The notes beneath the pieces were generated by a model. The model was not told the origin of the DNA and made no database searches. It saw only the letters and a program-made list of their open reading frames with translations. This document shows positions 1-64,000 of a stretch of 64,000 nt of DNA, in pieces. Position 1 is the first letter of the stretch; each line of letters starts with the position of its first letter. The position numbers were made by a program, and so were the translations under genes. Source of the stretch: Anaerofustis stercorihominis DSM 17244 (GTDB taxonomy: Bacteria; Bacillota; Clostridia; Eubacteriales; Anaerofustaceae); contig NZ_DS560015.1 of NCBI RefSeq assembly GCF_000154825.1, forward strand, positions 335,052-399,051. Reading direction: 5' to 3'.

Positions 1-15
1 TTTACAAATATATAA

Positions 16-52
16 AACAATGATAACATAATTATGTTATGATTGTTTTTTT
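16..52 (+). terminator. Rho-independent terminator of an upstream gene
   Basis: An AACAAT...ATTGTT stem enclosing ATAACATAAT/ATTATGTTAT, with one G-G mismatch, is followed by seven T. It would end a gene lying left of the window. Confidence 0.75.
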
Positions 53-97
53 ATTAAACGATCTATTACATAAATTCGAAATAAAAGGAGATAAAAT

Positions 98-505
98 ATG
101 GGTAAATATGGTGAAAAAGCAGTAAAATTACATGATGAAAAATACAACTGCTGTCAGTCTGTTGTATTGGCTTTCGAAGAAGAATTGGGCGTTGACAGAG
201 ATACTCTTGCAAATCTATCGGCTAACTTAGGCGGAGGTTTAGGCTATGCGGGAGAAGTATGCGGAGCTGTTTCAGGAATGGCTATCGTATCGGGATTTTT
301 AGGCGGATGGAAAGTTCCTACCGATCAGGAAAGCAAAAAAGTAAGTTATGATACAATAAAAGAACTTGTTGAAGAATTCAGAAAAGAAAATAATTATTCA
401 CGCTGTGATGAACTTCGTGAGCAGAGAAAAGCAGGCGGGAGCACCTGTGCTGAGCTTATAAGCTGTGCGGCGGATATGGTAGCAAGAAAAATGGGGCTTG
501 AATAA
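98..505 (+). CDS. C_GCAxxG_C_C family redox-type protein
   Basis: The 135-residue protein has the cysteine signature of the C_GCAxxG_C_C family (PF09719): Cys18-Cys19 in YNCCQS, Cys55 in the glycine-rich GEVCGAVSG segment, and a C-terminal set at Cys103, Cys117 and Cys123. The length fits a single-domain member. The family is predicted to be redox-active or to bind a metal cluster, but its reaction is not known. The ATG follows AAAGGAG by seven bases. The next gene, an SDR oxidoreductase, starts 27 bases later on the same strand, so the two are probably co-transcribed, and a DUF2284 protein follows that. Confidence 0.85.
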   Translation: MGKYGEKAVKLHDEKYNCCQSVVLAFEEELGVDRDTLANLSANLGGGLGYAGEVCGAVSGMAIVSGFLGGWKVPTDQESKKVSYDTIKELVEEFRKENNYSRCDELREQRKAGGSTCAELISCAADMVARKMGLE

Positions 506-532
506 ATACATAACTTAGGAGATTAAAATAAC

Positions 533-1255
533 ATGGGTAGTAAATTACAAGATAAGGTAGCTATAGTAACGGGAGCGACCGGAGGTATAGGCAGAGAAAT
601 CGTAAAAGCTTTGGCTAGTGAAGGTGCTAAAGTTTTAATGGCTGATATAAATGAAGAAGCATTAAAAAGTTTAAAGAAAGAAATCGGAGAAAACATAGAG
701 TATTACAGCGGTGATTTATGCGATTTGGATACGTGCAGGAAAATCGCAGCACACTGCAAGGATACTTTCGGCAAACTTGATATTTTGGTAAACAGTGTTG
801 GCGTGGCACTCAGAAAGCCTTTACTTGATGTAACCAAAGAAGAGTTTATGAAGCTTTATGAAGTTAATGTATATACGACTCTTTCGATGACTCAGGCATG
901 TTATGAGTTATTGAAAGACTCAGACAGTTCAGATATAATTTCCATAGTGTCTTCTTCGGGAATGTATCCTCATATACATCAGGGCGCTTACTGTTCCACA
1001 AAGTATGCACAAAGAGCATTGAATGAAGTTTTAAATATAGAACTTTTCGATGATGATATAAGAGTACATAATTTATATCCTTCTGCTGTTGAAACTCCTA
1101 TGGCTAAAATCGCAAGGGGAGATTTAGCTGAAAATATGTCCTGCAAGCCTGAAGAAATAGCAGAGATAATAGTATTTATTTTATCCAACAGGAATAATTC
1201 GGTTATAGATAATTTGATTATAAGACGTTACACGAAAAGACCTGATGAAATGTAG
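533..1255 (+). CDS. SDR family NAD(P)-dependent oxidoreductase
   Basis: This 240-residue protein is a classical short-chain dehydrogenase. It has the TGATGGIG nucleotide-binding loop at residues 13-20, a D-I-N at the end of the second strand, a NSVG motif near residue 88, and the catalytic Ser...Tyr-x-x-x-Lys as SSS...YCSTK near residue 150. The C-terminal substrate region gives no clear specificity. It sits between the C_GCAxxG_C_C gene and a DUF2284 gene in an apparent three-gene operon, so its substrate may relate to those redox proteins; that is only inference. Confidence 0.9.
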   Translation: MGSKLQDKVAIVTGATGGIGREIVKALASEGAKVLMADINEEALKSLKKEIGENIEYYSGDLCDLDTCRKIAAHCKDTFGKLDILVNSVGVALRKPLLDVTKEEFMKLYEVNVYTTLSMTQACYELLKDSDSSDIISIVSSSGMYPHIHQGAYCSTKYAQRALNEVLNIELFDDDIRVHNLYPSAVETPMAKIARGDLAENMSCKPEEIAEIIVFILSNRNNSVIDNLIIRRYTKRPDEM

Positions 1256-1274
1256 GTAATTGGGGGAAAGTAAA

Positions 1275-1838
1275 ATGGAAGATTTTGCAAAAGTAGCTGT
1301 TGAGCTTGGTGCGACTACCGCTAAGGTGATAGATCCCAAAAGCGTAGTTACGGCACCTTGGACGCTGAATAAGTGTAAATACGGGTGTAAGAATTATAAT
1401 AAAAGACAGTGCTGCCCTCCTATTGCAACTACGTATAAGGAGATGCAGGTCTTACTCGATACTTACGAAAAAGCTCTTTTGATACAGTGTCTCGACCCTT
1501 ATGACGTAAATCATGTACTAAGGAAAATGCTTGATTGGCTCGGTAAACACGGATATTATAAATGTCTCGGATACGGAGCAAAGAAGTGTGAAATATGCAG
1601 AGATGAATACGGAGAAGAATGTTCTTTTCCGGATTGCAAACATGCCGACAAAGTAATACCGCAAATGGACGGAAGCGGGATAGACGTTATTCAGACCGTT
1701 ATCAATAATGGATATGAAGAGCACGGAGTAAAGGCATGGGGAGACAGCACGGGATTTAAAGTTCTTCCTCACGAAAAAGGCGGAAAAGACTGGAGAGAAT
1801 CGGGTATAAACTTTTATGGTATGATTTTATTATATTAA
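1275..1838 (+). CDS. DUF2284 domain, cysteine-rich metal-binding protein
   Basis: The protein is about 187 residues and rich in paired cysteines: CKYGCKNY, QCCPP, KKCEICRDEYGEEC and a PDC. This pattern and the CCPP motif are typical of DUF2284 proteins, which are predicted to bind a metal or iron-sulfur cluster. An upstream in-frame TTG at 1260 exists, but ATG 1275 is chosen because GGGGGAAAG ends four bases before it. It lies 19 bases after the SDR stop and is followed by a terminator, so it is the last gene of the operon. Confidence 0.85.
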   Translation: MEDFAKVAVELGATTAKVIDPKSVVTAPWTLNKCKYGCKNYNKRQCCPPIATTYKEMQVLLDTYEKALLIQCLDPYDVNHVLRKMLDWLGKHGYYKCLGYGAKKCEICRDEYGEECSFPDCKHADKVIPQMDGSGIDVIQTVINNGYEEHGVKAWGDSTGFKVLPHEKGGKDWRESGINFYGMILLY

Positions 1839-1863
1839 AAATCAGATTATGATATATTTTATA

Positions 1864-1892
1864 GACCTCGCGTTTTGCGGGGTTTATTTTTT
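1864..1892 (+). terminator. Rho-independent terminator after DUF2284 gene
   Basis: GACCTCGC pairs with GCGGGGTT (two G-U pairs) around a GTTTT loop, then a T-rich tail. It closes the three-gene operon. Confidence 0.75.
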
Positions 1893-1907
1893 GTAGTATT
1901 TTATCCT

Positions 1908-2328
1908 GTTTTGGTTAAAGGTTTTCATAACATGTAAATATAATTGTTATAAATGCAAAAGAGATACGAATATTTTATCTTATATAACCTTTAAGGACGG
2001 AAGCAATTTGGTATATTCGTGGGATAAAAATAAATTAAATAATGAGAAAACCGGGGATGGTATTTTAAATCATACAGTTTATGAAGGAATGGAATTTTAT
2101 CCTATAGATATAATAGGATTGAATAAAAAATAACGATAATATACTTTTAAATAAATATCCTAAAAGGTTAAAGGTAGAATTTAGTAAAACGGAAAATGAA
2201 CTGTATTTAATGAATTTATGTGAACACTGCGTAGAAAGCAGGGAAGGTTCTTTATAAATAAAGAAGTTGATAATAAAATTCAAAAAATGGAAGAAATAGA
2301 AATTTTTGATAAAATATCATTGGAATAA
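1908..2328 (+). pseudogene. Decayed C4 zinc-finger type gene in three frames
   Basis: Three successive reading frames give a continuous protein-like text. Frame one (about 1908-2133) reads FITCKYNCYKCKRDT then KDGSNLVYSWDKN and ends at a TAA. Frame two (about 2138-2257) contains NKYPKRLKVEFSK and NLCEHCVESREGS. Frame three (2251-2328) reads INKEVDNKIQKMEEIEIF and ends at TAA 2326. The C-x2-C at the start and C-x2-C near the end resemble small proteins with a four-cysteine zinc site. At least two frameshifts and no clear start codon or ribosome site make it a pseudogene. Function of the intact ancestor is not known to me. Confidence 0.6.
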
Positions 2329-2433
2329 AACAAAAAAGAAAATTATTTCTTATTAGAAAGTATTTTAAAAACATGTAATAATAATTAATAATCGTTATTA
2401 ATTTAATGAAATACTTATGATGAGGAGTAATAT

Positions 2434-3189
2434 ATGAAACTTGTGACATGGAATGTAAACGGGCTTAGAGCTTGTGTAAATAAAGGATTTATGGACTTTT
2501 TTAACGAAGTCGACAGTGATATTTTCAGTGTTCAGGAAACGAAACTGCAAAAAGGTCAAATAGAAATGGATATTCCCGGATACGAAGAATACTGGGATTA
2601 TGCCGAAAAGAAAGGTTATTCAGGGACAGCTACTTTTTCAAAGATAAAACCAATCAGTGTAAAAACAGGATTGGAAGAAGAAAAGTTTTCAAAGGAAGGA
2701 AGAGTTATAACCGCTGAATATGAAAATTTTTATTTGGTAAATGTGTACACTCCCAATTCCCAAAACGAACTTAAGCGTCTTGATTATCGTATGGAGTGGG
2801 AAGATTATTTTGCGGATTATCTATGTGAACTTGATAAAGTGAAGCCTGTTATAATGTGCGGAGATTTAAATGTGGCTCACAGGGAAATAGACCTTAAAAA
2901 TCCAAAGACAAATAAAAAGAATGCAGGGTTTACCATTGAAGAAAGAGATAAGATGACTTCACTTCTTAAAAGAGGGTTTGTAGACAGCTACAGATATTTA
3001 TATCCCGATATCGAAGGGGTGTATACATGGTGGTCATACAGATTTAACGCAAGAAAAAATAATGCGGGGTGGAGGATAGACTACTTTATAGTAAGCGACA
3101 GGATAAAGGATAAAATCAAAGACGTGAAAATATTTTCTGACGTAATGGGTTCCGACCACTGTCCGGTACTGCTGGATATAGAACTTTAA
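2434..3189 (+). CDS. exoA: Exodeoxyribonuclease III (ExoA/Xth type AP endonuclease)
   Basis: The 251-residue protein matches the Xth/ExoA family in length and motifs: WNVNG at residues 6-10, QETK with the metal-binding Glu near residue 34, GDLNVAH with catalytic Asp/Asn near residue 144, and the C-terminal SDHCPV holding the catalytic Asp-His. These enzymes cut the backbone at abasic sites and remove 3' blocks in base excision repair in the cytoplasm. The ATG has GAGGAG eight bases upstream. The next gene starts within 11 bases of its stop. Confidence 0.95.
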   Translation: MKLVTWNVNGLRACVNKGFMDFFNEVDSDIFSVQETKLQKGQIEMDIPGYEEYWDYAEKKGYSGTATFSKIKPISVKTGLEEEKFSKEGRVITAEYENFYLVNVYTPNSQNELKRLDYRMEWEDYFADYLCELDKVKPVIMCGDLNVAHREIDLKNPKTNKKNAGFTIEERDKMTSLLKRGFVDSYRYLYPDIEGVYTWWSYRFNARKNNAGWRIDYFIVSDRIKDKIKDVKIFSDVMGSDHCPVLLDIEL

Positions 3190-3199
3190 TGGAGTGGAT

Positions 3200-3802
3200 A
3201 TGAATTTAGACAATTTTGATAAAAAAGAAATCCCGGAGCTTTCGGTCACATTAAGCAAAGAAGATATAAAATATTTGATTTCCAATTTGAAAGAAAAAAA
3301 TAATAATTTAAGATACAATTCCTTTTTACTTCTTAGAGCCAAAAGCCGAGACTTTGAAGATGTATATGATTATTTTGATACTTTTAAAGATATGCTTACA
3401 AGCAAGAATTCCTATCATAAGCATATTGCCGTATACTTGATTGCGGAAAATGCAAAGTACTCAAAGAAGTATGACGATAATAAATTCTTATATGTTTTAG
3501 ACAGATATCTTCAGTGTTGTAAAGATGAAAAATATTCCACCGCGAGGCAGTGTATTCAGTCTATTCCCATATGGATAGATCATTATCCCGAGCTTATCGA
3601 AAAAATAGCGGATTATTTGATAAATATTGACCTTACCATATTCAGAGAAAGTGGCAGGGGACTTGTTTTATATGATATTGCTAAGACGATTATTTATATA
3701 AGGAATATCAAATCAAATGATAGGATAGATGATTTTTTAGATGATATTATAAATAATGAACGTCTTGACGATAAAAGGTTAAAGGAGCTTGGAATGATTT
3801 GA
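3200..3802 (+). CDS. Hypothetical protein, HEAT-repeat-like helical
   Basis: This protein of about 200 residues is built of regular amphipathic helices with patterns such as LRYNSFLLLRAKS and HKHIAVYLIAENA, which look like HEAT or ARM-type repeats. No catalytic motif is visible. ATG 3200 is preferred to GTG 3194 because GGAG (3191-3194) would overlap the latter. It starts 10 bases after exoA and is probably in its operon, but this does not prove a role in repair. I do not recognise a named family. Confidence 0.6.
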   Translation: MNLDNFDKKEIPELSVTLSKEDIKYLISNLKEKNNNLRYNSFLLLRAKSRDFEDVYDYFDTFKDMLTSKNSYHKHIAVYLIAENAKYSKKYDDNKFLYVLDRYLQCCKDEKYSTARQCIQSIPIWIDHYPELIEKIADYLINIDLTIFRESGRGLVLYDIAKTIIYIRNIKSNDRIDDFLDDIINNERLDDKRLKELGMI

Positions 3803-3806
3803 TTTA

Positions 3807-3843
3807 GGGGCGCGGAATCTGCCGAAGGCAGGCGTAGTGCCCC
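3807..3843 (+). repeat. 37-nt structured repeat, copy 1
   Basis: The element has a GGGGC/GCCCC outer stem, a seven-by-seven internal loop (GCGGAAT opposite GCGTAGT), a CTGCC/GGCAG inner stem and a GAA loop. Copies lie at 5725-5761 (opposite strand) and 50611-50647. It begins four bases after the stop of the preceding gene. Confidence 0.8.
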
Positions 3844-3902
3844 GTGTTTTTAATTAAAATCAATAAAATACTAAATTGTGTATTTAACTTTTGAACTAAA
3901 AA

Positions 3903-3921
3903 AGCAGGGAAACTCCCTGCT
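3903..3921 (-). terminator. Terminator of the DUF4153 gene
   Basis: AGCAGGGA and TCCCTGCT form an eight-base-pair stem around AAC with T-runs on both sides, so it may act in both directions. Confidence 0.8.
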
Positions 3922-3925
3922 TTTA

Positions 3926-5581
3926 TTATTTTATAAATAATATGCCTTCGTATGAACAGTTTATAATATTTTTATCTTTAACCTTTAAATCCAAATAAGT
4001 GAATACTACTTTGACATTATCTTTTTCATATATCATTTTAATAGTTTTATTGTTATTTTCCTTGTTGTTTTCATATAATTCATTAAAATAATCAGTAAAG
4101 TCAAAACTTACATTTTCTCCGTTTTTATTTTTGATATATTTACCTCTATAAACTAAGGCGTCACTTTTTATCCGGAACATTTTACTATATTCATCTATAT
4201 TTAAACCTTTATCGTCTATATCATAGTCAAAGGAATAAGTGATTTTATCATTATCTACTATATTCGAGTACTCATCATTATTTTCTTTAAACTCAAAACC
4301 ATATAGATAAGTCGTATCTTTTTTATCGGATATAAATTTTACCAATCTTGATTTTACGCCCGAGGATGAAATCAAGTAATTATGACAGCTTTCAATAGTA
4401 TTTTTATCTTCTTCACTTAATTCATTTGATTTTATTATTACTCCTTCTTTATACATATCATTTTTCTCAAGCACTTTTATAAGTCTTAATTCCTGTGTTT
4501 TGTTAGATATACTATATAAATTGAATGGAGAGACTGTAAATATTAAAAGTATGATTCCTCCAATCAAAAACGGATATTTTATACTCTTTTTAGTTATGAT
4601 ACATATTAAAAATATAATTCCTATAAATATAAGGATCAATGAAAGTAGTCTTAAAGGGGTAAGACCATAGGCGTTTATCCTTATACCTATAAATATTAAT
4701 TGTGTAATTATTATAGGAATCAGTACAAAACTTCCATATTTTTTAAAGTATAGTATGAATTTATTATTTATATTATTAATACTTAGATATAAAAATATAT
4801 ATCCGAGCAGTGCAAGCGACGCGTATGGGTTCATTTCTCCAACGGGAATTGTACCTGTAAATATGATTTTAAAAATATAAAGATATAATACACCTATAAG
4901 GATAGTGTACAAAGGCAGCATTACTTTTTTTATAATATTTGTATATATTTTAGATGTTTTTATTTCTGCTTCTCTCTTTGGTATAAATGTTAAAAAGAAA
5001 TTTATAAATATTATTGAAAAAGAAAATGAAGCAATAATCATAAACATATTTAGGTATTTGAAATTAAAAATAAGAAGTTCGAAAGCCGAATAGCATATAG
5101 AAAGACCTAAGTATATCATTATAGATATAATACCAGTAAGCATAAATGAAGCAAATAAATGTATAAATAATGCTTTTTCATTTTCGGAAGTATATATTGT
5201 ATATATCATAATGAGTAAACTTGCAATGATAATACCGTAATAAGCTAAATGAACTAAATCTTTGTAACCACCTTTCGTATATAAAAGAAGTATACAAAAT
5301 ACTATTGTTACAAAAGATGAAATTACAATAGATAGAATGTTATTTTTTGTTTTGTTGCTATCTTGTTTTTTATACTCAAAAAATATGTTTACAAGTATAG
5401 ATACGATTATTCCCGTTATTAAACTCATTGTAAATTCAGATATATCGTACTTAAATAAACCTATATTTGTTACAAATGTACATAAAAACATTATTATAGT
5501 AAATATAAAAGTAGGAATAAATCTATTGATACTCTCTTTTAATTTTTTATTTAAAACCTTGATTTGTAAATTTTCTTTCAT
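3926..5581 (-). CDS. DUF4153 domain-containing membrane protein
   Basis: The 551-residue protein has about a dozen hydrophobic membrane segments in residues 20-370, then a charged soluble C-terminal domain of some 180 residues that would lie outside or inside the membrane face. The segment GEMNPYASLALLGYIFLY and the following INAYGLTPLR are typical of DUF4153 proteins. No function is established for the family. It stands alone, flanked by two inverted copies of the 37-nt repeat, and its start is preceded by GGAGGGTAATT. Confidence 0.75.
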   Translation of the reverse strand: MKENLQIKVLNKKLKESINRFIPTFIFTIIMFLCTFVTNIGLFKYDISEFTMSLITGIIVSILVNIFFEYKKQDSNKTKNNILSIVISSFVTIVFCILLLYTKGGYKDLVHLAYYGIIIASLLIMIYTIYTSENEKALFIHLFASFMLTGIISIMIYLGLSICYSAFELLIFNFKYLNMFMIIASFSFSIIFINFFLTFIPKREAEIKTSKIYTNIIKKVMLPLYTILIGVLYLYIFKIIFTGTIPVGEMNPYASLALLGYIFLYLSINNINNKFILYFKKYGSFVLIPIIITQLIFIGIRINAYGLTPLRLLSLILIFIGIIFLICIITKKSIKYPFLIGGIILLIFTVSPFNLYSISNKTQELRLIKVLEKNDMYKEGVIIKSNELSEEDKNTIESCHNYLISSSGVKSRLVKFISDKKDTTYLYGFEFKENNDEYSNIVDNDKITYSFDYDIDDKGLNIDEYSKMFRIKSDALVYRGKYIKNKNGENVSFDFTDYFNELYENNKENNNKTIKMIYEKDNVKVVFTYLDLKVKDKNIINCSYEGILFIK

Positions 5582-5724
5582 AATTACCCTCCGTATATGT
5601 TTAATTTATTATATCAGTTAATTTATATAATTTATTGATTTTAATGGTTACCTAATTGGAAATTAATAAAGCTATATATTTTTTAATTTGCTTAGAAAAT
5701 ATTAATGGTTATAGCAGAAAAAGC

Positions 5725-5761
5725 GGGGCACTACGCCTGCCTTTGGCAGATTCCGCGCCCC
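5725..5761 (-). repeat. 37-nt structured repeat, copy 2
   Basis: Read on the minus strand it has the same GGGGC/GCCCC and CTGCC/GGCAG stems and the same internal-loop sequences as copy 1, with an AAA loop in place of GAA. It lies between the DUF4153 gene start and attL. Confidence 0.8.
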
Positions 5762-5835
5762 TTTAATGTATTAATTAAGTTATATAATAAATCAAACTAT
5801 TTATAGTTTAAATAAAATTCAAGGTATAAATGGGC

Positions 5836-5854
5836 AAAAAAAGAAGACCTAAGT
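5836..5854. other. attL core of the prophage
   Basis: The 19-bp sequence AAAAAAAGAAGACCTAAGT is repeated exactly at 43325-43343. Three further G residues upstream also match, so 22 of 23 bases agree. It lies 66 bp from the end of the integrase gene. Confidence 0.85.
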
Positions 5855-5873
5855 TTGCTTTTTGGAAAAAGCA

Positions 5874-5919
5874 AAAACCCTTTATTCAAGCCGTTTTATA
5901 GCTTTAAATAAAGGGTTTT
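5874..5919 (-). terminator. Terminator of the integrase gene
   Basis: A 13-bp perfect inverted repeat (5874-5886 with 5907-5919) follows the integrase stop on the minus strand and is followed by a T-run. Confidence 0.8.
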
Positions 5920-5920
5920 G

Positions 5921-6997
5921 TTAGTTTTTTGTTTGAGATTTAAACAGGTCACCAAGCATTGTATCGACTTTGTTATATTCCTTTTTAAGGAAATTATCTT
6001 CGGTGTGGGTATAAGTTTCATCGGTAAAATTAACGTTTGTATGACCTAAGATACTTGTTCTTGCTTTTTTATTAAGATTTAATTCATTGGTAAATGTAGC
6101 AAAAAAATGACGTGTGCTTTTAGGAGATTTATAAGGGATATCAAGCTCTTTTAGGCAAGGCTTGTAAATATGATTTAGAAAGTACTGATAATTCATTTTA
6201 AGCCCGTTGGGCTTCGCAAAAAGGTATGTATCCGCTTTATTATATCTGTTTATGAGTATAGGTTCCAAAAATTTGGAAATAGGGATCCTTTTATTAAATC
6301 CCGCTTCGGTTTTTATCCCGATACCGCTTATTATTTTATTTTTAAAATCTACACTAAACTTTGTAATATTAAATAATTCACTTGGACGTATTCCGGTTAA
6401 ACATAAAGTCAGTATAACATCAGCATTTTCAACAATATTTAAATTTTTATAAATCATTCCTACTTCTATCTGTGTGAGATAATCCTGTTCATTTTTCTTT
6501 TTCCCTGTTTTTCTGAGTCCCTTGGAATAATCAGCAAGACTTATATCATTTACCACTGCAAATTTATATATCTGTCTTAAAAGACTATACACGTATTTGA
6601 GATAATTAAAAGTATATTTCTTGCCGAGATCATCTATGATACTTTGATAATGGTATCCCTTTAATTTGGAAAAGGTTTCGTTATGGATAGGGAACAGTAA
6701 TTTAAATGCTTTATGATAATTTTCCGTTGCTTTAGATGATGGATTATATTCTTTATACTGTTTTAACCATAGCTCATATACATCTTTAAATAACAATTTG
6801 GATTTATCAATGTCATAGGGATTATAATTATATTCCATTAAGGCTTTGTTGCCTTCGGTTTTGGTTCTGAAGTAACCTATGGTTTTATATATAGGTTCTC
6901 CGTATTCGTTTTTTCCTGTGTAGGCTCTTGCTATATAGGGATTTCTCCTTTTTCCCGACAATTTATAACAAGTCCCGAATTTGTTTGGGTTTTTCAT
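5921..6997 (-). CDS. int: Phage tyrosine integrase
   Basis: The 358-residue protein has an N-terminal DNA-binding region, a SAM-like core-binding domain (about residues 65-165) and a C-terminal catalytic domain. Catalytic residues visible are Arg in TGIRPSEL, Arg-His in STRHFFAT, His in LGHTN and the nucleophile Tyr in DETYTH. The usual first His of box II (HxxR) is Lys here (KSTR), a known natural variant. It acts at the 19-bp core 66 bp beyond its stop codon. AAGGAG stands 14 bases before the ATG. It faces outward at the left end, as in many temperate phages. Confidence 0.95.
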   Translation of the reverse strand: MKNPNKFGTCYKLSGKRRNPYIARAYTGKNEYGEPIYKTIGYFRTKTEGNKALMEYNYNPYDIDKSKLLFKDVYELWLKQYKEYNPSSKATENYHKAFKLLFPIHNETFSKLKGYHYQSIIDDLGKKYTFNYLKYVYSLLRQIYKFAVVNDISLADYSKGLRKTGKKKNEQDYLTQIEVGMIYKNLNIVENADVILTLCLTGIRPSELFNITKFSVDFKNKIISGIGIKTEAGFNKRIPISKFLEPILINRYNKADTYLFAKPNGLKMNYQYFLNHIYKPCLKELDIPYKSPKSTRHFFATFTNELNLNKKARTSILGHTNVNFTDETYTHTEDNFLKKEYNKVDTMLGDLFKSQTKN

Positions 6998-7034
6998 GGT
7001 ATAAAAATAACACTCCTTTATTTGTTTTTTTGAT

Positions 7035-7064
7035 TTGACAAATAAGAGTGCTTTGAACTATAAT
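7035..7064 (+). promoter_or_regulatory. Sigma-A-type promoter for a short RNA
   Basis: TTGACA and TATAAT both match consensus and are 18 bases apart. A strong terminator ends 76 bases after the -10. No rightward gene follows. Confidence 0.7.
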
Positions 7065-7070
7065 ACTATT

Positions 7071-7140
7071 GATGTTGGGTGTATTATAATTAATGCACTC
7101 TGTAAGCTCTTATCCTTTGGTAGAGGATAGGGGCTTTTTT
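7071..7140 (+). ncRNA. Candidate phage small RNA, about 70 nt
   Basis: The stretch starts at the expected start site of a consensus promoter and ends in an 11-bp stem (7105-7115 with 7125-7135, two G-U pairs) followed by six T. It contains no ORF with a ribosome site. It runs convergent to the NYN gene, whose stop is three bases beyond the T-run, and away from integrase. An antisense or trans-acting role is possible; its target is unknown. Confidence 0.55.
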
Positions 7141-7142
7141 AT

Positions 7143-7844
7143 TTATTTTTTCTTTAGGTTAAATTTAATTGTTTCGCCTTTTGGAGGTTTGTTTTCTCTT
7201 GTGTTTAATCCGTCTATATGTTCAAACAAATCTGATTTAATACTTGAATGTAATGGATCTAGTACAAAATCAATACCTTCACGTCTTGCAAGCTTTGCAG
7301 CGGGGACAAAGTCGCTGTCACCGGAAATTAAAATTATTTGTGAAACTTGTTTTTTATAAGCAAGAGAAGCAATATCTACTCCAATTTTCATATCAACGCC
7401 TTTTTGTTTTATATCAATGAAAAAATCATTTTCTGTTATATCTTGAAGAGTTATACTTCCTTTAAATAGTTTTTTTAAGGGTTCCTTTTTTAATTTATAT
7501 TCAGCTTGCTCTTCAGCTAATCTGCCTAGCCTAAGTGCAAATTTTCTTTCTTTTTTTAATGATTCTAAAAAGTCAACAGTCCAATTATATGTATCTGTTT
7601 TAGAAAAGTCAACTGTTCTGTCTAGTAAAGGATGATATACCTTTTTAGATATAGGTGTACAATCATAGTAGAAAATTCTATATAAATCATTTTTAGTCTT
7701 TACACCATCAATTTTTTCATTTAGATGTCTTTTGCAATAACTACTCAATTCAAGGGCTCTTTCACTAGGCGATTTATCTCCCCAAAGGTACATTGCTCTT
7801 TTTCTATAAAATCCTCCGTCTACTAAAATTGCTGTTTTATTCAT
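7143..7844 (-). CDS. NYN domain (PIN-like) putative ribonuclease
   Basis: The 233-residue protein is an NYN/LabA-type PIN-like domain. The acidic metal-binding residues are visible as Asp in ILVDGGF (residue 9), Asp in GVDIASLA and Asp-x-Asp in ISGDSDF, followed by AAKLARREG typical of the family. Members are predicted metal-dependent RNA nucleases. It lies between integrase and repressor, a usual place for genes expressed from the prophage, and has its own promoter and a structured leader of roughly 110 nt. The upstream gene on the same strand is a small RHH-like protein. A role in superinfection exclusion or RNA turnover is inference. Confidence 0.8.
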   Translation of the reverse strand: MNKTAILVDGGFYRKRAMYLWGDKSPSERALELSSYCKRHLNEKIDGVKTKNDLYRIFYYDCTPISKKVYHPLLDRTVDFSKTDTYNWTVDFLESLKKERKFALRLGRLAEEQAEYKLKKEPLKKLFKGSITLQDITENDFFIDIKQKGVDMKIGVDIASLAYKKQVSQIILISGDSDFVPAAKLARREGIDFVLDPLHSSIKSDLFEHIDGLNTRENKPPKGETIKFNLKKK

Positions 7845-7866
7845 TATTTTATCCTTTCACAATAAA

Positions 7867-7970
7867 AATCCCCAGGTTCGGCACTCTTGGTATAGATTAA
7901 GAGGCGTACTGCCAGGGATTAATTAACTTTATATATAAAGGTAACACAAATACACGTGTGCCTTTATACA
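7867..7970 (-). ncRNA. Structured 5' leader of the NYN gene
   Basis: Reading on the minus strand, the leader has hairpin A (TATAAAGG with CCTTTATA plus four more pairs; 7934-7968) and hairpin B (GGGATT/AATCCC, GGCA/TGCC and CTCTT/AAGAG nested within 7867-7920). The 3' arm of hairpin A can also pair five bases with the AAAGG of the NYN ribosome site at 7853-7857. Hairpin B carries TGCCGAACC, similar to the TGCCACCG motif of the cassette RNAs. Confidence 0.55.
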
Positions 7971-7973
7971 TAT

Positions 7974-8002
7974 ATATTATTCCCTGAATTCTTAAATGTC
8001 AA
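7974..8002 (-). promoter_or_regulatory. Promoter of the NYN gene
   Basis: On the minus strand TTGACA (8002-7997) and TAATAT (7979-7974) are 17 bases apart. It sets a leader of about 115-120 nt before the NYN start. Confidence 0.75.
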
Positions 8003-8091
8003 TACTTTTTTTGAAGTTTTAAATATACGTCACTTTTAGCGAATTATATTTTTTAAACTATCGAGGATTTCTCGAGAGTTCCTTATATTTA

Positions 8092-8304
8092 TTACTTACT
8101 ACTATCTAAAATTTTTTTGTATTCAATTCCAAGTCTTATAAGTTTTTTTATTTGTGTTGATTTAGGCATATTTGTACTGATTTCATTTATTATATCTTCG
8201 TCTGTATTTTTATTTAATTTTAAACTTACTCTTATTGTATTTGCTTTATCGTAACGTTCATTTGCCTTTCCCTTTGATGTTTCGGAAAATTTTTTATTTG
8301 TCAT
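8092..8304 (-). CDS. Small RHH-like DNA-binding protein
   Basis: The 70-residue basic protein has a short strand (TIRVSLKLN) followed by two helices (EDIINEISTNM and STQIKKLIRLGIEYKKIL), the fold pattern of ribbon-helix-helix (Arc/CopG) proteins. It lies upstream of the NYN gene on the same strand, separated by the NYN promoter and leader. By analogy with other RHH proteins it may control that promoter; no operator is identified. A GAGG sits six bases before the ATG. Confidence 0.6.
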   Translation of the reverse strand: MTNKKFSETSKGKANERYDKANTIRVSLKLNKNTDEDIINEISTNMPKSTQIKKLIRLGIEYKKILDSSK

Positions 8305-8319
8305 TATATACCTCTTTTA

Positions 8320-8478
8320 TTATTTATGGTTATTTTCATTTTTACTTATAATTATTACGAGAAAAATATTTAAGATTGTAAGCAATGCTATAATAAGACT
8401 TACAGATAAGCTTGATTTTATTAATATTGTAAAAATGATTAAGTTTAAAAACATAAGCAAAATTATTAATTTTTTCAT
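8320..8478 (-). CDS. Small membrane protein, 52 aa
   Basis: This ORF begins MKKLIILLMFLNLIIF and is hydrophobic almost throughout (two membrane segments) with a charged C-terminus SKNENNHK. It ends 16 bases before the RHH gene start, on the same strand. Its ribosome site is weak. No family recognised. Confidence 0.45.
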   Translation of the reverse strand: MKKLIILLMFLNLIIFTILIKSSLSVSLIIALLTILNIFLVIIISKNENNHK

Positions 8479-8535
8479 AGTATTTTTTTTAAAGATATGG
8501 TATTATTTGATTGAGGGGCAGTGCCCCTCATGAAC

Positions 8536-8646
8536 TTACTTCTTGAAAAAGGTTATGGTTGCTATTAAGAGTGCTAATCCCTGCAAACCTAAACTTGCTA
8601 TTTCATATGGAGTGGGTTCTTTTTTCTTTGGTTTTACTTTTTCCAT
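8536..8646 (-). CDS. Small hydrophobic protein, holin-like-toxin type
   Basis: The 36-residue product has a basic head (MEKVKPKKKEPT) and one membrane helix (ASLGLQGLALLIATITFF) ending in KK. The size and layout resemble the small proteins annotated as putative holin-like toxins or type I toxins. AAAGGA lies before the ATG. It has its own promoter with a palindromic operator. The toxin idea is inference from shape only. Confidence 0.55.
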   Translation of the reverse strand: MEKVKPKKKEPTPYEIASLGLQGLALLIATITFFKK

Positions 8647-8677
8647 ATCTTTTTTCCTTTCTTATTTCTATAACTAT

Positions 8678-8706
8678 ATTATACAGGTATTACCTGTATA
8701 AATCAA
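8678..8706 (-). promoter_or_regulatory. Promoter with ATACAGGTA-T-TACCTGTAT operator
   Basis: On the minus strand TTGATT (8706-8701) and TATAAT (8683-8678) are 17 apart, and the spacer is covered by the 19-bp perfect palindrome at 8681-8699. TACCTGTATA also occurs beside two other minus-strand promoters at 9.97 and 10.56 kb. Confidence 0.7.
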
Positions 8707-8797
8707 GTCTTTCAATAAAAAATATTAAAAAATTACCCACTATTTATCTTTATTTTTAAAATCAATTATATATAAATTGTCGATTTTTGTAACTTTC

Positions 8798-9169
8798 TTA
8801 TCCTTTTAAAAATTTAGAAGAAGATGATTTTAACGTTTCTTCTTCCTGTTCTTCAAGTTCCATATCCGTTATTTTATCGACTCTGTTTTGACGCGGTTCA
8901 TTTAGTTTTCTATATTTACTGATATGTGACATTTCTCTATTATTTAAAAAATGTTTATTTTTTTCTTTTGATTTGATACCCAATAAATCATCTCCTGAAA
9001 CATTTAATATTTTAGCTATTTTTTTTATTGTTAATATATTGGGCTCTCTTTTCCCATTTTCATAATTTGAATAAGTTGAGGTATCTATCTCTAACATTTC
9101 AGCTATTTCTTTTTGTTTGAAATTTTTTAATTTTCTAAATTTTTTTAAATTATCACTAAAAATACTCAT
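8798..9169 (-). CDS. XRE-family repressor (CI-like)
   Basis: The 123-residue protein has an N-terminal helix-turn-helix (about residues 5-65) with the motif FKQKEIAEMLEIDTSTYSNY, then a short acidic tail. There is no peptidase domain, so cleavage-type induction is not expected. It is divergent from a Cro-like gene, with four operator-like sites between, so it is the likely lysogeny repressor. The start is chosen at MSIFSDN, with AAAGGAGA seven bases upstream. Confidence 0.85.
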   Translation of the reverse strand: MSIFSDNLKKFRKLKNFKQKEIAEMLEIDTSTYSNYENGKREPNILTIKKIAKILNVSGDDLLGIKSKEKNKHFLNNREMSHISKYRKLNEPRQNRVDKITDMELEEQEEETLKSSSSKFLKG

Positions 9170-9188
9170 TATATCTCCTTTTATGGTA

Positions 9189-9309
9189 ATTATAAGTTGT
9201 CATTTTGAAAAAGTCAATAAAAACTTGACATTTTGACAAAAATATTTTATAAATATATTGACAAAACGTCAAATAAGATATATTATACATATAAAGTTGA
9301 CAAAACGAA
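9189..9309. promoter_or_regulatory. Divergent immunity promoters with four operators
   Basis: Leftward: TTGACT (9217-9212) and TATAAT (9194-9189), spacer 17. Rightward: TTGACA (9258-9263) and TATTAT (9281-9286), spacer 17. Four TTGACA-N-GTCAA-like sites occur at 9197-9208, 9225-9239, 9258-9272 (TTGACAAAACGTCAA) and 9297-9309. The third covers the rightward -35 and the first covers the leftward spacer, so repressor binding would shut both. Confidence 0.8.
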
Positions 9310-9328
9310 TAAAAAGAGAGGTAAAATA

Positions 9329-9541
9329 ATGTTCCCAAATTTAGATGCAGAACAAGCTAGAAATAAATTAACTAATGAAATGACAGCTAAGAATTTGAAT
9401 TTATCTCGTGTTTCATATGAAAGCAAGAAAAAAACAGGCAAATTTAATATCCATGAAGCAAAGAGATTATGTAAAATTTTCAAATGTTCATTTGATTACT
9501 TATTTATGACGGAAGATGAAATAAATAAAGACGTGGGGTAG
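9329..9541 (+). CDS. Cro-like XRE helix-turn-helix protein
   Basis: This 70-residue protein has a predicted helix-turn-helix (RNKLTNEMTAKNLNLSRVSYESK) and a KLCKIFKCSFDYLF-type end common in small XRE proteins. ATG 9329 is preferred to the upstream start at 9233 because the latter lies in the operators and AGAGAGG precedes 9329. It is the first rightward gene, divergent from the repressor, so it is likely the Cro equivalent. Confidence 0.75.
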   Translation: MFPNLDAEQARNKLTNEMTAKNLNLSRVSYESKKKTGKFNIHEAKRLCKIFKCSFDYLFMTEDEINKDVG

Positions 9542-9545
9542 AGGA

Positions 9546-9731
9546 ATGAAATTAAGAAAAGAAGAAAAAGGTAATAGATTATTTTACGGATTGGATAAAG
9601 ATCTGTTGGATATAAGATTTGAATTATTTGAAGTGTTGCAAAAGCATAATTTAACTATAAGAGAAGCGGTAAAGATACTTGAAATTACAAGTAAGGAAAT
9701 TATGATTAGCATGAAAGATGAAAGGTTATAA
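9546..9731 (+). CDS. Small early phage protein, 61 aa
   Basis: It starts four bases after the Cro-like gene and is probably translated with it. The sequence has two helices and a turn (LTIREAVKILEITSKEIMISM), which could be a helix-turn-helix. No family recognised. Confidence 0.55.
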   Translation: MKLRKEEKGNRLFYGLDKDLLDIRFELFEVLQKHNLTIREAVKILEITSKEIMISMKDERL

Positions 9732-9756
9732 AAAAGACTCTTTTTGAGCCTTTTCA

Positions 9757-9933
9757 TTATTTTTTAATAATTTTATTAAATCTGGTATAAAAATCATTAA
9801 ATATATGTACATATGCTTCAGTTATGCAGTCCGCATCATAGTTATCTGATTTACTTTTATCAAATAAATCTTTTTGGAATATTGGTAATAAAAGCATTGT
9901 CATATCATGTGCACGTTTTTCATTGTCTGTCAT
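9757..9933 (-). CDS. Small phage protein, 58 aa
   Basis: The start at 9933 (MTDNEKRAHDMT) has AAGGAG 12 bases upstream; a longer reading to 10170 would run through the promoter. It is a soluble helical protein with no recognised family. It shares promoter features with the minus-strand genes ending at 8536 and 10349. Confidence 0.5.
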   Translation of the reverse strand: MTDNEKRAHDMTMLLLPIFQKDLFDKSKSDNYDADCITEAYVHIFNDFYTRFNKIIKK

Positions 9934-9960
9934 AAAATAAAATCTCCTTTCTATACTCGG

Positions 9961-9988
9961 CAATTGGGGTGCCTGTATATACATTATA
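9961..9988 (-). promoter_or_regulatory. Promoter with CTCGGCA...TGCCTGTATA operator
   Basis: On the minus strand a TATAAT (9988-9983) is followed by the half-sites TATACAGGCA and TGCCGAGTA. The same layout occurs at 10561-10603. The -35 is poor. Confidence 0.45.
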
Positions 9989-10051
9989 TATCGGAAAATA
10001 TAACATAAGAGAGGTTTTTGCGAAAAATTATAAAAAAATGGAGTAGAGGGA

Positions 10052-10219
10052 ATGGATGGAGGAACTTTGGTATACATAATAGTATTTTTTGCTGCTATTA
10101 TTTGTCTGTTTATATATAAAAAAATAAACCCGGAAAGTTTCCGGATGTATTTTATCTGGGTAGTATTCAATTTGCTTCTCGGATTATATCTTCTCAGACC
10201 TTGGGGGATTTTTGGATAA
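10052..10219 (+). CDS. Small membrane protein, 55 aa
   Basis: The ORF MDGGTLVYIIVFFAA... has two membrane helices separated by KKINPESFR and ends LRPWGIFG. AGTAGAGGG precedes the ATG. It is followed 19 bases later by another small ORF. Function unknown. Confidence 0.5.
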   Translation: MDGGTLVYIIVFFAAIICLFIYKKINPESFRMYFIWVVFNLLLGLYLLRPWGIFG

Positions 10220-10238
10220 AAAATCTAAGGAGGAAAAA

Positions 10239-10388
10239 ATGGATAAATCTAAGGAAATTCTCTGTCAACAACTTGAATTATTGGCAGAGAAGTCAAAAGA
10301 TTGTTCTTTTGAAGAACTTTTGAAGATTACCGATAAAATGATTAAACTTTATTCTGCATTGGTTTCTAAAGAAGAAAGTTTTGTATAA
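10239..10388 (+). CDS. Small helical protein, 49 aa
   Basis: The ORF MDKSKEILCQQLELLAEK... has a perfect AGGAGG six bases upstream. It is wholly alpha-helical in pattern. Its last 40 bases overlap a minus-strand ORF that also has a good ribosome site. Confidence 0.5.
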   Translation: MDKSKEILCQQLELLAEKSKDCSFEELLKITDKMIKLYSALVSKEESFV

Positions 10389-10522
10389 AAAAGTTCGATC
10401 ATATCACATATAGTAGACGATGGTAATGCTCCTGATTTATAATCTTCGGGTTTTGTAATAGCAGCATTATTGATTTGGGCTATAGCAAGTTCAACAGCCA
10501 ATTCTTTATCGGATTTAGGCAT
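10349..10522 (-). CDS. Small phage protein, 57 aa, antisense overlap
   Basis: The ORF MPKSDKELAVELAIAQINNAAITKPEDY... has AAAGGAG upstream and a promoter (TTGCTA-17-TATAAT). It shares the layout of the 58-aa gene at 9757-9933. Its 3' end overlaps the 3' end of the rightward 49-aa ORF, so the two transcripts would be complementary there. Confidence 0.55.
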   Translation of the reverse strand: MPKSDKELAVELAIAQINNAAITKPEDYKSGALPSSTICDMIELFYTKLSSLETNAE

Positions 10523-10560
10523 AAAATCTTAGTCTCCTTTCTATGTTACTCGGTATTGCA

Positions 10561-10603
10561 GTACCTGTATATTTATTATATGTCGGAATTTGTAACATAG
10601 CAA
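10561..10603 (-). promoter_or_regulatory. Promoter with CTCGGTA...TACCTGTATA operator
   Basis: On the minus strand TTGCTA (10603-10598) and TATAAT (10580-10575) are 17 apart. The start region carries TATACAGGTA and TACCGAGTA as an imperfect inverted repeat. Confidence 0.6.
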
Positions 10604-10659
10604 GGGAGATGATTAAGCAAAGAGGTAGAGGGTATGTTTTATAAAACAAAATTAAAGAA

Positions 10660-10794
10660 ATGGAAGACAGGATCAACAAACTGGAAAAGGAAGGTAAGGA
10701 ATATTCTTTGGCTTTCGGAAGCAGGGAAGTGACATTATCGGATTTAGTAAAACTAATAGATATTTATTGTATGGAAAGAAAAAAGTCTAAGTAA
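10660..10794 (+). CDS. Small coiled-coil protein, possibly frameshifted start
   Basis: The readable part is MEDRINKLEKEGKEYSLAF...ERKKSK (44 residues). Its own ATG has no ribosome site. A good site (GTAGAGGG) stands before ATG 10634, whose reading would join this frame if one A of the TATAAAAC run were removed. So this may be a gene with a one-base insertion. Confidence 0.45.
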   Translation: MEDRINKLEKEGKEYSLAFGSREVTLSDLVKLIDIYCMERKKSK

Positions 10795-10803
10795 TAAACA
10801 TTA

Positions 10804-10939
10804 AGACCTAAACTGTACGCAGGTAGTATAATTTTTTCCTTTTAAAAATATGTAATATATGAATTTTGTAGCAAGTGTACCATTTTACAGAGCCGATTTA
10901 TTAAGTTTTCTGCTTAGCACCTGCGTACAGTTTAAGTTT
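10804..10939. repeat. Long inverted repeat with 16-bp arms
   Basis: TAAACTGTACGCAGGT at 10809-10824 is repeated exactly in inverse at 10919-10934, and pairing continues outward with one mismatch to about 22 bp. The enclosed 94 bases contain no ORF. It may be a small MITE-type element or a folded RNA. No transposase is near. Confidence 0.65.
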
Positions 10940-11007
10940 TAATAAAAGCAGATAAAAATATATTTGCTTTACATAAAAAGAAATAAAGAAGAAAAAATAA
11001 TAAAAGT

Positions 11008-11124
11008 ATTCAGTCGGTACCGGGCGGGAGAAGTCCCAAAGAATAAATAAGGAATACGCACACATCCCCTAAATTTATTCAACTTAGTCTATAATCTGCT
11101 TCTCTCGTCCGTTATCGGCTGAAT
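11008..11124 (+). ncRNA. Candidate structured RNA with 26-bp G-U-rich stem
   Basis: Bases 11008-11033 pair with 11099-11124: 21 Watson-Crick pairs, four G-U pairs and one mismatch. An inner perfect stem GAATAAAT/ATTTATTC lies at 11041-11048 and 11073-11080. G-U pairs are stable only in RNA, which argues for an RNA and not a DNA site. It ends 21 bases before a helix-turn-helix gene. Class unknown. Confidence 0.6.
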
Positions 11125-11145
11125 ATAAAGAGGAAAGGAGAAGAT

Positions 11146-11367
11146 ATGGAAGAAGTAAAAATGCTTACGGTACAGGAAGTTGCGGTTAGGTTACATAAGA
11201 GTACCAGGGCAATAAGAAGGGGGATTATACAGGGAGTGCTGCCATTTGGGAGCTGTGTGAAGTGTGAAGATGAATATGAGAAGAATATATTTGTTATCCC
11301 AGAAAGCAGACTTGAAGCATGGCTTGAGGGAAAACTTGTATATCCGCATGTGGGAAAGGAAGGATGA
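11146..11367 (+). CDS. Helix-turn-helix (excisionase/MerR-like) protein
   Basis: The 73-residue protein begins with MLTVQEVAVRLHKSTRAIRRGIIQG, a winged helix-turn-helix of the excisionase/HTH_17 type, and ends with ESRLEAWLEGK, the usual DNA-contact end. Two cysteines (SCVKCEDE) are unusual. It is the first gene after the long RNA hairpin and overlaps the next start by four bases (ATGA). It may be a phage regulator or an excisionase. Confidence 0.75.
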   Translation: MEEVKMLTVQEVAVRLHKSTRAIRRGIIQGVLPFGSCVKCEDEYEKNIFVIPESRLEAWLEGKLVYPHVGKEG

Positions 11368-11582
11368 AAATGAGAGAAAATAAAAAAAGAACCGCTTATG
11401 CCGGCAAGCAAAAAAGCAGTTCAATCAAAATATCTACTAAGATACTAGCATTTTTTAAGGAATTTGTCAATATCGAAGATCATCCCATGTTATGCGGATT
11501 ATTTATGGGGTTATTTATAGGGATAGTGATAATATCCCTGGGAAGTTATTTAGGCAGGTGGTTAGCGTATGCAGGATTTTAG
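11364..11582 (+). CDS. Small single-span membrane protein
   Basis: The 72-residue protein has a basic N-terminal half and one hydrophobic helix (GLFMGLFIGIVIISLGSYL). Its start overlaps the end of the previous gene and its end overlaps the next, so all are translated together. Function unknown. Confidence 0.65.
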   Translation: MKMRENKKRTAYAGKQKSSSIKISTKILAFFKEFVNIEDHPMLCGLFMGLFIGIVIISLGSYLGRWLAYAGF

Positions 11583-12006
11583 GAATTTGACAAAGTCATC
11601 ACATCCGCTGAGTTACATATTCAAAAGATTTCTTAAGGCTTACCGGAACGATAAAGGGATAACTCTTAATCGGGTAGACGTAAGGGAGTTATTTATATAC
11701 ACGGACAAGCTTGAAAGGGAAAACGCCGAACTCGGAAAGTATAAGATAAGGTCCTTGGCGGATAAAGCAGTTGAGGAAAACAGGCTTTATAAGATTACGG
11801 TTATGGATAGAGATAAGGGAGATATAATAAGCGACACGACGGTCAACTATAAAGGGCTGTTCGGTATCCTTATAGAAAAGTTTTCCAATGATGATATAAA
11901 GCAATTTGAAAGGGATTTGCTGATGGACGGATATATATTCGCCGAGAGAGGAAAAGAGACGATATCCATAGCTCAGAGCGTCTTAAAGGGCGGTAAATAT
12001 GGATAA
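11569..12006 (+). CDS. Hypothetical phage protein, 145 aa
   Basis: The soluble protein has helical segments and a charged middle (DKLERENAELGKYKIRSLADKAVEENR). It overlaps the genes on both sides by 8-14 bases. It shares no recognised domain. Confidence 0.6.
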   Translation: MQDFRNLTKSSHPLSYIFKRFLKAYRNDKGITLNRVDVRELFIYTDKLERENAELGKYKIRSLADKAVEENRLYKITVMDRDKGDIISDTTVNYKGLFGILIEKFSNDDIKQFERDLLMDGYIFAERGKETISIAQSVLKGGKYG

Positions 12007-12250
12007 GTACAAATGTTATGACACTCTTGTAACGGGAAGCTACAGAGGAGCGGTGAGCTACATATTCGAAGGTATGAAAGACAGTCTTAACAGGGGAAGT
12101 TATTACAAGATGACTGCCTTTGATATGGAAAGGCTGATGGATCATGTAATAGAGCTTCACAATGATATAGAGGCTTTAAAGATAGAAAGAGAAGTAAAGG
12201 ACAGAGAGATAGAAAAAATCAGAAAGAAAGTTCCTTTACTTGATATTTAA
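11999..12250 (+). CDS. Hypothetical phage protein, 83 aa
   Basis: It has a C-terminal coiled coil (ALKIEREVKDREIEKIRKKV) and a DMERLMDHVIELHND helix. It ends this early translation-coupled block, which is followed by a terminator-like structure. Confidence 0.6.
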   Translation: MDKYKCYDTLVTGSYRGAVSYIFEGMKDSLNRGSYYKMTAFDMERLMDHVIELHNDIEALKIEREVKDREIEKIRKKVPLLDI

Positions 12251-12278
12251 TAAAAAACAGTAGAGGTATAAACATGGA

Positions 12279-12353
12279 GAGGGGCATGATTATAAAATAA
12301 AAAAAGGAGGAGTATCCTCCTATGGACTCAAAAATAAATCCCCTCATTTTTTT
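12279..12353 (+). terminator. Branched terminator-like structure before the origin
   Basis: GAGGGG (12279-12284) pairs with CCCCTC (12340-12345), enclosing AGGAGG/CCTCCT, and is followed by ATTTTTTT. The long loops make it less certain than a simple terminator. Confidence 0.45.
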
Positions 12354-12425
12354 ATATATTTATATGGACAAGGGAGGTTATGCTGTCGTTCTTAATGGGG
12401 TTACAGTATAGTCTCAAAAAAAAAT

Positions 12426-12524
12426 CGGGGTCGTATTACCGTTCTTCGGGGTGGTGATACCGTTTCGTTAAATTTATACGGGGTCGTATCGGTGTTTCAA
12501 TTTGAGGTGCCGTTATTGTTTCGT
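12426..12524 (+). repeat. Iteron-like repeats, candidate phage origin
   Basis: Four imperfect units related to GGGTCGTAT(N)ACCGTTTCG follow each other, partly with the order of their blocks changed, directly before the replication initiator gene. Spacing is 20-30 bases. Confidence 0.4.
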
Positions 12525-12538
12525 GAAAGGATGTACAT

Positions 12539-13318
12539 ATGGACAACGGGATAAAGTATTTTCCTTTGGATGTACATCTTGATGATGAGTTCGATTTTAT
12601 CGAGGCAGATTTCGGACTGAAAGGGTTTGCGATAATAGTTAAACTATACCAAAAGATATACGGTTCGGGCGGTTATTATTGTGAATGGGATTCGGACGTT
12701 GCAAAGCTGTTTGCCAAGCGTGTAGGCTTGGCGGGTGGTTCTGTCGTGTCTGAAATAATCGAACAGTGCCTAAGGCGGGGTATTTTTAGTGCAGAGCTTT
12801 ATGAAAAGTACGGGATATTGACTTCGAGAGGGATACAAAAAAGGTATTTCAAGATAGTTAAGAGACGTACTTCAGTAGAAGTCGATTCAAGGTACCTCCT
12901 TATTAAGGTAAGCCCAAATTATCAAGATGTAAGCAAAAAGGAAAAAAATGTATACAAAAAAGGCAAAAATGTATGCAGTTCTTCACAAAGTAAAGTAAAG
13001 GAAAGTAAAGTAAAGAAAAGTAAACATATATACGGTGAATTTAGAAATGTACTTCTTAGTGATGAAGAGTACGAAAAGCTCAAGAAGAAATATACGGATT
13101 ATGAAAAGCGTATAGAAGATTTGAGCTATTATATCGGGAGTACGGGAAAGAGTTATAAGAGTCATTACCTTACCATACTCAAATGGGCAAGGGACGAAAA
13201 AGAGAGGGAGAGAAATAACAAGAGCGGTAAAAGCGGTAAGGAGACTTTGCAGAGCGATTTGGAATATGAAAGCTACAGTGAAGATGATATTGAAAAGATG
13301 ATGTCGGAGGGAGAGTAG
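12539..13318 (+). CDS. Replication initiator, Lin1244/Lin1753 (DUF4373) type
   Basis: The 259-residue protein begins MDNGIKYFPLDVHLDDEFDFIEADFGLKG, the signature of the N-terminal domain found in phage replication proteins such as Listeria Lin1244. This domain (about residues 1-100) is a winged-helix DNA binder. The rest is lysine-rich with a linker and a C-terminal helix LTILKWARDEKERE. It would bind the repeats upstream and recruit the host helicase, as inferred from similar phages. No helicase or primase gene is in the prophage. Confidence 0.8.
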   Translation: MDNGIKYFPLDVHLDDEFDFIEADFGLKGFAIIVKLYQKIYGSGGYYCEWDSDVAKLFAKRVGLAGGSVVSEIIEQCLRRGIFSAELYEKYGILTSRGIQKRYFKIVKRRTSVEVDSRYLLIKVSPNYQDVSKKEKNVYKKGKNVCSSSQSKVKESKVKKSKHIYGEFRNVLLSDEEYEKLKKKYTDYEKRIEDLSYYIGSTGKSYKSHYLTILKWARDEKERERNNKSGKSGKETLQSDLEYESYSEDDIEKMMSEGE

Positions 13319-13324
13319 GGATAA

Positions 13325-13510
13325 ATGGAAAAGATATGTAAAAACTGTATTTATCAGAATGAAAGCATGCTGTTTTCGGATAAGAGGTTATTTTGTCATG
13401 AGAAGAAAAGTTATGTAGAGGGTGACTTTTCATGCGGGGAGTTTAATGATATATCCGGGGGAGTGAAGATATCAAAGGCAGAAGGGATAAAGGATGAAAA
13501 AGTGGACTGA
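13325..13510 (+). CDS. Small Cys-rich zinc-ribbon-like protein
   Basis: The 61-residue protein has CKNC near the start, a further FCHEKK and SCGEF, giving four cysteines spaced as in small phage zinc proteins. It overlaps the next gene by 17 bases. Function unknown. Confidence 0.6.
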   Translation: MEKICKNCIYQNESMLFSDKRLFCHEKKSYVEGDFSCGEFNDISGGVKISKAEGIKDEKVD

Positions 13511-13838
13511 AGCGGAAGAGAAGTATTTAAAAGAGAGATGGGGAAAAGATATAGCAAGCAAGATAGGCGAGAAGCTTAACAAGAGCACGGATACTGTAAG
13601 GATGAAGGCACTTCGTATGGGGCTTATAAAGAGCGAAAAGGATAAAAAGAGAAATTGTAGAGGTTGCGTATTCTTAGGCAGGCTGGGAAGCGGAGAAAAG
13701 TACTGCGATTATATGGTCCTTACGGGAGAAAGAAGAGGGTGCGACGTAGAGGAGTGTGACAAAAAGATGACGAGGAAAGAAGCACCGAAGGAATTACTTA
13801 AAAAGATAAACAAGAGGAAGGAGCTTAGCTTGCACTGA
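13494..13838 (+). CDS. Myb/SANT-like DNA-binding protein with Cys cluster
   Basis: The 114-residue protein starts with a Myb-like three-helix unit (WTEAEEKYLKERWGK...VRMKALRMGL), followed by a zinc-type tail NCRGCVFL...YCDYM...GCDVEEC. The tail resembles the previous small protein, suggesting a related metal fold. It overlaps both neighbours, so it is translated in the same block. It is likely a phage DNA-binding factor. Confidence 0.65.
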   Translation: MKKWTEAEEKYLKERWGKDIASKIGEKLNKSTDTVRMKALRMGLIKSEKDKKRNCRGCVFLGRLGSGEKYCDYMVLTGERRGCDVEECDKKMTRKEAPKELLKKINKRKELSLH

Positions 13839-14125
13839 TGAATGATTTAAAACAAGGTTTAAAAGAATATGCAGAGTTAAAGGGATATAAAGTAACCGGA
13901 ACGAACAGGAAAGACTTACTTTCATTCTTTAAGAAAGAGACGAACATAAATTCAAAGACTACATATACGGAAGTGAGCATTTGGGGATTTGAAAAAGGTG
14001 TTTACTGTATGGAGGTAACTATGACCATAAGCGAAGGGAGCGAAGAAAAGAGAGCGAGAAGCGTGAGCGAAAGAAGAGTAAACATAAAGGAAGATGAGCT
14101 TAAGCAGTGTTTGCTGATATTATAG
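13838..14125 (+). CDS. Hypothetical phage protein, 95 aa
   Basis: The start shares one base with the preceding stop. It has beta-strand rich text (TYTEVSIWGFEKGVYCMEVTMTI). No family recognised. Confidence 0.55.
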   Translation: MNDLKQGLKEYAELKGYKVTGTNRKDLLSFFKKETNINSKTTYTEVSIWGFEKGVYCMEVTMTISEGSEEKRARSVSERRVNIKEDELKQCLLIL

Positions 14126-14134
14126 GAGGAGAGG

Positions 14135-14329
14135 ATGAAAAAGGACAGGCTGACGATGACAGTAGGTGGGAATTTGTATTTAAAGAGTATGGAGGGGACG
14201 TATGCGAAGTGCAGCGGAAGAGAGAAACACTTTGATAAATATTTGAAGCTGGCTATGTATGAAGATATGGAAGAAGAGTACATAAAGACTAGAGAAGCGA
14301 GAATGATCATGATAAATAAAAGAGGGTAG
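14135..14329 (+). CDS. Hypothetical phage protein, 64 aa
   Basis: AGGAGGAGAGG precedes the ATG. The text CSGREKHFDKYLKLAMYEDMEE recalls small phage proteins that follow replication genes, but no name can be given. Confidence 0.55.
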   Translation: MKKDRLTMTVGGNLYLKSMEGTYAKCSGREKHFDKYLKLAMYEDMEEEYIKTREARMIMINKRG

Positions 14330-14331
14330 AT

Positions 14332-14757
14332 ATGGCGGGGTATAAACATGTAGAGGCGATGTTGTACGATTATCCTTTAAGGAAGAAGCAGATAGAGATA
14401 AACAGGCTGAAGATAAGAGAGCTGGAGCTTAGAAAGACGGAGCTTGGGGCAGTCGTTTACGACGGGATAAAGGTAGAAACTTCAAACATAAGCAACACTA
14501 CGGAGAAAGAAGCGATAGAGCTTTATCAATCAAAAGAAGTCTTGAATAAAAAAATAGAGAAAGACACTTTATTTTGTAAACGGATAGAGACGGCTATGAG
14601 TACACTCGGTGATACTGAAAGACTTATTGTAGAGGGGAAGTATTTTGAGGGGATGAGGGATTATGAGGTGTATAGGAGGTGCGGGGTAAGTAAGAGCGGG
14701 TATTATAGGCTAAAGAGAGGATTGATTGAAAAGATAGGAAGGATTATAAATGAATGA
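14332..14757 (+). CDS. ArpU/RinA-type late transcription regulator
   Basis: The 141-residue protein has a long helical N-terminal part and a C-terminal sigma-region-4-like helix-turn-helix (ERLIVEGKYFEGMRDYEVYRRCGVSKSGYYRLKRGLIEKI). This is typical of the ArpU/RinA group that switches on phage packaging and lysis genes. It precedes the terminase genes, as in many Gram-positive phages. A candidate target is the three-fold TTGGGACA repeat at 16402-16431. Confidence 0.75.
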   Translation: MAGYKHVEAMLYDYPLRKKQIEINRLKIRELELRKTELGAVVYDGIKVETSNISNTTEKEAIELYQSKEVLNKKIEKDTLFCKRIETAMSTLGDTERLIVEGKYFEGMRDYEVYRRCGVSKSGYYRLKRGLIEKIGRIINE

Positions 14758-15457
14758 TTTGATTAAAATAAATTATGAAAATGACAGACCGACTGTGCTT
14801 GGAAGAGATTTACATAGGATGTTGGAAGTAAACAGTAATTATACGACTTGGTTTAGAAGAATGTGTGAATATGGATTTACCGAAAATGCAGATTATTTAA
14901 CTTGCTTTCCTAATTTGGAAAGGGAAATTCATGGAGGACAGAATAAACAAGACCACCAGCTTACAATAGAAATGGCAAAAGAAATTTGTATGCTTCAGAG
15001 AAGCGAAAAGGGAAAGCAAATTAGACAGTACTTTATAGAAGTCGAAAGTCAGTTTAACACTCCCGAGCTTGTAATGGCAAGAGCTTTAAAAATGGCAGAC
15101 AGACAGATGAAGAAACTTCAAAATAAGTTAGAAACTGATAAACCGAAAGTGATTTTTGCGGACGCAGTCACATCTTCCAAACAGTCAATATTAATTGGAG
15201 AGCTTGCTAAGCTTTTAAAACAAAATGGAATTGAGATAGGTCAGAATAGACTTTTTTCGTGGCTCAGGGAGAACGGATATTTGATAAGAAGAAAGGGAAG
15301 TAATTATAATATGCCTACTCAAAGAAGTATGGATAAACACTTATTTGAAATAAAGGAAACAGCTATAACTCATAGTGACGGACACATCAGTATATCAAGG
15401 ACTCCTAAGGTAACGGGAAGAGGTCAGCAGTATTTTATAAATATTTTCTTGTCGTAG
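14750..15457 (+). CDS. Phage antirepressor, AntA/AntB plus KilAC domains
   Basis: The 235-residue protein has an N-terminal AntA/AntB-like domain (about residues 8-105: LGRDLHRMLEVNSNYTTWF...GKQIRQYFIEVE) and a C-terminal KilAC domain (GELAKLLKQNGIEIGQNRLFSWLRENGYL). Such proteins counter a repressor in other phages. It overlaps the ArpU-type gene by eight bases and is followed by a strong terminator. It is one of three antirepressor-like genes in this prophage. Confidence 0.85.
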   Translation: MNDLIKINYENDRPTVLGRDLHRMLEVNSNYTTWFRRMCEYGFTENADYLTCFPNLEREIHGGQNKQDHQLTIEMAKEICMLQRSEKGKQIRQYFIEVESQFNTPELVMARALKMADRQMKKLQNKLETDKPKVIFADAVTSSKQSILIGELAKLLKQNGIEIGQNRLFSWLRENGYLIRRKGSNYNMPTQRSMDKHLFEIKETAITHSDGHISISRTPKVTGRGQQYFINIFLS

Positions 15458-15465
15458 AGGATAAA

Positions 15466-15488
15466 GGCAACAAAAAGTTGTCTTTTTT
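15466..15488 (+). terminator. Terminator closing the early operon
   Basis: GGCAAC and GTTGTC pair around AAAAA and are followed by TTTTTT. It separates the antirepressor from cassette 1. Confidence 0.85.
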
Positions 15489-15529
15489 ATATTTTAGGCT
15501 TGACAATATAAAGAAATTTTAAATAACTA

Positions 15530-15558
15530 TTGACTTATGGTCGACCATAATGTATAAT
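15530..15558 (+). promoter_or_regulatory. Cassette 1 promoter with TATGGTCGACCATA operator
   Basis: TTGACT and TATAAT are 17 bases apart, and the 14-bp perfect palindrome TATGGTCGACCATA (15536-15549) fills most of the spacer. A repressor bound there would block RNA polymerase. Confidence 0.8.
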
Positions 15559-15616
15559 ATAATTACAGTTAATAAAACATTAACGAGTACGGAGGCAAGA
15601 GCCAGAAAGGGATATT

Positions 15617-15736
15617 ATGGAAAATGGAATGACCAATGAACAATTTAAAACAGTACTTGAAATGATTATAGAGATAATCAAATCGAGTGACAGCAAAGAA
15701 GAAGCAATAAAAAAAATAGAAGCCTTACTTAAATAA
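15617..15736 (+). CDS. 39-aa small protein, first gene of cassette 1
   Basis: The ORF MENGMTNEQFKTVLEMIIEI... ends KKIEALLK. AAAGG lies before the ATG. It is helical and acidic-basic, with no recognised family. It is present only in copy 1 of the cassette. Confidence 0.5.
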   Translation: MENGMTNEQFKTVLEMIIEIIKSSDSKEEAIKKIEALLK

Positions 15737-15759
15737 GCAAAGCTTCAAACACTGTTTAA

Positions 15760-15816
15760 GTATTGGGCGGTACTTGCCACCGTCCGATACTATATATATG
15801 ATAACATTTATGTTAT
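15760..15816 (+). ncRNA. Structured linker before RHH copy 1
   Basis: A 12-bp stem (15760-15771 with 15779-15790, two G-U pairs) has TTGCCACCG at its tip and 3' arm, followed by a second hairpin ATAACAT/ATGTTAT (15801-15816). It lies between the 39-aa ORF and the RHH gene. It repeats the two-hairpin layout seen before the 74-aa genes. Confidence 0.5.
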
Positions 15817-15835
15817 GAAAAGGCAAGATTGAGAG

Positions 15836-16024
15836 GTGTTTATTATAGATAGAAAGAAAATAGGCAGACCGACAAATAATCCCAGAAGTGAGAAAATCGG
15901 TTTTAGAATGTCAAAAAAAGAAATTGAGGATATTCAGAAATGTGCTGATGCGATGAATACTAAACGTGTAAATGCAGTTATAGAGGGAATATCTTTATTA
16001 AAGGAAAAATTAAAAATAAAATAA
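15836..16024 (+). CDS. RHH-type regulator, cassette copy 1
   Basis: The core KIGRPTNNPRSEKIGFRMSKKEIEDIQKCADAMNTKRVNAVIEGISLL is a short strand plus two helices, as in Arc/CopG proteins. It is homologous to the proteins at 18545 and 28937 (shared KIGRPTNNP). The only upstream standard start is GTG 15836, which lies inside the ribosome site GAGAGGTG; a rare start (ATT or ATA near 15842) is possible. It likely represses its own cassette. Confidence 0.65.
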   Translation: MFIIDRKKIGRPTNNPRSEKIGFRMSKKEIEDIQKCADAMNTKRVNAVIEGISLLKEKLKIK

Positions 16025-16029
16025 AAAAA

Positions 16030-16152
16030 GATGTAAGCTGCCACCGACTAAAGCCACAAGCTTACATCAAAACCGATAGAAGTATCTATCTATAAATATT
16101 TTACTATGGATTGAAACTTCTGTCAAATACAAAAAAATTTGAAAAGGAGTTT
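16030..16152 (+). ncRNA. Cassette RNA switch, copy 1
   Basis: Hairpin 1 is a 10-bp stem GATGTAAGCT/AGCTTACATC (16030-16039, 16059-16068) with TGCCACCG at its start. The arm ACTTCT (16116-16121) can pair with AGAAGT (16078-16083), or, extended to AAACTTCT, with the ribosome site AGGAGTTT (16145-16152; eight pairs, one G-U). The two pairings exclude each other, so the fold may control translation of the 74-aa gene. Confidence 0.6.
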
Positions 16153-16157
16153 TTTTA

Positions 16158-16382
16158 ATGGAAGAATATAGAATAATGATGGAATTATATTATAAGTCAC
16201 AAGATAGAGAAGATTATTATGAGTTGTATGAAAAGTATGTGGAACCTGAGCTTGGCAAAATAATGGAGAGTGAGAGCTTCAGCGATGTTGACGAATATGC
16301 GGGGAGCATATCGGCAAATTCGGAGATGTTGGGATTTGTGATGGGATTTAAGACTGCAATGGAGCTGATTATGGAGTGCTAA
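16158..16382 (+). CDS. 74-aa acidic protein, cassette copy 1
   Basis: The protein MEEYRIMMELYYKSQDREDYYELYEKYVEPELGK... is acidic and helical. Copies at 18840 and 29235 have the same length and share the C-terminal FSDVDE-AGS-SANSEMLGFVMGFK core. I do not recognise the family. AAAAGGAG precedes the start and lies in the RNA switch. In this copy no antirepressor follows; two terminators do. Confidence 0.7.
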   Translation: MEEYRIMMELYYKSQDREDYYELYEKYVEPELGKIMESESFSDVDEYAGSISANSEMLGFVMGFKTAMELIMEC

Positions 16383-16401
16383 AATTAATCCAAATTAAAA
16401 A

Positions 16402-16431
16402 TTGGGACAATTTTGGGACAATCTTGGGACA
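16402..16431 (+). promoter_or_regulatory. Triple TTGGGACA repeat, candidate late-gene control site
   Basis: TTGGGACA occurs at 16402, 16413 and 16424, exactly 11 bases apart (one helical turn). It stands before the terminase genes and could bind the ArpU-type activator. A -10-like TTATTATGTTATT follows at about 16450. Confidence 0.45.
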
Positions 16432-16474
16432 TTTTTTAAGAAAAAATGTGTTATTATGTTATTAGGGAATTAGA

Positions 16475-16533
16475 GGCAGAGTTAAAACTCTGTCTTTTTA
16501 GATATAAAACAGAGGCGAACCCTCTGTTTTTTT
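16475..16533 (+). terminator. Two tandem terminators before terminase
   Basis: GGCAGAGTT/AACTCTGTC with TTTTT (16475-16499) and CAGAGG/CCTCTG with seven T (16509-16533). They close cassette 1. Late transcription starting upstream would have to read through them. Confidence 0.8.
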
Positions 16534-16553
16534 AAGTAAACAGGGGGGTAAGA

Positions 16554-17000
16554 ATGGGAAAGGAAGGTAAATTGACACAGAAGCAGAAGCGTTTTTGTGA
16601 TGAATATATAATATGCTTAAATGCCACCGAGGCGGCTATCAAGGCGGGGTATGCGAAGAAGAGTGCGTACTCTATCGGGAGTGAGAACTTGAGAAAACCT
16701 GAAATAAAGGCTTATATAGACGAAAGGCTCAGTGAGATAAGGGGAAAGAAGATAGCGGAAGCCGAGGAGATAATGGAGTATCTGACATCGGTGGTAAGAG
16801 GAGAGAGCGAGTCGGAGATAGTGGTTATCGAAGGAGAGGGGCTTGGGGAGTCCAGTGCGAGGAAGATAAGGAAGAACCCGGATGAGAAAGAAAAGCTGAA
16901 GGCAGCGGAGCTGATCGGTAAGAGGTATGGACTGTTTACGGAGAAGGTGGAGCTGGACAGCAGCAAGAAAACTATAAAGGTGACGCTTACGGATGATTAA
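16554..17000 (+). CDS. terS: Terminase small subunit
   Basis: The 148-residue protein begins LTQKQKRFCDEYIICLNATEAAIKAGYAKKSAYSIGSENLRKPEI, the helix-turn-helix of the Terminase_2 family, followed by a helical oligomerisation part. It recognises phage DNA at the packaging start and loads the large subunit. Its stop overlaps the start of the large subunit gene by eight bases. Confidence 0.92.
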   Translation: MGKEGKLTQKQKRFCDEYIICLNATEAAIKAGYAKKSAYSIGSENLRKPEIKAYIDERLSEIRGKKIAEAEEIMEYLTSVVRGESESEIVVIEGEGLGESSARKIRKNPDEKEKLKAAELIGKRYGLFTEKVELDSSKKTIKVTLTDD

Positions 17001-18459
17001 TGAAAGTGAAATAAATATTGAAATATCAAAGAAAGTATTCAATGAGGTCTATCTTCCTTATATCGATAACGAAGACAGGCTTCTTATTTTTTACGGCGGT
17101 GCGGGAAGCGGGAAGAGCGTGTTCGTGGTACAGAGGTATGTGTATAAGATACTTAACAGTGATCTATGCAACGTACTTGTGGCAAGGAAGACGGGGAACA
17201 CCAACAGGACTTCTACCTTTGCACTGTTCAAGCAGGTCATTTATAAATGGAACTTGGGAGAGTATTTTCTGATTAACAAAAGCGATATGAGCATAACATG
17301 CAAGCTTAATAAAAATCAGATAATATTCAAAGGGCTTGACGACGTGGAAAAGATCAAATCCACGACATTTGAAACGGGAGAGCTTACGGATGTATGGATA
17401 GAGGAAGCCAGCGAGATAGAAGAGGACGACTACAAGCAGCTGAATGTACGTTTAAGAGGGGGAAAGAGCAAGAAGCAGATAGTGATGAGCCTTAACCCCA
17501 TAGATATAAATCACTGGATAAAGCTGAAGCTGATAAACGAAGACAAGGCTACATATCTTCATACCACTTATAAAGACAACAGGTTCATTGATGAGGATTA
17601 CAAGAGAGAGCTTGAGAGCTACAAGGACACGGATATATATTATTACAATGTGTACTGTCTGGGAATGTGGGGAGTTCTGGGAGACAGTGTATTCGATGTG
17701 GGTGTAGTGAACAATCAGCTTGCAAAGGACATAAGACCCGTAAAGAGGGGATATTTCTTATACGACTATGACGGGAAGGATATAACGAATATAAGGTGGA
17801 TAGAGGACGCGGGAGGATATATAAATATATACGAAGATGTGAAGGGGAGATATCCTTATGTTATCGGAGGAGATACTGCGGGAGACGGGAGCGACAACTT
17901 CACGGCTCATGTAATAAACAATGTAACGGGGCAGCAAGTATGCACAATGAAAAATAAATTTGATGAGGACTTATATGCAAGGCAGGTATACTGTCTGGGG
18001 AAATATTATAACGACGCACTGGTAGGGATAGAGGCGAACTACTCCACATATCCCAATAAGGAGCTTGAAAGACTTAAATATCCTAAAATGTATGTGAGAG
18101 AAAGAGAAGATACATACACAAAGAAGATGGTAAAAGCCTTCGGATTTGTGACTACTTCTTTGACGAGACCCATAATAATAGCAAACCTTATAAAAATAGT
18201 CAGAGAAGAGGGAGAGAAGATAGTGGATAAAGATACGCTGGAAGAAATGCTTACATTCGTAAGGAATGAGAAAGGCAGACCGGAAGCGGCAATGGGAGCC
18301 CACGACGACTTGGTAATGGGGCTTGCCATAGCATACAACATAAGAGAACAGCAGGAAATGACGATACCGAAAGAGAAGAGACCTAGACACTATAACTTTG
18401 AGGCAGAGAAGCCGAAGAGGGGGAGAAGTGATTTGGGGAGTGAGGTTAAGGTGGTTTAA
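16993..18459 (+). CDS. terL: Terminase large subunit (PBSX type)
   Basis: The 488-residue protein has the ATPase P-loop GGAGSGKS at residues 35-42, a Walker B-like DVWIEEASE near residue 133, and the nuclease domain starting with GGDTAGDGSDNF near residue 292 and a late HDDLVMGLAIA motif. It cuts concatemers and drives DNA into the head. It is directly followed by cassette 2, which separates it from the portal gene, an unusual place for an insertion. Confidence 0.95.
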   Translation: MINESEINIEISKKVFNEVYLPYIDNEDRLLIFYGGAGSGKSVFVVQRYVYKILNSDLCNVLVARKTGNTNRTSTFALFKQVIYKWNLGEYFLINKSDMSITCKLNKNQIIFKGLDDVEKIKSTTFETGELTDVWIEEASEIEEDDYKQLNVRLRGGKSKKQIVMSLNPIDINHWIKLKLINEDKATYLHTTYKDNRFIDEDYKRELESYKDTDIYYYNVYCLGMWGVLGDSVFDVGVVNNQLAKDIRPVKRGYFLYDYDGKDITNIRWIEDAGGYINIYEDVKGRYPYVIGGDTAGDGSDNFTAHVINNVTGQQVCTMKNKFDEDLYARQVYCLGKYYNDALVGIEANYSTYPNKELERLKYPKMYVREREDTYTKKMVKAFGFVTTSLTRPIIIANLIKIVREEGEKIVDKDTLEEMLTFVRNEKGRPEAAMGAHDDLVMGLAIAYNIREQQEMTIPKEKRPRHYNFEAEKPKRGRSDLGSEVKVV

Positions 18460-18485
18460 ATATTTTATAAAGGTATAAATATCTC

Positions 18486-18526
18486 TTGACTTTTGTTAGA
18501 CAATAATATATACTTATGTTAGACAA
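18486..18526 (+). promoter_or_regulatory. Cassette 2 promoter with 23-nt-spaced direct repeats
   Basis: TTGACT (18486-18491) and TATACT (18509-18514) are 17 apart. TGTTAGACAA occurs at 18494-18503 (in the spacer) and again at 18517-18526 (start site), 23 bases apart. It is a likely operator for the RHH protein encoded next. Confidence 0.75.
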
Positions 18527-18544
18527 AAGTTAGGAGGTGTAAAG

Positions 18545-18718
18545 TTGTCTAAAAAAATAGGGCGACCAACTAATAATCCGAAGCCTTATAAGCTTGGTGT
18601 TAGATTAAATGAAAAAGATAAAAAAATATTGGATTTATATTGTGAACAATATGAAGTTAATAAAAGTGAAGCTGTAAGTGCAGGGATAAAAAAGTTGGAA
18701 ACCGATATAAAAAAATAA
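18545..18718 (+). CDS. RHH-type regulator, cassette copy 2
   Basis: The 57-residue protein starts at TTG 18545 eight bases after AGGAGG. It reads SKKIGRPTNNPKPYKLGVRLNEKDKKILDLYCEQYEVNKSEAVSAGIKKLE, a strand followed by two helices as in Arc/CopG repressors. It is homologous to copies 1 and 3. Its promoter contains a pair of direct repeats fitting two helical turns, so it probably represses itself. Its stop codon is part of the RNA stem that follows. Confidence 0.75.
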   Translation: MSKKIGRPTNNPKPYKLGVRLNEKDKKILDLYCEQYEVNKSEAVSAGIKKLETDIKK

Positions 18719-18833
18719 GAGAAAAGGCTGTAGTTTGCCGACCGCACCTAATCTCTTATGCACCAGAGGTTACCCAACTGATAAATATATTATATCAGAT
18801 ACGGATACCTCAATCAATAAATTTAGGAGGTAT
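18716..18833 (+). ncRNA. Cassette RNA switch, copy 2
   Basis: Hairpin 1: TAAGAGA/TCTCTTA (18716-18722, 18752-18758), with TGCCGACCG in its loop. Then GAGGT (18766-18770) can pair with ACCTC (18807-18811) around an inner CTGATA/TATCAG hairpin, or ATACCTC (18805-18811) can pair with GAGGTAT of the ribosome site (18827-18833). Only one can form at a time. The first frees and the second hides the start of the 74-aa gene. Confidence 0.65.
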
Positions 18834-18839
18834 TTTTTA

Positions 18840-19064
18840 ATGGAAGAATATAAAAATATAATGCAGTTACATTATAAGTCACAGGATAAGCCGGAACATT
18901 ATGAATTATATAAAAAGTATGTGGAACCTGAAATAGATAAAATAATGAAGAGCGAGAGCTTCAGCGATGTTGACGAATGTGCGGGGAGCATATCGGCGAG
19001 TTCGGAGATGGTTGGATTTGTAATGGGATTTAAAACGGCAATGGAGCTGATTAAGGAGTGCTAG
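18840..19064 (+). CDS. 74-aa acidic protein, cassette copy 2
   Basis: The product MEEYKNIMQLHYKSQDKPEHYELYKKYVEPE... is the same length as copies 1 and 3 and shares the FSDVDECAGSISASSEM core. ATG 18840 follows TAGGAGGTATTTTTTA. Its stop TAG is one base from the ATG of the antirepressor, so translation of the two is probably coupled. A family name is not known to me. Confidence 0.7.
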   Translation: MEEYKNIMQLHYKSQDKPEHYELYKKYVEPEIDKIMKSESFSDVDECAGSISASSEMVGFVMGFKTAMELIKEC

Positions 19065-19065
19065 G

Positions 19066-19788
19066 ATGAACGAAATAAAGATATTTGAAAACAGTGAATT
19101 TGGAAGAGTAAGAGTTGAATTAATAAATAATGATATATATTTTTGTCTTAAAGATGTATGTGAGGCACTATCAATTACCAATACAACAATGGTTGCCAAT
19201 AGATTAGATGTAGATGAAGTGACTAAGTTAGATTTAGGCGGTAAATCAGGAAGTACCAATTTTGTAAATGAAAGTGGTTTATATTCTGTTATATTAAGAA
19301 GTGATAAACCCAATGCACAAAAGTTTAGGAAATGGGTAACATCGGAAATATTACCAAATATCAGAAAACACGGAGCATATATGACCGATGAGACGCTTGA
19401 GAAAGCTCTGTTAAGCCCTGATTTCCTTATCCAGCTTGCTAATCAACTTAAAGAAGCAAAAGCATTGAACAGTAAGCTGGCGGTAGATAATCAAATAATG
19501 AAGCCTAAGGCAGATTATTTCGACGAACTGGTGGAACGAAACACATTGACGAATTTTACGGAAACGGCTAAGGAACTGGGGATAAAAAGAAAAGTACTTA
19601 TAAACTTTCTTATTAATAAAAAATATATTTACAGAGACAAAAAGGGTAAGATACTTCCTTATGAAAGCAGAAATAAAGGATATTTTGAGATAAAAGAAAG
19701 CTTCAACAATAAAACTGACTGGAGCGGAGTACAAACTCTTATAACTCCCAGAGGAAGAGAAGCCTTTAAGCTCATGATAACGGGATAA
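19066..19788 (+). CDS. BRO-N antirepressor with KilAC-like C-terminus
   Basis: The 240-residue protein has a BRO-N domain (about residues 1-105: IFENSEFGRVRVELIN, DVCEALS, NESGLYSVILRS, KFRKWVTSEILPNIRK) and a KilAC-like DNA-binding end (TETAKELGIKRKVLINFLINKKYIYRDK). BRO/ANT proteins act as antirepressors or DNA-binding factors in phages. It lacks its own ribosome site and starts one base after the previous stop. It sits between terminase and portal genes. Confidence 0.85.
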   Translation: MNEIKIFENSEFGRVRVELINNDIYFCLKDVCEALSITNTTMVANRLDVDEVTKLDLGGKSGSTNFVNESGLYSVILRSDKPNAQKFRKWVTSEILPNIRKHGAYMTDETLEKALLSPDFLIQLANQLKEAKALNSKLAVDNQIMKPKADYFDELVERNTLTNFTETAKELGIKRKVLINFLINKKYIYRDKKGKILPYESRNKGYFEIKESFNNKTDWSGVQTLITPRGREAFKLMITG

Positions 19789-19797
19789 GGAGGAGTA

Positions 19798-20058
19798 ATG
19801 AACGCAAACTTAATAATAATTAGTATTTTGATATACGGCACTGTCAGTCTTCTGACGGTGCTTTTTTCTTACAATCTCGGGCTTAGGAACGGAAGAGAGA
19901 TACGAGAGGAAAAGGAAGTAAGCAGGATCGTAGAAGACAAAGGAAAGAGAGTGAAGATGAGTAAGGAAGAGAAGAAAGAGATGGATCTGATAAACACCGC
20001 ACTTATGAATATAGATAACTACGACGGGACAAACAGAGGGCAAAGGAAGATAGGATAA
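19798..20058 (+). CDS. Small membrane-anchored phage protein, 86 aa
   Basis: One N-terminal membrane helix (LIIISILIYGTVSLLTVLFSY) is followed by a basic-acidic soluble tail. AAGGAGGAG precedes the start. It overlaps the portal start by one base. Function unknown. Confidence 0.6.
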   Translation: MNANLIIISILIYGTVSLLTVLFSYNLGLRNGREIREEKEVSRIVEDKGKRVKMSKEEKKEMDLINTALMNIDNYDGTNRGQRKIG

Positions 20059-21938
20059 TGGAAGAGATGTATAGTAGGACCGACGAATGGACCTTATATG
20101 AAAAGGGGAAAGACTTTTTAAACAGGAAGAATATTTACAGTGATACGGACAAGGTATATAGGTTTTTCAACGGGAACCAGTGGCAGGGGCTGGAAAGCGG
20201 AGTAATATCGCCTATCACATATAACATAATAAAACCTATAGTGAAGTATAAGATAGGGGTAATAAACGGGAACGGATACAGCATAGTCTTTTCTCCCAAC
20301 AACTTTGAAGATGAGAGATTTCAGATAGAAATGACGGATTTATGCGAGCAGCTGAACGAATATATCAATATCTTATGGGAGAACAAGAAGATAGACGCGA
20401 AGGCGAGGGAGATATTAAAGGATGGGTGTATAAACTCTGAGGGTATATTATATCTCGATTATGATATGACGGAGAACGAAGTAAACCCGGAAGTCATAAA
20501 TAAGACCAACATTTATTATGAGAATGAAAACAACCCTGATATAAACGAGCAGGACTATATCCTTATAACAACGAGACGAAGCGTTTCTTCGGTAAGGAGA
20601 GAAGCTAAGAAGAATATGGAGTTTGGGCTTAACAGTCTAAATAAAGACGATATAGATAATATAAGAGGAGACAACAACACAAAGGAACAGTCCGGGGATT
20701 ATGCAAAAGAAGAGCTTAATAACATGGTCCTTGTGGTAAGCAAGTTCTTTAAGAAAGACGGTCACATATGGTTCAAGAAGTCGACGGAGAATGCGGTCAT
20801 AGAGGATGAGAGGGATTTGGGGCTTAGTAAATACCCTATAGCTCACTTTGTATGGGAAGAGGTGAAAGGAAGTGCCAGAGGCACGGGAGAAGTCTTAAAC
20901 CTTATACCGAACCAGATAGAGATAAACAAGACGGCTACGAGAAGGTCTTTGGCGGTGATGATGGGAGCATATCCCAAATTGGTGGTGGACGGAGACAGGA
21001 TAAGTAATCCTGACAGCATAACGAAGGTTGGGAATGCTATATTTACAAAAGGGCAGACGGTGGACGATGTAAGGAAAGTCGTGGGATATTTAAATCCCGC
21101 AAGCATGAGTTCGGACAGTGTAAGCCTGCAAAACGACCTTATAAACAACACTAAGGACTTAGCGGGAGCGGGAGACAGTGTTACGGGGGATGTAAACCCC
21201 GAACAGGCAAGCGGACAGGCGATACTTGCGGTACAGCAGGCGAGCCAGCAGAACCTGACGGATTATCTTATAAGGTTCAAGGATTTTCTTGAAGATGTGG
21301 CGAGCATAATGTTTGAGATGTGGCAGGTATATACTCCCGATGAAGGGAAAGCCATAATAACCAAACAGTCCGTACAGGGACTTAAGGAAAATATGGGACC
21401 TCAGATAAATATGGAAAATATCAATCCTTATTCAGCGGAAGAAGCGGGAGAAGGGGAGGATTTCGACAGTAAGCTGATATCAAGCAAGGTAGGACACGGA
21501 GAAGTGGTATCAAGTGTAGAAGAAAACGATAAGGATATCGAAGATAAGGAAGTATACATAAGAAAAGTTATACCGAAAGAGCTTATAGAAAAGCTCAAGG
21601 TAAATATCAAGATAGATGTATCACCGAACTCTCCTTTTGATAAATACGCGAGAGAGACGGCACTTCAAAACCTTATGACAAATCAGCTGATAACATTTGA
21701 AGAGTACGCCGAAAATTTACCTTCCGACTCTGTAATGCCGAAGGATATACTTACAAACATCTTAAAGAAGAGAAAAGAAGAGGAAGCGAAGATAAATCAG
21801 ATAGAGATGGCAGCGGAAGAGAAGAAAGCGGAGATAGACAGTAATTTAGCCGCAGTGCCGATGGAAGAAGAAGCCATGAACGCTATGGGTAACGGTATGA
21901 CGGGACAAGTGCAGAATGAGGGAGAATTTTATAATTAG
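20058..21938 (+). CDS. Portal protein (P22-like class)
   Basis: The 626-residue protein begins DEWTLYEKGKDFLNRKNIYSDTDKVYRFFNGNQW and carries IKPIVKYKIGVINGNG and a long central stem region, as in portal proteins of short-tailed phages. It includes NLIPNQIEINKTATRRSLAVMMGAYPK and an Ala/Gln-rich ASGQAILAVQQASQQNL helix, which would form the channel. The acidic C-terminus is typical of a barrel region. It forms the ring through which DNA enters. It follows terminase after the cassette. Confidence 0.88.
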   Translation: MEEMYSRTDEWTLYEKGKDFLNRKNIYSDTDKVYRFFNGNQWQGLESGVISPITYNIIKPIVKYKIGVINGNGYSIVFSPNNFEDERFQIEMTDLCEQLNEYINILWENKKIDAKAREILKDGCINSEGILYLDYDMTENEVNPEVINKTNIYYENENNPDINEQDYILITTRRSVSSVRREAKKNMEFGLNSLNKDDIDNIRGDNNTKEQSGDYAKEELNNMVLVVSKFFKKDGHIWFKKSTENAVIEDERDLGLSKYPIAHFVWEEVKGSARGTGEVLNLIPNQIEINKTATRRSLAVMMGAYPKLVVDGDRISNPDSITKVGNAIFTKGQTVDDVRKVVGYLNPASMSSDSVSLQNDLINNTKDLAGAGDSVTGDVNPEQASGQAILAVQQASQQNLTDYLIRFKDFLEDVASIMFEMWQVYTPDEGKAIITKQSVQGLKENMGPQINMENINPYSAEEAGEGEDFDSKLISSKVGHGEVVSSVEENDKDIEDKEVYIRKVIPKELIEKLKVNIKIDVSPNSPFDKYARETALQNLMTNQLITFEEYAENLPSDSVMPKDILTNILKKRKEEEAKINQIEMAAEEKKAEIDSNLAAVPMEEEAMNAMGNGMTGQVQNEGEFYN

Positions 21939-21945
21939 ATTAAAG

Positions 21946-21972
21946 TACCGATAAGGTATTTTTTTATTGCCG
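21946..21972 (+). terminator. Weak hairpin with T-run between portal and scaffold
   Basis: TACC/GGTA with a GATAA loop and then seven T. The stem is only four pairs, so partial termination at most. Confidence 0.3.
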
Positions 21973-22074
21973 ACGGGCGTAAAACGGGAGTGTCGACGGA
22001 CGATAAGCGGGACAGTCACCGAACTTAGAACGGTATAAACAGTCAGACAAGACTTTAAAAAGGGAGAAGTAAAT

Positions 22075-22962
22075 ATGTTTTATGATGATGAATTTAATAA
22101 AGAAGAATTAAACGAAGATTTGGAAGAAGAGATATCTGAAGACGAGGAAAGTGAAGACGTTTTTGAAGAAGAGACGGAAGATGAAGACTCTGAAGACGAA
22201 GATATTTTTGAAGAGGAAGAAGAAGACAGCGAAGAGGATAACGAGAACAACGAGAATGAGAGTTCAAATGATTTTCAGAGGATAATCGACAGAAGGATAG
22301 CAAGAGAGAGAAGCAAAAACGAAAAGAAGCTGGCGGAATACGAACCTTTGTTGCATACGATAAAAGAAGCGTACGGAATAGAGGGAGATATGAGCGTAAG
22401 CGAGATAAACGAAAAGCTGAAATCTTTTTATGAAGAAAACGGTCAGTCGATTTCAGATTATAAGCCGAGAGAAAACAAAAGAGACGCGGAGATACTTGCC
22501 GAAGCGGAAGCGAGGGATATAATAGAGGCGGGGAACGATGAACTCCTCGAAGAATATAACAGGCTTAGGAACAGAGGGGACCTTAATTACCGAGAACAGA
22601 TAGTATTTAATAAGCTCGAAGGGGAACTTGCCATAAAGGGAGCGGAGATAGAGCTTTCAAAAAGCGGTAAGGACCCTAAGATACTAAGAGATAAAGACTT
22701 CATGGATTTTGCCGGCAGATACAGGAACGACATAAGTATTTTGGATATATATAACGATTATGAGAGATTTTTCGGCAGAGAAGAAGAGGCTGAGAAAAAA
22801 GGATACAAACCTGCGGGAAGCGTAAAAGACAATAAGAAAGACAATAAGGGAATAAAAGATTTTTATACACCGGATGAAGTGGACGAGCTTACGGATGAGG
22901 ATTTCGATAAATATCCGGAACTACTCGATATAGTAAATCGTTCGATGGAAAAATGGAAATAA
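22075..22962 (+). CDS. Scaffolding protein
   Basis: The 295-residue protein has a very acidic N-terminal third (residues 1-60 mostly Glu, Asp and Ser) and a helical rest with RIIDRRIARERSKNEKKLAEYEPLLHTIKEAYGI. The composition, size and position between portal and coat genes fit a phage scaffold that guides procapsid assembly. AAGGGAGAAG precedes the ATG. Confidence 0.8.
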   Translation: MFYDDEFNKEELNEDLEEEISEDEESEDVFEEETEDEDSEDEDIFEEEEEDSEEDNENNENESSNDFQRIIDRRIARERSKNEKKLAEYEPLLHTIKEAYGIEGDMSVSEINEKLKSFYEENGQSISDYKPRENKRDAEILAEAEARDIIEAGNDELLEEYNRLRNRGDLNYREQIVFNKLEGELAIKGAEIELSKSGKDPKILRDKDFMDFAGRYRNDISILDIYNDYERFFGREEEAEKKGYKPAGSVKDNKKDNKGIKDFYTPDEVDELTDEDFDKYPELLDIVNRSMEKWK

Positions 22963-22970
22963 AAATATAA

Positions 22971-22993
22971 GATACCTGTGAGGGTATTTTTTT
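22971..22993 (+). terminator. Short hairpin with T-run before coat gene
   Basis: ATACC/GGTAT with a loop of about six bases and then seven T. It may reduce or process the transcript between scaffold and coat genes. Confidence 0.4.
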
Positions 22994-23016
22994 AATGAAA
23001 GAGAGGAAAAGAAAAA

Positions 23017-23832
23017 ATGAGTTATAACAATTTTAAACCACTTATATGGAGTAAGAATATTTTAAGGGATTTAGAGAAGATGACGGTACTTGATAAAGAC
23101 TGTTGTCATGACTTCGACGGAGAAGTCAAAGAAGGCGGAAAAGTAAAGATATTGGGTGTTACTAGACCGACGATCAAAGATTATGACGGGACGGATATAG
23201 ACGGTCCCGAAAATCCACCTGATACAAGTATTTACATGAATATCGATAAGGCCAAGTACTTCAACTTTGCCATTGACGATATCGATAAAGCACAGACAAA
23301 GAAAGGACTTATGAGCTCTCTCAGAGCGGAAGCTACAGCCGGACTTGCTGAGATATACGACTATAGCATTGCAAGCGAAGCGGTAAATGCGGGAAGCAAG
23401 ACAAATTCCAGTGCAATCGCTACTGCCGACGAACTTAAAAATTTGATAGATAAAAAGCTTGTATGGCTCAGAAATAACGGAGTGCCTTTGACACAAAGAG
23501 TGGTCATCGAGCTTACTCCATGGGCTTATGATGTATTTGAAAATAAAATCATAGAACTAAAAACTCAAAACGATAAACTGATAAAACAAGGTATCTTGGG
23601 GCAGTACAAAAATGCTTATGTAAAAATGAGCAACAACTTATATAACGACGGAAAAGACGATTATTTAATGCTTAGAACTGACAGAGCTATTGCGGCGGCA
23701 AAACAGATAGATAAAGTGGAACCTTACAGACCCGAAAAGAGATTTGCGGAAGCGGTAAAAGGGCTTATGGTATACGGAACAAAGACTGTAAGACCGAAAG
23801 AGCTCGGAGTAATAAAAGCTCACGAAGCGTAA
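23017..23832 (+). CDS. Major capsid (coat) protein, P22-type HK97 fold
   Basis: The 271-residue protein starts MSYNNFKPLIWSKNILRDLEKMTVLDKDCCHDFDGEVKEGGKVKILGVTRPTI and has ELTPWAYDVFENKI and RTDRAIAAAKQIDKVEPYRPEKRFAEAVKGLMVYGTK, a layout seen in coat proteins of P22-like phages with the HK97 fold. It is shorter than P22 coat protein (430 residues), so it lacks the inserted domain. It directly follows the scaffold gene. Confidence 0.85.
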   Translation: MSYNNFKPLIWSKNILRDLEKMTVLDKDCCHDFDGEVKEGGKVKILGVTRPTIKDYDGTDIDGPENPPDTSIYMNIDKAKYFNFAIDDIDKAQTKKGLMSSLRAEATAGLAEIYDYSIASEAVNAGSKTNSSAIATADELKNLIDKKLVWLRNNGVPLTQRVVIELTPWAYDVFENKIIELKTQNDKLIKQGILGQYKNAYVKMSNNLYNDGKDDYLMLRTDRAIAAAKQIDKVEPYRPEKRFAEAVKGLMVYGTKTVRPKELGVIKAHEA

Positions 23833-23850
23833 AAAAGGAGGAGAAGAAAG

Positions 23851-24198
23851 ATGGCAGCAACAAATATTGAATGTGTAAAGATAAAGAGGAACGAAGCGGG
23901 CGGATATCCCGAATTACAGGCTATAGATGAAACTAACGGGGCTTTGATAGACTACAGAGAAGCGGACCAAAAGATACTTATAATATTGAGTGCGGGGGCG
24001 GCTTCAAAAGTTACGGTACACGGAGGAAACGGAGTGCAGGGAACAGATGAAGCGACTTTTGAATTTGATATGCAAAGCGGAGATACTAATACTCTGGTAC
24101 TGGAAAGCGGTATGTATATGGATGTAAAAGAGAACAAAGGGAAAGTTAAGATAACCACGGACGGGACAGTGTCAATAGGTGCTATCGCACTTCCTTAA
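23851..24198 (+). CDS. Probable head decoration/minor structural protein
   Basis: The 115-residue beta-rich protein (ILSAGAASKVTVHGGNG..., TLVLESGMYMDVKENKGKVKIT) stands just after the coat gene and before a terminator, the usual place for a head-stabilising protein. No motif proves this. Confidence 0.6.
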   Translation: MAATNIECVKIKRNEAGGYPELQAIDETNGALIDYREADQKILIILSAGAASKVTVHGGNGVQGTDEATFEFDMQSGDTNTLVLESGMYMDVKENKGKVKITTDGTVSIGAIALP

Positions 24199-24203
24199 AT
24201 ATA

Positions 24204-24230
24204 AGGGGCTTTACGCCCCTTTTTCTTTTT
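24204..24230 (+). terminator. Terminator-like hairpin after decoration gene
   Basis: AGGGGC/GCCCCT around TTTAC, then TTTTCTTTTT. It is strong enough to lower transcription of the downstream tail genes relative to head genes. Confidence 0.65.
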
Positions 24231-24245
24231 ATGGGAGAAAAAATA

Positions 24246-24851
24246 ATGAGTATACAAAGTATAAAAGAGATAAAAAAATATATACTTGCCTTGGTGGAAG
24301 AATATTCAACGACGAATATGTATACTTCCGATGATGAGGATATAAACAAGAAACTGCTTCCGCTTATACATATGCAGTATATATACCTTGCAAATCAGGA
24401 AGGATTAAAAAGAAAAAAGGTAATAAACGTAGCTGACAATACCTCGAATGAGAAGGAATATACGCCTTATTCTCTCGGTAGTTCATGTTCAAAGCTTCTT
24501 GGTGTCAGGGTAATAGATTCAAAGACGAACGAGATAGAATATTATTATTTAAATAAGAGGCTTTATATAAGAAATGACTTTTACGGAGTGATAGAAGCGG
24601 AATACAGGATATATGCCGAGGATCTAACCGAGATAGACGAAAAGGATATAAATGATACGGAGCTTGATTTGAGTCAGGACACGGTAATGGCGTTATGTTA
24701 TTTGGTTGCGGGAGATATATTAAAGACCGACGTAAGTGCGAATTACAGTGCTTTCGATACAAAAGCACAGCAGTATATCGGAGCATTGGATATAAGTAAG
24801 AGCGATATAATCGGAGTAGTAAGACCTATGGGATTTGGTGGAGGTCTGTAA
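24246..24851 (+). CDS. Head-completion (portal-tail adaptor) protein
   Basis: The roughly 200-residue protein lies between decoration and tail-hub genes, where P22-like phages encode their gp4-like adaptor. It is helical at the start (IKEIKKYILALVEEYSTTN) with a beta segment (YYYLNKRLYIRNDFYGVIEAEYRIY). ATG 24246 is preferred over 24231 because GGGAG then stands nine bases upstream. The stop overlaps the next start. The role is inferred mainly from position. Confidence 0.6.
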   Translation: MSIQSIKEIKKYILALVEEYSTTNMYTSDDEDINKKLLPLIHMQYIYLANQEGLKRKKVINVADNTSNEKEYTPYSLGSSCSKLLGVRVIDSKTNEIEYYYLNKRLYIRNDFYGVIEAEYRIYAEDLTEIDEKDINDTELDLSQDTVMALCYLVAGDILKTDVSANYSAFDTKAQQYIGALDISKSDIIGVVRPMGFGGGL

Positions 24852-26866
24852 TGGCAAACATCATAACGAAGACTTACGGAGAAATAAGAGGTGTGGACTT
24901 CTCAAGAGAAGCAAGGAACGTAAAGGAAAACCGTTCCCCGGATATGGTCAACATGTGGAAGGATTACAATGATGACAGTCAGTGTATAGTTACAAGAGAA
25001 GGGTACAGGTTAGTAGCGGATGTATCGGACTTAATAGAAGGCGAGACCTCGGATAAAGAAGTGTACGGTATACATGTTTATACTACTTCGGGAAGCAGTA
25101 AGGCCTTATTGCATGCGGGAAATAAGCTCTATCTATGGAAAGAATTCCCAAGCAATTTACAAACCGAGGGTTTGGTCCCTATAGCGGAAGGAATGGGAAC
25201 TGTCAGGTCAAGCAGTTTCATGTATAATGATAACTTATATTTAAATGACGGGGTAACTTATTATAAATATAACGGTAAAGAACTTATCGATATAACGAAT
25301 ATAGCGAGGATAGATGAACAGGTCCTAAGTATAAATAAAGATGTAAGAGAGAGCGGTTTGGATATACCTTATATCCCAACGACCACCATAGCGAGGATAC
25401 CCGGCGGCGGCGGAGATACATATCAAAATGTAAATTTGCTTACGCCTTGGAGAAAAAATTCTTTTTTGGGCGACGGGACCGCAAAAGAATACTCATTGGA
25501 TACTACCGATTTGACTACCGACAGCATTGATTATATAAAAGTATGGATAAATGATGAATATATAGACAGTGAAAGTAATTATAAAGTCGTAAGTGTAAAT
25601 AAAAAGACCGGGACTGTGACTTTTAATAATGCTCCGTCTAAACCTGCGACTATAGGACAGGACAATGTTGTGATAATGTTCTATAAAAAGATAGAAGGTT
25701 ATAAGGACAGGATAAACGAATGTACTATGAATACCGTATTTGATAACAGGGCTTTTTTCAGCGGTAATGGTACATATAAAAACGGACTATTTCACAGCGA
25801 ACTTAATGACCCCGAATATATATCCGACCTTGGATATTATCAGGACGGAACTGATAATGAAGCTATTACTTCAATTGTAGTCGGAGGAAGTGTCCTTTGG
25901 GTGTTCAAAGACGGAAGAGAAGGAGGCAACAATCTATTTTATCATATACCGACAAATCAAAACTTGACTGTAACGACTTTTGCGGGAAAGACGGAAACCA
26001 AAATAACAAAAACTTATCCTTCAAAACAGGGTAAGTGCAGCAGCGGTACTTTCGGGTGCGGGATAAACTTTTTAGATGATATTTGCTTTCTTTCAAAAGA
26101 AGGTATGTTCGGACTTCAGTATTCGGATCTAAACAGCGATATTTACTCAATGGATTTCGTTTGTTCTCGTTCAAGGCTTATCAATCCGAGACTGGTAAGC
26201 GAGAAGAATCTTCTTAAAGCGAGTGTCGATATATATAAAGGATATTTATGTTTGCTGATAGACGGGAGTATGTATTTGGCCGACAGTAGGTGTACTTACA
26301 GCTCAAATAACGGGTATGAGTATGAATGGTATTATTTCAGCGATTTAAGGGTAATCAAAGGAGATAAAATAAATAACGGTGTTTATTTAAAATCATTCGA
26401 TAATCGGTTATTCTTTGGTACTTCGGGAGGAGAAGTATGTGTGTTTGATGAGGATATGTATAAGGATAACGGTGAAGGACTTAAAAATTATATAACTCTC
26501 AAATCGGATAATTTCGGCAATATCAATCATTTGAAGACGACATCCAAACGAGGCGGTATAGCAAAATTCAAAGTCATGGGAAACAGCGGTGCGAACATAT
26601 ATGTAAGGACGAACAAAACCAAGGAATTCGGCTTGGTATCAAGCTACAGAAACGAAGGGTTTTCATTCCAAGGATTTAATTTCGGTAATGTCAGTTTCTT
26701 ACTTAATCAGGATAATAATTATCAGGTAGTCAAAAGCAAACAAAAGAAATTCAATGAGCTTCAGGTGATGATAAAAGGAGAGAGTGAAGACGGGAAAGAA
26801 GATAAGCCTTTCGGATTTTTCTCATTGACCTTCGAAGCATTTGAAGGAAGCTATATAAAAAGGTAG
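24851..26866 (+). CDS. Tail hub/stabilisation protein (P22 gp10-like)
   Basis: The 671-residue protein is beta-rich, begins IITKTYGEIRGVDFSREARNVKENRSPDMVNMWKD and has repeated strand-turn units (YGIHVYTTSGSSKALLHAGNKLYLWKEF; NLYLNDGVTYYKYNGKEL), a beta-propeller pattern typical of tail stabilisation proteins in short-tailed phages. It would plug the portal channel and hold the tail fibre. The gene follows the adaptor with a one-base overlap. Confidence 0.7.
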   Translation: MANIITKTYGEIRGVDFSREARNVKENRSPDMVNMWKDYNDDSQCIVTREGYRLVADVSDLIEGETSDKEVYGIHVYTTSGSSKALLHAGNKLYLWKEFPSNLQTEGLVPIAEGMGTVRSSSFMYNDNLYLNDGVTYYKYNGKELIDITNIARIDEQVLSINKDVRESGLDIPYIPTTTIARIPGGGGDTYQNVNLLTPWRKNSFLGDGTAKEYSLDTTDLTTDSIDYIKVWINDEYIDSESNYKVVSVNKKTGTVTFNNAPSKPATIGQDNVVIMFYKKIEGYKDRINECTMNTVFDNRAFFSGNGTYKNGLFHSELNDPEYISDLGYYQDGTDNEAITSIVVGGSVLWVFKDGREGGNNLFYHIPTNQNLTVTTFAGKTETKITKTYPSKQGKCSSGTFGCGINFLDDICFLSKEGMFGLQYSDLNSDIYSMDFVCSRSRLINPRLVSEKNLLKASVDIYKGYLCLLIDGSMYLADSRCTYSSNNGYEYEWYYFSDLRVIKGDKINNGVYLKSFDNRLFFGTSGGEVCVFDEDMYKDNGEGLKNYITLKSDNFGNINHLKTTSKRGGIAKFKVMGNSGANIYVRTNKTKEFGLVSSYRNEGFSFQGFNFGNVSFLLNQDNNYQVVKSKQKKFNELQVMIKGESEDGKEDKPFGFFSLTFEAFEGSYIKR

Positions 26867-26875
26867 GTGATACAT

Positions 26876-27280
26876 ATGGCTATAGAAAATATAACAGAAT
26901 TCAATGAAGACGTAATAAATATAGAGCCTCTCGGTGATACGCCCAAAATATCGGGATTGGAGCTTAGAAAGACGTTTGACAAGGCGGGAGCGGATATAAA
27001 AGAATATATAAATAATTCCCTTGTATCAAAAGTGAACGATGAGATCATAAAAGACGTGAACAGCAATACAAGCAGTATTTCTTCCATAAACACAAGCATA
27101 ACGAATATGAATAATACTTTGAATACAGTGAATACATCTGTTTTGAAAGTATTTACTTCGGAGTCGGGTTCAAGCGTAAATACGACTCCGAAGATAGTAT
27201 TTTCAAAGACCGTTCCGACTACTGCGAGCACGAATTACGGTTCCAAGCTTCCCGTAGGTTCCGTTGTATTCGTATATTAG
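26876..27280 (+). CDS. Small structural protein with coiled coil
   Basis: The protein of about 134 residues has a coiled-coil segment of Asn/Ser/Thr repeats (SSISSINTSITNMNNTLNTVN) and a short beta end. ATG 26876, seven bases after AGGTAGGTG, is used instead of GTG 26867. It is likely a tail component. Confidence 0.6.
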   Translation: MAIENITEFNEDVINIEPLGDTPKISGLELRKTFDKAGADIKEYINNSLVSKVNDEIIKDVNSNTSSISSINTSITNMNNTLNTVNTSVLKVFTSESGSSVNTTPKIVFSKTVPTTASTNYGSKLPVGSVVFVY

Positions 27281-27289
27281 GAGAAAGTT

Positions 27290-28120
27290 ATGGCTGCAAG
27301 CGGAAGGATAACGGGAAAATACAGCAATAACAGTGATGTATATATATCTCTTGAATGGGAATTAAAGAGTCAGGATAAGGAAGCGAACAAAAGTGTTATT
27401 CACTGCGAGTTATGGCTTAGAGGAAAAGACAGCTACAGACACTGGAATTTTAACAGTAATACAAAGTTTATAATAGTAGATGGGAATAAAAAGACGAATA
27501 CCTCCACTTCTTTCGATACAAATAAAAATCCGTGTAAATTAATGCAAGGTGATTTTACCGTAAAGCATAACAGTGATGGAAGCGGGAGTTTTAAAGTTTC
27601 GGCGAAGCATTACAGCGGTGTAAAGCTTGGGACTGCGACGATATCCGGTAAAAGTTTTAATATTACACAAATAAAAAGGATTTCTAAATTAAACAGTATA
27701 TCAATAAGCGGAGAGTACAACGGGATAAAAGCTTCATATACTAAATATAATACAAAATTTACCGATAATCTGGTAATAAAGTGCGGGAGTTTTACAAAGA
27801 CGGTAAAGGGGTATAAATCCGGAAGTCTCGTATCGTTTTCTTCAAGTGAAAAGGAAAGCATAAAAAAAGTTATAGGAACAGGGAAAAGCGTTACTTTCAC
27901 TTGCTATTTGCAGACTTACAGCGGTTCTACGTATGTAGGCAAAAGCAATACGTTAAGCAAGACGGGAGAAGTGACTCAGGAGGTCATACCTAAGATATAC
28001 ATAAAGACGGGTACGAGTTCGATAAGTAAAATAAAAAGTATATACATAAAGACCGATACAAGCAGTATCATAAAGGTAAAAAGCGTATATATAAAACCAA
28101 GCGGGATAAATAAAGTTTAG
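27290..28120 (+). CDS. DUF859-like phage structural protein
   Basis: The 276-residue beta-rich protein begins MAASGRITGKYSNNSDVYISLEWELKSQD with later TVKHNSDGSGSFKVSAKHYS, matching the DUF859 type found in phage tail regions. The C-terminus has three repeats of YIKT-x-TSSI-x-K-x-KSI, probably a flexible or stacked end. A role in the tail spike or fibre is inferred. Confidence 0.7.
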   Translation: MAASGRITGKYSNNSDVYISLEWELKSQDKEANKSVIHCELWLRGKDSYRHWNFNSNTKFIIVDGNKKTNTSTSFDTNKNPCKLMQGDFTVKHNSDGSGSFKVSAKHYSGVKLGTATISGKSFNITQIKRISKLNSISISGEYNGIKASYTKYNTKFTDNLVIKCGSFTKTVKGYKSGSLVSFSSSEKESIKKVIGTGKSVTFTCYLQTYSGSTYVGKSNTLSKTGEVTQEVIPKIYIKTGTSSISKIKSIYIKTDTSSIIKVKSVYIKPSGINKV

Positions 28121-28132
28121 AAAGGAGAGAAA

Positions 28133-28837
28133 ATGGCAAATCCATACAGCGGGTTAAGTAAACTTGCTAACAGTCAATATAAAAGCAGTAATGCAGCGGT
28201 AGATAAGTATTATAATTCGGCAAAGAACAATATGAATGCGTCTACCGAACAAACCATAAAAGAATTTAACCAGCAGAAAGTGAAAGCGGATCAAGGAGCT
28301 ACCTTGGAAGGCAGAGCGGCAAACGCGGATTATTTGAAAAGCATAAATCCTTACGGGGCTTCGGCGGAAGCACAGGCAAGCGGAGGACTTCTGGGAAGCG
28401 GATACAGCGAAAGCAGTAAGACTGCAAATTATAACTCCATGCAAAACAGAGTGTCACAGGCAAGGAGCACGGCTGAAGAAGCAAAGATGAATTATGACAA
28501 TCAGATAGCACAGGCAAGGAATGCAAAAAATGCACAGATGGCGGAGCTTGCTTACAATACAATGACGACAAGGAGCAACAACCTTAACAATTTGCTTGGT
28601 AACAGGGTAAATATTGCCTCAGGAGTGAGCAATCATTCCATAAACAAAGGGCAGTTGGATTTAGCGAAAAAAGAATTAGCTTTCAATATGAAACAGGCAA
28701 AAAAAGATAACGCCTCTGCGGGCAGTTCTTCGAGAAAATCAAGCAGTTCGGGCTCTAAGAGAAGCGGTTCGGGGAATAAAGCTTCTTCAAAGAAGAGTAC
28801 CGGAAAAGCTAAAAGCAATAAAAAAGAAATAAAATAA
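28133..28837 (+). CDS. Ala/Ser-rich virion (ejection-type) protein
   Basis: The 234-residue protein is rich in Ala, Asn, Ser and Gln, with long helices (QARNAKNAQMAELAYNTMTTRSNNL) and a Ser/Lys/Gly tail with almost no hydrophobic residues. It precedes, across cassette 3, the giant ejection protein. Short-tailed phages encode small helical ejection proteins in this place. The assignment is inference. Confidence 0.55.
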   Translation: MANPYSGLSKLANSQYKSSNAAVDKYYNSAKNNMNASTEQTIKEFNQQKVKADQGATLEGRAANADYLKSINPYGASAEAQASGGLLGSGYSESSKTANYNSMQNRVSQARSTAEEAKMNYDNQIAQARNAKNAQMAELAYNTMTTRSNNLNNLLGNRVNIASGVSNHSINKGQLDLAKKELAFNMKQAKKDNASAGSSSRKSSSSGSKRSGSGNKASSKKSTGKAKSNKKEIK

Positions 28838-28874
28838 TAAGCCGGCAGGGGCGTAAAAAATATTAGAATATCTC

Positions 28875-28913
28875 TTGACTTTTGGCAGACTTTAGTATAT
28901 AATTAAGTCAGAC
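28875..28913 (+). promoter_or_regulatory. Cassette 3 promoter with 23-nt-spaced repeats
   Basis: TTGACT (28875-28880) and TATAAT (28898-28903) are 17 apart. CAGAC occurs at 28886-28890 and 28909-28913, 23 bases apart, at the same positions as TTAGAC in cassette 2 but with different flanks. Confidence 0.7.
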
Positions 28914-28936
28914 ATAAGGAAGGAGGTAAATGTATA

Positions 28937-29113
28937 TTGTCTACTAAAATAGGTAGACCAACTGATAATCCTAAAGATAAAGAACGTTTGACTGTAAGGT
29001 TAGATAAAAAAAGTTCTGATATTTTAAATGAATATTGTAAACAGGAAAACGTTAATAAAGGGCAAGCAATAAGAAATGGGATAAAAAAGTTGGAAGCCGA
29101 TATAAAAAAATAA
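28937..29113 (+). CDS. RHH-type regulator, cassette copy 3
   Basis: The 58-residue protein starts at TTG 28937, after AGGAGG. It reads STKIGRPTDNPKDKERLTVRLDKKSSDILNEYCKQENVNKGQAIRNGIKKLE. It differs from copy 2 mainly in the strand region that would contact DNA (GVRLN versus TVRLD), in line with the different operator. The stop again lies within the following RNA stem. Confidence 0.75.
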   Translation: MSTKIGRPTDNPKDKERLTVRLDKKSSDILNEYCKQENVNKGQAIRNGIKKLEADIKK

Positions 29114-29228
29114 GAGAAAAGGCTGTAGTTTGGCGACCGCACCTAATCTCTTATGAACCAGAGGTTACCCTACTGATAAATATATTATATCAGATACGGA
29201 TACCTCAATCAATAAATTTAGGAGGTAT
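29111..29228 (+). ncRNA. Cassette RNA switch, copy 3
   Basis: It is nearly identical to copy 2: TAAGAGA/TCTCTTA (29111-29117, 29147-29153), GAGGT (29161-29165), ATACCTC (29200-29206) and GAGGTAT in the ribosome site (29222-29228). The few changes fall in loops, and all three switching arms are kept. Confidence 0.65.
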
Positions 29229-29234
29229 TTTTTA

Positions 29235-29459
29235 ATGAAAGAATATAAAAATATAATGGAACTATACTATAAGTCACTAGATAAGAAAGATTATCATAAA
29301 TTATATGAAAAGTATATAGATCCGGAATTTGACAAGATAATGAAAAGTAAAAGCTTTAGTGATGTTGACGAATGTGCGGGAAGCCTGGCTGCAAATGCTG
29401 AGATGTTAGGCTTTGTAATGGGTTTTAAATATGCAACGGATTTATGGAAGGAATGCTAA
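29235..29459 (+). CDS. 74-aa acidic protein, cassette copy 3
   Basis: The protein MKEYKNIMELYYKSLDKKDYHKLYEKYIDPE... keeps the FSDVDECAGSLAANAEMLGFVMGF core. Its TAA ends one base before the ATG of the next gene, so coupled translation is likely. Confidence 0.7.
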   Translation: MKEYKNIMELYYKSLDKKDYHKLYEKYIDPEFDKIMKSKSFSDVDECAGSLAANAEMLGFVMGFKYATDLWKEC

Positions 29460-29460
29460 T

Positions 29461-30174
29461 ATGAACGAAATAAAGATATTTGAAAACAGTGAGTTTGGAA
29501 GAGTAAGAAGTTTAATGATAGATAACGAGCCTTATTTTGTGGGAAAAGATGTAGCGGAGATATTGGGGTATGCAAAACCGCTTAATGCACTTGCTAATCA
29601 TATTGATGAATATGACTCCCTGAAACAGGGACTCATTGACAGCATGGGAAGAACACAAGAAACAATCTTCATTAACGAATCTGGTCTTTACAGTCTTATT
29701 CTTTCTAGTAAGTTACCGTCAGCAAAGAAATTCAAACGCTGGGTAACGAGCGAGGTACTGCCCAGCATAAGAAAGACAGGAGAGTATAAGACAACGGAAC
29801 CGATAAAGGAAATGCTTGCGGAGGCAAAGCTTAGGAATGCGAGGGCGAGGGAAGCTTCCATATGGCTTAAAATCGGTCAGAATATTAAGTCCGAGGATTA
29901 CAGGCAAATATGTTCTTCCTATGCGAGCGAGGCTTTGGCAGGCTCTGCGGTAATCCCGCTTCCTGAAGTTCGGGAAACATATTATACAGCAACGCAGTTA
30001 GGAGATATGCTGGGTATATCGGCTAACAGAATAGGAAGGATAGCAAACGAGCATAAACTGAAGACATCTAGGTTTGGTAAATGGTATCACGATAAGGGAA
30101 AAAACAGCAGTAAAGAAGTAGATGTATTCAGATATAATTCAGAAGGTTTGGAGCAAATAAAAAAATATATATAA
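29461..30174 (+). CDS. BRO-N antirepressor, cassette copy 3
   Basis: The 237-residue protein has a BRO-N domain whose first residues MNEIKIFENSEFGRVR are identical to those of the copy 2 gene. The C-terminal half is unrelated to it: TATQLGDMLGISANRIGRIANEHKLK is another helix-turn-helix. So the N-terminal domain is shared and the C-terminal part has been exchanged. An upstream in-frame start at 29431 lies inside the 74-aa gene and is not used here. Confidence 0.82.
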   Translation: MNEIKIFENSEFGRVRSLMIDNEPYFVGKDVAEILGYAKPLNALANHIDEYDSLKQGLIDSMGRTQETIFINESGLYSLILSSKLPSAKKFKRWVTSEVLPSIRKTGEYKTTEPIKEMLAEAKLRNARAREASIWLKIGQNIKSEDYRQICSSYASEALAGSAVIPLPEVRETYYTATQLGDMLGISANRIGRIANEHKLKTSRFGKWYHDKGKNSSKEVDVFRYNSEGLEQIKKYI

Positions 30175-30177
30175 ACG

Positions 30178-30202
30178 AAGAAGAGCGTATGCTCTTCTTT
30201 TT
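30178..30202 (+). terminator. Terminator closing cassette 3
   Basis: AAGAAGAGC pairs with GCTCTTCTT around GTAT, then TTTTATTT. It separates the cassette from the giant gene. Confidence 0.7.
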
Positions 30203-30219
30203 ATTTGGGAGTGGATATC

Positions 30220-33200
30220 ATGGCTAGAAAGAGAAAAGAGAAATCGTGGTCTGAAAAATTAAATCAAGCGGGATACGGAAGTTCAAACAATCTCAGTCAA
30301 AATCAAAGGAGCCTTACAAAAGAAGGAAAGGCTAAAGCAAATAGTAATAAAAGCAAGTCGGGAGAAAAGGTAAAGAGTGCATATAAAAACACGGGGATAA
30401 ACCCTTATTCTCCGCCGTCAAGCGTAAGCAGCGGGTCCACGGCGGCAAGAGCGGCGACCACGGGAAGCAACAAGAGGAATGCAGAGAAAAACAAAGTATA
30501 TACTTCTCATGTGACGGATAAATTTAAAAACAAAGTAAATCCGACACATAGTAATATAAATACGAAGGATATAAATATAAATCCTTACGGGAAATTCACA
30601 AAAGAAAATACTACTAATAATTACAGGGTAAATGTAGTTAAGAATGAAGAAGAAGTTGATAAAAATAAAAATGAAAATAACACTGTAAAGAGTGAAACAA
30701 TAGATAAGGTGATGAAAAATGTAAAGAACCCTTACGGGAAGTTTACAAAAGAAAACACCACCGGCAACACAGCGAATATAGAAGAAAACAAGAAGATAAC
30801 GAGCAATGTAAATAAAGGTCCAAAAGCTCCCATAAATAAGGCAGTAAAACAAATAAGAGAAGAAAATAAAAGACCTAAAGATATTTTAAATCCTTATGAT
30901 TATTCTGCGACAGCAAACACAAAAGGAACGATAAACGAAGTTAGCAAGGCGGGGATAAAAAATACCAAAGAAGCAGTAAAAGCAAGAGAAGCGAGAGCAG
31001 ACGCACTTGTATTCAAAAGCAGTGAAGAGAAGCAAAAAGAGGTACAATCTCAGATAAACAAAACAGGCATAAAAGTAAATTATGAGCCGAGTGAAAAGGT
31101 ATTAAACCTATATAGATCGGGAAAAGAAAAAGATGCACAAGCATTGATGCAGAAGGAATACAGCAAGGCATATTCCAAAGAACTGGCAAAGATAGCGGCA
31201 AAAGGTAAAGCGATAAAAACCGACGGAAGCAATGCGGGAGCATACTACGATAAAAATCCCGTAACGGCGATACTTAAAAGCGGAGGTAATCAGTCTCAGG
31301 CTTTTAATGCTATGAGCGAAGACGAAAAGAACATGGCTTATGCAGTGCTTGCGACGCAAGGAAGAGACGCAGCGGCAAAATATCTTGAAAATTACCGTTC
31401 TACGGCGGTATTTGAAAAAGCGGGACAAGATTATAAGCAATTCCAGGAAAGCAATCCAAATGTACTCGACTATGCTCTCAAAGCAGTCAAGGGCGGATTT
31501 AACAGAGCTATGGAAGGAACGGCACAAATGGCTTCCAAAATGGGAGGAAACGACAATATCCTTGACAGCGGAGCAAGCGTAATGGAATCTAATTTGTATA
31601 ATCAGTATCTTAATGGGTTTGTAGATAAAAACGGTAACGTCATAAAATACGATACCGATGAAAAGGGAAATCTGACTGAGAAGGGTAAAGAAGAATTAGA
31701 GAAGAACAAGAACAAAGTAGGGGCTTTCGCTTATGCTGCGGCGGAAAACATAGGTTCTATGGTTCCGACTATTGCCATGGGTATGGCAGGAGGAGGAACG
31801 ATAGGTCTCGGGACTATGTTTACTTCCGCTTACGGCAACAGCTATAAAGACCAGATCGGGAACGGTGTGGACGTAGACACAGCGGATAAGTATGCAACGA
31901 GAGACGCATTATCGGAAGTCCTTACTGAGAAATTTCTCGGCGGTCTTCCCATTGTAGGTAACGCAGGAGGAAGTTTTTCCAAACATATACTTAAAGGTCT
32001 CGGTAAAGTATCGAGTAATCTTGCAGAAAACAAGGTCATAAGAGAGCTTATAAAAGGGACTATAGATGAAGGGATGGAAGAATGGATACAAGCGGGAGTA
32101 TTGAGTCCTTTAAACGACAGGTTTACTCTCGGAGATAAGAACGCAAAGATAGATTTACTTTCTCCCGAAGCCTTGGAAAGTGCTTTGCTGGGTTCCGTGG
32201 TAGGGGGTATATTCGGGACTGTAGGCAGTACGAGAGTAATAAAGACCAGAAACAGCGTAGAGTCGAATGTAAATAACCTTGTAAACATGTCACGGAATTC
32301 AAATATCATAGAAGGCATAACCAATGCCAAGGAGCTTGCGGACAATATAAAATTAAGCGGGATAGAAGAGAGTATCGGAGCAAAAGAAGGGACTTTTAGG
32401 GAGCTTTATTCAAAGACGGAGCTCAGTAATATATTCGGGAAAGAAAACGCAAGCGAGTATATGAGCGAAACAGACAGTATAAAGGATATTTCAGCACCCG
32501 AAAAGGCAAAGAACAAGATATCCGAATACAGGCAGGCCATAAGGGACGTGAGGGCTTATAAAGAGGGGAAAATAAATAATGAAGGTATAAGCAGTGATAC
32601 GAACAGCATCGTAAAAAGAGACGTATCGGAGCATACGAGAGAAGAGACAACAAAAAGGCTTATCCGGTACGAAAACTCGGCGGATGTAAATTTCAATAAT
32701 TATATCTCGGAAGTAATGAACGGAAGGGTGGAGAATGCTTCATACAGAGTTTCCCCGAGCAGTGAAGAGACAAGAAGAGATATAAACAGCCTTACGGGGA
32801 TAGACACTCAGAATGCGGAATTTACAATGAGACCGAGCTTTCTTAAAGAAATAGTGAATGCGGACAACGGGATAGAAAACTCGGATATAGCGAAGCTGAA
32901 TTATATATTAAACGATTATGACAGTATAGAAAGAGGGGATAATCCTTCTTACGGAGTTACTCCTTTGGTGATAAAGAAAACCGTAGGCGACAGCATATAT
33001 ACCGCGGAAGTTATACCGGATAACACTGCGGGAAGCAAGGGGCTTAGCGTAGTAAACTTATCAAAGGAAGTAAGAGAAACGAAACCCGTTTTGGAAAGGG
33101 AAAACTTAACTGCAGAAGAAAGCATAGAGACCTTGGAAAAACAGGGGGACGTGGATAATAAAGAGCTTTTGAAGGTTATAAAAGCACAGCAGAAACAGAT

Positions 33201-36200
33201 AGAGGATCTGAATAGAAAGCTGGATAAAAATTATGAAAAAGAAGAACAAAATTTAGAAGATAATAATATTAATAATAAATTTTTGAACTTATCTAAAAAT
33301 TTTATAAACAATGTAAAAAAAGTGCTTCATAAAAAATATCCAAGCAGTGATATGTTAAGGGTCTTTAAGCATACACCTGATATACTTTTAGATAATAATG
33401 TTGATGATTTACCTGTGCTCATTCCTCAAAGCATAATTAAGAATTGTGAAGATAGCGGATTAAAAGAAGTTGGACATAATGAGCATAGGATAACTGTAGA
33501 AACCTTATTGGAAAGTTTGGACGATCTAAATAAAACAAGCGAAGTATACCAATATCATAAGATAAAAAAAGAAGACGGAACATATACAAAATATGGAGAA
33601 AATCATTTTGCTTTTTTTGTTGATAAAAAAGATAGCAAAAACAGACCAATAATGATTGCAATGACAATAAATAAAAACGGTAGATATCTTGGTATAGATA
33701 TAAAATCCAATAATGTAAATACAGCATTTGGTGTAAGCGGATTTAATAATTATATAGAAAATAGACTTAAAAGTGGAGAGTTTACTAAACTAACTAAAAA
33801 AGGAGAAACAAACTTACCTAAAGGGGAAAGGGGTCAATTCCCTAACCGCAATAAGAAGAATGCTTCTCCTGTTAATAATATTATATCACAAAACGGCGAA
33901 CTTGATACCAAAAAGAATAAAAATTTAATAAACGACACGACCGAAGCTGAAAGGTTTTTTGATGAAAACAACAAAGAAATCAGACAGCAAAAGGGATATG
34001 ACGAAGAACTGTTCAGCGAAAAAGGGCAGGAGTTTAACGAGGAAAACGCAGAGAAGTACAAAGTGCCGATAGATTATATCGACAGCATCAACGAAATCTC
34101 AAAGAAGGTCGGTGTAGAAGTCAGGTTCAGACGTTTACAGGCTAAGGATACGGGGAATGTAATAGAGGGGATGTATAAAAACGGAGTTATATATCTTGAC
34201 CCCGAAAGCAAGATAAAAATCAACACCATATTCAAACATGAGCTTACTCACTATTTGAAAAACGGAAGCAAGGGAGAATATGAAAGGCTTGAGAAATTTG
34301 TACTGAGGAGCATATATTCAAATACCGAAGCGAGAGAAGCACTTGAAAGCAGGATAGACTTATACATGAAAGAAGTGGAAGGCTTCAGCAGGGAAGACGC
34401 TAAGGAAGAAGTGCTATCGGACTTTGTAAGCGAGTATTTATTTACGGATAAAGAAAACGATATGGTAATAAAGCTTGCGAGAGAAGAAACTTCTTTATTT
34501 ACAAGGATAAGAGACTTCTTTAAAATGCTTAAAAATACATTTGTTAAATACAAAGGCAGCAGAGAAGCAAGAACGGCGGGAAAAGTTCAAAACAGGATAA
34601 TAAAAGCCGAACAGATGTATAAAAGGATATATGATAATGTTGTCAAAAACGGAGTGGATACCGATATTGAGGAACATGTGAAGTATCATGTGAGCAGGAA
34701 TTTTGAAAGTGATATTGAAACAATAATTAACAATCTATCAAAAGAAAAAAAATCATTAATAAAAGCCAGAGATTTCACACCTAGAATTCTAGTTGAAGCA
34801 GGTATGCCCAATTATCCTATGTATATGGGAAGGAAGCATATATTTACAACAATTTTGACAAAGCAACAAGCAAAACAAATAGGTTTTCCAGTTAATCAAA
34901 GATACCATTATCATGGATTAGGTAAAAAGGGATTGATAGATGTTATTGACAGTATGGATAATCCTAAAGATGTGTATAGGTATATAGATAATTCGGGAGC
35001 AAGATATGACAGTAATAATTTTATTATTGATACAGGATTGGTAGATAAAAATAACAGCCCAATAATAGTAACGGCAAAAATAGTTCCCGAAGAAAGTAAA
35101 ATTATTGTCGATGATTATAATATGATAACCAGTGCATACGGGAAAAATAATTTTTCAACATTTATTAATACATTAATAAATAAAGGATATGTTGAAAAAA
35201 TCAATAATAAAGAAAGAGTTACTACCGGAAATTCAACACCGGTGGTCAATGCCCCGCTTGTTGACCCTAATAGCAACTCTTCCAAAGATATTATATCACA
35301 AAAACCAATAAAAAAAGAAAGAGTTGTATCAACGAAACAAACCGAGCCATCAAAGGGTTCGCAGATTGTTGTCAATAGCAACTCTTCCAATAACATTATA
35401 CCACAAAACAAAAAAAATGATACGGAAAAGCATAAACTTTCCTATGCAAATGAAGCTTTGGCAGAAGAGATACCAAACTCATTCGAAATAGCGAAGTCTA
35501 GAGCCGGGAAGGTAACATTTAAGAAGCTTCCTTTAAAGAAGGATCTTGACAATATGGCGACCAAGCAGAGCGTAATGGGCGCGGACAAGATATTAAGCAA
35601 GCAAAAGGGAGCCAAGCATCAGATAGCAGCATTAAAGCAGAACCTTATAAACGACGGATACGCAGTGGAAAAGCTCGGGAAGAGCCTGCGTAACGAAAGG
35701 ATGAAGAATTATTATAATTCCGTTTTACATGCGGGCAAGGCAGCGGAATTTAATATAGGTAAATATCAAGTAAATCATGAAGGCAAAAGGGTAGGAAAGA
35801 GCTTAAGAGAGATATTCGAACCTATAAGAGACAGTTCGGATTTTACGTATTATATGCTTCACAGACTCAATATAGACAGGTGGAAGACGAATAAGCCTAT
35901 AGACGAAAAGACGAGCAGAGAAAAATCCGAGATGATGATAAAAAGATACGAAGCTTCTCACCCGGAATATATAAAGGCAGCCAAAGAAGTATATAATTAT
36001 ATAAAAAATGAAATGCAGTATAAAGTCGACAGCGGGCTTATAGATAAGGCTACTAAAGACTATTTGGAAGAACTTTATCCGAATTATATCCCTGTGGAGC
36101 AAATAGACCCTTACGGGTTCAGAGGCACCAAGACAAGACACAGGCTGAGCATAAACAAGCCTATAAAAGAGGCGGAAGGTTTCAGCGGGTTTGAGAACAT

Positions 36201-38553
36201 AACGGATATAGATAAAGCTCTTGTAAGAATGACAATGGGAACGACAAAGAATGCAAAAATAAATATGCTTCTGAGCGAATTTTATAAGGAAGCCAAAAAG
36301 GGACTTACAAAAGGGGAAGTAGACATAAGGAAGGTGGAAGATATAAGTATAGAAGACCTGTCGGATATGTACGACGATAACCTTACCGTTTTAGACCCGG
36401 GAGAAGTCGTCTTTTACGATAATGGTAAGAAAGTGACTTTGGGAGTAAACAATCCGATGTTGTTCGAGTCTCTCACAAGACTAAACTCTTATAAAAATAG
36501 CTCGGTATTCGACAATATATTTGCGGACGGACTTAATAAAGCAATGAATGTATTTAAAAAGTCGGTAACGGCATGGGACCCTACCTTTGCCATAAGGAAC
36601 TTCTTTAAAGATATAGGAGACGCACTCCTTTATGCTCCCGATTTTAAGGCATTCGTCAAGCAGTATCCTACTGCTGTGAAAGAGATCGTGAAAGGGATAT
36701 GGGGAGGCGGAAGTGAATTATGGGACTTATATCAGTCTCAGGGCGGACTTCAGGAGACATACTGGGGAGACGACAGTTTTGATATAAAAGACAGAAAAGG
36801 TATCAAAGCGGGGCTTAAGGTATTCGATCTTGTAGAACAGGCGAATGTACTTATAGAACAGGCTCCGAGATTTACGGAGTTCATCGACCAAGTAAGAAAA
36901 GGCGGGACGAGCTATGAAAATCTTACAAAAGCGATGTACAGGGCGGATGATATAACCGTCAATTTCAACAGAGGCGGAAAGGTTGTTAAAATAGCCAACA
37001 GATATTTCGTTCCTTTCTTCAACCCTGCCGTACAGGGGGGAGACAAGCTTATAAGGTCGCTTTTGGAACAGCCTAACGGAAAAGCGTTAGCCGGATTTAT
37101 GTTTAAAGGGATAAGCCTAGGGATAAGCGTAATGGCAATGAACGGACTTATCAAATTCATACAGGACAGAGATGAGGACGAGGAAGAAAAGAAAAAGAGA
37201 GACAAGGCTTATTCTCAGCTTAACGACTATGTAAAGAACAGTTATTATTTATTCTATATGGGTGACGGAAAATATTTAAGGATACCGAAGGGAAGAGCGG
37301 TGTCGGCCATAGGGATACTGACGAACGATATTTACAGAAAAGCTGCAAAGGGCGAAGATGTAAGCTTCCTTTCTTCCGAAGGGACCTTTGGACAGATGTG
37401 GGAACAAATAAGCCCGCTTCCGAGCGGTACTTTGATTTCGCCTATAACAGACGCAATGAACAACAAGAATTATTACGGCGGACAGTTAGTTTCCGACTCT
37501 ATGCAAAAGAGAAAACCGAGCGAGCAGTACGACGAAAACACGGATGTGATTTCAAAAAAAATAGGTCAAATAACGAATATATCTCCGAAGAAGATAAATT
37601 ACGTATTAAAGCAGTATTCCGGAGTGGGAGGTAGGTTACTTCTTCCTTTTGCCACTCCGAGCGGTTTGGTGGGAAAAGACAATGCGGTAGAAGGGACTTT
37701 CAAAAACCTTACCAAGTCATTTATAAGCGATACCGCATACAGCAATAATATAAGCTCTAAGTATTACGATGTACTTAACGATTTGGATCAGAGGATATCC
37801 GCAGAGTATGACAAAGGAAACAAGACTTATACTCCGGCTAAAGTCGTGAAATGGTATGTAAGCAATGTAAGCGAGGATTTAAATGCTTTATACGGGAAAA
37901 AGAAAGCAGTACTCGAAGAAGACTTGACTAATGCTGAAAAGGTAATGAAGCAGAGGAAAATACAGCTTAAGATAAACAAGCTTCAGGAGGAAAGCACACA
38001 AAACATATTAAAGGTAGAAGAAGAACTGAACAAAATATACAAGAAAAAAGTTAAGAAAGATAAAGAGGCAAGACTTTATTCCACGGACCTTGCAAAGGCA
38101 CTTTATAAGACTGTAGGCGGAGAAAAAGGGGGTAAGGAGGCTATAAGAGTACTTAACTATAAAGATGACGAGGCGACGAAACACAGCGTCAAGATGAAGA
38201 AGTCGGGAGTAAGTTATAAAAAGCAGGCGAAGTATTATATTTATTACAATGATATAAAGTACAAAAAAAGCAAGTATACAGGGTGGAAAAAAGAACAGCT
38301 AATAAAAAAGGCAAAGACACTGGATATCCCTGTTTCAGCACAGATGATGCTGATATATTCGACTGCTACGGGATTTGGGAGTAATTATAGTATAAGAAAC
38401 GAATTCGGATACGGAAGAGATGAATCAAGGAATAAAGTTTATAATTACCTTATTGAAAACAAAAGCTTAAGCAAAAAAGAAAAGATAAAGATGTTTGAGT
38501 ATATGGGATATGAGGTAGTAAAAGAAAACGGGAAGTATTATGCGTGCTGGTAA
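30220..38553 (+). CDS. Giant polyvalent ejection protein, 2777 aa
   Basis: This is a single unbroken 2777-residue reading frame. From N- to C-terminus it has a low-complexity Lys/Asn-rich region (residues 1-330), a Gly-rich hydrophobic segment (about 511-541, TIAMGMAGGGTIGLG), a MuF-C-type domain (about 1023-1227), a zinc-protease-like region with HELTH at 1340-1344 and a downstream EEVLSDF at 1396-1402, a second MuF-C-type domain (about 1489-1694), and an LPD38-like region (about 2098-2414, VFKKSVTAWDPTFAIRNFFKDIGDAL). Such polyvalent proteins are carried in the virion and injected with DNA. ATG 30220 is preferred to GTG 30205 because GGGAGTGG precedes it. Confidence 0.8.
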   Translation: MARKRKEKSWSEKLNQAGYGSSNNLSQNQRSLTKEGKAKANSNKSKSGEKVKSAYKNTGINPYSPPSSVSSGSTAARAATTGSNKRNAEKNKVYTSHVTDKFKNKVNPTHSNINTKDININPYGKFTKENTTNNYRVNVVKNEEEVDKNKNENNTVKSETIDKVMKNVKNPYGKFTKENTTGNTANIEENKKITSNVNKGPKAPINKAVKQIREENKRPKDILNPYDYSATANTKGTINEVSKAGIKNTKEAVKAREARADALVFKSSEEKQKEVQSQINKTGIKVNYEPSEKVLNLYRSGKEKDAQALMQKEYSKAYSKELAKIAAKGKAIKTDGSNAGAYYDKNPVTAILKSGGNQSQAFNAMSEDEKNMAYAVLATQGRDAAAKYLENYRSTAVFEKAGQDYKQFQESNPNVLDYALKAVKGGFNRAMEGTAQMASKMGGNDNILDSGASVMESNLYNQYLNGFVDKNGNVIKYDTDEKGNLTEKGKEELEKNKNKVGAFAYAAAENIGSMVPTIAMGMAGGGTIGLGTMFTSAYGNSYKDQIGNGVDVDTADKYATRDALSEVLTEKFLGGLPIVGNAGGSFSKHILKGLGKVSSNLAENKVIRELIKGTIDEGMEEWIQAGVLSPLNDRFTLGDKNAKIDLLSPEALESALLGSVVGGIFGTVGSTRVIKTRNSVESNVNNLVNMSRNSNIIEGITNAKELADNIKLSGIEESIGAKEGTFRELYSKTELSNIFGKENASEYMSETDSIKDISAPEKAKNKISEYRQAIRDVRAYKEGKINNEGISSDTNSIVKRDVSEHTREETTKRLIRYENSADVNFNNYISEVMNGRVENASYRVSPSSEETRRDINSLTGIDTQNAEFTMRPSFLKEIVNADNGIENSDIAKLNYILNDYDSIERGDNPSYGVTPLVIKKTVGDSIYTAEVIPDNTAGSKGLSVVNLSKEVRETKPVLERENLTAEESIETLEKQGDVDNKELLKVIKAQQKQIEDLNRKLDKNYEKEEQNLEDNNINNKFLNLSKNFINNVKKVLHKKYPSSDMLRVFKHTPDILLDNNVDDLPVLIPQSIIKNCEDSGLKEVGHNEHRITVETLLESLDDLNKTSEVYQYHKIKKEDGTYTKYGENHFAFFVDKKDSKNRPIMIAMTINKNGRYLGIDIKSNNVNTAFGVSGFNNYIENRLKSGEFTKLTKKGETNLPKGERGQFPNRNKKNASPVNNIISQNGELDTKKNKNLINDTTEAERFFDENNKEIRQQKGYDEELFSEKGQEFNEENAEKYKVPIDYIDSINEISKKVGVEVRFRRLQAKDTGNVIEGMYKNGVIYLDPESKIKINTIFKHELTHYLKNGSKGEYERLEKFVLRSIYSNTEAREALESRIDLYMKEVEGFSREDAKEEVLSDFVSEYLFTDKENDMVIKLAREETSLFTRIRDFFKMLKNTFVKYKGSREARTAGKVQNRIIKAEQMYKRIYDNVVKNGVDTDIEEHVKYHVSRNFESDIETIINNLSKEKKSLIKARDFTPRILVEAGMPNYPMYMGRKHIFTTILTKQQAKQIGFPVNQRYHYHGLGKKGLIDVIDSMDNPKDVYRYIDNSGARYDSNNFIIDTGLVDKNNSPIIVTAKIVPEESKIIVDDYNMITSAYGKNNFSTFINTLINKGYVEKINNKERVTTGNSTPVVNAPLVDPNSNSSKDIISQKPIKKERVVSTKQTEPSKGSQIVVNSNSSNNIIPQNKKNDTEKHKLSYANEALAEEIPNSFEIAKSRAGKVTFKKLPLKKDLDNMATKQSVMGADKILSKQKGAKHQIAALKQNLINDGYAVEKLGKSLRNERMKNYYNSVLHAGKAAEFNIGKYQVNHEGKRVGKSLREIFEPIRDSSDFTYYMLHRLNIDRWKTNKPIDEKTSREKSEMMIKRYEASHPEYIKAAKEVYNYIKNEMQYKVDSGLIDKATKDYLEELYPNYIPVEQIDPYGFRGTKTRHRLSINKPIKEAEGFSGFENITDIDKALVRMTMGTTKNAKINMLLSEFYKEAKKGLTKGEVDIRKVEDISIEDLSDMYDDNLTVLDPGEVVFYDNGKKVTLGVNNPMLFESLTRLNSYKNSSVFDNIFADGLNKAMNVFKKSVTAWDPTFAIRNFFKDIGDALLYAPDFKAFVKQYPTAVKEIVKGIWGGGSELWDLYQSQGGLQETYWGDDSFDIKDRKGIKAGLKVFDLVEQANVLIEQAPRFTEFIDQVRKGGTSYENLTKAMYRADDITVNFNRGGKVVKIANRYFVPFFNPAVQGGDKLIRSLLEQPNGKALAGFMFKGISLGISVMAMNGLIKFIQDRDEDEEEKKKRDKAYSQLNDYVKNSYYLFYMGDGKYLRIPKGRAVSAIGILTNDIYRKAAKGEDVSFLSSEGTFGQMWEQISPLPSGTLISPITDAMNNKNYYGGQLVSDSMQKRKPSEQYDENTDVISKKIGQITNISPKKINYVLKQYSGVGGRLLLPFATPSGLVGKDNAVEGTFKNLTKSFISDTAYSNNISSKYYDVLNDLDQRISAEYDKGNKTYTPAKVVKWYVSNVSEDLNALYGKKKAVLEEDLTNAEKVMKQRKIQLKINKLQEESTQNILKVEEELNKIYKKKVKKDKEARLYSTDLAKALYKTVGGEKGGKEAIRVLNYKDDEATKHSVKMKKSGVSYKKQAKYYIYYNDIKYKKSKYTGWKKEQLIKKAKTLDIPVSAQMMLIYSTATGFGSNYSIRNEFGYGRDESRNKVYNYLIENKSLSKKEKIKMFEYMGYEVVKENGKYYACW

Positions 38554-38569
38554 GGAGGCGTAGAACAAA

Positions 38570-38896
38570 ATGTCAATTAAATATGGTAATACGGGGTATT
38601 TGGTATTTACCGTGAGTGATAAAAGCACTTTCGACCTAAGTCTAGTCGATAAAGTGCTTTTTACTTTCGGAGAAGGAAGTAAGCAGATAATAAAAGAGTA
38701 TCCGACAGAAGTCGAGTTATATAACGGGAGAAGTTTTCTCGTCAGATTTTCTCAGGAGGATACTTACAGGTTCAAGGAAGGAGACAGTATAGAGTATGAT
38801 GTGAAGTTTATATTTAAGACGGGGGATGTCGTTTCTTCCGAAATAGGGGAAGTGGAAATAGAAGAAGTGGTAAACAAAAAGACTTATGAAGTATAA
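38570..38896 (+). CDS. Small beta-rich virion protein, 108 aa
   Basis: The protein is beta-strand rich (SIKYGNTGYLVFTVSDKSTFDLSLVDKVLFTFG...IEYDVKFIFKTGDVVSSE), like small phage proteins that precede tail fibres. It starts 16 bases after the giant gene with AAGGAGG upstream. It may link the fibre to the tail. Confidence 0.6.
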   Translation: MSIKYGNTGYLVFTVSDKSTFDLSLVDKVLFTFGEGSKQIIKEYPTEVELYNGRSFLVRFSQEDTYRFKEGDSIEYDVKFIFKTGDVVSSEIGEVEIEEVVNKKTYEV

Positions 38897-38911
38897 AAGG
38901 AGAGGAAAAAA

Positions 38912-40030
38912 GTGGCAATAGAAATTACTGTGGATACTCCTGTATTAAAAGGAGAAAAAGGAGATAAGGGAGATACCGGGAGTTTTGATTACGGACATTT
39001 GGAAGATATCGTAATAGAACATCTTGATGGCAGGTTCAGCGATGTAGACGCTGATTTGGCTTTAAAGGTAGATATAGACAATGATAAAGACCTTGTAGAT
39101 AAGGATATTATCACCGGTTTAGCAGGGCTTGAAGGCTGGATAGGTAATACCGTAATCATAACGAACGAAGAAGGTAAAAACGAAACAAAAGAAAAGAACT
39201 TGGTAAATGTTTTAGAAACGAAAGTTGATGATGACAAATTAAATATTAAGTTCGAAGTATTGGAAACGGAACTAAAGAATAAATTAGACGGCGAACTGGA
39301 ATTATCAAAAAGCGGTGATATGAGAAGAAGTGTTTATGATCCCGACGGAGACAATATAGTCGATATAGCAAAACAGGCAGATAATGCGGATACGGTAAAC
39401 AACCTTACTGTAGAAACTGCGGTACCGGAAAATGCGGTATTTACCGATACTACATATAATGAAGTAAGCATAACAGAAGCGGGGCTTATGAGCTCTTACG
39501 ATAAGATGAAGCTTGACGGGGTAGCAAGAGGGGCTACGAGAGTAGAAGTAATAGACGGTCTTGATAGTATTGATGTTAATAAAGCATTGTCTGCCAAACA
39601 GGGAAAAGTTTTAAAGTCAGATATTAATAATATTAATAACCATATTTCTATCCTTGAAAGCGAACAAAAAATATTATGGTCGGGCGGTTCATATATGGGT
39701 GACGGCGTAGTTGTTGGATTTTCTGAAAAGATAAACGAACAGAAGAACGGAATAGTTCTGATATGGTCGGAATACGACAGCGAACCTCAAAACAGCGGAT
39801 TTCATTATTTCTACATTCCGAAAAAAAATTATGAGGGAAATCAGCAAAGCGGACATAGTATAGATATGTTTTTGAGTAATGCGACATTTTCAACACCGGC
39901 AGGGAAAAGATTACTTATAACAAATACCGCACTTACAGGCAGTGTTTTAAACACATCAACAGGGACATCTGTGTCGGGAATAAAATATTATAACAATAAA
40001 TATGTGTTACGTGCGGTACTGGGGGTATAA
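38912..40030 (+). CDS. Tail fibre/receptor-binding protein
   Basis: The 372-residue protein starts at GTG after GGAGAGG. It has a short collagen-like GEKGDKGDTG near the N-terminus, a fibre shaft with LSAKQGKVLKSDINNINNHI, and a beta-rich head (residues about 250-372) of the kind found in Gram-positive phage receptor-binding proteins. The TDTTYNEVSITEAGLMSS segment is a common fibre motif. It probably contacts the host surface. Confidence 0.82.
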   Translation: MAIEITVDTPVLKGEKGDKGDTGSFDYGHLEDIVIEHLDGRFSDVDADLALKVDIDNDKDLVDKDIITGLAGLEGWIGNTVIITNEEGKNETKEKNLVNVLETKVDDDKLNIKFEVLETELKNKLDGELELSKSGDMRRSVYDPDGDNIVDIAKQADNADTVNNLTVETAVPENAVFTDTTYNEVSITEAGLMSSYDKMKLDGVARGATRVEVIDGLDSIDVNKALSAKQGKVLKSDINNINNHISILESEQKILWSGGSYMGDGVVVGFSEKINEQKNGIVLIWSEYDSEPQNSGFHYFYIPKKNYEGNQQSGHSIDMFLSNATFSTPAGKRLLITNTALTGSVLNTSTGTSVSGIKYYNNKYVLRAVLGV

Positions 40031-40035
40031 AATAA

Positions 40036-40428
40036 ATGAAAATACAAATTGATGAAAATAATTACATTATGGGATATGCCACTGTCGGTGAAATAACAGA
40101 GGGTATAGATGTTGAATACGATGAAGCGGTTTTTGAATATGGTTTTGCATTTTATAAATATGAAAATGGAAAAATCATATTTGACGAAGATAAATATAAT
40201 CAGTGTATAGAAAACGAAGAAAAACAAAGACAGAAAGAAGAGCTTCAGATACAGATAGAAGAGGTTGAAGAATGGCTTAAGAATTACGATAAGGAGTATG
40301 CTGCATATGAAAGATGTAAACGCTTGGGTATTATCTATGACGGAGATATAGAAACTTTGAATGCACAAGCAGCGGAAAAACAAAATCAGTGTAATGGATT
40401 AAAAAATCAGCTAAAATCGTTAAATTAA
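40036..40428 (+). CDS. Tail-associated protein with coiled coil
   Basis: The 130-residue protein begins MKIQIDENNYIMGYATVGEITEGIDVEY, a small beta domain common in phage genes after tail fibres, and ends in a coiled coil (ENEEKQRQKEELQIQIEEVEEWLKN). It starts five bases after the fibre stop. Confidence 0.65.
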   Translation: MKIQIDENNYIMGYATVGEITEGIDVEYDEAVFEYGFAFYKYENGKIIFDEDKYNQCIENEEKQRQKEELQIQIEEVEEWLKNYDKEYAAYERCKRLGIIYDGDIETLNAQAAEKQNQCNGLKNQLKSLN

Positions 40429-40478
40429 TATGTTGATTTATGGTGTATAAATACTAATGAGGAAATAAAAAACCGCTT

Positions 40479-40506
40479 AAAACGGCTCTGAGGAGGCGTT
40501 TTTTTA
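40479..40506 (+). terminator. Terminator-like hairpin before lysis genes
   Basis: AAAACG/CGTTTT enclose a GC-rich loop and are followed by T residues. Moderately strong. Confidence 0.45.
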
Positions 40507-40575
40507 GTGTTTTTCCTTTATTTAAAGGGTTTCGGCTCTTTTTTTAATATTTAAGAAAGGGGGTACATATATGAG

Positions 40576-40923
40576 ATGACACCGCAAAGTACGATAGATC
40601 TATCGCTTTTGCTGTCGCTGTTTACAATAATATTCGTCGGGCTTACATATTACAGAAATTCCAAAAAAGATACATCTGCGGATTTAAAAGAGCAGATGAA
40701 AGTAAGTGTAAAACTGGATACTATCTGTAATACGACGAATGAGACAAGAAGCGATATAAAGAGTATAAATAAGCAGCTTACGGATTTGATGGAAACTCAG
40801 ATACTGCAGGGGCAGGAACTTAAGACCATGTGGAGACGGGTGGACGAACATTCGGAGAAACTTAGTGAACATGAAGACAAGATAATTAAATTGGAAAAGG
40901 AGAATTGCAAGAATGTTAAGTAA
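40576..40923 (+). CDS. XhlA/holin-associated membrane protein
   Basis: The 115-residue protein has one N-terminal membrane helix (LSLLLSLFTIIFVGLTYY) followed by a coiled coil ending LEKENCKNVK. This layout recalls the XhlA/haemolysin-like proteins next to phage lysis genes. It overlaps the amidase gene by 11 bases. Confidence 0.6.
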   Translation: MTPQSTIDLSLLLSLFTIIFVGLTYYRNSKKDTSADLKEQMKVSVKLDTICNTTNETRSDIKSINKQLTDLMETQILQGQELKTMWRRVDEHSEKLSEHEDKIIKLEKENCKNVK

Positions 40924-41815
40924 GAAACAATACACCGCTTCACTAAAATGGCTGGATTTCAGTGTGGGCGGATTTCAAAAAGAATATGGACTTGTAGCAG
41001 ACAAGATATATGGAAAGAAGACAGACGCAAAGTTACAAGAAGTAGTTAAGAGTTATAAAAAGAAATTAAGTAAATTAACAGGCATTAAGGTAGATAACAA
41101 TGCTTTAGTGGGTAAGGGAACAAAGAATGCGACAAAGAAAGCTCAAAAGATGTATAAACTTACGGTAGACGGGATTTGCGGAAAAAAAACAAGAGCTAAA
41201 ACAGACAGCGAATATAAAAAGAAGTTTGGCACCTCTTCTTCAAAACCCGGTACATCTTCTAAAAGCAATAAATACAGTAAATACCTAATATGTATAAATC
41301 CCGGACATGGGGCCAGTGACCCTGGGGCTTGCAGATATGAGAAGAAAAAATTAGTAGCAAAAGAAAAAGATATGGCTTTGTCTACGGCAAAATATTTAAA
41401 CGGATATTTAAAAGACGCGGGTTTCAAAACGATGATGACCAGAACGGGGGACAGTGAAATAACTCTTGTTCAAAGGGCAAACAAGGCAAATAAAGCAAAA
41501 GCTACGTTATATATATCAATTCATTTTAACGCAGGCGGAGGAGACGGACTGGAACTTATAGTAAATCCGGGGTCGGATAAAGGATATAAGCTTGCAAAAT
41601 GTCTTAAAGCTTCAATTACAAAGGGAACGGGACAGAATTTCAGAAGATACATAAAAAGGGGTGATTATGACGTAAGGGGAACAAATATGCCCGCTGTGAT
41701 CATAGAAGGCGCATTTATGGATAATACAAAAGATTTCAGTTTGATTTCCACTGCCGAAAAGAGAAAGAAACTGGCTAAATCATATTGTGACGGGATAAAA
41801 AAATATTTTGATTAA
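40913..41815 (+). CDS. Endolysin: N-acetylmuramoyl-L-alanine amidase
   Basis: The 300-residue protein has two peptidoglycan-binding-like repeats in residues 1-100 (YGLVADKIYGKKTDAKLQ and YKLTVDGICGKKTRAK), a Ser/Lys linker, and an Amidase_3 domain (about residues 123-300). Zinc ligands and catalytic Glu are visible as INPGHG, KEKDMAL, SIHFNA and IIEGAF. It cuts the stem peptide from muramic acid at the end of infection. No signal peptide is seen; the holin gene follows. Confidence 0.93.
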   Translation: MLSKKQYTASLKWLDFSVGGFQKEYGLVADKIYGKKTDAKLQEVVKSYKKKLSKLTGIKVDNNALVGKGTKNATKKAQKMYKLTVDGICGKKTRAKTDSEYKKKFGTSSSKPGTSSKSNKYSKYLICINPGHGASDPGACRYEKKKLVAKEKDMALSTAKYLNGYLKDAGFKTMMTRTGDSEITLVQRANKANKAKATLYISIHFNAGGGDGLELIVNPGSDKGYKLAKCLKASITKGTGQNFRRYIKRGDYDVRGTNMPAVIIEGAFMDNTKDFSLISTAEKRKKLAKSYCDGIKKYFD

Positions 41816-41826
41816 GGAGAACATAA

Positions 41827-42192
41827 ATGAATATTATAATAGAAAAATTAAAAGAGAGATTAAATTTAACAGTAGTGTTTCAGCTTATTTTAGCTGTGTT
41901 TACACCAATACTTGCATATGCGGGAATTACGGCAGAAAGTCTTACGAGCTGGAAATCACTCGGAGATTTGATATTAATGGCGCTGGGAAATCCTTATGTC
42001 CTTTGCTTGGTAGTTGTCAGTGTATATCAAACAATGAACGATCCTACGGAGGCGACGGTAGAATTTGCAAATAATGGTATTAAAGCAGAGGTTGAGAATG
42101 ATTTGTATGAAGATGATATAGATGTTGATGTCATGGATGATAATGAAAAAGATACGGCTGAATTTGTTTATAATGATAAAGATTTAATATAG
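41827..42192 (+). CDS. Phage holin, phi LC3-type
   Basis: The 121-residue protein has two membrane helices (VVFQLILAVFTPILAYAG and PYVLCLVVVSVYQTM) with the NDPTEA motif typical of phi LC3 holins. The acidic tail is unusual in length. It lies 11 bases after the endolysin and would open the membrane to release it. Confidence 0.88.
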   Translation: MNIIIEKLKERLNLTVVFQLILAVFTPILAYAGITAESLTSWKSLGDLILMALGNPYVLCLVVVSVYQTMNDPTEATVEFANNGIKAEVENDLYEDDIDVDVMDDNEKDTAEFVYNDKDLI

Positions 42193-42226
42193 AAAGGAGG
42201 AGCTGAGGCTCCTCTCTTTTTGATGT

Positions 42227-42409
42227 TTATTTGTTTTTTAATGTATCTATCGCGATTTGTAAGAACTGCGATTTAGATAAATTATTATCTTCACAATAAG
42301 CGTTTATTTCTTCAAATAAATCAGGTTTAACTCTGCACGCAAATTGTTTATATGCTTTTTTGTTATACTTTGCTTTTACTTGCCATGATGTGTTTGACAT
42401 ATTATTCAC
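42227..42409 (-). CDS. RHH-like small regulator
   Basis: The 60-residue protein has KQFACRVKPDLFEEINAYCEDNNLSKSQFLQIAIDTL, a strand and two helices of the RHH type. It is the last leftward gene of a three-gene block, so it may control the block's promoter and its palindrome at 42701-42718. Confidence 0.65.
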   Translation of the reverse strand: MNNMSNTSWQVKAKYNKKAYKQFACRVKPDLFEEINAYCEDNNLSKSQFLQIAIDTLKNK

Positions 42410-42494
42410 CCTTTCTACTTTTAATCGCCTTTATCAGTGCAAGAATGGCGATTATTAATGCTATAACAGATATTATTGTTATTAATGTTTTCAT
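42402..42494 (-). CDS. Very small membrane protein, 30 aa
   Basis: MKTLITIISVIALIIAILALI followed by KAIKSRKGE: one membrane helix with a basic end, like type I toxins. The last eight bases overlap the RHH gene. The ribosome site is weak. Confidence 0.4.
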   Translation of the reverse strand: MKTLITIISVIALIIAILALIKAIKSRKGE

Positions 42495-42558
42495 TTGACT
42501 TTTTAAAATGATTGATTTATAATAATTATACAATTTAATCCCCGTTAGGGGAGGGGAA

Positions 42559-42648
42559 TTACTTCCCCTTGTTTTTAGCCACTGAGTAATTGATTATCGC
42601 GGTTACGAGATTAATTATTGCTGTGGCTATTATTATGTATTCAATCAT
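42559..42648 (-). CDS. Very small membrane protein, 29 aa
   Basis: MIEYIIIATAIINLVTAIINYS followed by VAKNKGK: one membrane helix and a basic tail. AAGGAG lies before the ATG. The end overlaps a GGGGAA/TTCCCC hairpin that may be its terminator. Confidence 0.5.
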   Translation of the reverse strand: MIEYIIIATAIINLVTAIINYSVAKNKGK

Positions 42649-42693
42649 TTTTCTTCTCCTTTCCTTTTATTATTTCCTCCTTTCTATGATTAT

Positions 42694-42722
42694 AGTATAT
42701 CATACTCATATGAGTATGTCAA
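42694..42722 (-). promoter_or_regulatory. Promoter with 18-bp palindromic operator
   Basis: On the minus strand TTGACA (42722-42717) and TATACT (42699-42694) are 17 apart. CATACTCATATGAGTATG (42701-42718) is a perfect palindrome filling the spacer. Confidence 0.78.
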
Positions 42723-42886
42723 TATTTTTATCATAATAATTTAAAAATTGAAGAAAAATAAGGATTTAAACTCATTTTTTTTATGAAAAAATAGAAAAAA
42801 CTTGCCAAAATATGGAAAAATATTAAGAAAAGTAGTATAATATAGTTGTATATTGGCTTTATGTTTAACCCTTTAGGAGGGTAAAC

Positions 42887-43237
42887 ATGAAAGAAAAAGA
42901 TTATAGACTATTTGAAAAAAAATTGAGAGAGGTGTGTTCATTAAGATCAAGGATCGATTATTTATCTTTAAGAAATGAAAATAATAATGAAATAAAAAAA
43001 GCTAAAAGTGAAATTGAATTTTTAGAATTTGCATTGACACATTTGAATAAATCAGAACAGGAAATAATAAAGGGTATATATTTTGAAGATAGGTCGCTTT
43101 CGGATATGTCTTTAAAATTAGGATACAGTGCTTCTTACTGTTCAAGGTTAAAAGTAAATGCGGTAAAAAAATTAATGAATATCATGGATATTGATAACAC
43201 AAAAGAAAAAGATGGTTCCGGTCATTATTTTTGTTAG
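42887..43237 (+). CDS. Sigma-region-4-like regulator
   Basis: The 116-residue protein has a helical front half and a sigma-70 region 4-type helix-turn-helix (LNKSEQEIIKGIYFEDRSLSDMSLKLGYSASYCSRLKVNAVKKL). This group overlaps the ArpU/RinA regulators. It is the last prophage gene before attR and points to the chromosome. AGGAGGGTAAAC precedes the ATG. Confidence 0.7.
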   Translation: MKEKDYRLFEKKLREVCSLRSRIDYLSLRNENNNEIKKAKSEIEFLEFALTHLNKSEQEIIKGIYFEDRSLSDMSLKLGYSASYCSRLKVNAVKKLMNIMDIDNTKEKDGSGHYFC

Positions 43238-43324
43238 ATATTTGTTAGATTTTAAAGTATTTTAAGCGGTACTTAAAAGTACTGAAAAGCCTTTGAATAA
43301 AGGGAAAGCGGTTGTTGATAGGGT

Positions 43325-43343
43325 AAAAAAAGAAGACCTAAGT
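43325..43343. other. attR core of the prophage, inside a terminator
   Basis: This is an exact copy of the 5836-5854 sequence. Here it forms the left arm and loop of AAGAAGAC-CTAA-GTCTTC followed by T residues on the other side, the terminator of the alcohol dehydrogenase gene that ends at 43354 on the minus strand. Confidence 0.85.
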
Positions 43344-43353
43344 CTTCTTTTTT

Positions 43354-44511
43354 TTATAAAGACATCTTATAAATTTTCAACATATCTTCTTTATATAAAG
43401 GTTTATATGCGGTTTCTATTTTATCTATCTTAGATGTCATTTCTTCAAGATGAGTTTCGTCTATACCAACTTCTTTAAGAGTCATAGGTATATCCAGACT
43501 TTCAAAGAATTTATATGTATTTTCTATAGCTTCTTTTGCAATTTCTTCTTTTTCCTTATGAGGAGAAATCCCCCAAACGTTCATTCCATATTCCACAAAT
43601 CTGTCCAAGGTATCTTCGTTTAATACATATTCCATCCATCTCGGAGTAAGTATTGCAAGCCCGACACCGTGAGTTATATCATAATAAGCACTAAGTTCGT
43701 GTTCCATAGGGTGAACACACCATTCAACTTCATTTCCCGCTTTTAAAAGTCCATTTATTGCCCATGAAGAAGCCCACATCAAATTTGCTCTCGCTTCATA
43801 GTTTTCAGGGTCGTTATATGCGATAGGTCCGTATTTGATACAAGTCTTTAGAAGTGCTTCCGCAATCCTTGACTGCATAAATCCTTCTTTTACATTTGAA
43901 AAATAGCTTTCGAATATATGTGACATTATATCAGCTGTACCTGCGGCTGTTTGTTTTTTAGGTACGGAGAAAGTATAGCTCGGATCCATTATAGAAGCCT
44001 TCGGCTTTAATAAATCACAGCCTACTCCGACTTTCATATTCGTCTTCATATCGCTTATAACTGCGAATGGGTCCATTTCCGAGCCTGTAGCTGCAAGTGT
44101 TAGGATAGATACTATAGGTAAAGGTTCTTTTATTTTACTTGGGTCGATCACGAGTTCCCATGCATCTAGGTCGCTTTTTGCGGCTGCCGCGATCATCTTT
44201 GCACAGTCTATACTGCTTCCTCCGCCCGCTGCTAGAACTACGTCTATATCATTTTCTTTGCATATTTTACTTCCGTTTCTTACCGATTCTATCCTAGGGT
44301 TTGGGTCTACTCCGGAAAGTTCGAATACCTCAATGTCATTTGTTTTACATAAGCTCATGATTTCATCATAAAGTCCGCTTCTTTTAATGCTTCCGCCTCC
44401 GTAAACGAGAAGTACTTTATTTCCGCAGTCTTTTAATACTTCGGGCAGATGTTTGATTTGACCTTTCCCGAAATATACGTTGGTAGGTAAGTAGAAATTA
44501 AAATTATTCAT
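43354..44511 (-). CDS. Iron-containing alcohol dehydrogenase
   Basis: The 385-residue protein is of the butanol-dehydrogenase type: LPTNVYFGKGQIKHLPEVL at the start, GGGSSIDCAKMIAA for nucleotide binding, and the metal-binding region with MEHELSAYYDITHGVGLAI. It reduces aldehydes or oxidises alcohols with NAD(P)H and Fe or Zn. Its terminator is the phage attachment site. It is a single transcription unit. Confidence 0.93.
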   Translation of the reverse strand: MNNFNFYLPTNVYFGKGQIKHLPEVLKDCGNKVLLVYGGGSIKRSGLYDEIMSLCKTNDIEVFELSGVDPNPRIESVRNGSKICKENDIDVVLAAGGGSSIDCAKMIAAAAKSDLDAWELVIDPSKIKEPLPIVSILTLAATGSEMDPFAVISDMKTNMKVGVGCDLLKPKASIMDPSYTFSVPKKQTAAGTADIMSHIFESYFSNVKEGFMQSRIAEALLKTCIKYGPIAYNDPENYEARANLMWASSWAINGLLKAGNEVEWCVHPMEHELSAYYDITHGVGLAILTPRWMEYVLNEDTLDRFVEYGMNVWGISPHKEKEEIAKEAIENTYKFFESLDIPMTLKEVGIDETHLEEMTSKIDKIETAYKPLYKEDMLKIYKMSL

Positions 44512-44573
44512 ATACGTTCTCCTTAAAGTTTATTTATATATATTTTAACTCATATAAACGTTTAAATCAAACT

Positions 44574-45752
44574 TTACTTAAATATATCTTTTACTTTTCC
44601 CCAAATATCTTTCCTGTTCATGACAAAACCGTTATCCTCGGTAGAATAATAGCTTGTTAAATTTATAAACTTATTTAAATGAGGGTATTTTAAATCCTTT
44701 TTTATGTAGTTTACATGAAACAAGGGCACTTTTCCTTGAATATTTAATATATTCATTCCTTCATTTTGATAAATGGATTCAATAAAATCCTGAAGAACTG
44801 CCTTTTTTGAATCGTCTTTTGTGTTCATTAAGTAATAACTTTTTACTCCGCTTACAAAATTTACCTGTTGTTCATTGTATGGATAAGGGTACACTGCATA
44901 GTCAAAGCTGTTTTCTTTGTTTTTAGTCCTGATAAGATAGTTTACATCGGTCAAGTCTCCTGCATATATCATAGTTTTGCTGTTGTATAAATCATAATGT
45001 ACGCTTTCTTCGCTTTTTTTCTTGCTTAAGCACTTATATCCTTTTAATTCCTTTTTTAAGTTCTCAAGCTTAGAATAATTCATGTTTGAATAACCGCTGT
45101 CCAATATGAAGTTCATATAAGCATAGCTGTCTTTATTTACCACCATATCGAAAGGTATTTTTTCTTTCTTTGTATCTTTCTTTTTTATTTCTTTGATTGT
45201 TTTTATAAGGGAATTATAGCTCCAGTTTTCTTCCGGAAGGTTTATGCCCATTTCTTTAAAAGCTGTTTTATTAACTATTATAACGTTAAAAGAACCGTAG
45301 ACAGGGAATATACATCTTTCTTCGTCTTCCGCTATCTTAGGTATTGTGTAGGTGGTTTTCATTTTATTTACGAATTCTTTATCGTACATTATATTATCTG
45401 TCTTTGTTATATTGTTTTCGATGTATTTGCTCATTATGTCCGGGTGGTTTTTGCTTACCGCTTTTTCGTTTGCGAGTTTGCTTGCTCCGTCAAAACTAAG
45501 TTCTCTAAGCTCTATCTGAAGCAGTGAATTATCGTCTTCGAATTTCTCCACTACGTTCTTGATAAATCCAAAGTTGCTTCCTATGACTGTTCTTGAGGGA
45601 TTATCCCAAAGTGTTATCATTCCCTGATATGCTTTTGTAGTTTCTTTGTTTATAAATCTGCTTATGTAGAAATCTCTTATAAAAAATTTATAAGAAAGTA
45701 AAAAGGCAATCAATAATAAAGCAGATATAAACCTAACTTTCTTCCTTTTCAT
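44574..45752 (-). CDS. Extracellular solute-binding protein, orphan
   Basis: The 392-residue protein begins with a signal/anchor (MKRKKVRFISALLLIAFLLSYKF) without a lipobox Cys, then a family 1 solute-binding fold (QGMITLWDNPSRTV, NVIIVNKTAFKEMGINLPEENWSYNSLIKTIKEIKK). No permease or ATPase gene is nearby. It overlaps spoIIID by 20 bases, so the two are probably co-transcribed, which is an unusual pair. Confidence 0.8.
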   Translation of the reverse strand: MKRKKVRFISALLLIAFLLSYKFFIRDFYISRFINKETTKAYQGMITLWDNPSRTVIGSNFGFIKNVVEKFEDDNSLLQIELRELSFDGASKLANEKAVSKNHPDIMSKYIENNITKTDNIMYDKEFVNKMKTTYTIPKIAEDEERCIFPVYGSFNVIIVNKTAFKEMGINLPEENWSYNSLIKTIKEIKKKDTKKEKIPFDMVVNKDSYAYMNFILDSGYSNMNYSKLENLKKELKGYKCLSKKKSEESVHYDLYNSKTMIYAGDLTDVNYLIRTKNKENSFDYAVYPYPYNEQQVNFVSGVKSYYLMNTKDDSKKAVLQDFIESIYQNEGMNILNIQGKVPLFHVNYIKKDLKYPHLNKFINLTSYYSTEDNGFVMNRKDIWGKVKDIFK

Positions 45753-46002
45753 GTCTTAATTCCTTATACTTTTCCTTAGTAGCTATCCCGCCTCTGATAT
45801 GTCTTAATTTTTTGTTGGTTTCGATTATATCCCTAACTTTTAAATATAGCTCATGGTCTACTTTTTCAAGCCTTTTTGATAAGTCGTTATGTACGGTGCT
45901 TTTGCTTACTTTAAATACACTCGCACACTTTCGTATGGTGGACTCCTCTTTAACTATATACTCGGCTTCTCTAATAACTCTTTGTTTAATATTTTCTAAC
46001 AT
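45733..46002 (-). CDS. spoIIID: SpoIIID-type sporulation transcription regulator
   Basis: The 89-residue protein matches SpoIIID in length and content: a helix-turn-helix (ESTIRKCASVFKVSKSTVHNDLSKRLEKVD) followed by a basic helix (IRGGIATKEKYKELRH). It controls mother-cell genes during sporulation in Bacilli and Clostridia. ATG 46002 is preferred to 46008 because GAGG lies eight bases before it. This is the best evidence that the host can sporulate or descends from sporulating bacteria. Confidence 0.9.
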   Translation of the reverse strand: MLENIKQRVIREAEYIVKEESTIRKCASVFKVSKSTVHNDLSKRLEKVDHELYLKVRDIIETNKKLRHIRGGIATKEKYKELRHEKEES

Positions 46003-46202
46003 ATTCATTTCCTCACTTAATTTAAAGATATGTGTTTTAAGTAAAGTTATGAATGGAAAATTAATAAATAAACTTATAAAGTAAGTTCCGTATTGCGATT
46101 TGTAAAGTTTTAAACGGAAAAAATAACTTAAGAAAATTTTCAAATATTCCTTATGGAAATCTGATATATAATAAACCGTTAAATCGTGACTTTTAATGTA
46201 AC

Positions 46203-46373
46203 AAGGTATAGGTATAGCTTAATGTTGTTAAAATCTAACGCTTTTTTAATCACAGTGATAACTGCTTTGTTAGGAGAGGTTTTAATTTATCGAAGTTATT
46301 TAACGCTGTTTATCTAAAAGTTATTACTTTTAATAAATGATAGACCTATACCTTAAAAGTTTAGGTCTATTTT
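46203..46373 (+). ncRNA. Candidate structured RNA, possibly with terminator switch
   Basis: AAGGTATAGGT (46203-46213) pairs perfectly with ACCTATACCTT (46344-46354) and encloses CTAAC/GTTAG (46235-46239, 46269-46273) and a long TAAAAGT-TATT-ACTTTTA hairpin. The same 3' arm can pair with AGGTCTA as TAGACCTA/TAGGTCTA (46341-46348, 46362-46369) followed by four T, a terminator. The strand is not certain. Its class, 6S included, is not identified. The rest of this 690-base gap shows no gene. Confidence 0.5.
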
Positions 46374-46693
46374 CAATTCAATAAAAGGAAACACCATTCC
46401 TTGCAATAAAATTTAATAGTAGTTACTTCCTTCCTATGAAAGAATTATACTTTTTTTGACTAACTTTCAATTCTATGAAATTTTAAGTATGTAACTTTGA
46501 TTAAATAACTCAAAAATAAACTAATGTCATTTTCTAATGGTACCATATGTGTTTTGATGTTTTAATTTCATAAACATACAAATCTGCGAAATAATCCTAA
46601 AGGTTACTTAAGTTAATTCTGTTTTTATACACTGCATACTTTATAAATATCTTCATATATTTTATAAGTAGAAAAACGGGAGTAGAATGGATA

Positions 46694-47803
46694 ATGAAGA
46701 AAAAAAGTATAGCTATTATTATTGTAATGATGATATTAATAAATCTGCCTAATTTTGGCGGTGTCAAAGCGGCAAATGTCAGTGCACAGGCGTACTGCAT
46801 TATGGAAGCGGGGAGTAACAGAGTATTATACAGCTCCAATATGAATGAAAAACTTCCGATGGCATCGACCACCAAAGTAATGACCGCAGTACTGGCTTTG
46901 GAAAAGGGGAGCTTAAATGATGTAATAGAGATAAAGAAAGAGTGGACGGGAATAGAAGGCACAAGCATATATTTAAAAGAAGGAGAAAAGCTTACCTTGG
47001 AAGATTTGCTTCATGGAATGATGTTGGTTTCGGGAAATGATGCGGCGGTTTCCATTGCATGTTATATCGGAGGTTCTATTGATAATTTTGCCAAAATGAT
47101 GAATAAGAAGGCAAAAGAGCTTGGAATGAAAAATACTCATTTTACCAATCCCAACGGACTTCCCGATGATGATCACTATACAACTGCCTATGATTTTACT
47201 CTTCTTGCTTCTTATGCGATGAAAAATGAAAACTTTGTAAAAATAATTAACGATGAAAAGTGGAGCATGCCTTATGAGGGCAAAGCAAATCAGAGGACAT
47301 TATATAATAAAAACAAGCTATTGAAGAGTTACGAAGGTGCAAACGGAGTAAAGACCGGATTTACCAAGAAAGCAAGGAAGTGTTTCGTTCTTGCGGCAAA
47401 GAGAAATAATATGCAGGTCGTGGGTGTTCTTTTACATACAGAGAACCACTACGAGGAAAGTAAGATGTTTTTGGATATGGCATTCAATAACTTTACTTTA
47501 AAAAAGGTGATTGAAAAAGGAGATTATGTAAAGACCGTACCGATGAAAGGCAGTAAGAACGGTATCATCAAATTGTCAGCTGGCAGCGATGTTTATTTTC
47601 CTTTAAAGAGTGATGAAATTGCGGATGTAAAGTATAAAAAAGTATACAACTCCGGAAGTGATAACTACATAGCCGATTATAGTATAAAAGCAGGAGATGA
47701 GACTTATAATTACTCGGAAGAATTAAGTGTAAAAAAAGAAGATAAAGGGACATTTTATAACTTTAAAAATCTTTTCAAGAAGTTTACGAACCTTATCCCT
47801 TGA
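46694..47803 (+). CDS. D-alanyl-D-alanine carboxypeptidase (PBP5/DacF type)
   Basis: The 369-residue protein has a signal peptide (MKKKSIAIIIVMMILINLPNFGGVKA), the active-site SxxK as ASTTK near residue 59, SGN near residue 112, and KTG in GVKTGFT near residue 218. The C-terminal domain (residues 280-369) is the usual beta domain. It trims the terminal D-Ala from peptidoglycan stem peptides outside the membrane. It is divergent from spoIIID; related DacF acts in spore cortex formation. Confidence 0.92.
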   Translation: MKKKSIAIIIVMMILINLPNFGGVKAANVSAQAYCIMEAGSNRVLYSSNMNEKLPMASTTKVMTAVLALEKGSLNDVIEIKKEWTGIEGTSIYLKEGEKLTLEDLLHGMMLVSGNDAAVSIACYIGGSIDNFAKMMNKKAKELGMKNTHFTNPNGLPDDDHYTTAYDFTLLASYAMKNENFVKIINDEKWSMPYEGKANQRTLYNKNKLLKSYEGANGVKTGFTKKARKCFVLAAKRNNMQVVGVLLHTENHYEESKMFLDMAFNNFTLKKVIEKGDYVKTVPMKGSKNGIIKLSAGSDVYFPLKSDEIADVKYKKVYNSGSDNYIADYSIKAGDETYNYSEELSVKKEDKGTFYNFKNLFKKFTNLIP

Positions 47804-47811
47804 TAAAAAGA

Positions 47812-47834
47812 GACATTTAAATATGTCTTTTTTT
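47812..47834 (+). terminator. Terminator after carboxypeptidase gene
   Basis: GACAT/ATGTC around TTAAAT, followed by seven T. Confidence 0.75.
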
Positions 47835-48092
47835 ATTTTTATTCTTATAAATTATAAATAATATAGGATATTATATAGTTAAAGTATAGTTTTTGTAACA
47901 TTTTGATATATTTTATATTTTATTATAATTTGTATCATATGTATTTAAAAATAAAACATAATGAGAAATAAAATAATAAATATGATACATAATTTATCTG
48001 TTACTTAATGTATAGATTTAGTGTTGAACATTCGCTCAAAAAAATGTAGAATAAAAGTATAAACAATATTAATTTTAAAGGAGAGTAAGAAT

Positions 48093-48509
48093 ATGGAAAA
48101 TCAACCAAAGGGAAAGACTTTATTAAAAGTCGTTAGTATTTTACTTATAATAGGTGCGGTAGTTACATTTATATTAAGTTTAATTTCTATTTTGGGCGGA
48201 GGATTAGTTGCTGCAGGTGCAGATGAATTTGCGGGCGGACTAATAATTATACTTGGTGTAATAAGTATAATTTTAGGGGTTCTTCAGCTTATAACAGGTA
48301 TCGTGGGAGTAAAAAATGCAGGGAATACTGATAAAGTATCTATTAAGAAATGTCAAACATGGGGTATTGTTATTTTAGTTATTGCTGTTATCAATATAGC
48401 TATTACTTTGGTAATAAATCAATTTTCAATAACAACATTGTTTAGTTTGCTTCTTCCTATTTTATTTATGGTAGGAGTAAATATGAACAAGCAATCTATA
48501 GAAGAATAA
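48093..48509 (+). CDS. Small four-helix membrane protein
   Basis: The 138-residue protein has four membrane segments with Gly/Ile-rich text (SLISILGGGLVAAGADEFAGGLIIILGVISIIL). AAAGGAGAG precedes the ATG. A related protein follows. Function unknown. Confidence 0.75.
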   Translation: MENQPKGKTLLKVVSILLIIGAVVTFILSLISILGGGLVAAGADEFAGGLIIILGVISIILGVLQLITGIVGVKNAGNTDKVSIKKCQTWGIVILVIAVINIAITLVINQFSITTLFSLLLPILFMVGVNMNKQSIEE

Positions 48510-48573
48510 TCAAAATAGGTAACAAGATAAATAAAAAATCACACAAAAATTACAGGTTTACTTAGTAGTAAGG

Positions 48574-48936
48574 ATGCTCCTTATTGTCGGTGCGGTGCTG
48601 TCTCTTATAATGTGTATAGTAGTTGCAGTCGGAGGAAATGCTGCTTCAAATACTTTTAATTTTACACAGCTGGGTACTTCCGTTACATTGGCTGCTTTAC
48701 TTGGCGTTTTTCAGCTTGGAGCAGGTATCTACGGATTAAAGAGTATCAAAAACCCAAGTAAGGAAATATTAAAGAATTGTATGTTATGCGGGATATTACT
48801 GCTTGTAGGGGATATCGCAAGCTTTCTTATAGGAATGGCGGCTTTTGGATTTAATATTTATTCGCTTATAGGTTTACTATTTCCCGTTTTGTATTTGATT
48901 GCAATAATAAATTATAAAAAATCAGCTGCTGAGTAA
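48574..48936 (+). CDS. Paralogue of the previous membrane protein, 5' end lost
   Basis: The 120-residue product aligns with the previous gene from its first membrane helix (LLIVGAVLSLIM versus LLIIGAVVTFIL) to the end. The homology appears to continue upstream of the ATG (VYLVV), but a stop (TAA) and no start lie there, and the ribosome site is poor. So the N-terminus is shortened or the gene is damaged. Confidence 0.55.
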   Translation: MLLIVGAVLSLIMCIVVAVGGNAASNTFNFTQLGTSVTLAALLGVFQLGAGIYGLKSIKNPSKEILKNCMLCGILLLVGDIASFLIGMAAFGFNIYSLIGLLFPVLYLIAIINYKKSAAE

Positions 48937-48952
48937 TGTTATTTTAAATAAT

Positions 48953-48980
48953 AAAAAAAGAGAGTTTATCTCTTTTTTTT
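48953..48980. terminator. Bidirectional terminator
   Basis: AGAGA/TCTCT with A-run and T-run on the two sides, between convergent genes. Confidence 0.75.
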
Positions 48981-49533
48981 ATTTGTTCAGTTCGATAAAT
49001 TTTATAAAGTCATCAGCCTGTGCATGGATAAATTCAAGTCCTTTAATGATATTCCCTATATCATCCATACTTTTTAGTGCATTTGGGAATGTAAGCCTTG
49101 AAGTCATCATGACTTTAGCATTTAAAAAGTTAAGAACACTTATTAAATGATCCTGAGCAACAACCGTTCCCGTCATACCAGGGGTTATACCGCTTACACA
49201 AATCGGTTTATCTTTAAGGACTTGAGGTATATCTTTACTGATAGGTCTTGAAAGCCAATCTAAAAGATTTTTTAGTATTCCGGGAAAGTAATGATTGTAT
49301 TCCGGCGTAAAGAACCAAATTGCGTCCGCTTCTTTAATTTTATTTCTTACATTCGTTACTGCTTCGGGAGTGGGGTTTTCTATATCTTCATTGAAAAAAG
49401 GAACTTTCGTATAATCAAGTATTTCAAATTCAGCCTTATCTTTTAAATATTCTTTTATTGTTTGTGCTAATTTTAAATTCAGTGAACTTTTTTTAAAAGA
49501 ACCAACTATACCTATTATTTTATATTGTGACAT
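48979..49533 (-). CDS. NADPH-dependent FMN reductase family protein
   Basis: The 184-residue protein has the flavodoxin-like fold of this family: IIGIVGSFKKSSLNLKLAQ, FFTPEYNHYFPGILKNLLDWLS (the FMN-binding P-E-Y-N-x-x-x-P-G) and VSGITPGMTGTV. It would reduce quinones or azo-type compounds with NAD(P)H. It is a single gene. Confidence 0.92.
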   Translation of the reverse strand: MSQYKIIGIVGSFKKSSLNLKLAQTIKEYLKDKAEFEILDYTKVPFFNEDIENPTPEAVTNVRNKIKEADAIWFFTPEYNHYFPGILKNLLDWLSRPISKDIPQVLKDKPICVSGITPGMTGTVVAQDHLISVLNFLNAKVMMTSRLTFPNALKSMDDIGNIIKGLEFIHAQADDFIKFIELNK

Positions 49534-49801
49534 ATCTATCCTCCGTGATTTTATTTTGATAATAGGATATGTAATATAGTTTTATTTATAAATATAAAAT
49601 AAAATAAGTTGAAAAACTTGCTTTTATAATGTTCCTTGTTTTGTGGTATAATATTAAAATATTGTTTTAAATAATAATTATATCATAAATTTTTTTAGTT
49701 ATAATTTATTAAAGTATAAGGATATTTAATGATGAACAGTAAAATTATGATATTTAAATGTAACTTTTTATAATATATTTTAAAATCAAAAGGGGATTTG
49801 T

Positions 49802-50515
49802 ATGCGAGAGCGAATATATGAAATGGTTGAAAAGCCTGTCGAAGAGGATTCATTAAGTAGGATGTATGATATTTTTATGCTTATAGTAATAATAATAAGC
49901 ATAATACCTTTATGTTTTAAATTCAATAACCGATTATTCAATTTTATAGATTATACGACATGTACTATTTTTATCGTCGATTATATTTTTAGGATATCTA
50001 CCTCAGATTATAAACTTAATCAAGGAAAAATGTCTTTCATACTATATCCGTTTACTCCTTTTGCCGTAATAGACCTTATTTCTATACTTCCGACTATAAG
50101 CATAATAAGTCATAGCTTTAAGCTCTTTAGATTATTTAGGGTATTTAAAACCTTTAGATTGTTTAAGAGTCTTAGATATTCCAGGAACTTTGAATTTATT
50201 TCTACCGTTATTAAAAATGAAAAAGAACCTCTTATTTCAATTCTGGTATTTGCTGTCGTGTATACTTTTATATCCGCTCTTATAATGTTTAATGTCGAGC
50301 CGGGAAATTTTAAGAATTTCTTTGACGCATTTTATTGGGCGACCACAGCTTTGACCACGGTAGGTTACGGTGATATATATCCGGTTACCGAGGCAGGAAA
50401 AATAGTAAGTATGCTTTCGTCTTGTCTGGGTATTGCCATAATAGCTCTTCCTTCGGGGATATTGACTGCGGGATTTATGAGTGAGATCGAGAGAAGAAAA
50501 GATGAAGTGGAATAA
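49802..50515 (+). CDS. Voltage-gated-type potassium channel
   Basis: The 237-residue protein has six membrane segments. Segment four carries regularly spaced Arg/Lys (RLFRVFKTFRLFKSLRYSR). The pore holds the selectivity filter TVGYGD followed by IYPVTEAGK. It conducts potassium. No ligand-binding C-terminal domain is present. Confidence 0.93.
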   Translation: MRERIYEMVEKPVEEDSLSRMYDIFMLIVIIISIIPLCFKFNNRLFNFIDYTTCTIFIVDYIFRISTSDYKLNQGKMSFILYPFTPFAVIDLISILPTISIISHSFKLFRLFRVFKTFRLFKSLRYSRNFEFISTVIKNEKEPLISILVFAVVYTFISALIMFNVEPGNFKNFFDAFYWATTALTTVGYGDIYPVTEAGKIVSMLSSCLGIAIIALPSGILTAGFMSEIERRKDEVE

Positions 50516-50610
50516 AACATATATTGAAATTTTATTCTTCATTTTCGTACAAAGCATTAATCAAAATAAGAGATTATATGATGCGGTTGTGATTTGGTTT
50601 TAGTCGTCGG

Positions 50611-50647
50611 GCGGCGCGGATTCTGCCGAAGGCAGGCGTAGTGCCGC
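50611..50647 (+). repeat. 37-nt structured repeat, copy 3
   Basis: It has GCGGC/GCCGC as outer stem where copies 1 and 2 have GGGGC/GCCCC; both bases of one pair changed together. The inner stem CTGCC/GGCAG, the GAA loop and the GCGTAGT strand are kept. Confidence 0.8.
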
Positions 50648-50771
50648 ATAGTGTGAATTTTGTTTTCTTATATTGCTTTTAACGAAGGAACTATATAGTA
50701 AATGATTTTTGAAATTTATTATATAGAATTTTAATATATAATAAAAAAGGAGCCTATAATGCTGCTCCTTT

Positions 50772-51638
50772 TTAAATAAGTGATTTTTTTATGCTTTTCA
50801 TTTTATACATATTTTTATCTGCAATTTCTATGAATTTATTTATACTCATTTCAGATTGATATTCACTGTATCCCATGCTTACCGATAGTTTATATTCGGT
50901 TTTTATATTTTCAATATATTTATTTAATTTTTCTAAATATTCATTTACTTCTTTAGCTGTTAAATCAATAAATAAAGTATAAAATTCATCTCCGCCTATT
51001 CTGAACGTTTTTATTTTTTCGCTGTGGAATACTTCCTTCATTGCTTCGGATATGTATTTAATGGCGTTATCACCCACAACATGACCGTAAGTATCGTTTA
51101 TATCTTTTAAAAAATCGATATCAAATACTGCGAGATACAGACTCTTTATTTCTTTATCGTATTCAATCATATATTTGTTTATTTCCTGATCGAAAGAACG
51201 TCTGTTATATAGACCTGTCAGACTATCAAATAAAACAAGCTCATTCATCTGCTCGATCAAATCCGAGATATCAAGATTGTTATTGCAGCTTTTATCGCTC
51301 ACCAAAAGGTTATTTGTTATATCTTTTATAAATTCTATCACCATTTTTTTATTGTTAATTGTAATAGGCTTCGAATTGATAAGGTATATCTTGCCGTTCA
51401 AATATTCCAGTTTTATGATTTCTCCGTTATTTTTGCATGCATTCCTTGATGAACAATTCTTACACGGGTTTCCTTTTTCCCATATGTCATAACAGTTTAT
51501 ATCAGTATTTATAAGTTCTTTATCGTGATAATCATATACTTTAAATTTATTGATATCTATCAATCTGTAAAAATCGAATATTTTTAAATTATCTGCGTAT
51601 TTTTTTTAATCTTTATCTATATCTAATATATCGAACAT
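50772..51638 (-). pseudogene. GGDEF (diguanylate cyclase) gene with early stop
   Basis: The natural start is ATG 51638, which has GGAG upstream, but codon 11 is TAA (51608-51606) and the same frame continues as KKYADNLKIFDFYRLIDINKF. The remaining protein has a PAS-like sensor region with CKNCSSRNAC and an intact GGDEF domain (LFDSLTGLYNRRSF, RIGGDEFYTL). A TTG at 51563 could start a shorter form but has no ribosome site. The product would make cyclic di-GMP if expressed. Confidence 0.7.
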
Positions 51639-51717
51639 TTTTTTCTCCAATTATAAATAATGTATTTATTTTATCATATATCGTGATTTAAATCCATAAT
51701 TATAATAAGAATAGTTC

Positions 51718-51984
51718 TTAATTGTTTTCTATAACATTTATAGCTTTATCAATATCCAAAGTTTTAAAACCGTCTTCAAAAACAAAAAAAGGTATTCCGA
51801 TCTTATTTTCTTTCTTTACTTCTTCAAATAATTTTTCATTATCTCTGTATTTTAAAAACTCTTTCATTGTTGTTGTTGAATCTGTTATTTCTATAAAGTC
51901 ATATGAAATTTTTTTACTGTCAAATAATTCCATCGTTTCTCTGCAGTTTATACACTTGTGCATTCCATATATAGTTACTTTCAT
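51718..51984 (-). CDS. Glutaredoxin-like protein
   Basis: The 88-residue protein has the redox motif CINC at residues 11-14, a cis-Pro in IGIPFF and the glutaredoxin length. It reduces disulfides or binds small thiols. It starts eight bases downstream of the MerR gene, on the same strand. Confidence 0.88.
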   Translation of the reverse strand: MKVTIYGMHKCINCRETMELFDSKKISYDFIEITDSTTTMKEFLKYRDNEKLFEEVKKENKIGIPFFVFEDGFKTLDIDKAINVIENN

Positions 51985-51992
51985 TTCTTACC

Positions 51993-52349
51993 TCACTTTT
52001 CATTTAATATATCTTTATATATTTTTATTTTATTATCAAGGTTATTTAGATATTCTTTCCATTTTTTCTGCTCATTCAATACGTGACTTCTATGTTTTAA
52101 AAGGATATCCATTCTTTCTTTTGTAGTACATTCTCCCAAATATCTAAGTTTGGAGTACTCCCTTATATCTTTCAGCGGCATTCCGGTACTCTTAAGTCTT
52201 TCTATGAACTTTATCCACTCGATATCACTTTCATCGAATATCCTTATATTGTTATTATCTCTCTTTATTTTTATAAGCCCTTTGTTTTCATAATACCTTA
52301 TGGTTGAAGCCGGGATATTTGTTTCCTTTGATATTTGTGAGATTTTCAT
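51993..52349 (-). CDS. MerR family transcription regulator
   Basis: The 118-residue protein starts at MKISQISKETNIPASTIRYYENKGLI, the MerR winged helix, with a dimer coiled coil at the end and no cysteine-rich effector site. ATG 52349 is chosen over the longer reading since the fold begins there. It is divergent from a carboxymuconolactone-decarboxylase gene, with a MerR-type operator between. Confidence 0.9.
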   Translation of the reverse strand: MKISQISKETNIPASTIRYYENKGLIKIKRDNNNIRIFDESDIEWIKFIERLKSTGMPLKDIREYSKLRYLGECTTKERMDILLKHRSHVLNEQKKWKEYLNNLDNKIKIYKDILNEK

Positions 52350-52375
52350 AATTTGATTTTTCCTCAATATTTTAC

Positions 52376-52412
52376 TTGACTTAAACCATAGTTTAAGTAT
52401 TAGGCTTATTAT
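52376..52412 (+). promoter_or_regulatory. MerR-type promoter with ACTTAAAC-CATA-GTTTAAGT
   Basis: TTGACT (52376) is followed by a perfect inverted repeat with 8-bp arms at 52380-52399 and a poor -10 after a spacer longer than 17, the design of MerR-activated promoters. Confidence 0.7.
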
Positions 52413-52436
52413 AAAATAAAAAGGAGGATAATTCAA

Positions 52437-52808
52437 ATGGATAATTTACGATTTGAAAAAGGAAAAAAGATGCTTTATAAAGTAGACGGGAAAGGAGGAG
52501 AAGAAGTAATAAATTCTTTAAAGGATATTGCTCCTGATTTGGGTAAATATATAATTGAATTTGCTTTCGGTGATATTTATACCAGAGGCGGATTGACTTT
52601 AAAAGAGAGGGAAATGATTACGATAGTTTCTCTTTTATCTATGGGAGGGGCGGAACCTCAGCTTAAAGTGCATATCCATGCAGCTTTAAATGTAGGTATT
52701 TCGAAAGAAAGTATAATCGAAGCCTTTATCCAATGTATCCCTTACGCAGGTTTCCCAAGGGTACTCAACGGAGTTAATACTGCAAGAGAGGTGTTTGAAA
52801 AGAAATAA
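52437..52808 (+). CDS. Carboxymuconolactone decarboxylase family protein
   Basis: The 123-residue protein shows the CMD fold: LTLKEREMITIVSLLSMGGAEPQLKVHIHAALNVGISKESIIEAFIQCIPYAGFPRVLNGV. The family includes decarboxylases and AhpD-like peroxide-reducing proteins. AAGGAGG lies upstream. It pairs with the divergent MerR gene. Confidence 0.88.
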   Translation: MDNLRFEKGKKMLYKVDGKGGEEVINSLKDIAPDLGKYIIEFAFGDIYTRGGLTLKEREMITIVSLLSMGGAEPQLKVHIHAALNVGISKESIIEAFIQCIPYAGFPRVLNGVNTAREVFEKK

Positions 52809-53351
52809 ATATAGTTGTAATATGTATTTATTATATTAGTCACATTTAATTTTATTTAATAATAAACAAGAATGTATCAGGTCTTATTCTTTAATTATCA
52901 GTATATTAAGTATGAAAACCAATTTTTATATAAGACAAATTTATTCAGTCTGATATATGGTATGTTTATTTATTTTGATATTTTAACATTATTGCGGTAC
53001 GGCTTGATCTATAAATTATGTTTATTAATGTATTCGGTAAAATCCTTGTATTTATTTATTAATAAATATTTCTATACTTTTAATCAAAAATCCTTAATTT
53101 ACTTTTAGAAGTTGTTTTAACATCTCTTTTATAAGCTCATCTTCCGTGTTTTATTATTATATATTTTTATCATAAACTATATTTTATTTAATTAAAACTT
53201 TTAAATAAATAATTATAATATTGATAAAATCCCAGTAATTGGATTACTCAAAATATAAATATTTATGCTATCCTAACAGTACGCAAAATAAGCTGAAATA
53301 AATTTTAATAGATGATAAAATAAACAAGTCAAAATATTTAAGGAGCAGAGT
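52809..53351. other. AT-rich gap with a possible gene remnant
   Basis: No gene with a ribosome site is seen. On the minus strand 53151-53094 reads TEDELIKEMLKQLLKVN and a stop, perhaps the end of a lost gene. A 78-codon hydrophobic plus-strand ORF (52872-53108) lacks a ribosome site. Confidence 0.35.
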
Positions 53352-54212
53352 ATGCAGTGGAATGAAAAATTGCAGATTATAATTGATTATGTGGAAGATC
53401 ATCTCCAGAGAAAAGAAGAAAGCATTGACAGATCCGAAATAGAAAAAATAGCGGGATGTTCATATGGTTTCTTTCAAAAGGTATTTTCATATATGAATGA
53501 TATAAGCTTTTCTGAGTATATTCGTTTAAGAAAACTTACTCTGGCAGGTTACGACCTTAAAAGCAGCGATATAAAAGTCGTTGATTTAAGTTACAAGTAC
53601 GGATATGATTCTCCCACTTCATTTACAAAAGCATTTCAGCAGTTTCACGGAGTATCTCCCAGTGAGGCGAGAAAAGGGGATATCAAGCTTAATGTATATC
53701 CCAAAATGAGGATATCCGTCAAACAAAAATATTCATGGAAAATCGAGCACACAAAACCGTTTAGGCTGATCGGGAAAAGCATTAAGGTCCTTTGTAACGA
53801 GAATGCAGATAAGAAAATCCCCGAGATTTGGAGTAATTCTCAAAAGGACGGAACGTTCCATAATCTTGTTCTGGCGGATACTGCCGATAATAAGGGAATG
53901 TTTGGTGTTATGAGAGGATACGATAAAGAAAAAAATGAAATGGAGTATTCTGTCATGGTGATATCAGATAAAGAACTTCCCGATGGATTTACAGAGATTA
54001 TGGTTCCGGAAGCTTCGTGGGCTATATTTGACTTAAGAGGGGCTCCTCCAAAGTCGGTTCAGGAATGCTGGAAATATTTGAATGAAGAATGGATTTTGAA
54101 TTATCCGTTTAAACATGCCAACTGTCCGGAGTTGGAATGGTACAGCGACGGGAATGTTTTTGATGAAGATTATCTGAGTCAGATATGGATACCGATTATA
54201 GAGGAGGAATAG
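53352..54212 (+). CDS. AraC regulator with GyrI-like effector domain
   Basis: The 286-residue protein has two AraC helix-turn-helix motifs (residues 5-110: IEKIAGCSYGFFQKVFSYMNDISFSEYIRLRKL, VVDLSYKYGYDSPTSFTKAFQQFHGVSPSEARKG) and a GyrI-like ligand domain (about 120-286, ending ELEWYSDGNVFDEDY). Such proteins sense small lipophilic compounds. It precedes the ASCH-like gene by three bases. Confidence 0.92.
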   Translation: MQWNEKLQIIIDYVEDHLQRKEESIDRSEIEKIAGCSYGFFQKVFSYMNDISFSEYIRLRKLTLAGYDLKSSDIKVVDLSYKYGYDSPTSFTKAFQQFHGVSPSEARKGDIKLNVYPKMRISVKQKYSWKIEHTKPFRLIGKSIKVLCNENADKKIPEIWSNSQKDGTFHNLVLADTADNKGMFGVMRGYDKEKNEMEYSVMVISDKELPDGFTEIMVPEASWAIFDLRGAPPKSVQECWKYLNEEWILNYPFKHANCPELEWYSDGNVFDEDYLSQIWIPIIEEE

Positions 54213-54215
54213 AAA

Positions 54216-54686
54216 ATGGTACATTTGGTTTACTGTGACAACATAGGCAAAAAAGGAGAAAAGGTTTTAGATAAGATTTTAAATGGAAGTAAAACAATGG
54301 TCGTCAGAGGTGCAGCTGGAAGAAAAATACCTCACAGCAGAGTATTTGAAGGGGAGACTCTTTATTTCATGCAAAAGGGTACTACTGATATTTGTGCAAA
54401 AGCTACGGTTAAAGAAGTAAAAAATTATTTAAAACTTGAAGATGAAGAAATAACAAAAGTTCTTGAGGAAAATCAGCCGAAGTTAAACTTATCTGATAAG
54501 CAAAAAACAAGATGGCATAAAAAATGTCTATGTCTCGTTGAGTTTGAAAATTTGGAAGAAATAGAACCGCTGGAATTCGATCATCAAGGAAATATGGATG
54601 ATTGGCTAATAATAGAAAAAATAGAAGATGTGGTCGTAGGGACAAGCATTCCTTACAATTATGAAAAAAGCAGATTTAAGAAGTAA
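54216..54686 (+). CDS. ASCH/PUA-like domain protein
   Basis: The 156-residue protein has VLDKILNGSKTMVVRGAAGRKIPHSRVFEGETLYFM, a G-x-K...R pattern of ASCH/PUA-like domains that bind RNA or nucleotides. GAGGAGG precedes the start. It probably shares a transcript with the AraC gene. The assignment is not firm. Confidence 0.5.
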   Translation: MVHLVYCDNIGKKGEKVLDKILNGSKTMVVRGAAGRKIPHSRVFEGETLYFMQKGTTDICAKATVKEVKNYLKLEDEEITKVLEENQPKLNLSDKQKTRWHKKCLCLVEFENLEEIEPLEFDHQGNMDDWLIIEKIEDVVVGTSIPYNYEKSRFKK

Positions 54687-54703
54687 GTCTGACTTATAAA
54701 AAT

Positions 54704-54728
54704 AAAAAGCACCTGATTGGTGCTTTTT
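54704..54728 (+). terminator. Terminator after ASCH-like gene
   Basis: AAAAAGCACC pairs with GGTGCTTTTT around TGATT, 10 base pairs. Confidence 0.88.
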
Positions 54729-54794
54729 TAGTAGGATAAAATCATCCTTGAAAAATTTATAAAAGTATTATTTAATTTTTTTATAAGGAGGGTA

Positions 54795-55121
54795 ATGATG
54801 AATATTAATATTTTAGATTTATTACCATATATCGTATAGATTAGTACTGCGTATTTAGGATACAGACAAGCTATCAAAAACTCTGAAAATCAAGTTGAGG
54901 CTTTTAAAGTTAAATATGAACAGGACTTAAAGATAATGGAAAATAACCATATTCAAGAAATGAAAACATTAGAAAAAAAATTAGAATTAAAGATAAAAGA
55001 AGATGAACAAAATCTCGCCAGCGATATTTTAAAGGATGTTATACTAAATCCTGGTATGTTAAATAATTTAACAGATGTAATAAAAGGAATAAGTGATTTA
55101 GAAAAATTAGTTGAAAAATAA
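54795..55121 (+). pseudogene. Membrane-anchored coiled-coil gene with TAG stop
   Basis: AGGAGGG and ATG 54795 (or 54798) open the frame NINILDLLPYIV, then TAG at 54837, and the same frame continues as ISTAYLGYRQAIKNSENQVEAF and a long coiled coil to 55121. A single base change would restore it. Function unknown. Confidence 0.6.
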
Positions 55122-55267
55122 ATTCAATAAAAATTTATTTAATCGTAGATAATATCTAAATTAGTAAAAGTCTAAAAAGAAAGTGTATGTAGCTTTCTTT
55201 TTTATAATTGAAATAAAAAAGCCATTTCAAAAGGATATAATCCTTTGAAACAGCTAAGTCTGCAAAA

Positions 55268-55352
55268 TGGTGCCGATGGCCGGACTCGAACCGGCATGGA
55301 TTTCTCCGCATGATTTTGAGTCATGTGCGTCTGCCAATTTCGCCACATCGGC
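55268..55352 (-). tRNA. tRNA-Leu (CAA anticodon)
   Basis: The 85-base gene shows acceptor stem GCCGATG/CATCGGC, T loop GGTTCGAGTCC, a long variable arm GCGGAGAAATCC typical of class II tRNAs, and an anticodon loop CTCAAAA giving CAA. The 3' CCA is encoded. It reads the UUG codon. Confidence 0.95.
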
Positions 55353-55376
55353 TTGAAGTACTAAATGATTATATCA

Positions 55377-56237
55377 TTAACTTTCATTATTTTCAAGTAT
55401 GACTTTTTCATTTTTTGAACTTATTATATTAAATACTACTGAGGTAAGTACAAGTCCGCTTCCTATCAAGGATATAAAACTTGGTATTTCTCCTATAACA
55501 AGGGCTACCCATATAGGATTTAGTATCGCTTCAAGCATTGAAATGAGTGAGGCGTCAACGCTTGGGGTAGTTTCGATACCCTTTGAGAAAAACGCGTAAG
55601 ATACACCCATTTGGAATATACCCAGTATTATTATACCGAAGACTCCCGCTATATCGAGTGCAGCCTCATTTCCCTGAAGCAGTACAGGAACAGAAATAAG
55701 GAATATCAGTGCATTTCCTATTATGCTCGCGTCCAGTGCGCTTGAATCTTCGTAAGAATTGAATATAAACATTCCCGAATAGCCGACTCCCGCAAGTATT
55801 GCAAGTATATTACCCATCATCGCTCCCGAGCCCACTTTATCCATAAAGAAAAGAACTACGCCTATGAATGCTATTGATACTGTTATAAGCTGCTTCTTGG
55901 TAGGGAACTTTTTAAAGAAGAATATACTAAGTATTATCACGAAAATGGGGGCAGTGTACTGAAGTATTATCGCATTTGCCGCTGTTGTAAGCTTTGTCGC
56001 GTATACGAACAGTATCCCCATAGATACATAAGAAAGACTTGCAAAAATCACATGCTTATTGAATTTGAAATCAAAGGCACCTTTTATAAGGATCAGAGTT
56101 ATGGTAGATAAAAATGCTCTTACCCCGCTTATTGCCATAGGCTGCCATGGAATATATTTTATAAGTACTCCGTTGAGGCTCCATAAAAATGCCGCTATTA
56201 CTATGTATATCGCTCCGTTTTTTCTGCTTTTTTCCAT
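55377..56237 (-). CDS. EamA-family DMT transporter
   Basis: The 286-residue protein has ten membrane helices in two EamA repeats (first IVIAAFLWSLNGVLIKYI, second AILAGVGYSGMFIFNSYE). Members export metabolites or amino acids. It has GGAGAATT upstream of the ATG and stands alone, 24 bases from the tRNA. Confidence 0.9.
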   Translation of the reverse strand: MEKSRKNGAIYIVIAAFLWSLNGVLIKYIPWQPMAISGVRAFLSTITLILIKGAFDFKFNKHVIFASLSYVSMGILFVYATKLTTAANAIILQYTAPIFVIILSIFFFKKFPTKKQLITVSIAFIGVVLFFMDKVGSGAMMGNILAILAGVGYSGMFIFNSYEDSSALDASIIGNALIFLISVPVLLQGNEAALDIAGVFGIIILGIFQMGVSYAFFSKGIETTPSVDASLISMLEAILNPIWVALVIGEIPSFISLIGSGLVLTSVVFNIISSKNEKVILENNES

Positions 56238-56373
56238 ATAATTCTCCTAATAAACAATACTTTTTTATTATAGCAAAATTGTTTAGAAAAATATAATTTT
56301 TTTTTCATTTTCTTTTTATAATTTTTTTGGTAATATATAATGTGGAAACATGTGAAAAAAAGGTGGAAAATGG

Positions 56374-57396
56374 ATGAAATATAAAAATATCGATCCTATA
56401 GTTTTAATTCCTGCTTATATGCCTGATGAAAAACTCATCAATGTAGTAAAGGAATTAATAAAAAATGATGAAAAGATATTGATAGTCAACGACGGAAGCG
56501 GTCCCGACTTTGATAATATATTTGAAGAAGCAAAAAAACTCGGATGTGTGGTTTTGGAGCATGATGTCAACAAGGGAAAGGGAAGGGCTTTAAAGACAGG
56601 GTTTAAATACTGTATTGAAAATAATTACAGTGCGGTAACCGCAGATGCAGACGGTCAGCATTTGCCAAAAGATATAATGAATATCGAAAGAGTCCTCGAT
56701 GAAAATCCGGATAAAATGATATTAGGCGTAAGGGATTTTGATGAAACCACTCCTATGAGAAGTATGCTTGGAAATACTATAACCAGAAAAGTATTCAAAG
56801 TAATAAACGACGGAGATGAAATAGTAGATACTCAAACGGGGCTTAGAGGTTTTTCTCTTGATATGATAAAAGATATCATCGATATAGAAGGGGAGAGATA
56901 TGAATTTGAAATGAATATGCTCCTGGAACTAAAGGAGCGAAATATAGAAGTAATTCAAGAGCCGATTGCGGTAGTTTATATAGATGACAACGAATCATCT
57001 CATTATGATACTTTGAGAGATTCACTCAGAGTATATAAGAGGATAATCAAATATATAATCTCTTCGACTTCCTCTGCTCTTGTAGATTATTTAAGTTTTT
57101 GTTTATTTACTTTCTTCGGGCTCCCTTTGCTCGTAGCTACATATACTGCAAGGCTTATTTCTTCGCTGTTTAATTATACTTTAAACAGGAAATATGTATT
57201 TAAAAATGACGGTCATATAGGCAAGACCATGTTTAAATATTACATACTGGTCGTCATAGTTGCATTTTTAAGTTACTTCTTCACAAATGTGGTACATAAT
57301 TACATAGGTATAAATGTCTATATTGCAAAAGCTGTAGTGGATATGTGTTTATACGTAGTAACATATAACGGTCAGAAATACTTTGTTTTTAAATAA
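56374..57396 (+). CDS. GT2 glycosyltransferase fused to GtrA-like domain
   Basis: The 340-residue protein has a GT2 domain (VLIPAYMPDEKLINVV, IVNDGSG and DADGQH around residues 85-90) like dolichol/polyprenyl-phosphate mannosyl transferases, then a GtrA-like four-helix membrane domain (residues about 225-340: ALVDYLSFCLF, YTLNRKYVFKN). It would make or flip a lipid-linked sugar at the membrane. Confidence 0.9.
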   Translation: MKYKNIDPIVLIPAYMPDEKLINVVKELIKNDEKILIVNDGSGPDFDNIFEEAKKLGCVVLEHDVNKGKGRALKTGFKYCIENNYSAVTADADGQHLPKDIMNIERVLDENPDKMILGVRDFDETTPMRSMLGNTITRKVFKVINDGDEIVDTQTGLRGFSLDMIKDIIDIEGERYEFEMNMLLELKERNIEVIQEPIAVVYIDDNESSHYDTLRDSLRVYKRIIKYIISSTSSALVDYLSFCLFTFFGLPLLVATYTARLISSLFNYTLNRKYVFKNDGHIGKTMFKYYILVVIVAFLSYFFTNVVHNYIGINVYIAKAVVDMCLYVVTYNGQKYFVFK

Positions 57397-57420
57397 TTTG
57401 GCATTATTAATTATAATATA

Positions 57421-57456
57421 AATATTTAGCGGGCTTTGTTTGCTCGCTAATATTTT
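57421..57456 (+). terminator. Terminator after GT2 gene
   Basis: AATATTTAGCG-GGC and GC-CGCTAATATT pair around TTTGTTT, followed by TT. Confidence 0.7.
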
Positions 57457-57496
57457 ATGGCAGGAAATAAAAAATAATCGGAAGGAATAGAATAAT

Positions 57497-57973
57497 ATGA
57501 AATTTAAAAACCCCATGCTGGTCGTATCGGATATGGAAAAGTCAAAGAAATTTTATAAGGACGTTTTGGGCCTTAGAGTTATCCTTGATTTTGGAGCAAA
57601 TATTACCTTAACAGGGGGACTATGCCTACAAACTAGAGAAAGTTACGAAGAGTTTATTGAAGTTTCAAATGATGATATTAAATTTGCCGGCAATGATTTT
57701 GAAATTTACTTTGAAGAAAGTAAGGTAGGGGAATTCGATAAGTTTATAGATAAACTGGAGAGTATGAAGGATATTAAATATGTTCATAAATCAAAAGAAC
57801 ACTCATGGGGACAAAGAGTTGTTCGTATATACGACCCCGATTATCATATAATCGAAATTGGGGAAGATATGAAGAACGTATGCAAAAGATTTGCCGACAG
57901 CGGTATGAATAAGGAAGAAATCGCTGTGAGGATGGATGTTCCCGTCAAATTTGTAAATAATTTACTTAAATAG
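57497..57973 (+). CDS. VOC family (glyoxalase-like) protein
   Basis: The 158-residue protein has the VOC fold (FKNPMLVVSDMEKSKKFYKDVLGLRVI...WGQRVVRIYDPDYHIIEIGE) with metal-site Glu at the last motif. A C-terminal addition (GMNKEEIAVRMDVPVKFVNNLL) looks like a helix-turn-helix, as seen in some Clostridial members. Substrate unknown. Confidence 0.85.
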   Translation: MKFKNPMLVVSDMEKSKKFYKDVLGLRVILDFGANITLTGGLCLQTRESYEEFIEVSNDDIKFAGNDFEIYFEESKVGEFDKFIDKLESMKDIKYVHKSKEHSWGQRVVRIYDPDYHIIEIGEDMKNVCKRFADSGMNKEEIAVRMDVPVKFVNNLLK

Positions 57974-58140
57974 AATATGATTTATTTATCTGATAATTTT
58001 TAGATTAATCATCGTAAAAAAAATGATATATAAAAATAAATTCCAAATAACTCGGCTAATTAGAATTAACATCTTAAATAACATTTAATAAAACCAAAAA
58101 ATCATATTTACTGATAAATTGTTTCACATTGGTAAATAAA

Positions 58141-58173
58141 AAAACAGCACTGTATGATAAGTGCTGTTTTTTC
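58141..58173 (-). terminator. Terminator of the SDR gene
   Basis: AAAACAGCACT pairs with AGTGCTGTTTT around GTATGATA. Confidence 0.85.
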
Positions 58174-58177
58174 ATTT

Positions 58178-59004
58178 TTACTGCATATCTTCCTGCATAG
58201 CTCTCATTGCCGAAACCGAACCGCCGTCGTATAAAATATCCACTCCGCATAAATAACTGCATTCGTCGCTTACCATGAAAGCCATCATCTTTGCGATTTC
58301 TTCAGGTTCACCGAGACGTCCCATCGCTCCTCTGAGAGCAAAAGAAGCAGCTTCTTCGCCTTCAACTTCTCCCATAGGTGTTTTGAATGTTCCCGGAGAT
58401 ATAGAAACAACACGAATACCTTTCTTTCCGCAGCGTACAGCCATTCTCGATGTAAACCATGTAACGAAGTTCTTGGAAATCGTATAAGCCATACCCGTCG
58501 CTTGTTCTTGAGGTACGGATTGAAGCATTTGATTTGCCGCCGCTTTAAAGGCGTCTACATCTTTAAGGCTAAGTTTATAGACTTCCTTTGGAACATTTGC
58601 TTCGGGAAGCATATATGCCGACATGGATGATACGTTGAGTATACAGCTTCCTTCATTCATTACCTCTGCAAATTCTTCGTCTATATTGATAGTTCCTACC
58701 GCATTTATGGTAAATATTTTTTCTGCGTCTGCCATGTGAGGGGAAACACCCGCCGCATGTATTACAGTTTTTACGTTTCCTTTTGATTTTGCATATTCAA
58801 CTAATTTCTTTACCGATTCCCTATCAGAAGCATCACCCGGGAATGCTTCTGCATCGATACCAAGATCTTTTAATTCTTTTATTGCATTATCAAGTTTTGA
58901 TACGGTCCTTCCCACCAAGATTATTTTATGATTTTACCGAGAATTTTAGCCGTTTCCAGCCCCATTCCGCTTCCGCCGCCTGTTACTACACATATATTGT
59001 CCAT
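58178..59004 (-). pseudogene. SDR oxidoreductase with a one-base frameshift
   Basis: From ATG 59004 (AGGAGG upstream) the frame reads MDNICVVTGGGSGMGLETAKILGK and reaches TAA after a few codons. The frame shifted by one base continues HKIILVGRTVSKLDNAIKELKDLG through Tyr-x-x-x-Lys (YTISK) to the usual C-terminus at 58178. One base is missing near 58935. Restored, it would be a normal SDR with VTGGGSGMG binding loop. GTG 58918 as a start would lack that loop. Confidence 0.8.
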
Positions 59005-59146
59005 TTTAATGCACCTCCTGTTTTATCATGCATTTTAATATTATATAAATTATACCACAATATGGTGTAAAGGATATCAGTTAATTTTTATTAAGAGCTA
59101 AAAAATCATAAAAAGAAGCATACAAATAAATAATAAAATACAAAAA

Positions 59147-59215
59147 ATGCTTAAGTTTATTAAAAGTGACGAAGGAAAAGAACTTCTCGAAAAAAGCGGT
59201 TATATAACCAATTAA
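59147..59215 (+). pseudogene. Remnant of a PstS-like phosphate-binding protein
   Basis: The 22-codon end MLKFIKSDEGKELLEKSGYITN matches the last helix of phosphate/solute-binding proteins of the PstS type. Nothing upstream continues the frame. The rest of this 390-base gap (59005-59393) holds only the GntR operator. Confidence 0.45.
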
Positions 59216-59377
59216 AACGAAAACTTTACTTTTTTTTAGAATATATTTTAAAGTTAAAGCATGTATTTTAAATGATTTGAAACTATTTAGCTGTATTTAT
59301 ATCATATTTTATTATAACAGATAAAAAATATTACATAAATTTACACCTTTACAAAAATATATTTTGTGTGGTAATAT

Positions 59378-59395
59378 CTAGTTATAACCAGTTAT
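59378..59395. promoter_or_regulatory. GntR operator CTAGTTATAACCAG before gntR
   Basis: This near-palindrome (59378-59391) plus an overlapping CCAGTTATGAT recurs in inverse before the aldolase operon (60874-60887), suggesting autoregulation. Confidence 0.7.
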
Positions 59396-59414
59396 GATCG
59401 GAAAGGCTAATGTT

Positions 59415-60150
59415 ATGTATAATATTGACAGAAACAACTCAAAACCTTTATATCTCCAGCTTGAAGAGCTTATAAGAGAGAGTATAGAGAAGGGGATTTA
59501 TAAAAGAGACGAAAAAATACCTTCGGAATCGGAGCTTATGAATAAATATGATTTAAGCAGGATAACCGTCAGGAATGCCTGCAATCATCTTGTCAAAGAG
59601 GGGATACTTTACAGAGTAGCGGGTAAGGGTACATTCGTATCATCTCCCAAAATAATGACATCTTCTCTTGCATATATGGGATTTAGAGAACAGCTCGAAA
59701 GAATGGGATACGAAACGACAACGAAGCTTATACGAAAAAAGTATAATAAAATCTACTCCTTTAATAAGTTTTAATTTAAATATAGAAGAAAACAGCGATG
59801 TCATGTTCATCAAAAGGCTCAGACTTGTAGATAACGAACCTATAAGCCTTCACCATACTTATTTAAGCTACGATAAATTCAAAGAAATATATAGTTCGGA
59901 CAGGCTTGAAAGCGAACAGTTATGTGTACTTATAGAAGATGAATACGGAATAACCCCGAAGAAAGTTCTTGAAACATTGGAGTCTATGACCACCACAGAG
60001 GAAGTATCTCAAATATTCGAAACGGAAAAAGGATATCCGCTTCTTATCCTTGAAGATATAATGTACGAGGAAGAAGCGAAGCCTTATGAATATTCAAAAG
60101 TTATTTTCAGGGGAGATAAGGTAAAGCTTAAATACGAATTCAATAATTAG
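59415..60150 (+). pseudogene. GntR (UTRA) regulator split by a frameshift
   Basis: The first part, from ATG 59415 (MYNIDRNNSKPLYLQLEELI), has the GntR winged helix (LYLQLEELIRESIEKGIYKRDEKIPSESELMNKYDLSRITVRNA) and runs to TAA 59774. The other frame gives the UTRA ligand domain from KSIIKSTPLISFNL to 60150. The switch lies at a run of six A at about 59735; removal of one A joins them. It likely controlled the aldolase operon. Confidence 0.8.
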
Positions 60151-60196
60151 AAGTCGGTTAGTGATATCAGATTTAATAAAATTAAATTTATAATAA

Positions 60197-60224
60197 AAAG
60201 ACAATACTTTAGGGTATTGTCTTT
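60197..60224. terminator. Bidirectional terminator
   Basis: AAAGACAATAC pairs perfectly with GTATTGTCTTT around TTTAGG, between convergent gntR and the lipoprotein gene. Confidence 0.85.
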
Positions 60225-60233
60225 AAGTCTTTA

Positions 60234-60659
60234 TTAATGTCTTTTTATCATTTTAAATCCATTCTTACCGCTATCCAGTAATATCAATTTATATGTTTCA
60301 TTGTATTTTACATTCAGTTTGATAATGTTGTTACATGGTATTTCTCTTTTATCTTTTAATTTCAAATAATATTTTATGGAAAATTTCGATAGGTCGGTGT
60401 TTTCTTGAAAGTCCTCGGGATAAAATTCATTTGTCAAAATTTCGTTTTTATCCAATATGCTGTTATCTGCATTTTCTACATTACCTCCGCCGATTTGATT
60501 TCCGTCAATAAAATATTCATAGTGCAGTCCGTAAATCTCTTTAACGCTTTTATTTTTGATGGAAATGCTAAAAGTGTCTTTTGTGTTTTTATCGTTTGTA
60601 CATGCAGTCAATGCCGATAAACATAACAATATCAATATTATGTATATGAGTTTTCTCAT
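60234..60659 (-). CDS. Lipoprotein of unknown function
   Basis: The 141-residue protein has a lipoprotein signal (LCLSALTAC with Cys near residue 20) then a beta-rich domain (SIKNKSVKEIYGLHYEYFIDGN). It would be anchored outside the membrane. No family recognised. GAGGGATA precedes the ATG. Confidence 0.75.
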   Translation of the reverse strand: MRKLIYIILILLCLSALTACTNDKNTKDTFSISIKNKSVKEIYGLHYEYFIDGNQIGGGNVENADNSILDKNEILTNEFYPEDFQENTDLSKFSIKYYLKLKDKREIPCNNIIKLNVKYNETYKLILLDSGKNGFKMIKRH

Positions 60660-60837
60660 TATATCCCTCTTATATAATATGTTTAATTATATTTTATCTT
60701 ATATCAGATATCTAAATCGGATATTAATGTTAGATTAATTTTTCATTAATTATACGTCTAATATGATTTTGAAAGGGCTGAGAGTATATTTATAGAAATC
60801 AAAGGAGGAAAAATTTATTATATTTAAAATATTCTAT

Positions 60838-60904
60838 TGACAAAATCAGTATATATAAATATACTGGTATTAAGTGGTTATAACTAGATATATCCAGTTA
60901 TAAT
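60838..60904 (+). promoter_or_regulatory. Aldolase operon promoter with GntR operator
   Basis: TTGACA (60838-60843) and TATACT (60861-60866) are 17 apart. The spacer and -10 carry CAGTATAT/ATATACTG. The start site is covered by GTGGTTATAACTAG (60874-60887), the inverse of the gntR site, followed by CCAGTTATAAT. Confidence 0.75.
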
Positions 60905-60926
60905 ATTTAAAGGAGGCGTTAATAAA

Positions 60927-61793
60927 ATGGCTTATGTTTCAATGAAGAAGATGTTAAAAGATGCCAGAGCCGGTCATTATGCCGTAGGAGCATTTAATAT
61001 TGTAAATTATCTTACTGCAAAGGCTGTGGTCGATGCGGCTTGTGATTTAAAAGTCCCGGTAATACTTCAAACTTCGGTAAAGACCGTAAAACAGTTTGGT
61101 ATAGAAGAATTTATGTCATTCTTAAGACCGATATGCGAGAATGCAAGCGTAGATGTGGCGGTTCATTTAGACCATTGTACGGATAAAGAATATGCGAAGA
61201 GATGTATGGACGCAGGTTGGAGTTCGATAATGTTCGACGGTTCAAAGACACCTTTGGAACAAAATATAAAAGATACTCTTGAAGTCAAGGATTACATCAG
61301 CGGAAGAGATATATCTCTCGAAGGAGAAGTCGGAAGTATAGTAGGTGTGGAAGATGATATCGTGGTACATAAAGATGACGCAGCTTATGCAAGCAGAGAA
61401 GACTGCGAAAAGTATTTAAAAGAAACAGGTGTGGATTGTCTCGCTCCTGCTATAGGAACGGCTCACGGAGTATATAAAGGAGAGATTAAGCTCAATTACG
61501 ATTTGTTTAAAGAAATAGATGATATTTCTCCGATCCCTCTGGTTCTTCACGGCGGTACGGGACTGAGTGATGAGATGTTTGGAAAGCTTATTGATTTAAG
61601 GGCTAGTAAAGTAAATATTTCAACGGCGATAAAAATAGCCTACTGTCAGGGAATGTACGCTTATTCATCGGCAAACAGAGATGAAAACGATCCTCTTAAA
61701 CTTGATGATTACGTATATAAGAGAATATATGCCCTTGCATTTAAGCATATAAATTTCTTTACTCTAAGAAAGGGGAGCATAAACGATGAGTGA
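60927..61793 (+). CDS. Class II fructose-bisphosphate-type aldolase
   Basis: The 288-residue protein shows zinc ligands in AVHLDHCTD, GTAHGVYKG and LVLHGGTG, and the catalytic Asp in the first. It belongs to the FbaA/GatY/KbaY group and cleaves a ketose phosphate to dihydroxyacetone phosphate and an aldehyde. The substrate is unknown. It overlaps the next gene by eight bases and leads a three-gene operon. Confidence 0.9.
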   Translation: MAYVSMKKMLKDARAGHYAVGAFNIVNYLTAKAVVDAACDLKVPVILQTSVKTVKQFGIEEFMSFLRPICENASVDVAVHLDHCTDKEYAKRCMDAGWSSIMFDGSKTPLEQNIKDTLEVKDYISGRDISLEGEVGSIVGVEDDIVVHKDDAAYASREDCEKYLKETGVDCLAPAIGTAHGVYKGEIKLNYDLFKEIDDISPIPLVLHGGTGLSDEMFGKLIDLRASKVNISTAIKIAYCQGMYAYSSANRDENDPLKLDDYVYKRIYALAFKHINFFTLRKGSINDE

Positions 61794-62736
61794 TTATAAT
61801 TTCAAACCGAATTATTTATGTGATATGCACTGTCATACAACTCGTTCCGACGGACTTTGCACTCCCAAAGAACTTATAGACCTTGCAGCAGGGGAAGGAA
61901 TGAACGTACTTACCATTTCCGACCATGATATGATACCTCCGAATACTGTTGAGGTTGACGGTAAAGAAGTCGACAGTGTGGAATATGCAAAATCAATAGG
62001 TGTCAATCTTCTTAAAGCCTGTGAATTTTCATGTGATACCGATGTCGATGATGTACATATGGTAGCTTACGGATGTGACTTTGAAAATGAAAAAATCAAA
62101 GCTGTCATGGAAGATATCGCAGACAGCAAGATAGAAAGCTATAAAGAGTTTTTAAACAGACTTAATTCTCTCGGATACGATATCACTCTTGAAGAAGTAC
62201 TTAATTACGGCGGACAGAAGAGAAGCGAAAAGGAAATGCAGAAGAAGCTCATATTCAACCTTATGGCTGATAAAGGGTATACGAGGACTTGGTCGGACGC
62301 AAAGAAAATGTCAAAAAAAGATAAAAGGCTCAATGTGAGAAGACGAAAACCGAACCCCGCAGATATTATAAAAATAGTACACGAAGCGGGAGGTATAATC
62401 GTTCTTGCTCATCCATATTTGATAGCGGACGAAGTAAGCTTAAAAGGAGAAACTGTTTCAAGAAGCGAATACATAGATAATCTTATCGAAAACGGACTCG
62501 ACGGTATAGAAGCAAGTTATACTTACGATAAAACAAGTTATAACGGAAACATGAAAAAAGAAGATATAATAAGAGAAGTAAAAGAAAAGTACAGTGACAG
62601 AGTAAAGATAATTTCGGGAGGTTCCGATTTTCACGGGGATCATAAGAAAGACCCCGATAATCCAAGATTTATCGGAGAATGCGGGATAGACTACGATTAC
62701 TTTATAAATAATGAGCTGTTAAAAAAACTTATTTAA
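61786..62736 (+). CDS. PHP-domain phosphoesterase
   Basis: The 316-residue protein has the PHP metal-binding motifs: DMHCHTTRSDGL near residue 15, TISDHDM, ACEFSC, VLAHPYL and SGGSDFHGDHK. Such enzymes are metal-dependent phosphatases, often acting on sugar or nucleotide phosphates. Its place between two aldolases suggests it acts on the same phosphorylated compound. Confidence 0.9.
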   Translation: MSDYNFKPNYLCDMHCHTTRSDGLCTPKELIDLAAGEGMNVLTISDHDMIPPNTVEVDGKEVDSVEYAKSIGVNLLKACEFSCDTDVDDVHMVAYGCDFENEKIKAVMEDIADSKIESYKEFLNRLNSLGYDITLEEVLNYGGQKRSEKEMQKKLIFNLMADKGYTRTWSDAKKMSKKDKRLNVRRRKPNPADIIKIVHEAGGIIVLAHPYLIADEVSLKGETVSRSEYIDNLIENGLDGIEASYTYDKTSYNGNMKKEDIIREVKEKYSDRVKIISGGSDFHGDHKKDPDNPRFIGECGIDYDYFINNELLKKLI

Positions 62737-62748
62737 AGGAGATATGAA

Positions 62749-63471
62749 ATGTCTGTAGATTTCACTAAAATGACAAAAAAAGATGTAGGAAAGCTTTTTG
62801 ATTACGCAAGTCTTGCAAAGGACTTGACTGAAGAACAAGTAAGAAATGGATGTAAGGAAGCTATAAAATATAATTGCAAAGCTTTTTGTTATTCCTCTTC
62901 ATACTGGACACCTGTAGTTAAAGAAGAGCTTGAAGGTACGGATCTTCTTATCGGTGCTGGGATAGGGTTCCCTCTCGGTCAGCAGACGAGTGCGGTAAAG
63001 GCTTTCGAAGCAGAGGAAGCCGTTAAAATGGGGGCTACGGTATTGGATAACTGTATGAACGTAGGGAATATGAAAGAAAAGAAATACGACGCCATAAAAG
63101 CGGAATTTAAAGACTATGTAAGTGCTGCGGGCGGAGTCCTTACCAAGATGATAATCGAGTGCTGTATGCTTACGGATGAAGAAATAAAAATCGCATGTGA
63201 ACTATGTGTCGAAGCGGGGATTGATTATGTAAAATCGTCTACGGGACATTATGCGGGACCTACGATGGAACAGACAGTTTTAATGAGGGACTGCTTAAAA
63301 GGAACAAAAACGAAACTTAAGGTATCGGGAGTAAAGGCTCCGAAACCTCAAAATGCTTATGCATACTTAATGGCAGGTGCGGAACTCATAGGAACACAGG
63401 ACGCACCTATGATAATAGATTCTCTGGATTTAATGAGAGAAGTCGGGATAGTTCCCAAGTATCAAGGATAA
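62749..63471 (+). CDS. deoC: Deoxyribose-phosphate aldolase (DeoC family)
   Basis: The 240-residue protein is DeoC-like: FDYASLAKDLTEEQVRNGCKEA, GAGIGFPLGQQTSAVKAFEAEEAV, and the Schiff-base Lys in VKSSTGHYAGP near residue 160, with a second Lys in KVSGVKAPK. It cleaves 2-deoxyribose 5-phosphate or a related sugar. AAAGGAG precedes the start. Confidence 0.88.
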   Translation: MSVDFTKMTKKDVGKLFDYASLAKDLTEEQVRNGCKEAIKYNCKAFCYSSSYWTPVVKEELEGTDLLIGAGIGFPLGQQTSAVKAFEAEEAVKMGATVLDNCMNVGNMKEKKYDAIKAEFKDYVSAAGGVLTKMIIECCMLTDEEIKIACELCVEAGIDYVKSSTGHYAGPTMEQTVLMRDCLKGTKTKLKVSGVKAPKPQNAYAYLMAGAELIGTQDAPMIIDSLDLMREVGIVPKYQG

Positions 63472-63520
63472 ACAGATAATGAATATAATATAATTCCTCC
63501 AATATAACTTATCTTTAACA

Positions 63521-63556
63521 AAAGGACGCGGGAAACTGCGTTCTTTTATTTTATTT
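63521..63556 (+). terminator. Terminator of the aldolase operon
   Basis: AAAGGACGC/GCGTTCTTT (one G-U pair) followed by T-rich DNA. Confidence 0.75.
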
Positions 63557-63743
63557 ATGTAAGATGATAATTATATATGCTTATTTATTTTGGTTTTAGT
63601 CATAGGAGTATTTATGAATTTAAAATTAAAGATATAATATATATCCTTCTTTATAATTAAAAAATGATTAATATTGTAACCGAAAAATTTATATATCCTG
63701 TTTTATGATATAATATAAAAAATTTGTATAAAGAGGCAGTAAG

Positions 63744-64000
63744 ATGACATTTAAGAAACAACATTTTTATAAAAAAACAGTTTTACTTATTACATTGATT
63801 GCTATTATATTTTCTTTTTTCGGTTGTCAAAGAGAAGAGAGTGCCGAGGAGTTATATGCTTCAGGCGAAAAATATTTCAAAGCACAGGATTTTTATAATT
63901 CCATAGAAACCTTAAATAAAGTGGAAGAAAATAAGCTTAAAAAGGAAAAAGAAGCAAATAGGTATTATATGATAGGATATTCATACTGGCAGTTAAAGAG
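63744..64000 (+). CDS. Lipoprotein with TPR-like helices, partial
   Basis: The ORF runs off the window. It starts MTFKKQHFYKKTVLLITLIAIIFSFFGCQ, a lipoprotein signal with Cys near residue 29, then EELYASGEKYFKAQDFYNSIETLNKVEE, a TPR-like helix pair. GAGGCAGTAAG precedes the ATG. Only 85 residues are visible. Confidence 0.75.
   Translation, partial: MTFKKQHFYKKTVLLITLIAIIFSFFGCQREESAEELYASGEKYFKAQDFYNSIETLNKVEENKLKKEKEANRYYMIGYSYWQLK

Follow-up and report, generated by a model that had tools for sequence, protein, structure and literature searches.

A three-copy prophage cassette that joins an RHH gene, a predicted antisense RNA and, in two copies, an antirepressor

In phage P1, the c4–icd–ant system uses an RNA to control an antirepressor by way of a coupled small ORF, and this RNA, c4, is processed from the ant transcript itself, on the same strand. 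The immI region of phage P22, the 'ant moron' of Salmonella phages, comprises mnt, arc, the sar RNA and ant (PMC2629481, PMC11016777), and RNAII of plasmid pMV158 is a 48-nt countertranscript made of a 5′ tail and one terminator hairpin (PMC4485353).

Here we analysed a window of 64,000 nucleotides from Anaerofustis stercorihominis DSM 17244 (contig NZ_DS560015.1), in which a prophage carries three copies of a cassette with an RHH gene and a gene for a 74-aa protein. Each copy is probably a self-contained 'ant moron' with two layers of repression, like P22 immI and pMV158 copG–RNAII–repB. The cassette resembles these two systems rather than P1 c4–icd–ant, because it has a minus-strand promoter and, at the RHH stop codon, a terminator. 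Shared with P22 immI are the position of the moron in the late region and the order of an RHH repressor gene, an antisense RNA (here predicted) directed against the repressor–effector region and then an antirepressor, although the arc–ant-like layout for cotranscription, with the RHH gene upstream of the antirepressor, applies to copies 2 and 3 and not to copy 1. Unlike in P22, no mnt-like divergent repressor lies beside any cassette, the effectors are BRO/KilAC or Rha proteins (Pfam gives Bro-N, KilAC and HTH_17 and no P22 Ant domain), a coupled 74-aa gene sits in between, one phage holds three copies, the leader has a predicted alternative anti-Shine–Dalgarno pairing, and the hosts are Gram-positive bacteria and Fusobacterium. 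With pMV158 the cassette has in common an RHH autorepressor (here putative), a countertranscript (here deduced from sequence signals) that crosses the intergenic region and lies directly ahead of the signals for effector translation, and the build of that RNA, a 5′ tail with a single terminator hairpin. However, the pMV158 effector is the replication initiator RepB rather than an antirepressor or small protein, its RNAII has 48 nt compared with 74–77 nt here, and its carrier is a plasmid rather than a phage.

Three cassette copies in the prophage

The three copies are real, and every element of the module was found in the window at the coordinates that the original prediction had assigned to it. 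They form a DNA repeat (238 nt at 84% and 77%, and 300 nt at 84%), far more than chance would give, and are preceded on the same strand by AntA (copy 1) and by TerL and a virion gene (the other two).

Copy 1 opens with a plus-strand promoter, TTGACT-17-TATAAT (15530–15558), between the hexamers of which lies a perfect palindrome, TATGGTCGACCATA (15536–15549), a putative operator that the RHH protein may bind. Its RHH gene (15836/15848–16024, plus strand; GTG start uncertain) was recognized by phrog_876 (E = 5e-9) and the RHH alignment, and the copy ends with the 74-aa gene (16158–16382, plus strand). Found in this copy only is a 39-aa ORF upstream of the RHH gene (MENGMTNEQFKTVLEMIIEIIKSSDSKEEAIKKIEALLK; 15617–15736, plus strand); elsewhere, a similar upstream ORF is present at locus L031, and another, different small ORF occupies the equivalent position at L175. 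Copy 2, likewise on the plus strand, consists of the promoter TTGACT-17-TATACT (18486–18514), a putative operator with arms ACTTTTGT (18489–18496) and ACAAAAGT (18523–18530) and a repeated TTAGACAA, a 57-aa RHH gene with a TTG start (18545–18718; phrog_876 E = 1.6e-12), the 74-aa gene (18840–19064) and an antirepressor with Bro-N and KilAC (19066–19788; Pfam Bro-N 3.5e-22, ANT 9e-23). Copy 3, also plus-strand, has the promoter TTGACT-17-TATAAT (28875–28903) with GGCAGAC/GTCAGAC repeats as a putative operator, a 58-aa RHH gene with a TTG start (28937–29113; RHH_1 E = 7e-4, phrog_876 2.4e-13), the 74-aa gene (29235–29459), an antirepressor with Bro-N and an HTH_17-type C terminus (29461–30174; Bro-N 8.5e-28, HTH_17 2.9e-5) and a closing terminator-like hairpin (30177–30200).

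Several features foreseen in the original prediction were confirmed: the RHH proteins of all copies share KIGRPT.NP (the other two are 37 and 61% identical to that of copy 2), the 74-aa proteins align at 69–77% identity across copies around a common SFSDVDE core, and the BRO ATG of copies 2 and 3 lies one base past the 74-aa stop (TAG-G-ATG and TAA-T-ATG). The inclusion of an antirepressor in the cassette holds for these two copies; copy 1 has none of its own after the 74-aa gene, and an AntA/KilAC antirepressor gene (14750–15457, Pfam) lies just upstream of it.

The 74-aa protein is almost confined to this genome, though a profile comparison makes it DUF6809-like. It had no match in phage records or GTDB contigs, and its family search returned only its own genome; Pfam and PHROGs gave no significant match, NCBIfam and PADLOC nothing convincing, and hmmscan no match to PF20648 (DUF6809). 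Compared with DUF6809-like proteins of equivalent cassette position, its profile aligned over the C-terminal half (probability 88, E = 3e-6), and Foldseek found no match (best E = 0.67) for its AlphaFold model of four helices (pLDDT 78.6).

Sites 2 and 3 are empty in a sister phage (76% TerL identity), where 9 nt separate TerL from orf86 and 78 nt separate orf234 from the polyvalent gene; site 1 has no cassette there, and the 38.8 kb of this phage contain no RHH gene. This bears out the claim that the module interrupts the phage gene order. The empty sites and the absence of an RHH gene from the sister phage indicate that the cassettes are morons.

A predicted antisense RNA in the window and beyond

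Each copy had been assigned a structured RNA of about 120 nt. A plus-strand leader of 120–133 nt is indeed present, but the conserved signals are those of a minus-strand RNA gene of about 74–77 nt, and what had been seen as a structured RNA is most plausibly the complement of this predicted antisense RNA. Every copy has a near-consensus minus-strand promoter (TTGACA or TTGATT, 17 nt, TAAAAT or TATAAT) and, at the RHH stop codon, a minus-strand terminator of hairpin and T-run. In copy 1, the promoter TTGACA-17-TAAAAT (16098–16126, minus strand) would yield an RNA of about 77 nt (16015–16091, minus strand; fold z −4.0) that ends in the hairpin GATGTAAGCT...AGCTTACATC and a T-run. The copy 2 promoter, TTGATT-17-TATAAT with an extended −10 (TGA; 18789–18817, minus strand), would yield about 74 nt (18709–18782, minus strand) with the terminator hairpin ATAAGAGA...TCTCTTAT and TTTTTTT, and that of copy 3, TTGATT-17-TATAAT, also with an extended −10 (29184–29212, minus strand), again about 74 nt (29104–29177, minus strand). 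Only 3 of 74 bases distinguish the RNA of copy 2 from that of copy 3, so at the RNA level these two copies may lack independence; with copy 1 having no antirepressor, the earlier description of three independent antirepressor switches was overstated.

A second antisense-type unit, recognized by its sequence signals, lies upstream of the RHH gene in copy 1 only (15719–15826, minus strand) and comprises TTGCCT-17-TATCAT (15826–15798), a hairpin loop GGCAAGTACC and a terminator-like hairpin (15746–15719); its motif has three instances in the locus set. Two other candidates were rejected, a minus-strand ORF because the unit spans 74–77 nt from promoter to terminator, and a riboswitch because Rfam gave no match. 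Rfam placed no family on the cassettes of the window and 20 relatives, no paper describing the antisense RNA was found, and the only papers found that join RHH, CopG or Arc to an antisense RNA and an antirepressor were P22-type work.

The combination of an RHH repressor with a predicted antisense RNA is evidently common in Clostridia and Fusobacteria, where phages and genomes alike carry it without annotation. Among 105 RHH genes picked by protein similarity alone, from genomes that are partly interdependent, 79 have a minus-strand promoter (at least 10 points) 20–165 nt downstream, compared with 5% of shuffles, 17/117 on the plus strand and 31/557 (5.6%) at other ORF ends in controls that covered all 117 genes; about a quarter have no clear antisense promoter. 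The −10 box ends 60–98 nt past the RHH stop in 78 of the 79, the spacer is 17 nt in 68 and the −10 is extended in 59. Terminators with a 6–14-bp stem and a T-rich tail were present in 89 of 90 cases and comprise 64 distinct outer stems, all of which pair, versus 62% after partner exchange; as the search demanded pairing, the information in this covariation lies in how varied the stems are. Many Clostridia genomes have RHH genes with the antisense unit, as do phages of Fusobacterium, Clostridioides and Streptococcus, and the earlier statement that nothing is recognisably homologous was wrong. An RNA model built from copy 2 (R1) scores the RNA of that copy at 110.9 bits but is poorly structured, with 5 pairs, and yields false positives at scores under about 42 bits, so the statistics rest on the protein-selected genes. 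A DNA pattern for the antisense −10 region, unspecific by itself (most of its 36 viral matches lie elsewhere), was used solely for adding members.

RHH protein, effector slot and leader

Inverted repeats scoring at least 9 lie upstream of 52 of 117 RHH genes, compared with 4 of 234 shuffles; their arms flank the −10 box and their cores differ between loci. The scores of copies 2 and 3 in the window are weak (8 and 6), and the operator there rests on the family pattern. Of proteins with a solved structure, CopG counts among those closest to the RHH profile (E about 0.06).

An autoregulated RHH gene with a small gene downstream is also the layout of many RHH antitoxins, and the cassette could be a toxin–antitoxin-like addiction module in which the RHH protein, in the manner of type II systems, and the antisense RNA, in that of type I, restrain the 74-aa protein as the true effector, with BRO a passenger and copy 1, having no antirepressor, the minimal module; small proteins often occupy the effector slot, and DUF6809 accounts for 8 of 47. 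We consider this unlikely. At 57–58 aa, the RHH proteins are RHH fold over nearly their entire length and lack the C-terminal toxin-binding extension usual in RHH antitoxins, PADLOC matched neither them nor the 74-aa protein, and the slot is filled by unrelated proteins, at least 24 of the 41 longer ones being antirepressors (Bro-N 11, Rha 8, ORF6N 5).

The two-layer ant moron reading places its second layer in the leader. In copy 1 (16075–16124, plus strand), GATAGAAGT (16075–16083) pairs with AACTTCTGTC (16115–16124), for which an alternative pairing with the Shine–Dalgarno sequence AAAAGGAGTT (16142–16151) is predicted. The corresponding plus-strand segments in copies 2 (18766–18833) and 3 (29161–29228) are GAGGTTACC (18766–18774; 29161–29169), GGATACCTC (18803–18811; 29198–29206) and the Shine–Dalgarno sequence AGGAGGTAT (18825–18833; 29220–29228). 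Antisense pairing is predicted to free the anti-Shine–Dalgarno segment: in 59% of 64 leaders, compared with 6% of shuffles, the Shine–Dalgarno sequence loses more than 0.1 in accessibility once the antisense-covered segment is blocked, and the duplex of the leader 3′ half with the Shine–Dalgarno sequence reaches −10.4 versus −6.2 kcal/mol. In an equilibrium model, accessibility changes little in copies 2 and 3 (0.29 to 0.28 and 0.43 to 0.28) because the Shine–Dalgarno sequence is already partly paired, so that a switch there would have to act during transcription.

On the plus strand all three leaders have good folds (z −6.3, −2.2 and −2.6), and the coupling of the small ORF to the antirepressor recalls that of icd to ant; the leader itself might thus be the regulator, as a cis-acting structured RNA or a processed sense RNA like P1 c4, with the minus promoter incidental. 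This is quite improbable, as the conserved elements are the minus-strand sigma-70 hexamers, their 17-nt spacing, the extended −10 and a T-run in the minus direction, all at a fixed distance from the RHH stop, and Rfam c4 had no match on the window at gathering or E ≤ 10. With the signals on the opposite strand, the parallel to P1 that had been drawn at first is not supported: the 74-aa gene, which stops one base short of the BRO ATG, recalls the small ORF abutting the antirepressor start, but P1 has no RHH protein there, and arc–sar–ant and copG–RNAII–repB are closer. We give very little credence to the cassettes being decayed leftovers of recurrent recombination with other phages, inserted but not functional as switches, as copy 1 without an antirepressor and the almost identical leaders of copies 2 and 3 might suggest, because the RHH and 74-aa frames, promoters, terminators and Shine–Dalgarno sequences are intact in all copies despite protein divergence.

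Proposed mechanism and implications

In the favoured two-layer model, the RHH protein would bind an operator, different in each copy, around the −10 box and thereby repress its own promoter. A constitutive minus promoter just upstream of the effector ribosome binding site would add the second layer, driving an antisense RNA of 74–77 nt that ends at the intrinsic terminator located at the RHH stop; by pairing in vivo with the 5′ half of the RHH–effector leader, this RNA would free the 3′ half for pairing with the Shine–Dalgarno sequence and turn translation off. Relief of both layers, such as might follow entry into a cell that has neither the cognate RHH protein nor the cognate RNA, would let copies 2 and 3 make the coupled 74-aa (DUF6809-like) protein and the BRO antirepressor together, and the BRO protein may then counteract a prophage repressor. 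The original idea is thus supported as far as it describes a mobile cassette whose antirepressor is probably gated by an RNA together with a coupled small ORF.

More speculatively, and with considerable doubt, the cassettes may belong to a large unannotated moron class in Clostridia and Fusobacteria, in which RHH–operator and antisense RNA–leader pairs serve as twofold specificity tags that diversify rapidly and amount to an immunity code; multiple copies per phage and effector-less tandem RHH–antisense units in chromosomes and phages would then work as libraries for silencing antirepressors that incoming phages bring. P22 immI has so far been regarded as an enterobacterial oddity. If arc–sar–ant logic is common, mobile and multi-copy in phages of Gram-positive bacteria and Fusobacterium, an unrecorded antisense RNA, absent from Rfam and from the annotations seen in this analysis, would lie downstream of most such RHH genes. 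If true, cross-talk between prophages of gut bacteria would be testable through swaps of a 75-nt RNA and its 57-aa partner.

Repeated cassettes in the prophage and their empty sites

The three repeats of the original prediction are present as described. The window corresponds to C1:335052-399051 of the 2.28-Mb genome, and IMG/VR lists this prophage as UViG_641736193_000002 (36,272 bp). Copy 1 (about 15530-16382), in which the 74-aa gene comes last, is flanked by an AntA/KilAC antirepressor gene upstream and TerS downstream; copy 2 (18486-19788) lies between TerL and the small ORF preceding the portal gene, and copy 3 (28875-30174) between a virion gene and the gene for a 2782-aa protein. The latter is a single reading frame (30205-38553) kept in a sister phage, and its product looks like a polyvalent virion-associated protein. 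The cassette ribbon-helix-helix (RHH) proteins match PHROG 876 ('transcriptional repressor'), and the Bro-N proteins of copies 2 and 3 have unlike C termini (KilAC; HTH_17).

Phages lacking the cassettes at the same sites had been proposed as a check, and the sister phage (L233/L236; TerL 76% identical) is such a case: its gene order matches that of the prophage minus the cassettes, and it has no RHH gene across 38.8 kb. Only 277 nt separate its sigma-like ORF from TerS at site 1, with gaps of 9 nt from TerL to orf86 at site 2 and 78 nt from the orf234 homologue to the polyvalent gene at site 3. Judged from this synteny, the cassettes are morons.

A predicted antisense RNA and its family

The cassette RNA, as predicted from promoter and terminator signals, is on the opposite strand. 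In a promoter scan, a minus-strand promoter ranked among the top sites of each cassette: TTGACA-17-TAAAAT in copy 1 (16126-16098) and TTGATT-17-TATAAT with an extended -10 in copies 2 (18817-18789) and 3 (29212-29184). The 64 kb contain 12 matches to TTGAYW-N16..18-TANAAT where 2.6 would be expected, and the sense and antisense promoters of the three cassettes account for five of them. Downstream on the minus strand, a single hairpin and T-run overlap the RHH gene end, giving predicted RNAs of 74-77 nt with more stable folds than shuffled sequences (z -4.0, -3.0 and -3.2).

Copies 2 and 3 (antisense regions with promoters at 18709-18817 and 29104-29212) agree at 71 of 74 bases of the predicted antisense RNA. 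With only 61% identity between the two RHH proteins and unlike putative operators, this suggests that RNA-level control may be shared and DNA-level control separate. At 15617-15826 and at loci L031 and L175, a second hairpin (loop GGTACTTGCC) and antisense promoter (17-nt spacing) separate the RHH gene from a small ORF, an arrangement that looks like one control design stacked twice.

Protein searches found RHH relatives in Fusobacterium, Clostridioides and Streptococcus phages and in viral contigs. A minus-strand promoter-like sequence lay 65-98 nt beyond the RHH stop in 11/11 loci examined; further downstream came short ORFs or genes of the Rha, BRO, KilAC or HNH/AP2 types. The RHH profile matched 51 of 391 Clostridia genomes, and 73 regions from Clostridia plus 7 from the host genome were analysed; the sampled genomes are related to one another and family counts are not independent. 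A strong antisense promoter followed 79/105 protein-selected RHH genes, its -10 ending 60-98 nt past the stop in 78, with a spacer of exactly 17 in 68 and an extended -10 in 59. Control rates for all 117 genes were 5% in shuffles, 17/117 on the plus strand and 31/557 at unrelated ORF ends. Downstream of the promoter, 89/90 had a 6-14-bp hairpin with a T-rich tail. The outer stems comprised 64 distinct sequences and swapping 3' sides dropped pairing to 62%; the search itself required pairing, and the informative part is the spread of stem sequences. Independently of the protein search, nearly all matches above about 43 bits to a covariance model of the antisense unit were cassettes with an RHH gene. 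Among open-access papers we found no published description of this RNA, although one could exist elsewhere.

Outside the prophage, the host genome carries at least six further RHH-antisense units (L210, L212, L213, L214, L215 and L216), some with no obvious phage genes nearby. In these units a second RHH-like protein, about 50 aa long, takes the place of the effector, followed in L210 and L214 by a DUF6809-like gene. At L173 (G293:C12:712400-716300), L138, L137, L193, L211 and L070, two to six RHH genes stand in tandem, several of them with an antisense promoter each. Of the three antisense units in L070, at least two are followed by terminator-like hairpins in place of an effector.

Putative operators and a predicted translational switch in the leader

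Inverted repeats upstream of RHH genes (arms up to 18 nt) bracket the -10 box, scoring ≥9 in 52/117 genes versus 4/234 shuffles, and their cores vary from cassette to cassette. In copy 1 the -35 and -10 boxes enclose a perfect 14-nt palindrome; the repeats of copies 2 and 3 are imperfect, with differing cores (TTAGAC and CAGAC). The nearest solved structures include CopG, and from the CopG/Arc family we infer that the RHH proteins would bind these putative operators and repress their own promoters.

In the copy 2 leader, GAGGTTACC can pair with GGATACCTC, whose alternative partner is the Shine-Dalgarno (SD) sequence AGGAGGTAT; copy 1 has equal pairing logic in other sequence (GATAGAAGT, AACTTCTGTC, AAAAGGAGTT). 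Modelled blocking of the antisense-covered segment in 64 cassettes, with SD and start positions assigned automatically, lowered SD accessibility by a mean of 0.24 (drop >0.1 in 59%), whereas in shuffled leaders it rose slightly (+0.07; drop >0.1 in 6%). The duplex of the leader 3' half with the SD reached -10.4 kcal/mol, against -6.2 kcal/mol in shuffles. For copies 2 and 3 themselves, the equilibrium model gave a small switch effect.

Effectors and related control systems

The 41 longer downstream genes include Bro-N (11), Rha (8), ORF6N (5) and KilAC/ANT (8) proteins, in overlapping classes; DUF6809 is the first small gene in 8/47. The 74-aa protein, predicted to be all-helical, is nearly private: its one distant homologue, in genome G207, is encoded next to an antisense unit and a Rha gene (L006). 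Similarity to DUF6809-like proteins of the same cassette slot is seen in the C-terminal half of the 74-aa protein. At L028, L031, L139, L155 and L171, the effector after the small protein is an HNH/AP2- or NUMOD4-type endonuclease, not an antirepressor.

The P22 mnt/arc/sar/ant region has been called a late-operon 'ant moron' (PMC2629481). The antisense RNAII of pMV158, a 5' tail plus terminator hairpin, spans the copG-repB intergenic region immediately upstream of the repB translation signals (PMC4485353). P1 c4 is less close to the cassette than either. Although by effector homology the cassette belongs to neither the P22 nor the pMV158 system, by analogy its mode of action would be like that of both mnt/arc/sar/ant and copG-RNAII-repB.

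Follow-up and report, generated by a model that had tools for sequence, protein, structure and literature searches.

Arc-like repressor cassettes of an Anaerofustis stercorihominis prophage combine alternative leader pairings with a predicted antisense RNA

Introduction

What decides whether the ribosome site in the leader of a small prophage reading frame lies open or hidden? The question is raised by a prophage of Anaerofustis stercorihominis DSM 17244 that carries three control cassettes (copies 1, 2 and 3) inside the window, the whole stretch of 64,000 nt analysed here (GCF_000154825.1, contig NZ_DS560015.1, positions 335,052-399,051 of the forward strand). The layout of such a cassette is a small gene for an Arc-like ribbon-helix-helix (RHH) repressor, a leader of 110-150 nt, a small ORF and often an antirepressor gene. 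In copies 1-3 the gap between the RHH gene and the ORF is 120-130 nt, and the ORF encodes 74 amino acids. An initial annotation of copy 1, made from the sequence alone, described its leader as an RNA switch in which a middle arm pairs either with a first arm or with the ribosome site. The analysis below follows these pairings through related cassettes and reads the same leader on its opposite strand.

Results

Anatomy of the cassettes

The gene directly upstream of the leader matches phrog_876 in copies 1 and 2 and, weakly, RHH_1 in copy 3 (Table 1). The 74-aa ORFs match no Pfam or PHROG family, and as queries they returned the same prophage and two distant fragments only, the genome contigs yielding nothing. 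The RHH protein, not the 74-aa ORF, is the useful query for gathering relatives. An antirepressor target directly follows the 74-aa ORF in copies 2 and 3 but not in copy 1. An AntA/KilAC antirepressor gene at 14750-15457 lies just upstream of cassette 1, so that the prophage encodes at least three antirepressors. The palindrome TATGGTCGACCATA in the copy 1 sense promoter is likely the operator of the cassette repressor. No ATG, GTG or TTG stands at normal ribosome-site spacing at the beginning of the copy 1 RHH gene (15836-15850); ATT at 15842 and ATA at 15845 fit best, and a rare start codon may therefore be used.

Table 1. Features of the three cassettes, in window coordinates
Feature	Position	Strand	Remarks
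Copy 1 sense promoter	15530-15558	+	TTGACT-17-TATAAT; 11/12 consensus match
Copy 1 palindrome TATGGTCGACCATA	15536-15549		within sense promoter; common to L026, L028, L029, L096
Copy 1 39-aa ORF	15617-15736	+	precedes second antisense unit; relatives at same place in L029, L098, L100
Copy 1 second predicted antisense unit	15702-15826	-	just upstream of RHH gene; -35 at 15826, -10 at 15798, terminator hairpin 15746-15719 and T-run
Copy 1 Arc-like RHH repressor gene	15836-16024	+	phrog_876 'transcriptional repressor', E 3.8e-9; 73% identity to L024 RHH
Copy 1 predicted antisense RNA	16018-16091	-	about 70-80 nt; predicted promoter and terminator at its ends
Copy 1 predicted antisense terminator	16020-16068	-	hairpin 16030-16068, then minus-strand T-run 16029-16020
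Copy 1 arm 1 GATAGAAGT	16075-16083	+	within antisense footprint; pairs with 16116-16124
Copy 1 predicted antisense promoter	16098-16126	-	-35 TTGACA 16126-16121, 17 nt, -10 TAAAAT 16103-16098; 11/12 match
Copy 1 arm 2 AAACTTCTGTC	16114-16124	+	overlaps antisense -35 and spacer; pairs with arm 1 or 16145-16152
Copy 1 ribosome site (arm 3) AGGAGTTT	16145-16152	+	eight pairs with 16114-16121
Copy 1 74-aa ORF, controlled gene	16158-16382	+	ATG 16158; 77% and 68% identity to copy 2 and copy 3 ORFs
Copy 2 sense promoter	18486-18514	+	TTGACT-17-TATACT with GTTAGACA repeats
Copy 2 Arc-like RHH repressor gene	18545-18718	+	phrog_876, E 1.6e-12
Copy 2 predicted antisense RNA	18712-18782	-	fold z -3.2; -35 TTGATT 18817-18812, -10 TATAAT 18794-18789
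Copy 2 arms	18766-18833	+	GAGGT 18766-18770, ATACCTC 18805-18811, ribosome site GAGGTAT 18827-18833
Copy 2 74-aa ORF	18840-19064	+	
Copy 2 antirepressor, Bro-N and KilAC	19066-19788	+	Pfam Bro-N 3.5e-22, ANT 9.2e-23; starts 1 nt past 74-aa ORF stop
Copy 3 Arc-like RHH repressor gene	28937-29113	+	Pfam RHH_1 7e-4, just below cut-off
Copy 3 predicted antisense RNA	29107-29177	-	fold z -4.5; -35 29212-29207, -10 29189-29184; almost identical to the copy 2 RNA
Copy 3 arms	29161-29228	+	GAGGT 29161-29165, ATACCTC 29200-29206, ribosome site GAGGTAT 29222-29228
Copy 3 74-aa ORF	29235-29459	+	
Copy 3 antirepressor, Bro-N and HTH_17	29461-30174	+	Pfam Bro-N 9.7e-28; starts 1 nt past 74-aa ORF stop

Alternative pairings in the leader

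The three arms lie where they were first placed in copy 1 (AGAAGT at 16078-16083, ACTTCT at 16116-16121 and AGGAGTTT at 16145-16152), and the full set exceeds chance, appearing in 31 of 20,000 dinucleotide shuffles of the copy 1 leader. The first helix is longer than the six bases originally described: GATAGAAGT pairs with ACTTCTGTC (16116-16124) over nine pairs, one of them G-U. The alternative use of the middle arm is likewise confirmed, with AAACTTCT (16114-16121) forming the reported eight pairs with the ribosome site, again including one G-U. The arm hairpin taken by itself has a z of -3.8. By constrained folding the two forms of the copy 1 leader differ little in energy (-23.0 kcal/mol open, -24.5 kcal/mol closed); the corresponding values are -17.5 and -14.7 kcal/mol in copy 2 and -18.2 and -18.8 kcal/mol in copy 3.

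The statement that the arm sequences of copy 1 differ entirely from those of copies 2 and 3 was too strong: AGAAGT/ACTTCT and AGAGGT/ACCTC are separated by one compensated A-U to G-C exchange in the core. Because this comparison yields just one such exchange, the evidence for structure comes from related cassettes elsewhere.

A predicted antisense RNA on the opposite strand

A search with the RHH protein recovers related cassettes in viral contigs, Clostridia genomes and named phages; the named relatives are the Fusobacterium phages phiFN37 and Funu2, Clostridioides phages, Streptococcus phages and satellite phages. Downstream of the RHH gene these loci frequently carry a predicted promoter pointing back towards it. 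A minus-strand promoter with a score of 10.5 or more out of 12.5 is present in 86 of 139 non-redundant RHH-downstream regions, where shuffles lead one to expect 1.95 and the plus strand has nine at that score. The score is unreached in the other 53 regions, some of which are other RHH genes while others may lack the unit. These promoters cluster 64-91 nt past the RHH stop; the -10 box is TATAAT in 66/90, the spacing is exactly 17 in 79/90 and the -35 box is usually TTGAAA, TTGACA or TTGCCA. The best-conserved motif of the leader (TAAATNNATTATA ... TGTCAA) is this predicted antisense promoter, and the position and spacing of the copy 1 promoter are kept in related loci.

Of the two strands, only the minus strand shows a T-run after the hairpin at the RHH stop, which marks this hairpin as the predicted terminator for the promoter. 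Over the 9 nt past the hairpin in 73 loci, the mean T content is 6.1 on the minus strand and 0.7 on the plus strand, and at least five T of nine are found in 59/73 loci on the former against 0/73 on the latter. Predicted promoter and terminator together bound an antisense RNA of about 60-80 nt (typically near 70 nt) that spans arm 1 and the terminator hairpin. In copy 1 this RNA is predicted to fold into a small 5′ hairpin and the terminator hairpin at -25.9 kcal/mol (z -5.5), a value that none of 200 shuffles equalled. The antisense fold has a z below -2 in 72 of the 73 loci and the arm hairpin in 64, compared with three for control stretches inside ORF2. A search for U-turn motifs found TTTGG or TTTGC in the antisense loop of 27/73 loci and in the sense loop of 5/73, which is suggestive but not a rule. 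In the stretches 18716-18840 and 29111-29235 the predicted antisense RNAs of copies 2 and 3 differ by a few bases, one of which lies in the loop of the terminator hairpin (GCCGACC versus GGCGACC); this change could set the specificity of recognition. No published transcript of such an antisense RNA was found in a literature search.

Copy 1 contains a second predicted antisense unit, and its arrangement recurs in L024, L026, L029, L096 and L100. In L096 the promoter of this second unit is a perfect TTGACA-17-TATAAT (12/12) and overlaps the RHH ribosome site.

The description of the leader as an RNA switch thus captured the alternation of arm 2 between two partners and missed that the leader doubles as template for a predicted antisense RNA gene on the other strand. 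A self-contained switch, whether riboswitch, thermosensor or ribosome-stall attenuator, would sense a signal through the leader alone and flip the pairings. Such a device would account for arms that are real and conserved, yet it is improbable: the strongest conservation in the leader falls on the hexamers of a minus-strand sigma-70 promoter at exact spacing and not on a sense-strand aptamer, the upstream hairpin has the features of a terminator on the minus strand, and Rfam gave no relevant match at gathering score in the window or in 20 loci. Since the conserved motif is the predicted promoter of the antisense RNA and the hairpin its predicted terminator, the natural trigger would be that RNA rather than a ligand or heat.

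Conservation of both pairings across loci

The pairings were compared in 73 loci, found via the RHH gene and chosen for having a minus-strand promoter and a recognisable start. Because loop lengths vary, swapping was used instead of alignment covariation; fixed-column pair counts are blurred by loop-length changes, and a MAFFT alignment of the arms was too poor for pair counting. The swap test sets the partners belonging to each locus against partners exchanged between loci, with energies that are duplex or equilibrium estimates. A statistical covariation test had been named at the outset as a check on the proposed structure, and in this form it bears the structure out. Arm 1 and arm 2 pair at -17.0 kcal/mol with their own partners and at -8.3 kcal/mol when swapped (z -21.9), arm 2 and the ribosome site at -12.1 and -8.4 kcal/mol (z -12.4). 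The respective z values are -17.3 and -9.6 when swaps stay within the same Shine-Dalgarno core, -9.2 and -7.4 when they stay within RHH clusters, and -14.6 and -7.4 with one locus per RHH cluster. Both alternative pairings are kept across the 73 loci while their sequences change. The initial annotation's claim to this effect holds for the family; copy 1 set against copies 2 and 3 gives just one compensated exchange in the core.

Two readings that give the pairing no role in translation can be weighed against these values. The inverted repeat around the antisense -10 box might be a DNA operator through which a protein governs the antisense promoter, RNA pairing being incidental. The centre of the repeat does lie close to the -10 box, and sequence variation is also seen among the operator-like repeats that related phages have in their sense promoters, but an operator leaves the third arm unexplained, and with the arm 2-ribosome site pairing kept even at one locus per RHH cluster we regard it as highly unlikely. 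Transcriptional interference alone, with collision between the two promoters, which do converge, and a small RNA that has no pairing role, is scarcely credible; it explains neither a terminated and structured RNA of about 70 nt, nor the conserved arms, nor the complementarity to the ribosome site.

The placement of the arms bears on how an antisense RNA could act on them. Arm 1 is inside the antisense footprint, arm 2 lies in the promoter spacer and -35 box and so outside the RNA, and the ribosome site is further on, beyond the antisense -35 box in copies 1-3 and in nearly all other loci. A block in trans of the P22 sar kind, in which the 5′ part of the antisense RNA, resembling the complement of the ribosome site, would pair with that site directly, draws on a weak extra complementarity between the two (own -8.6, swapped -7.6, z -3.6). 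This is far weaker than the pairing within the message, and it follows from the complementarity that arm 1 and the ribosome site each have to arm 2. In nearly all 73 loci, moreover, the predicted antisense start point lies on the upstream side of the ribosome site, which makes full-length coverage impossible. Direct blocking is accordingly judged as improbable as the self-contained switch.

Proposed mechanism

It is likely that binding of the antisense RNA would take arm 1 away and thereby close the ribosome site, as in plasmid pSK41, and that the cassette is a doubly locked immunity module of temperate phages. By analogy with P22, the sense promoter would be shut by the Arc-like repressor encoded in its own operon. 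A strong promoter on the opposite strand of the leader is predicted to make an RNA of about 70 nt that ends at the terminator over the repressor stop. In a fresh leader arm 1 would sit on arm 2, leaving the ribosome site free and both the small ORF and the coupled antirepressor translatable. Arm 2 is made before the ribosome site, and the arm 1-arm 2 helix should therefore form first. It is also the stronger of the two pairings in 68/73 loci, as expected if the open form is the default. The equilibrium computed for copies 1 and 3 leans slightly towards the closed form when no antisense RNA is present, and an open default there thus rests on the order of co-transcriptional folding. An antisense RNA bound to the leader would mask the terminator hairpin and arm 1, and the freed arm 2 would shut the ribosome site. 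Messages leaking past the protein repressor would in this way be silenced at translation and the induction gene kept silent. From these elements we infer that the antisense RNA is made, that it pairs with the leader and that the switch runs in this direction.

Discussion

The immI region of P22 has the same order of an RHH repressor gene (arc), an antisense RNA of about 70 nt (sar) and an antirepressor (ant) as the target. There, too, the antisense terminator overlaps the stop of the repressor gene and the promoter lies about 77 nt downstream. The sar promoter, however, is inside ant, so that sar covers the ant ribosome site, whereas here the promoter lies ahead of the ribosome site, the antirepressor comes after a small ORF and an arm of the message would do the closing. 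Covering the ribosome site of the target is a defining feature of sar, and the predicted RNA, which does not do so, is set apart from it.

Closing of a distant site has its parallel in the staphylococcal RepA_N plasmid pSK41, whose RNAI, an antisense RNA of about 83 nt with two stem-loops, binds the rep leader and brings about a stem in which the ribosome site is hidden (PMC5703833). Both leaders have mutually exclusive pairings, of which one hides the ribosome site and the other is, or in the present case would be, disrupted by antisense binding, and the copy 1 antisense RNA is also predicted to have a small 5′ hairpin and a terminator hairpin. In pSK41 the target is plasmid replication (rep) and not prophage genes, the RNAI target is about 100 nt upstream of the start site, and no RHH gene or antirepressor is described there. 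The present family would appear to combine the P22 layout with pSK41-type closing of a distant ribosome site.

CopG of plasmid pMV158 is an RHH protein. In the copG - RNAII - repB region of this plasmid a repressor and an antisense RNA together hold down the gene that follows them in one operon (PMC5703833); the 48-nt RNAII differs in that it begins within repB and pairs immediately ahead of a ribosome site that is atypical, and what is controlled is replication, not lysogeny. The c4 RNA is cut from the sense transcript itself, and the small ORF ahead of ant in P1 is Icd. As an antisense RNA controlling an antirepressor, c4 of P1 and P7 (PMC12197685) resembles the present case in acting on an antirepressor operon via a small ORF ahead of ant; here the RNA would come from the opposite strand, and Rfam has no match. 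C4-type control was dropped on finding the opposite-strand promoter; neither the window nor 20 loci matched the C4 covariance model at gathering score, and 15400-19100 gave no match to it at E 5.

Antirepressor-type genes (Bro-N, KilAC/ANT, Rha, ORF6N) make up seven of ten downstream genes tested in the related loci; by eye, others are of different kinds. In L024, L096 and L080 the gene after ORF2 encodes not an antirepressor but a small protein whose start resembles LTGQ(K/R)FGRL, which indicates that the control unit is attached to other cargo as well. Further solitary units (L106, L113, L119, L127, L141 and L101) stand among chromosomal genes of the host outside the window, with the RHH gene, antisense promoter, arms and a second ORF of about 50 aa that is often RHH-like; one is near an infC-like gene, and no antirepressor was seen with any of these six. 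We give an even chance to the broader reading that RHH repressor, antisense RNA and ribosome-site switch form a portable cassette that has spread across Bacillota and Fusobacteria, in phages, satellite phages and chromosomes alike, and has acquired many target genes. Arms and kissing loops would then diversify as specificity groups, copies 2 and 3 belonging to one group and copy 1 to a distinct one on which a second antisense RNA is stacked.

P22 sar and the c4 RNA of P1/P7 are among the antirepressor-controlling RNAs named in a 2025 review of small RNAs from phages (PMC12197685), and a limited literature search found no Gram-positive case of such an RNA. The data point to a widespread counterpart of sar and c4 in phages and satellites of Clostridia, Streptococcus and Fusobacterium. 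It would take a different route, the predicted antisense RNA closing the ribosome site without touching it. The control unit is an annotation target absent from Rfam, and for many gut and oral prophages it offers an explanation of lysogeny control and of superinfection specificity that can be tested.
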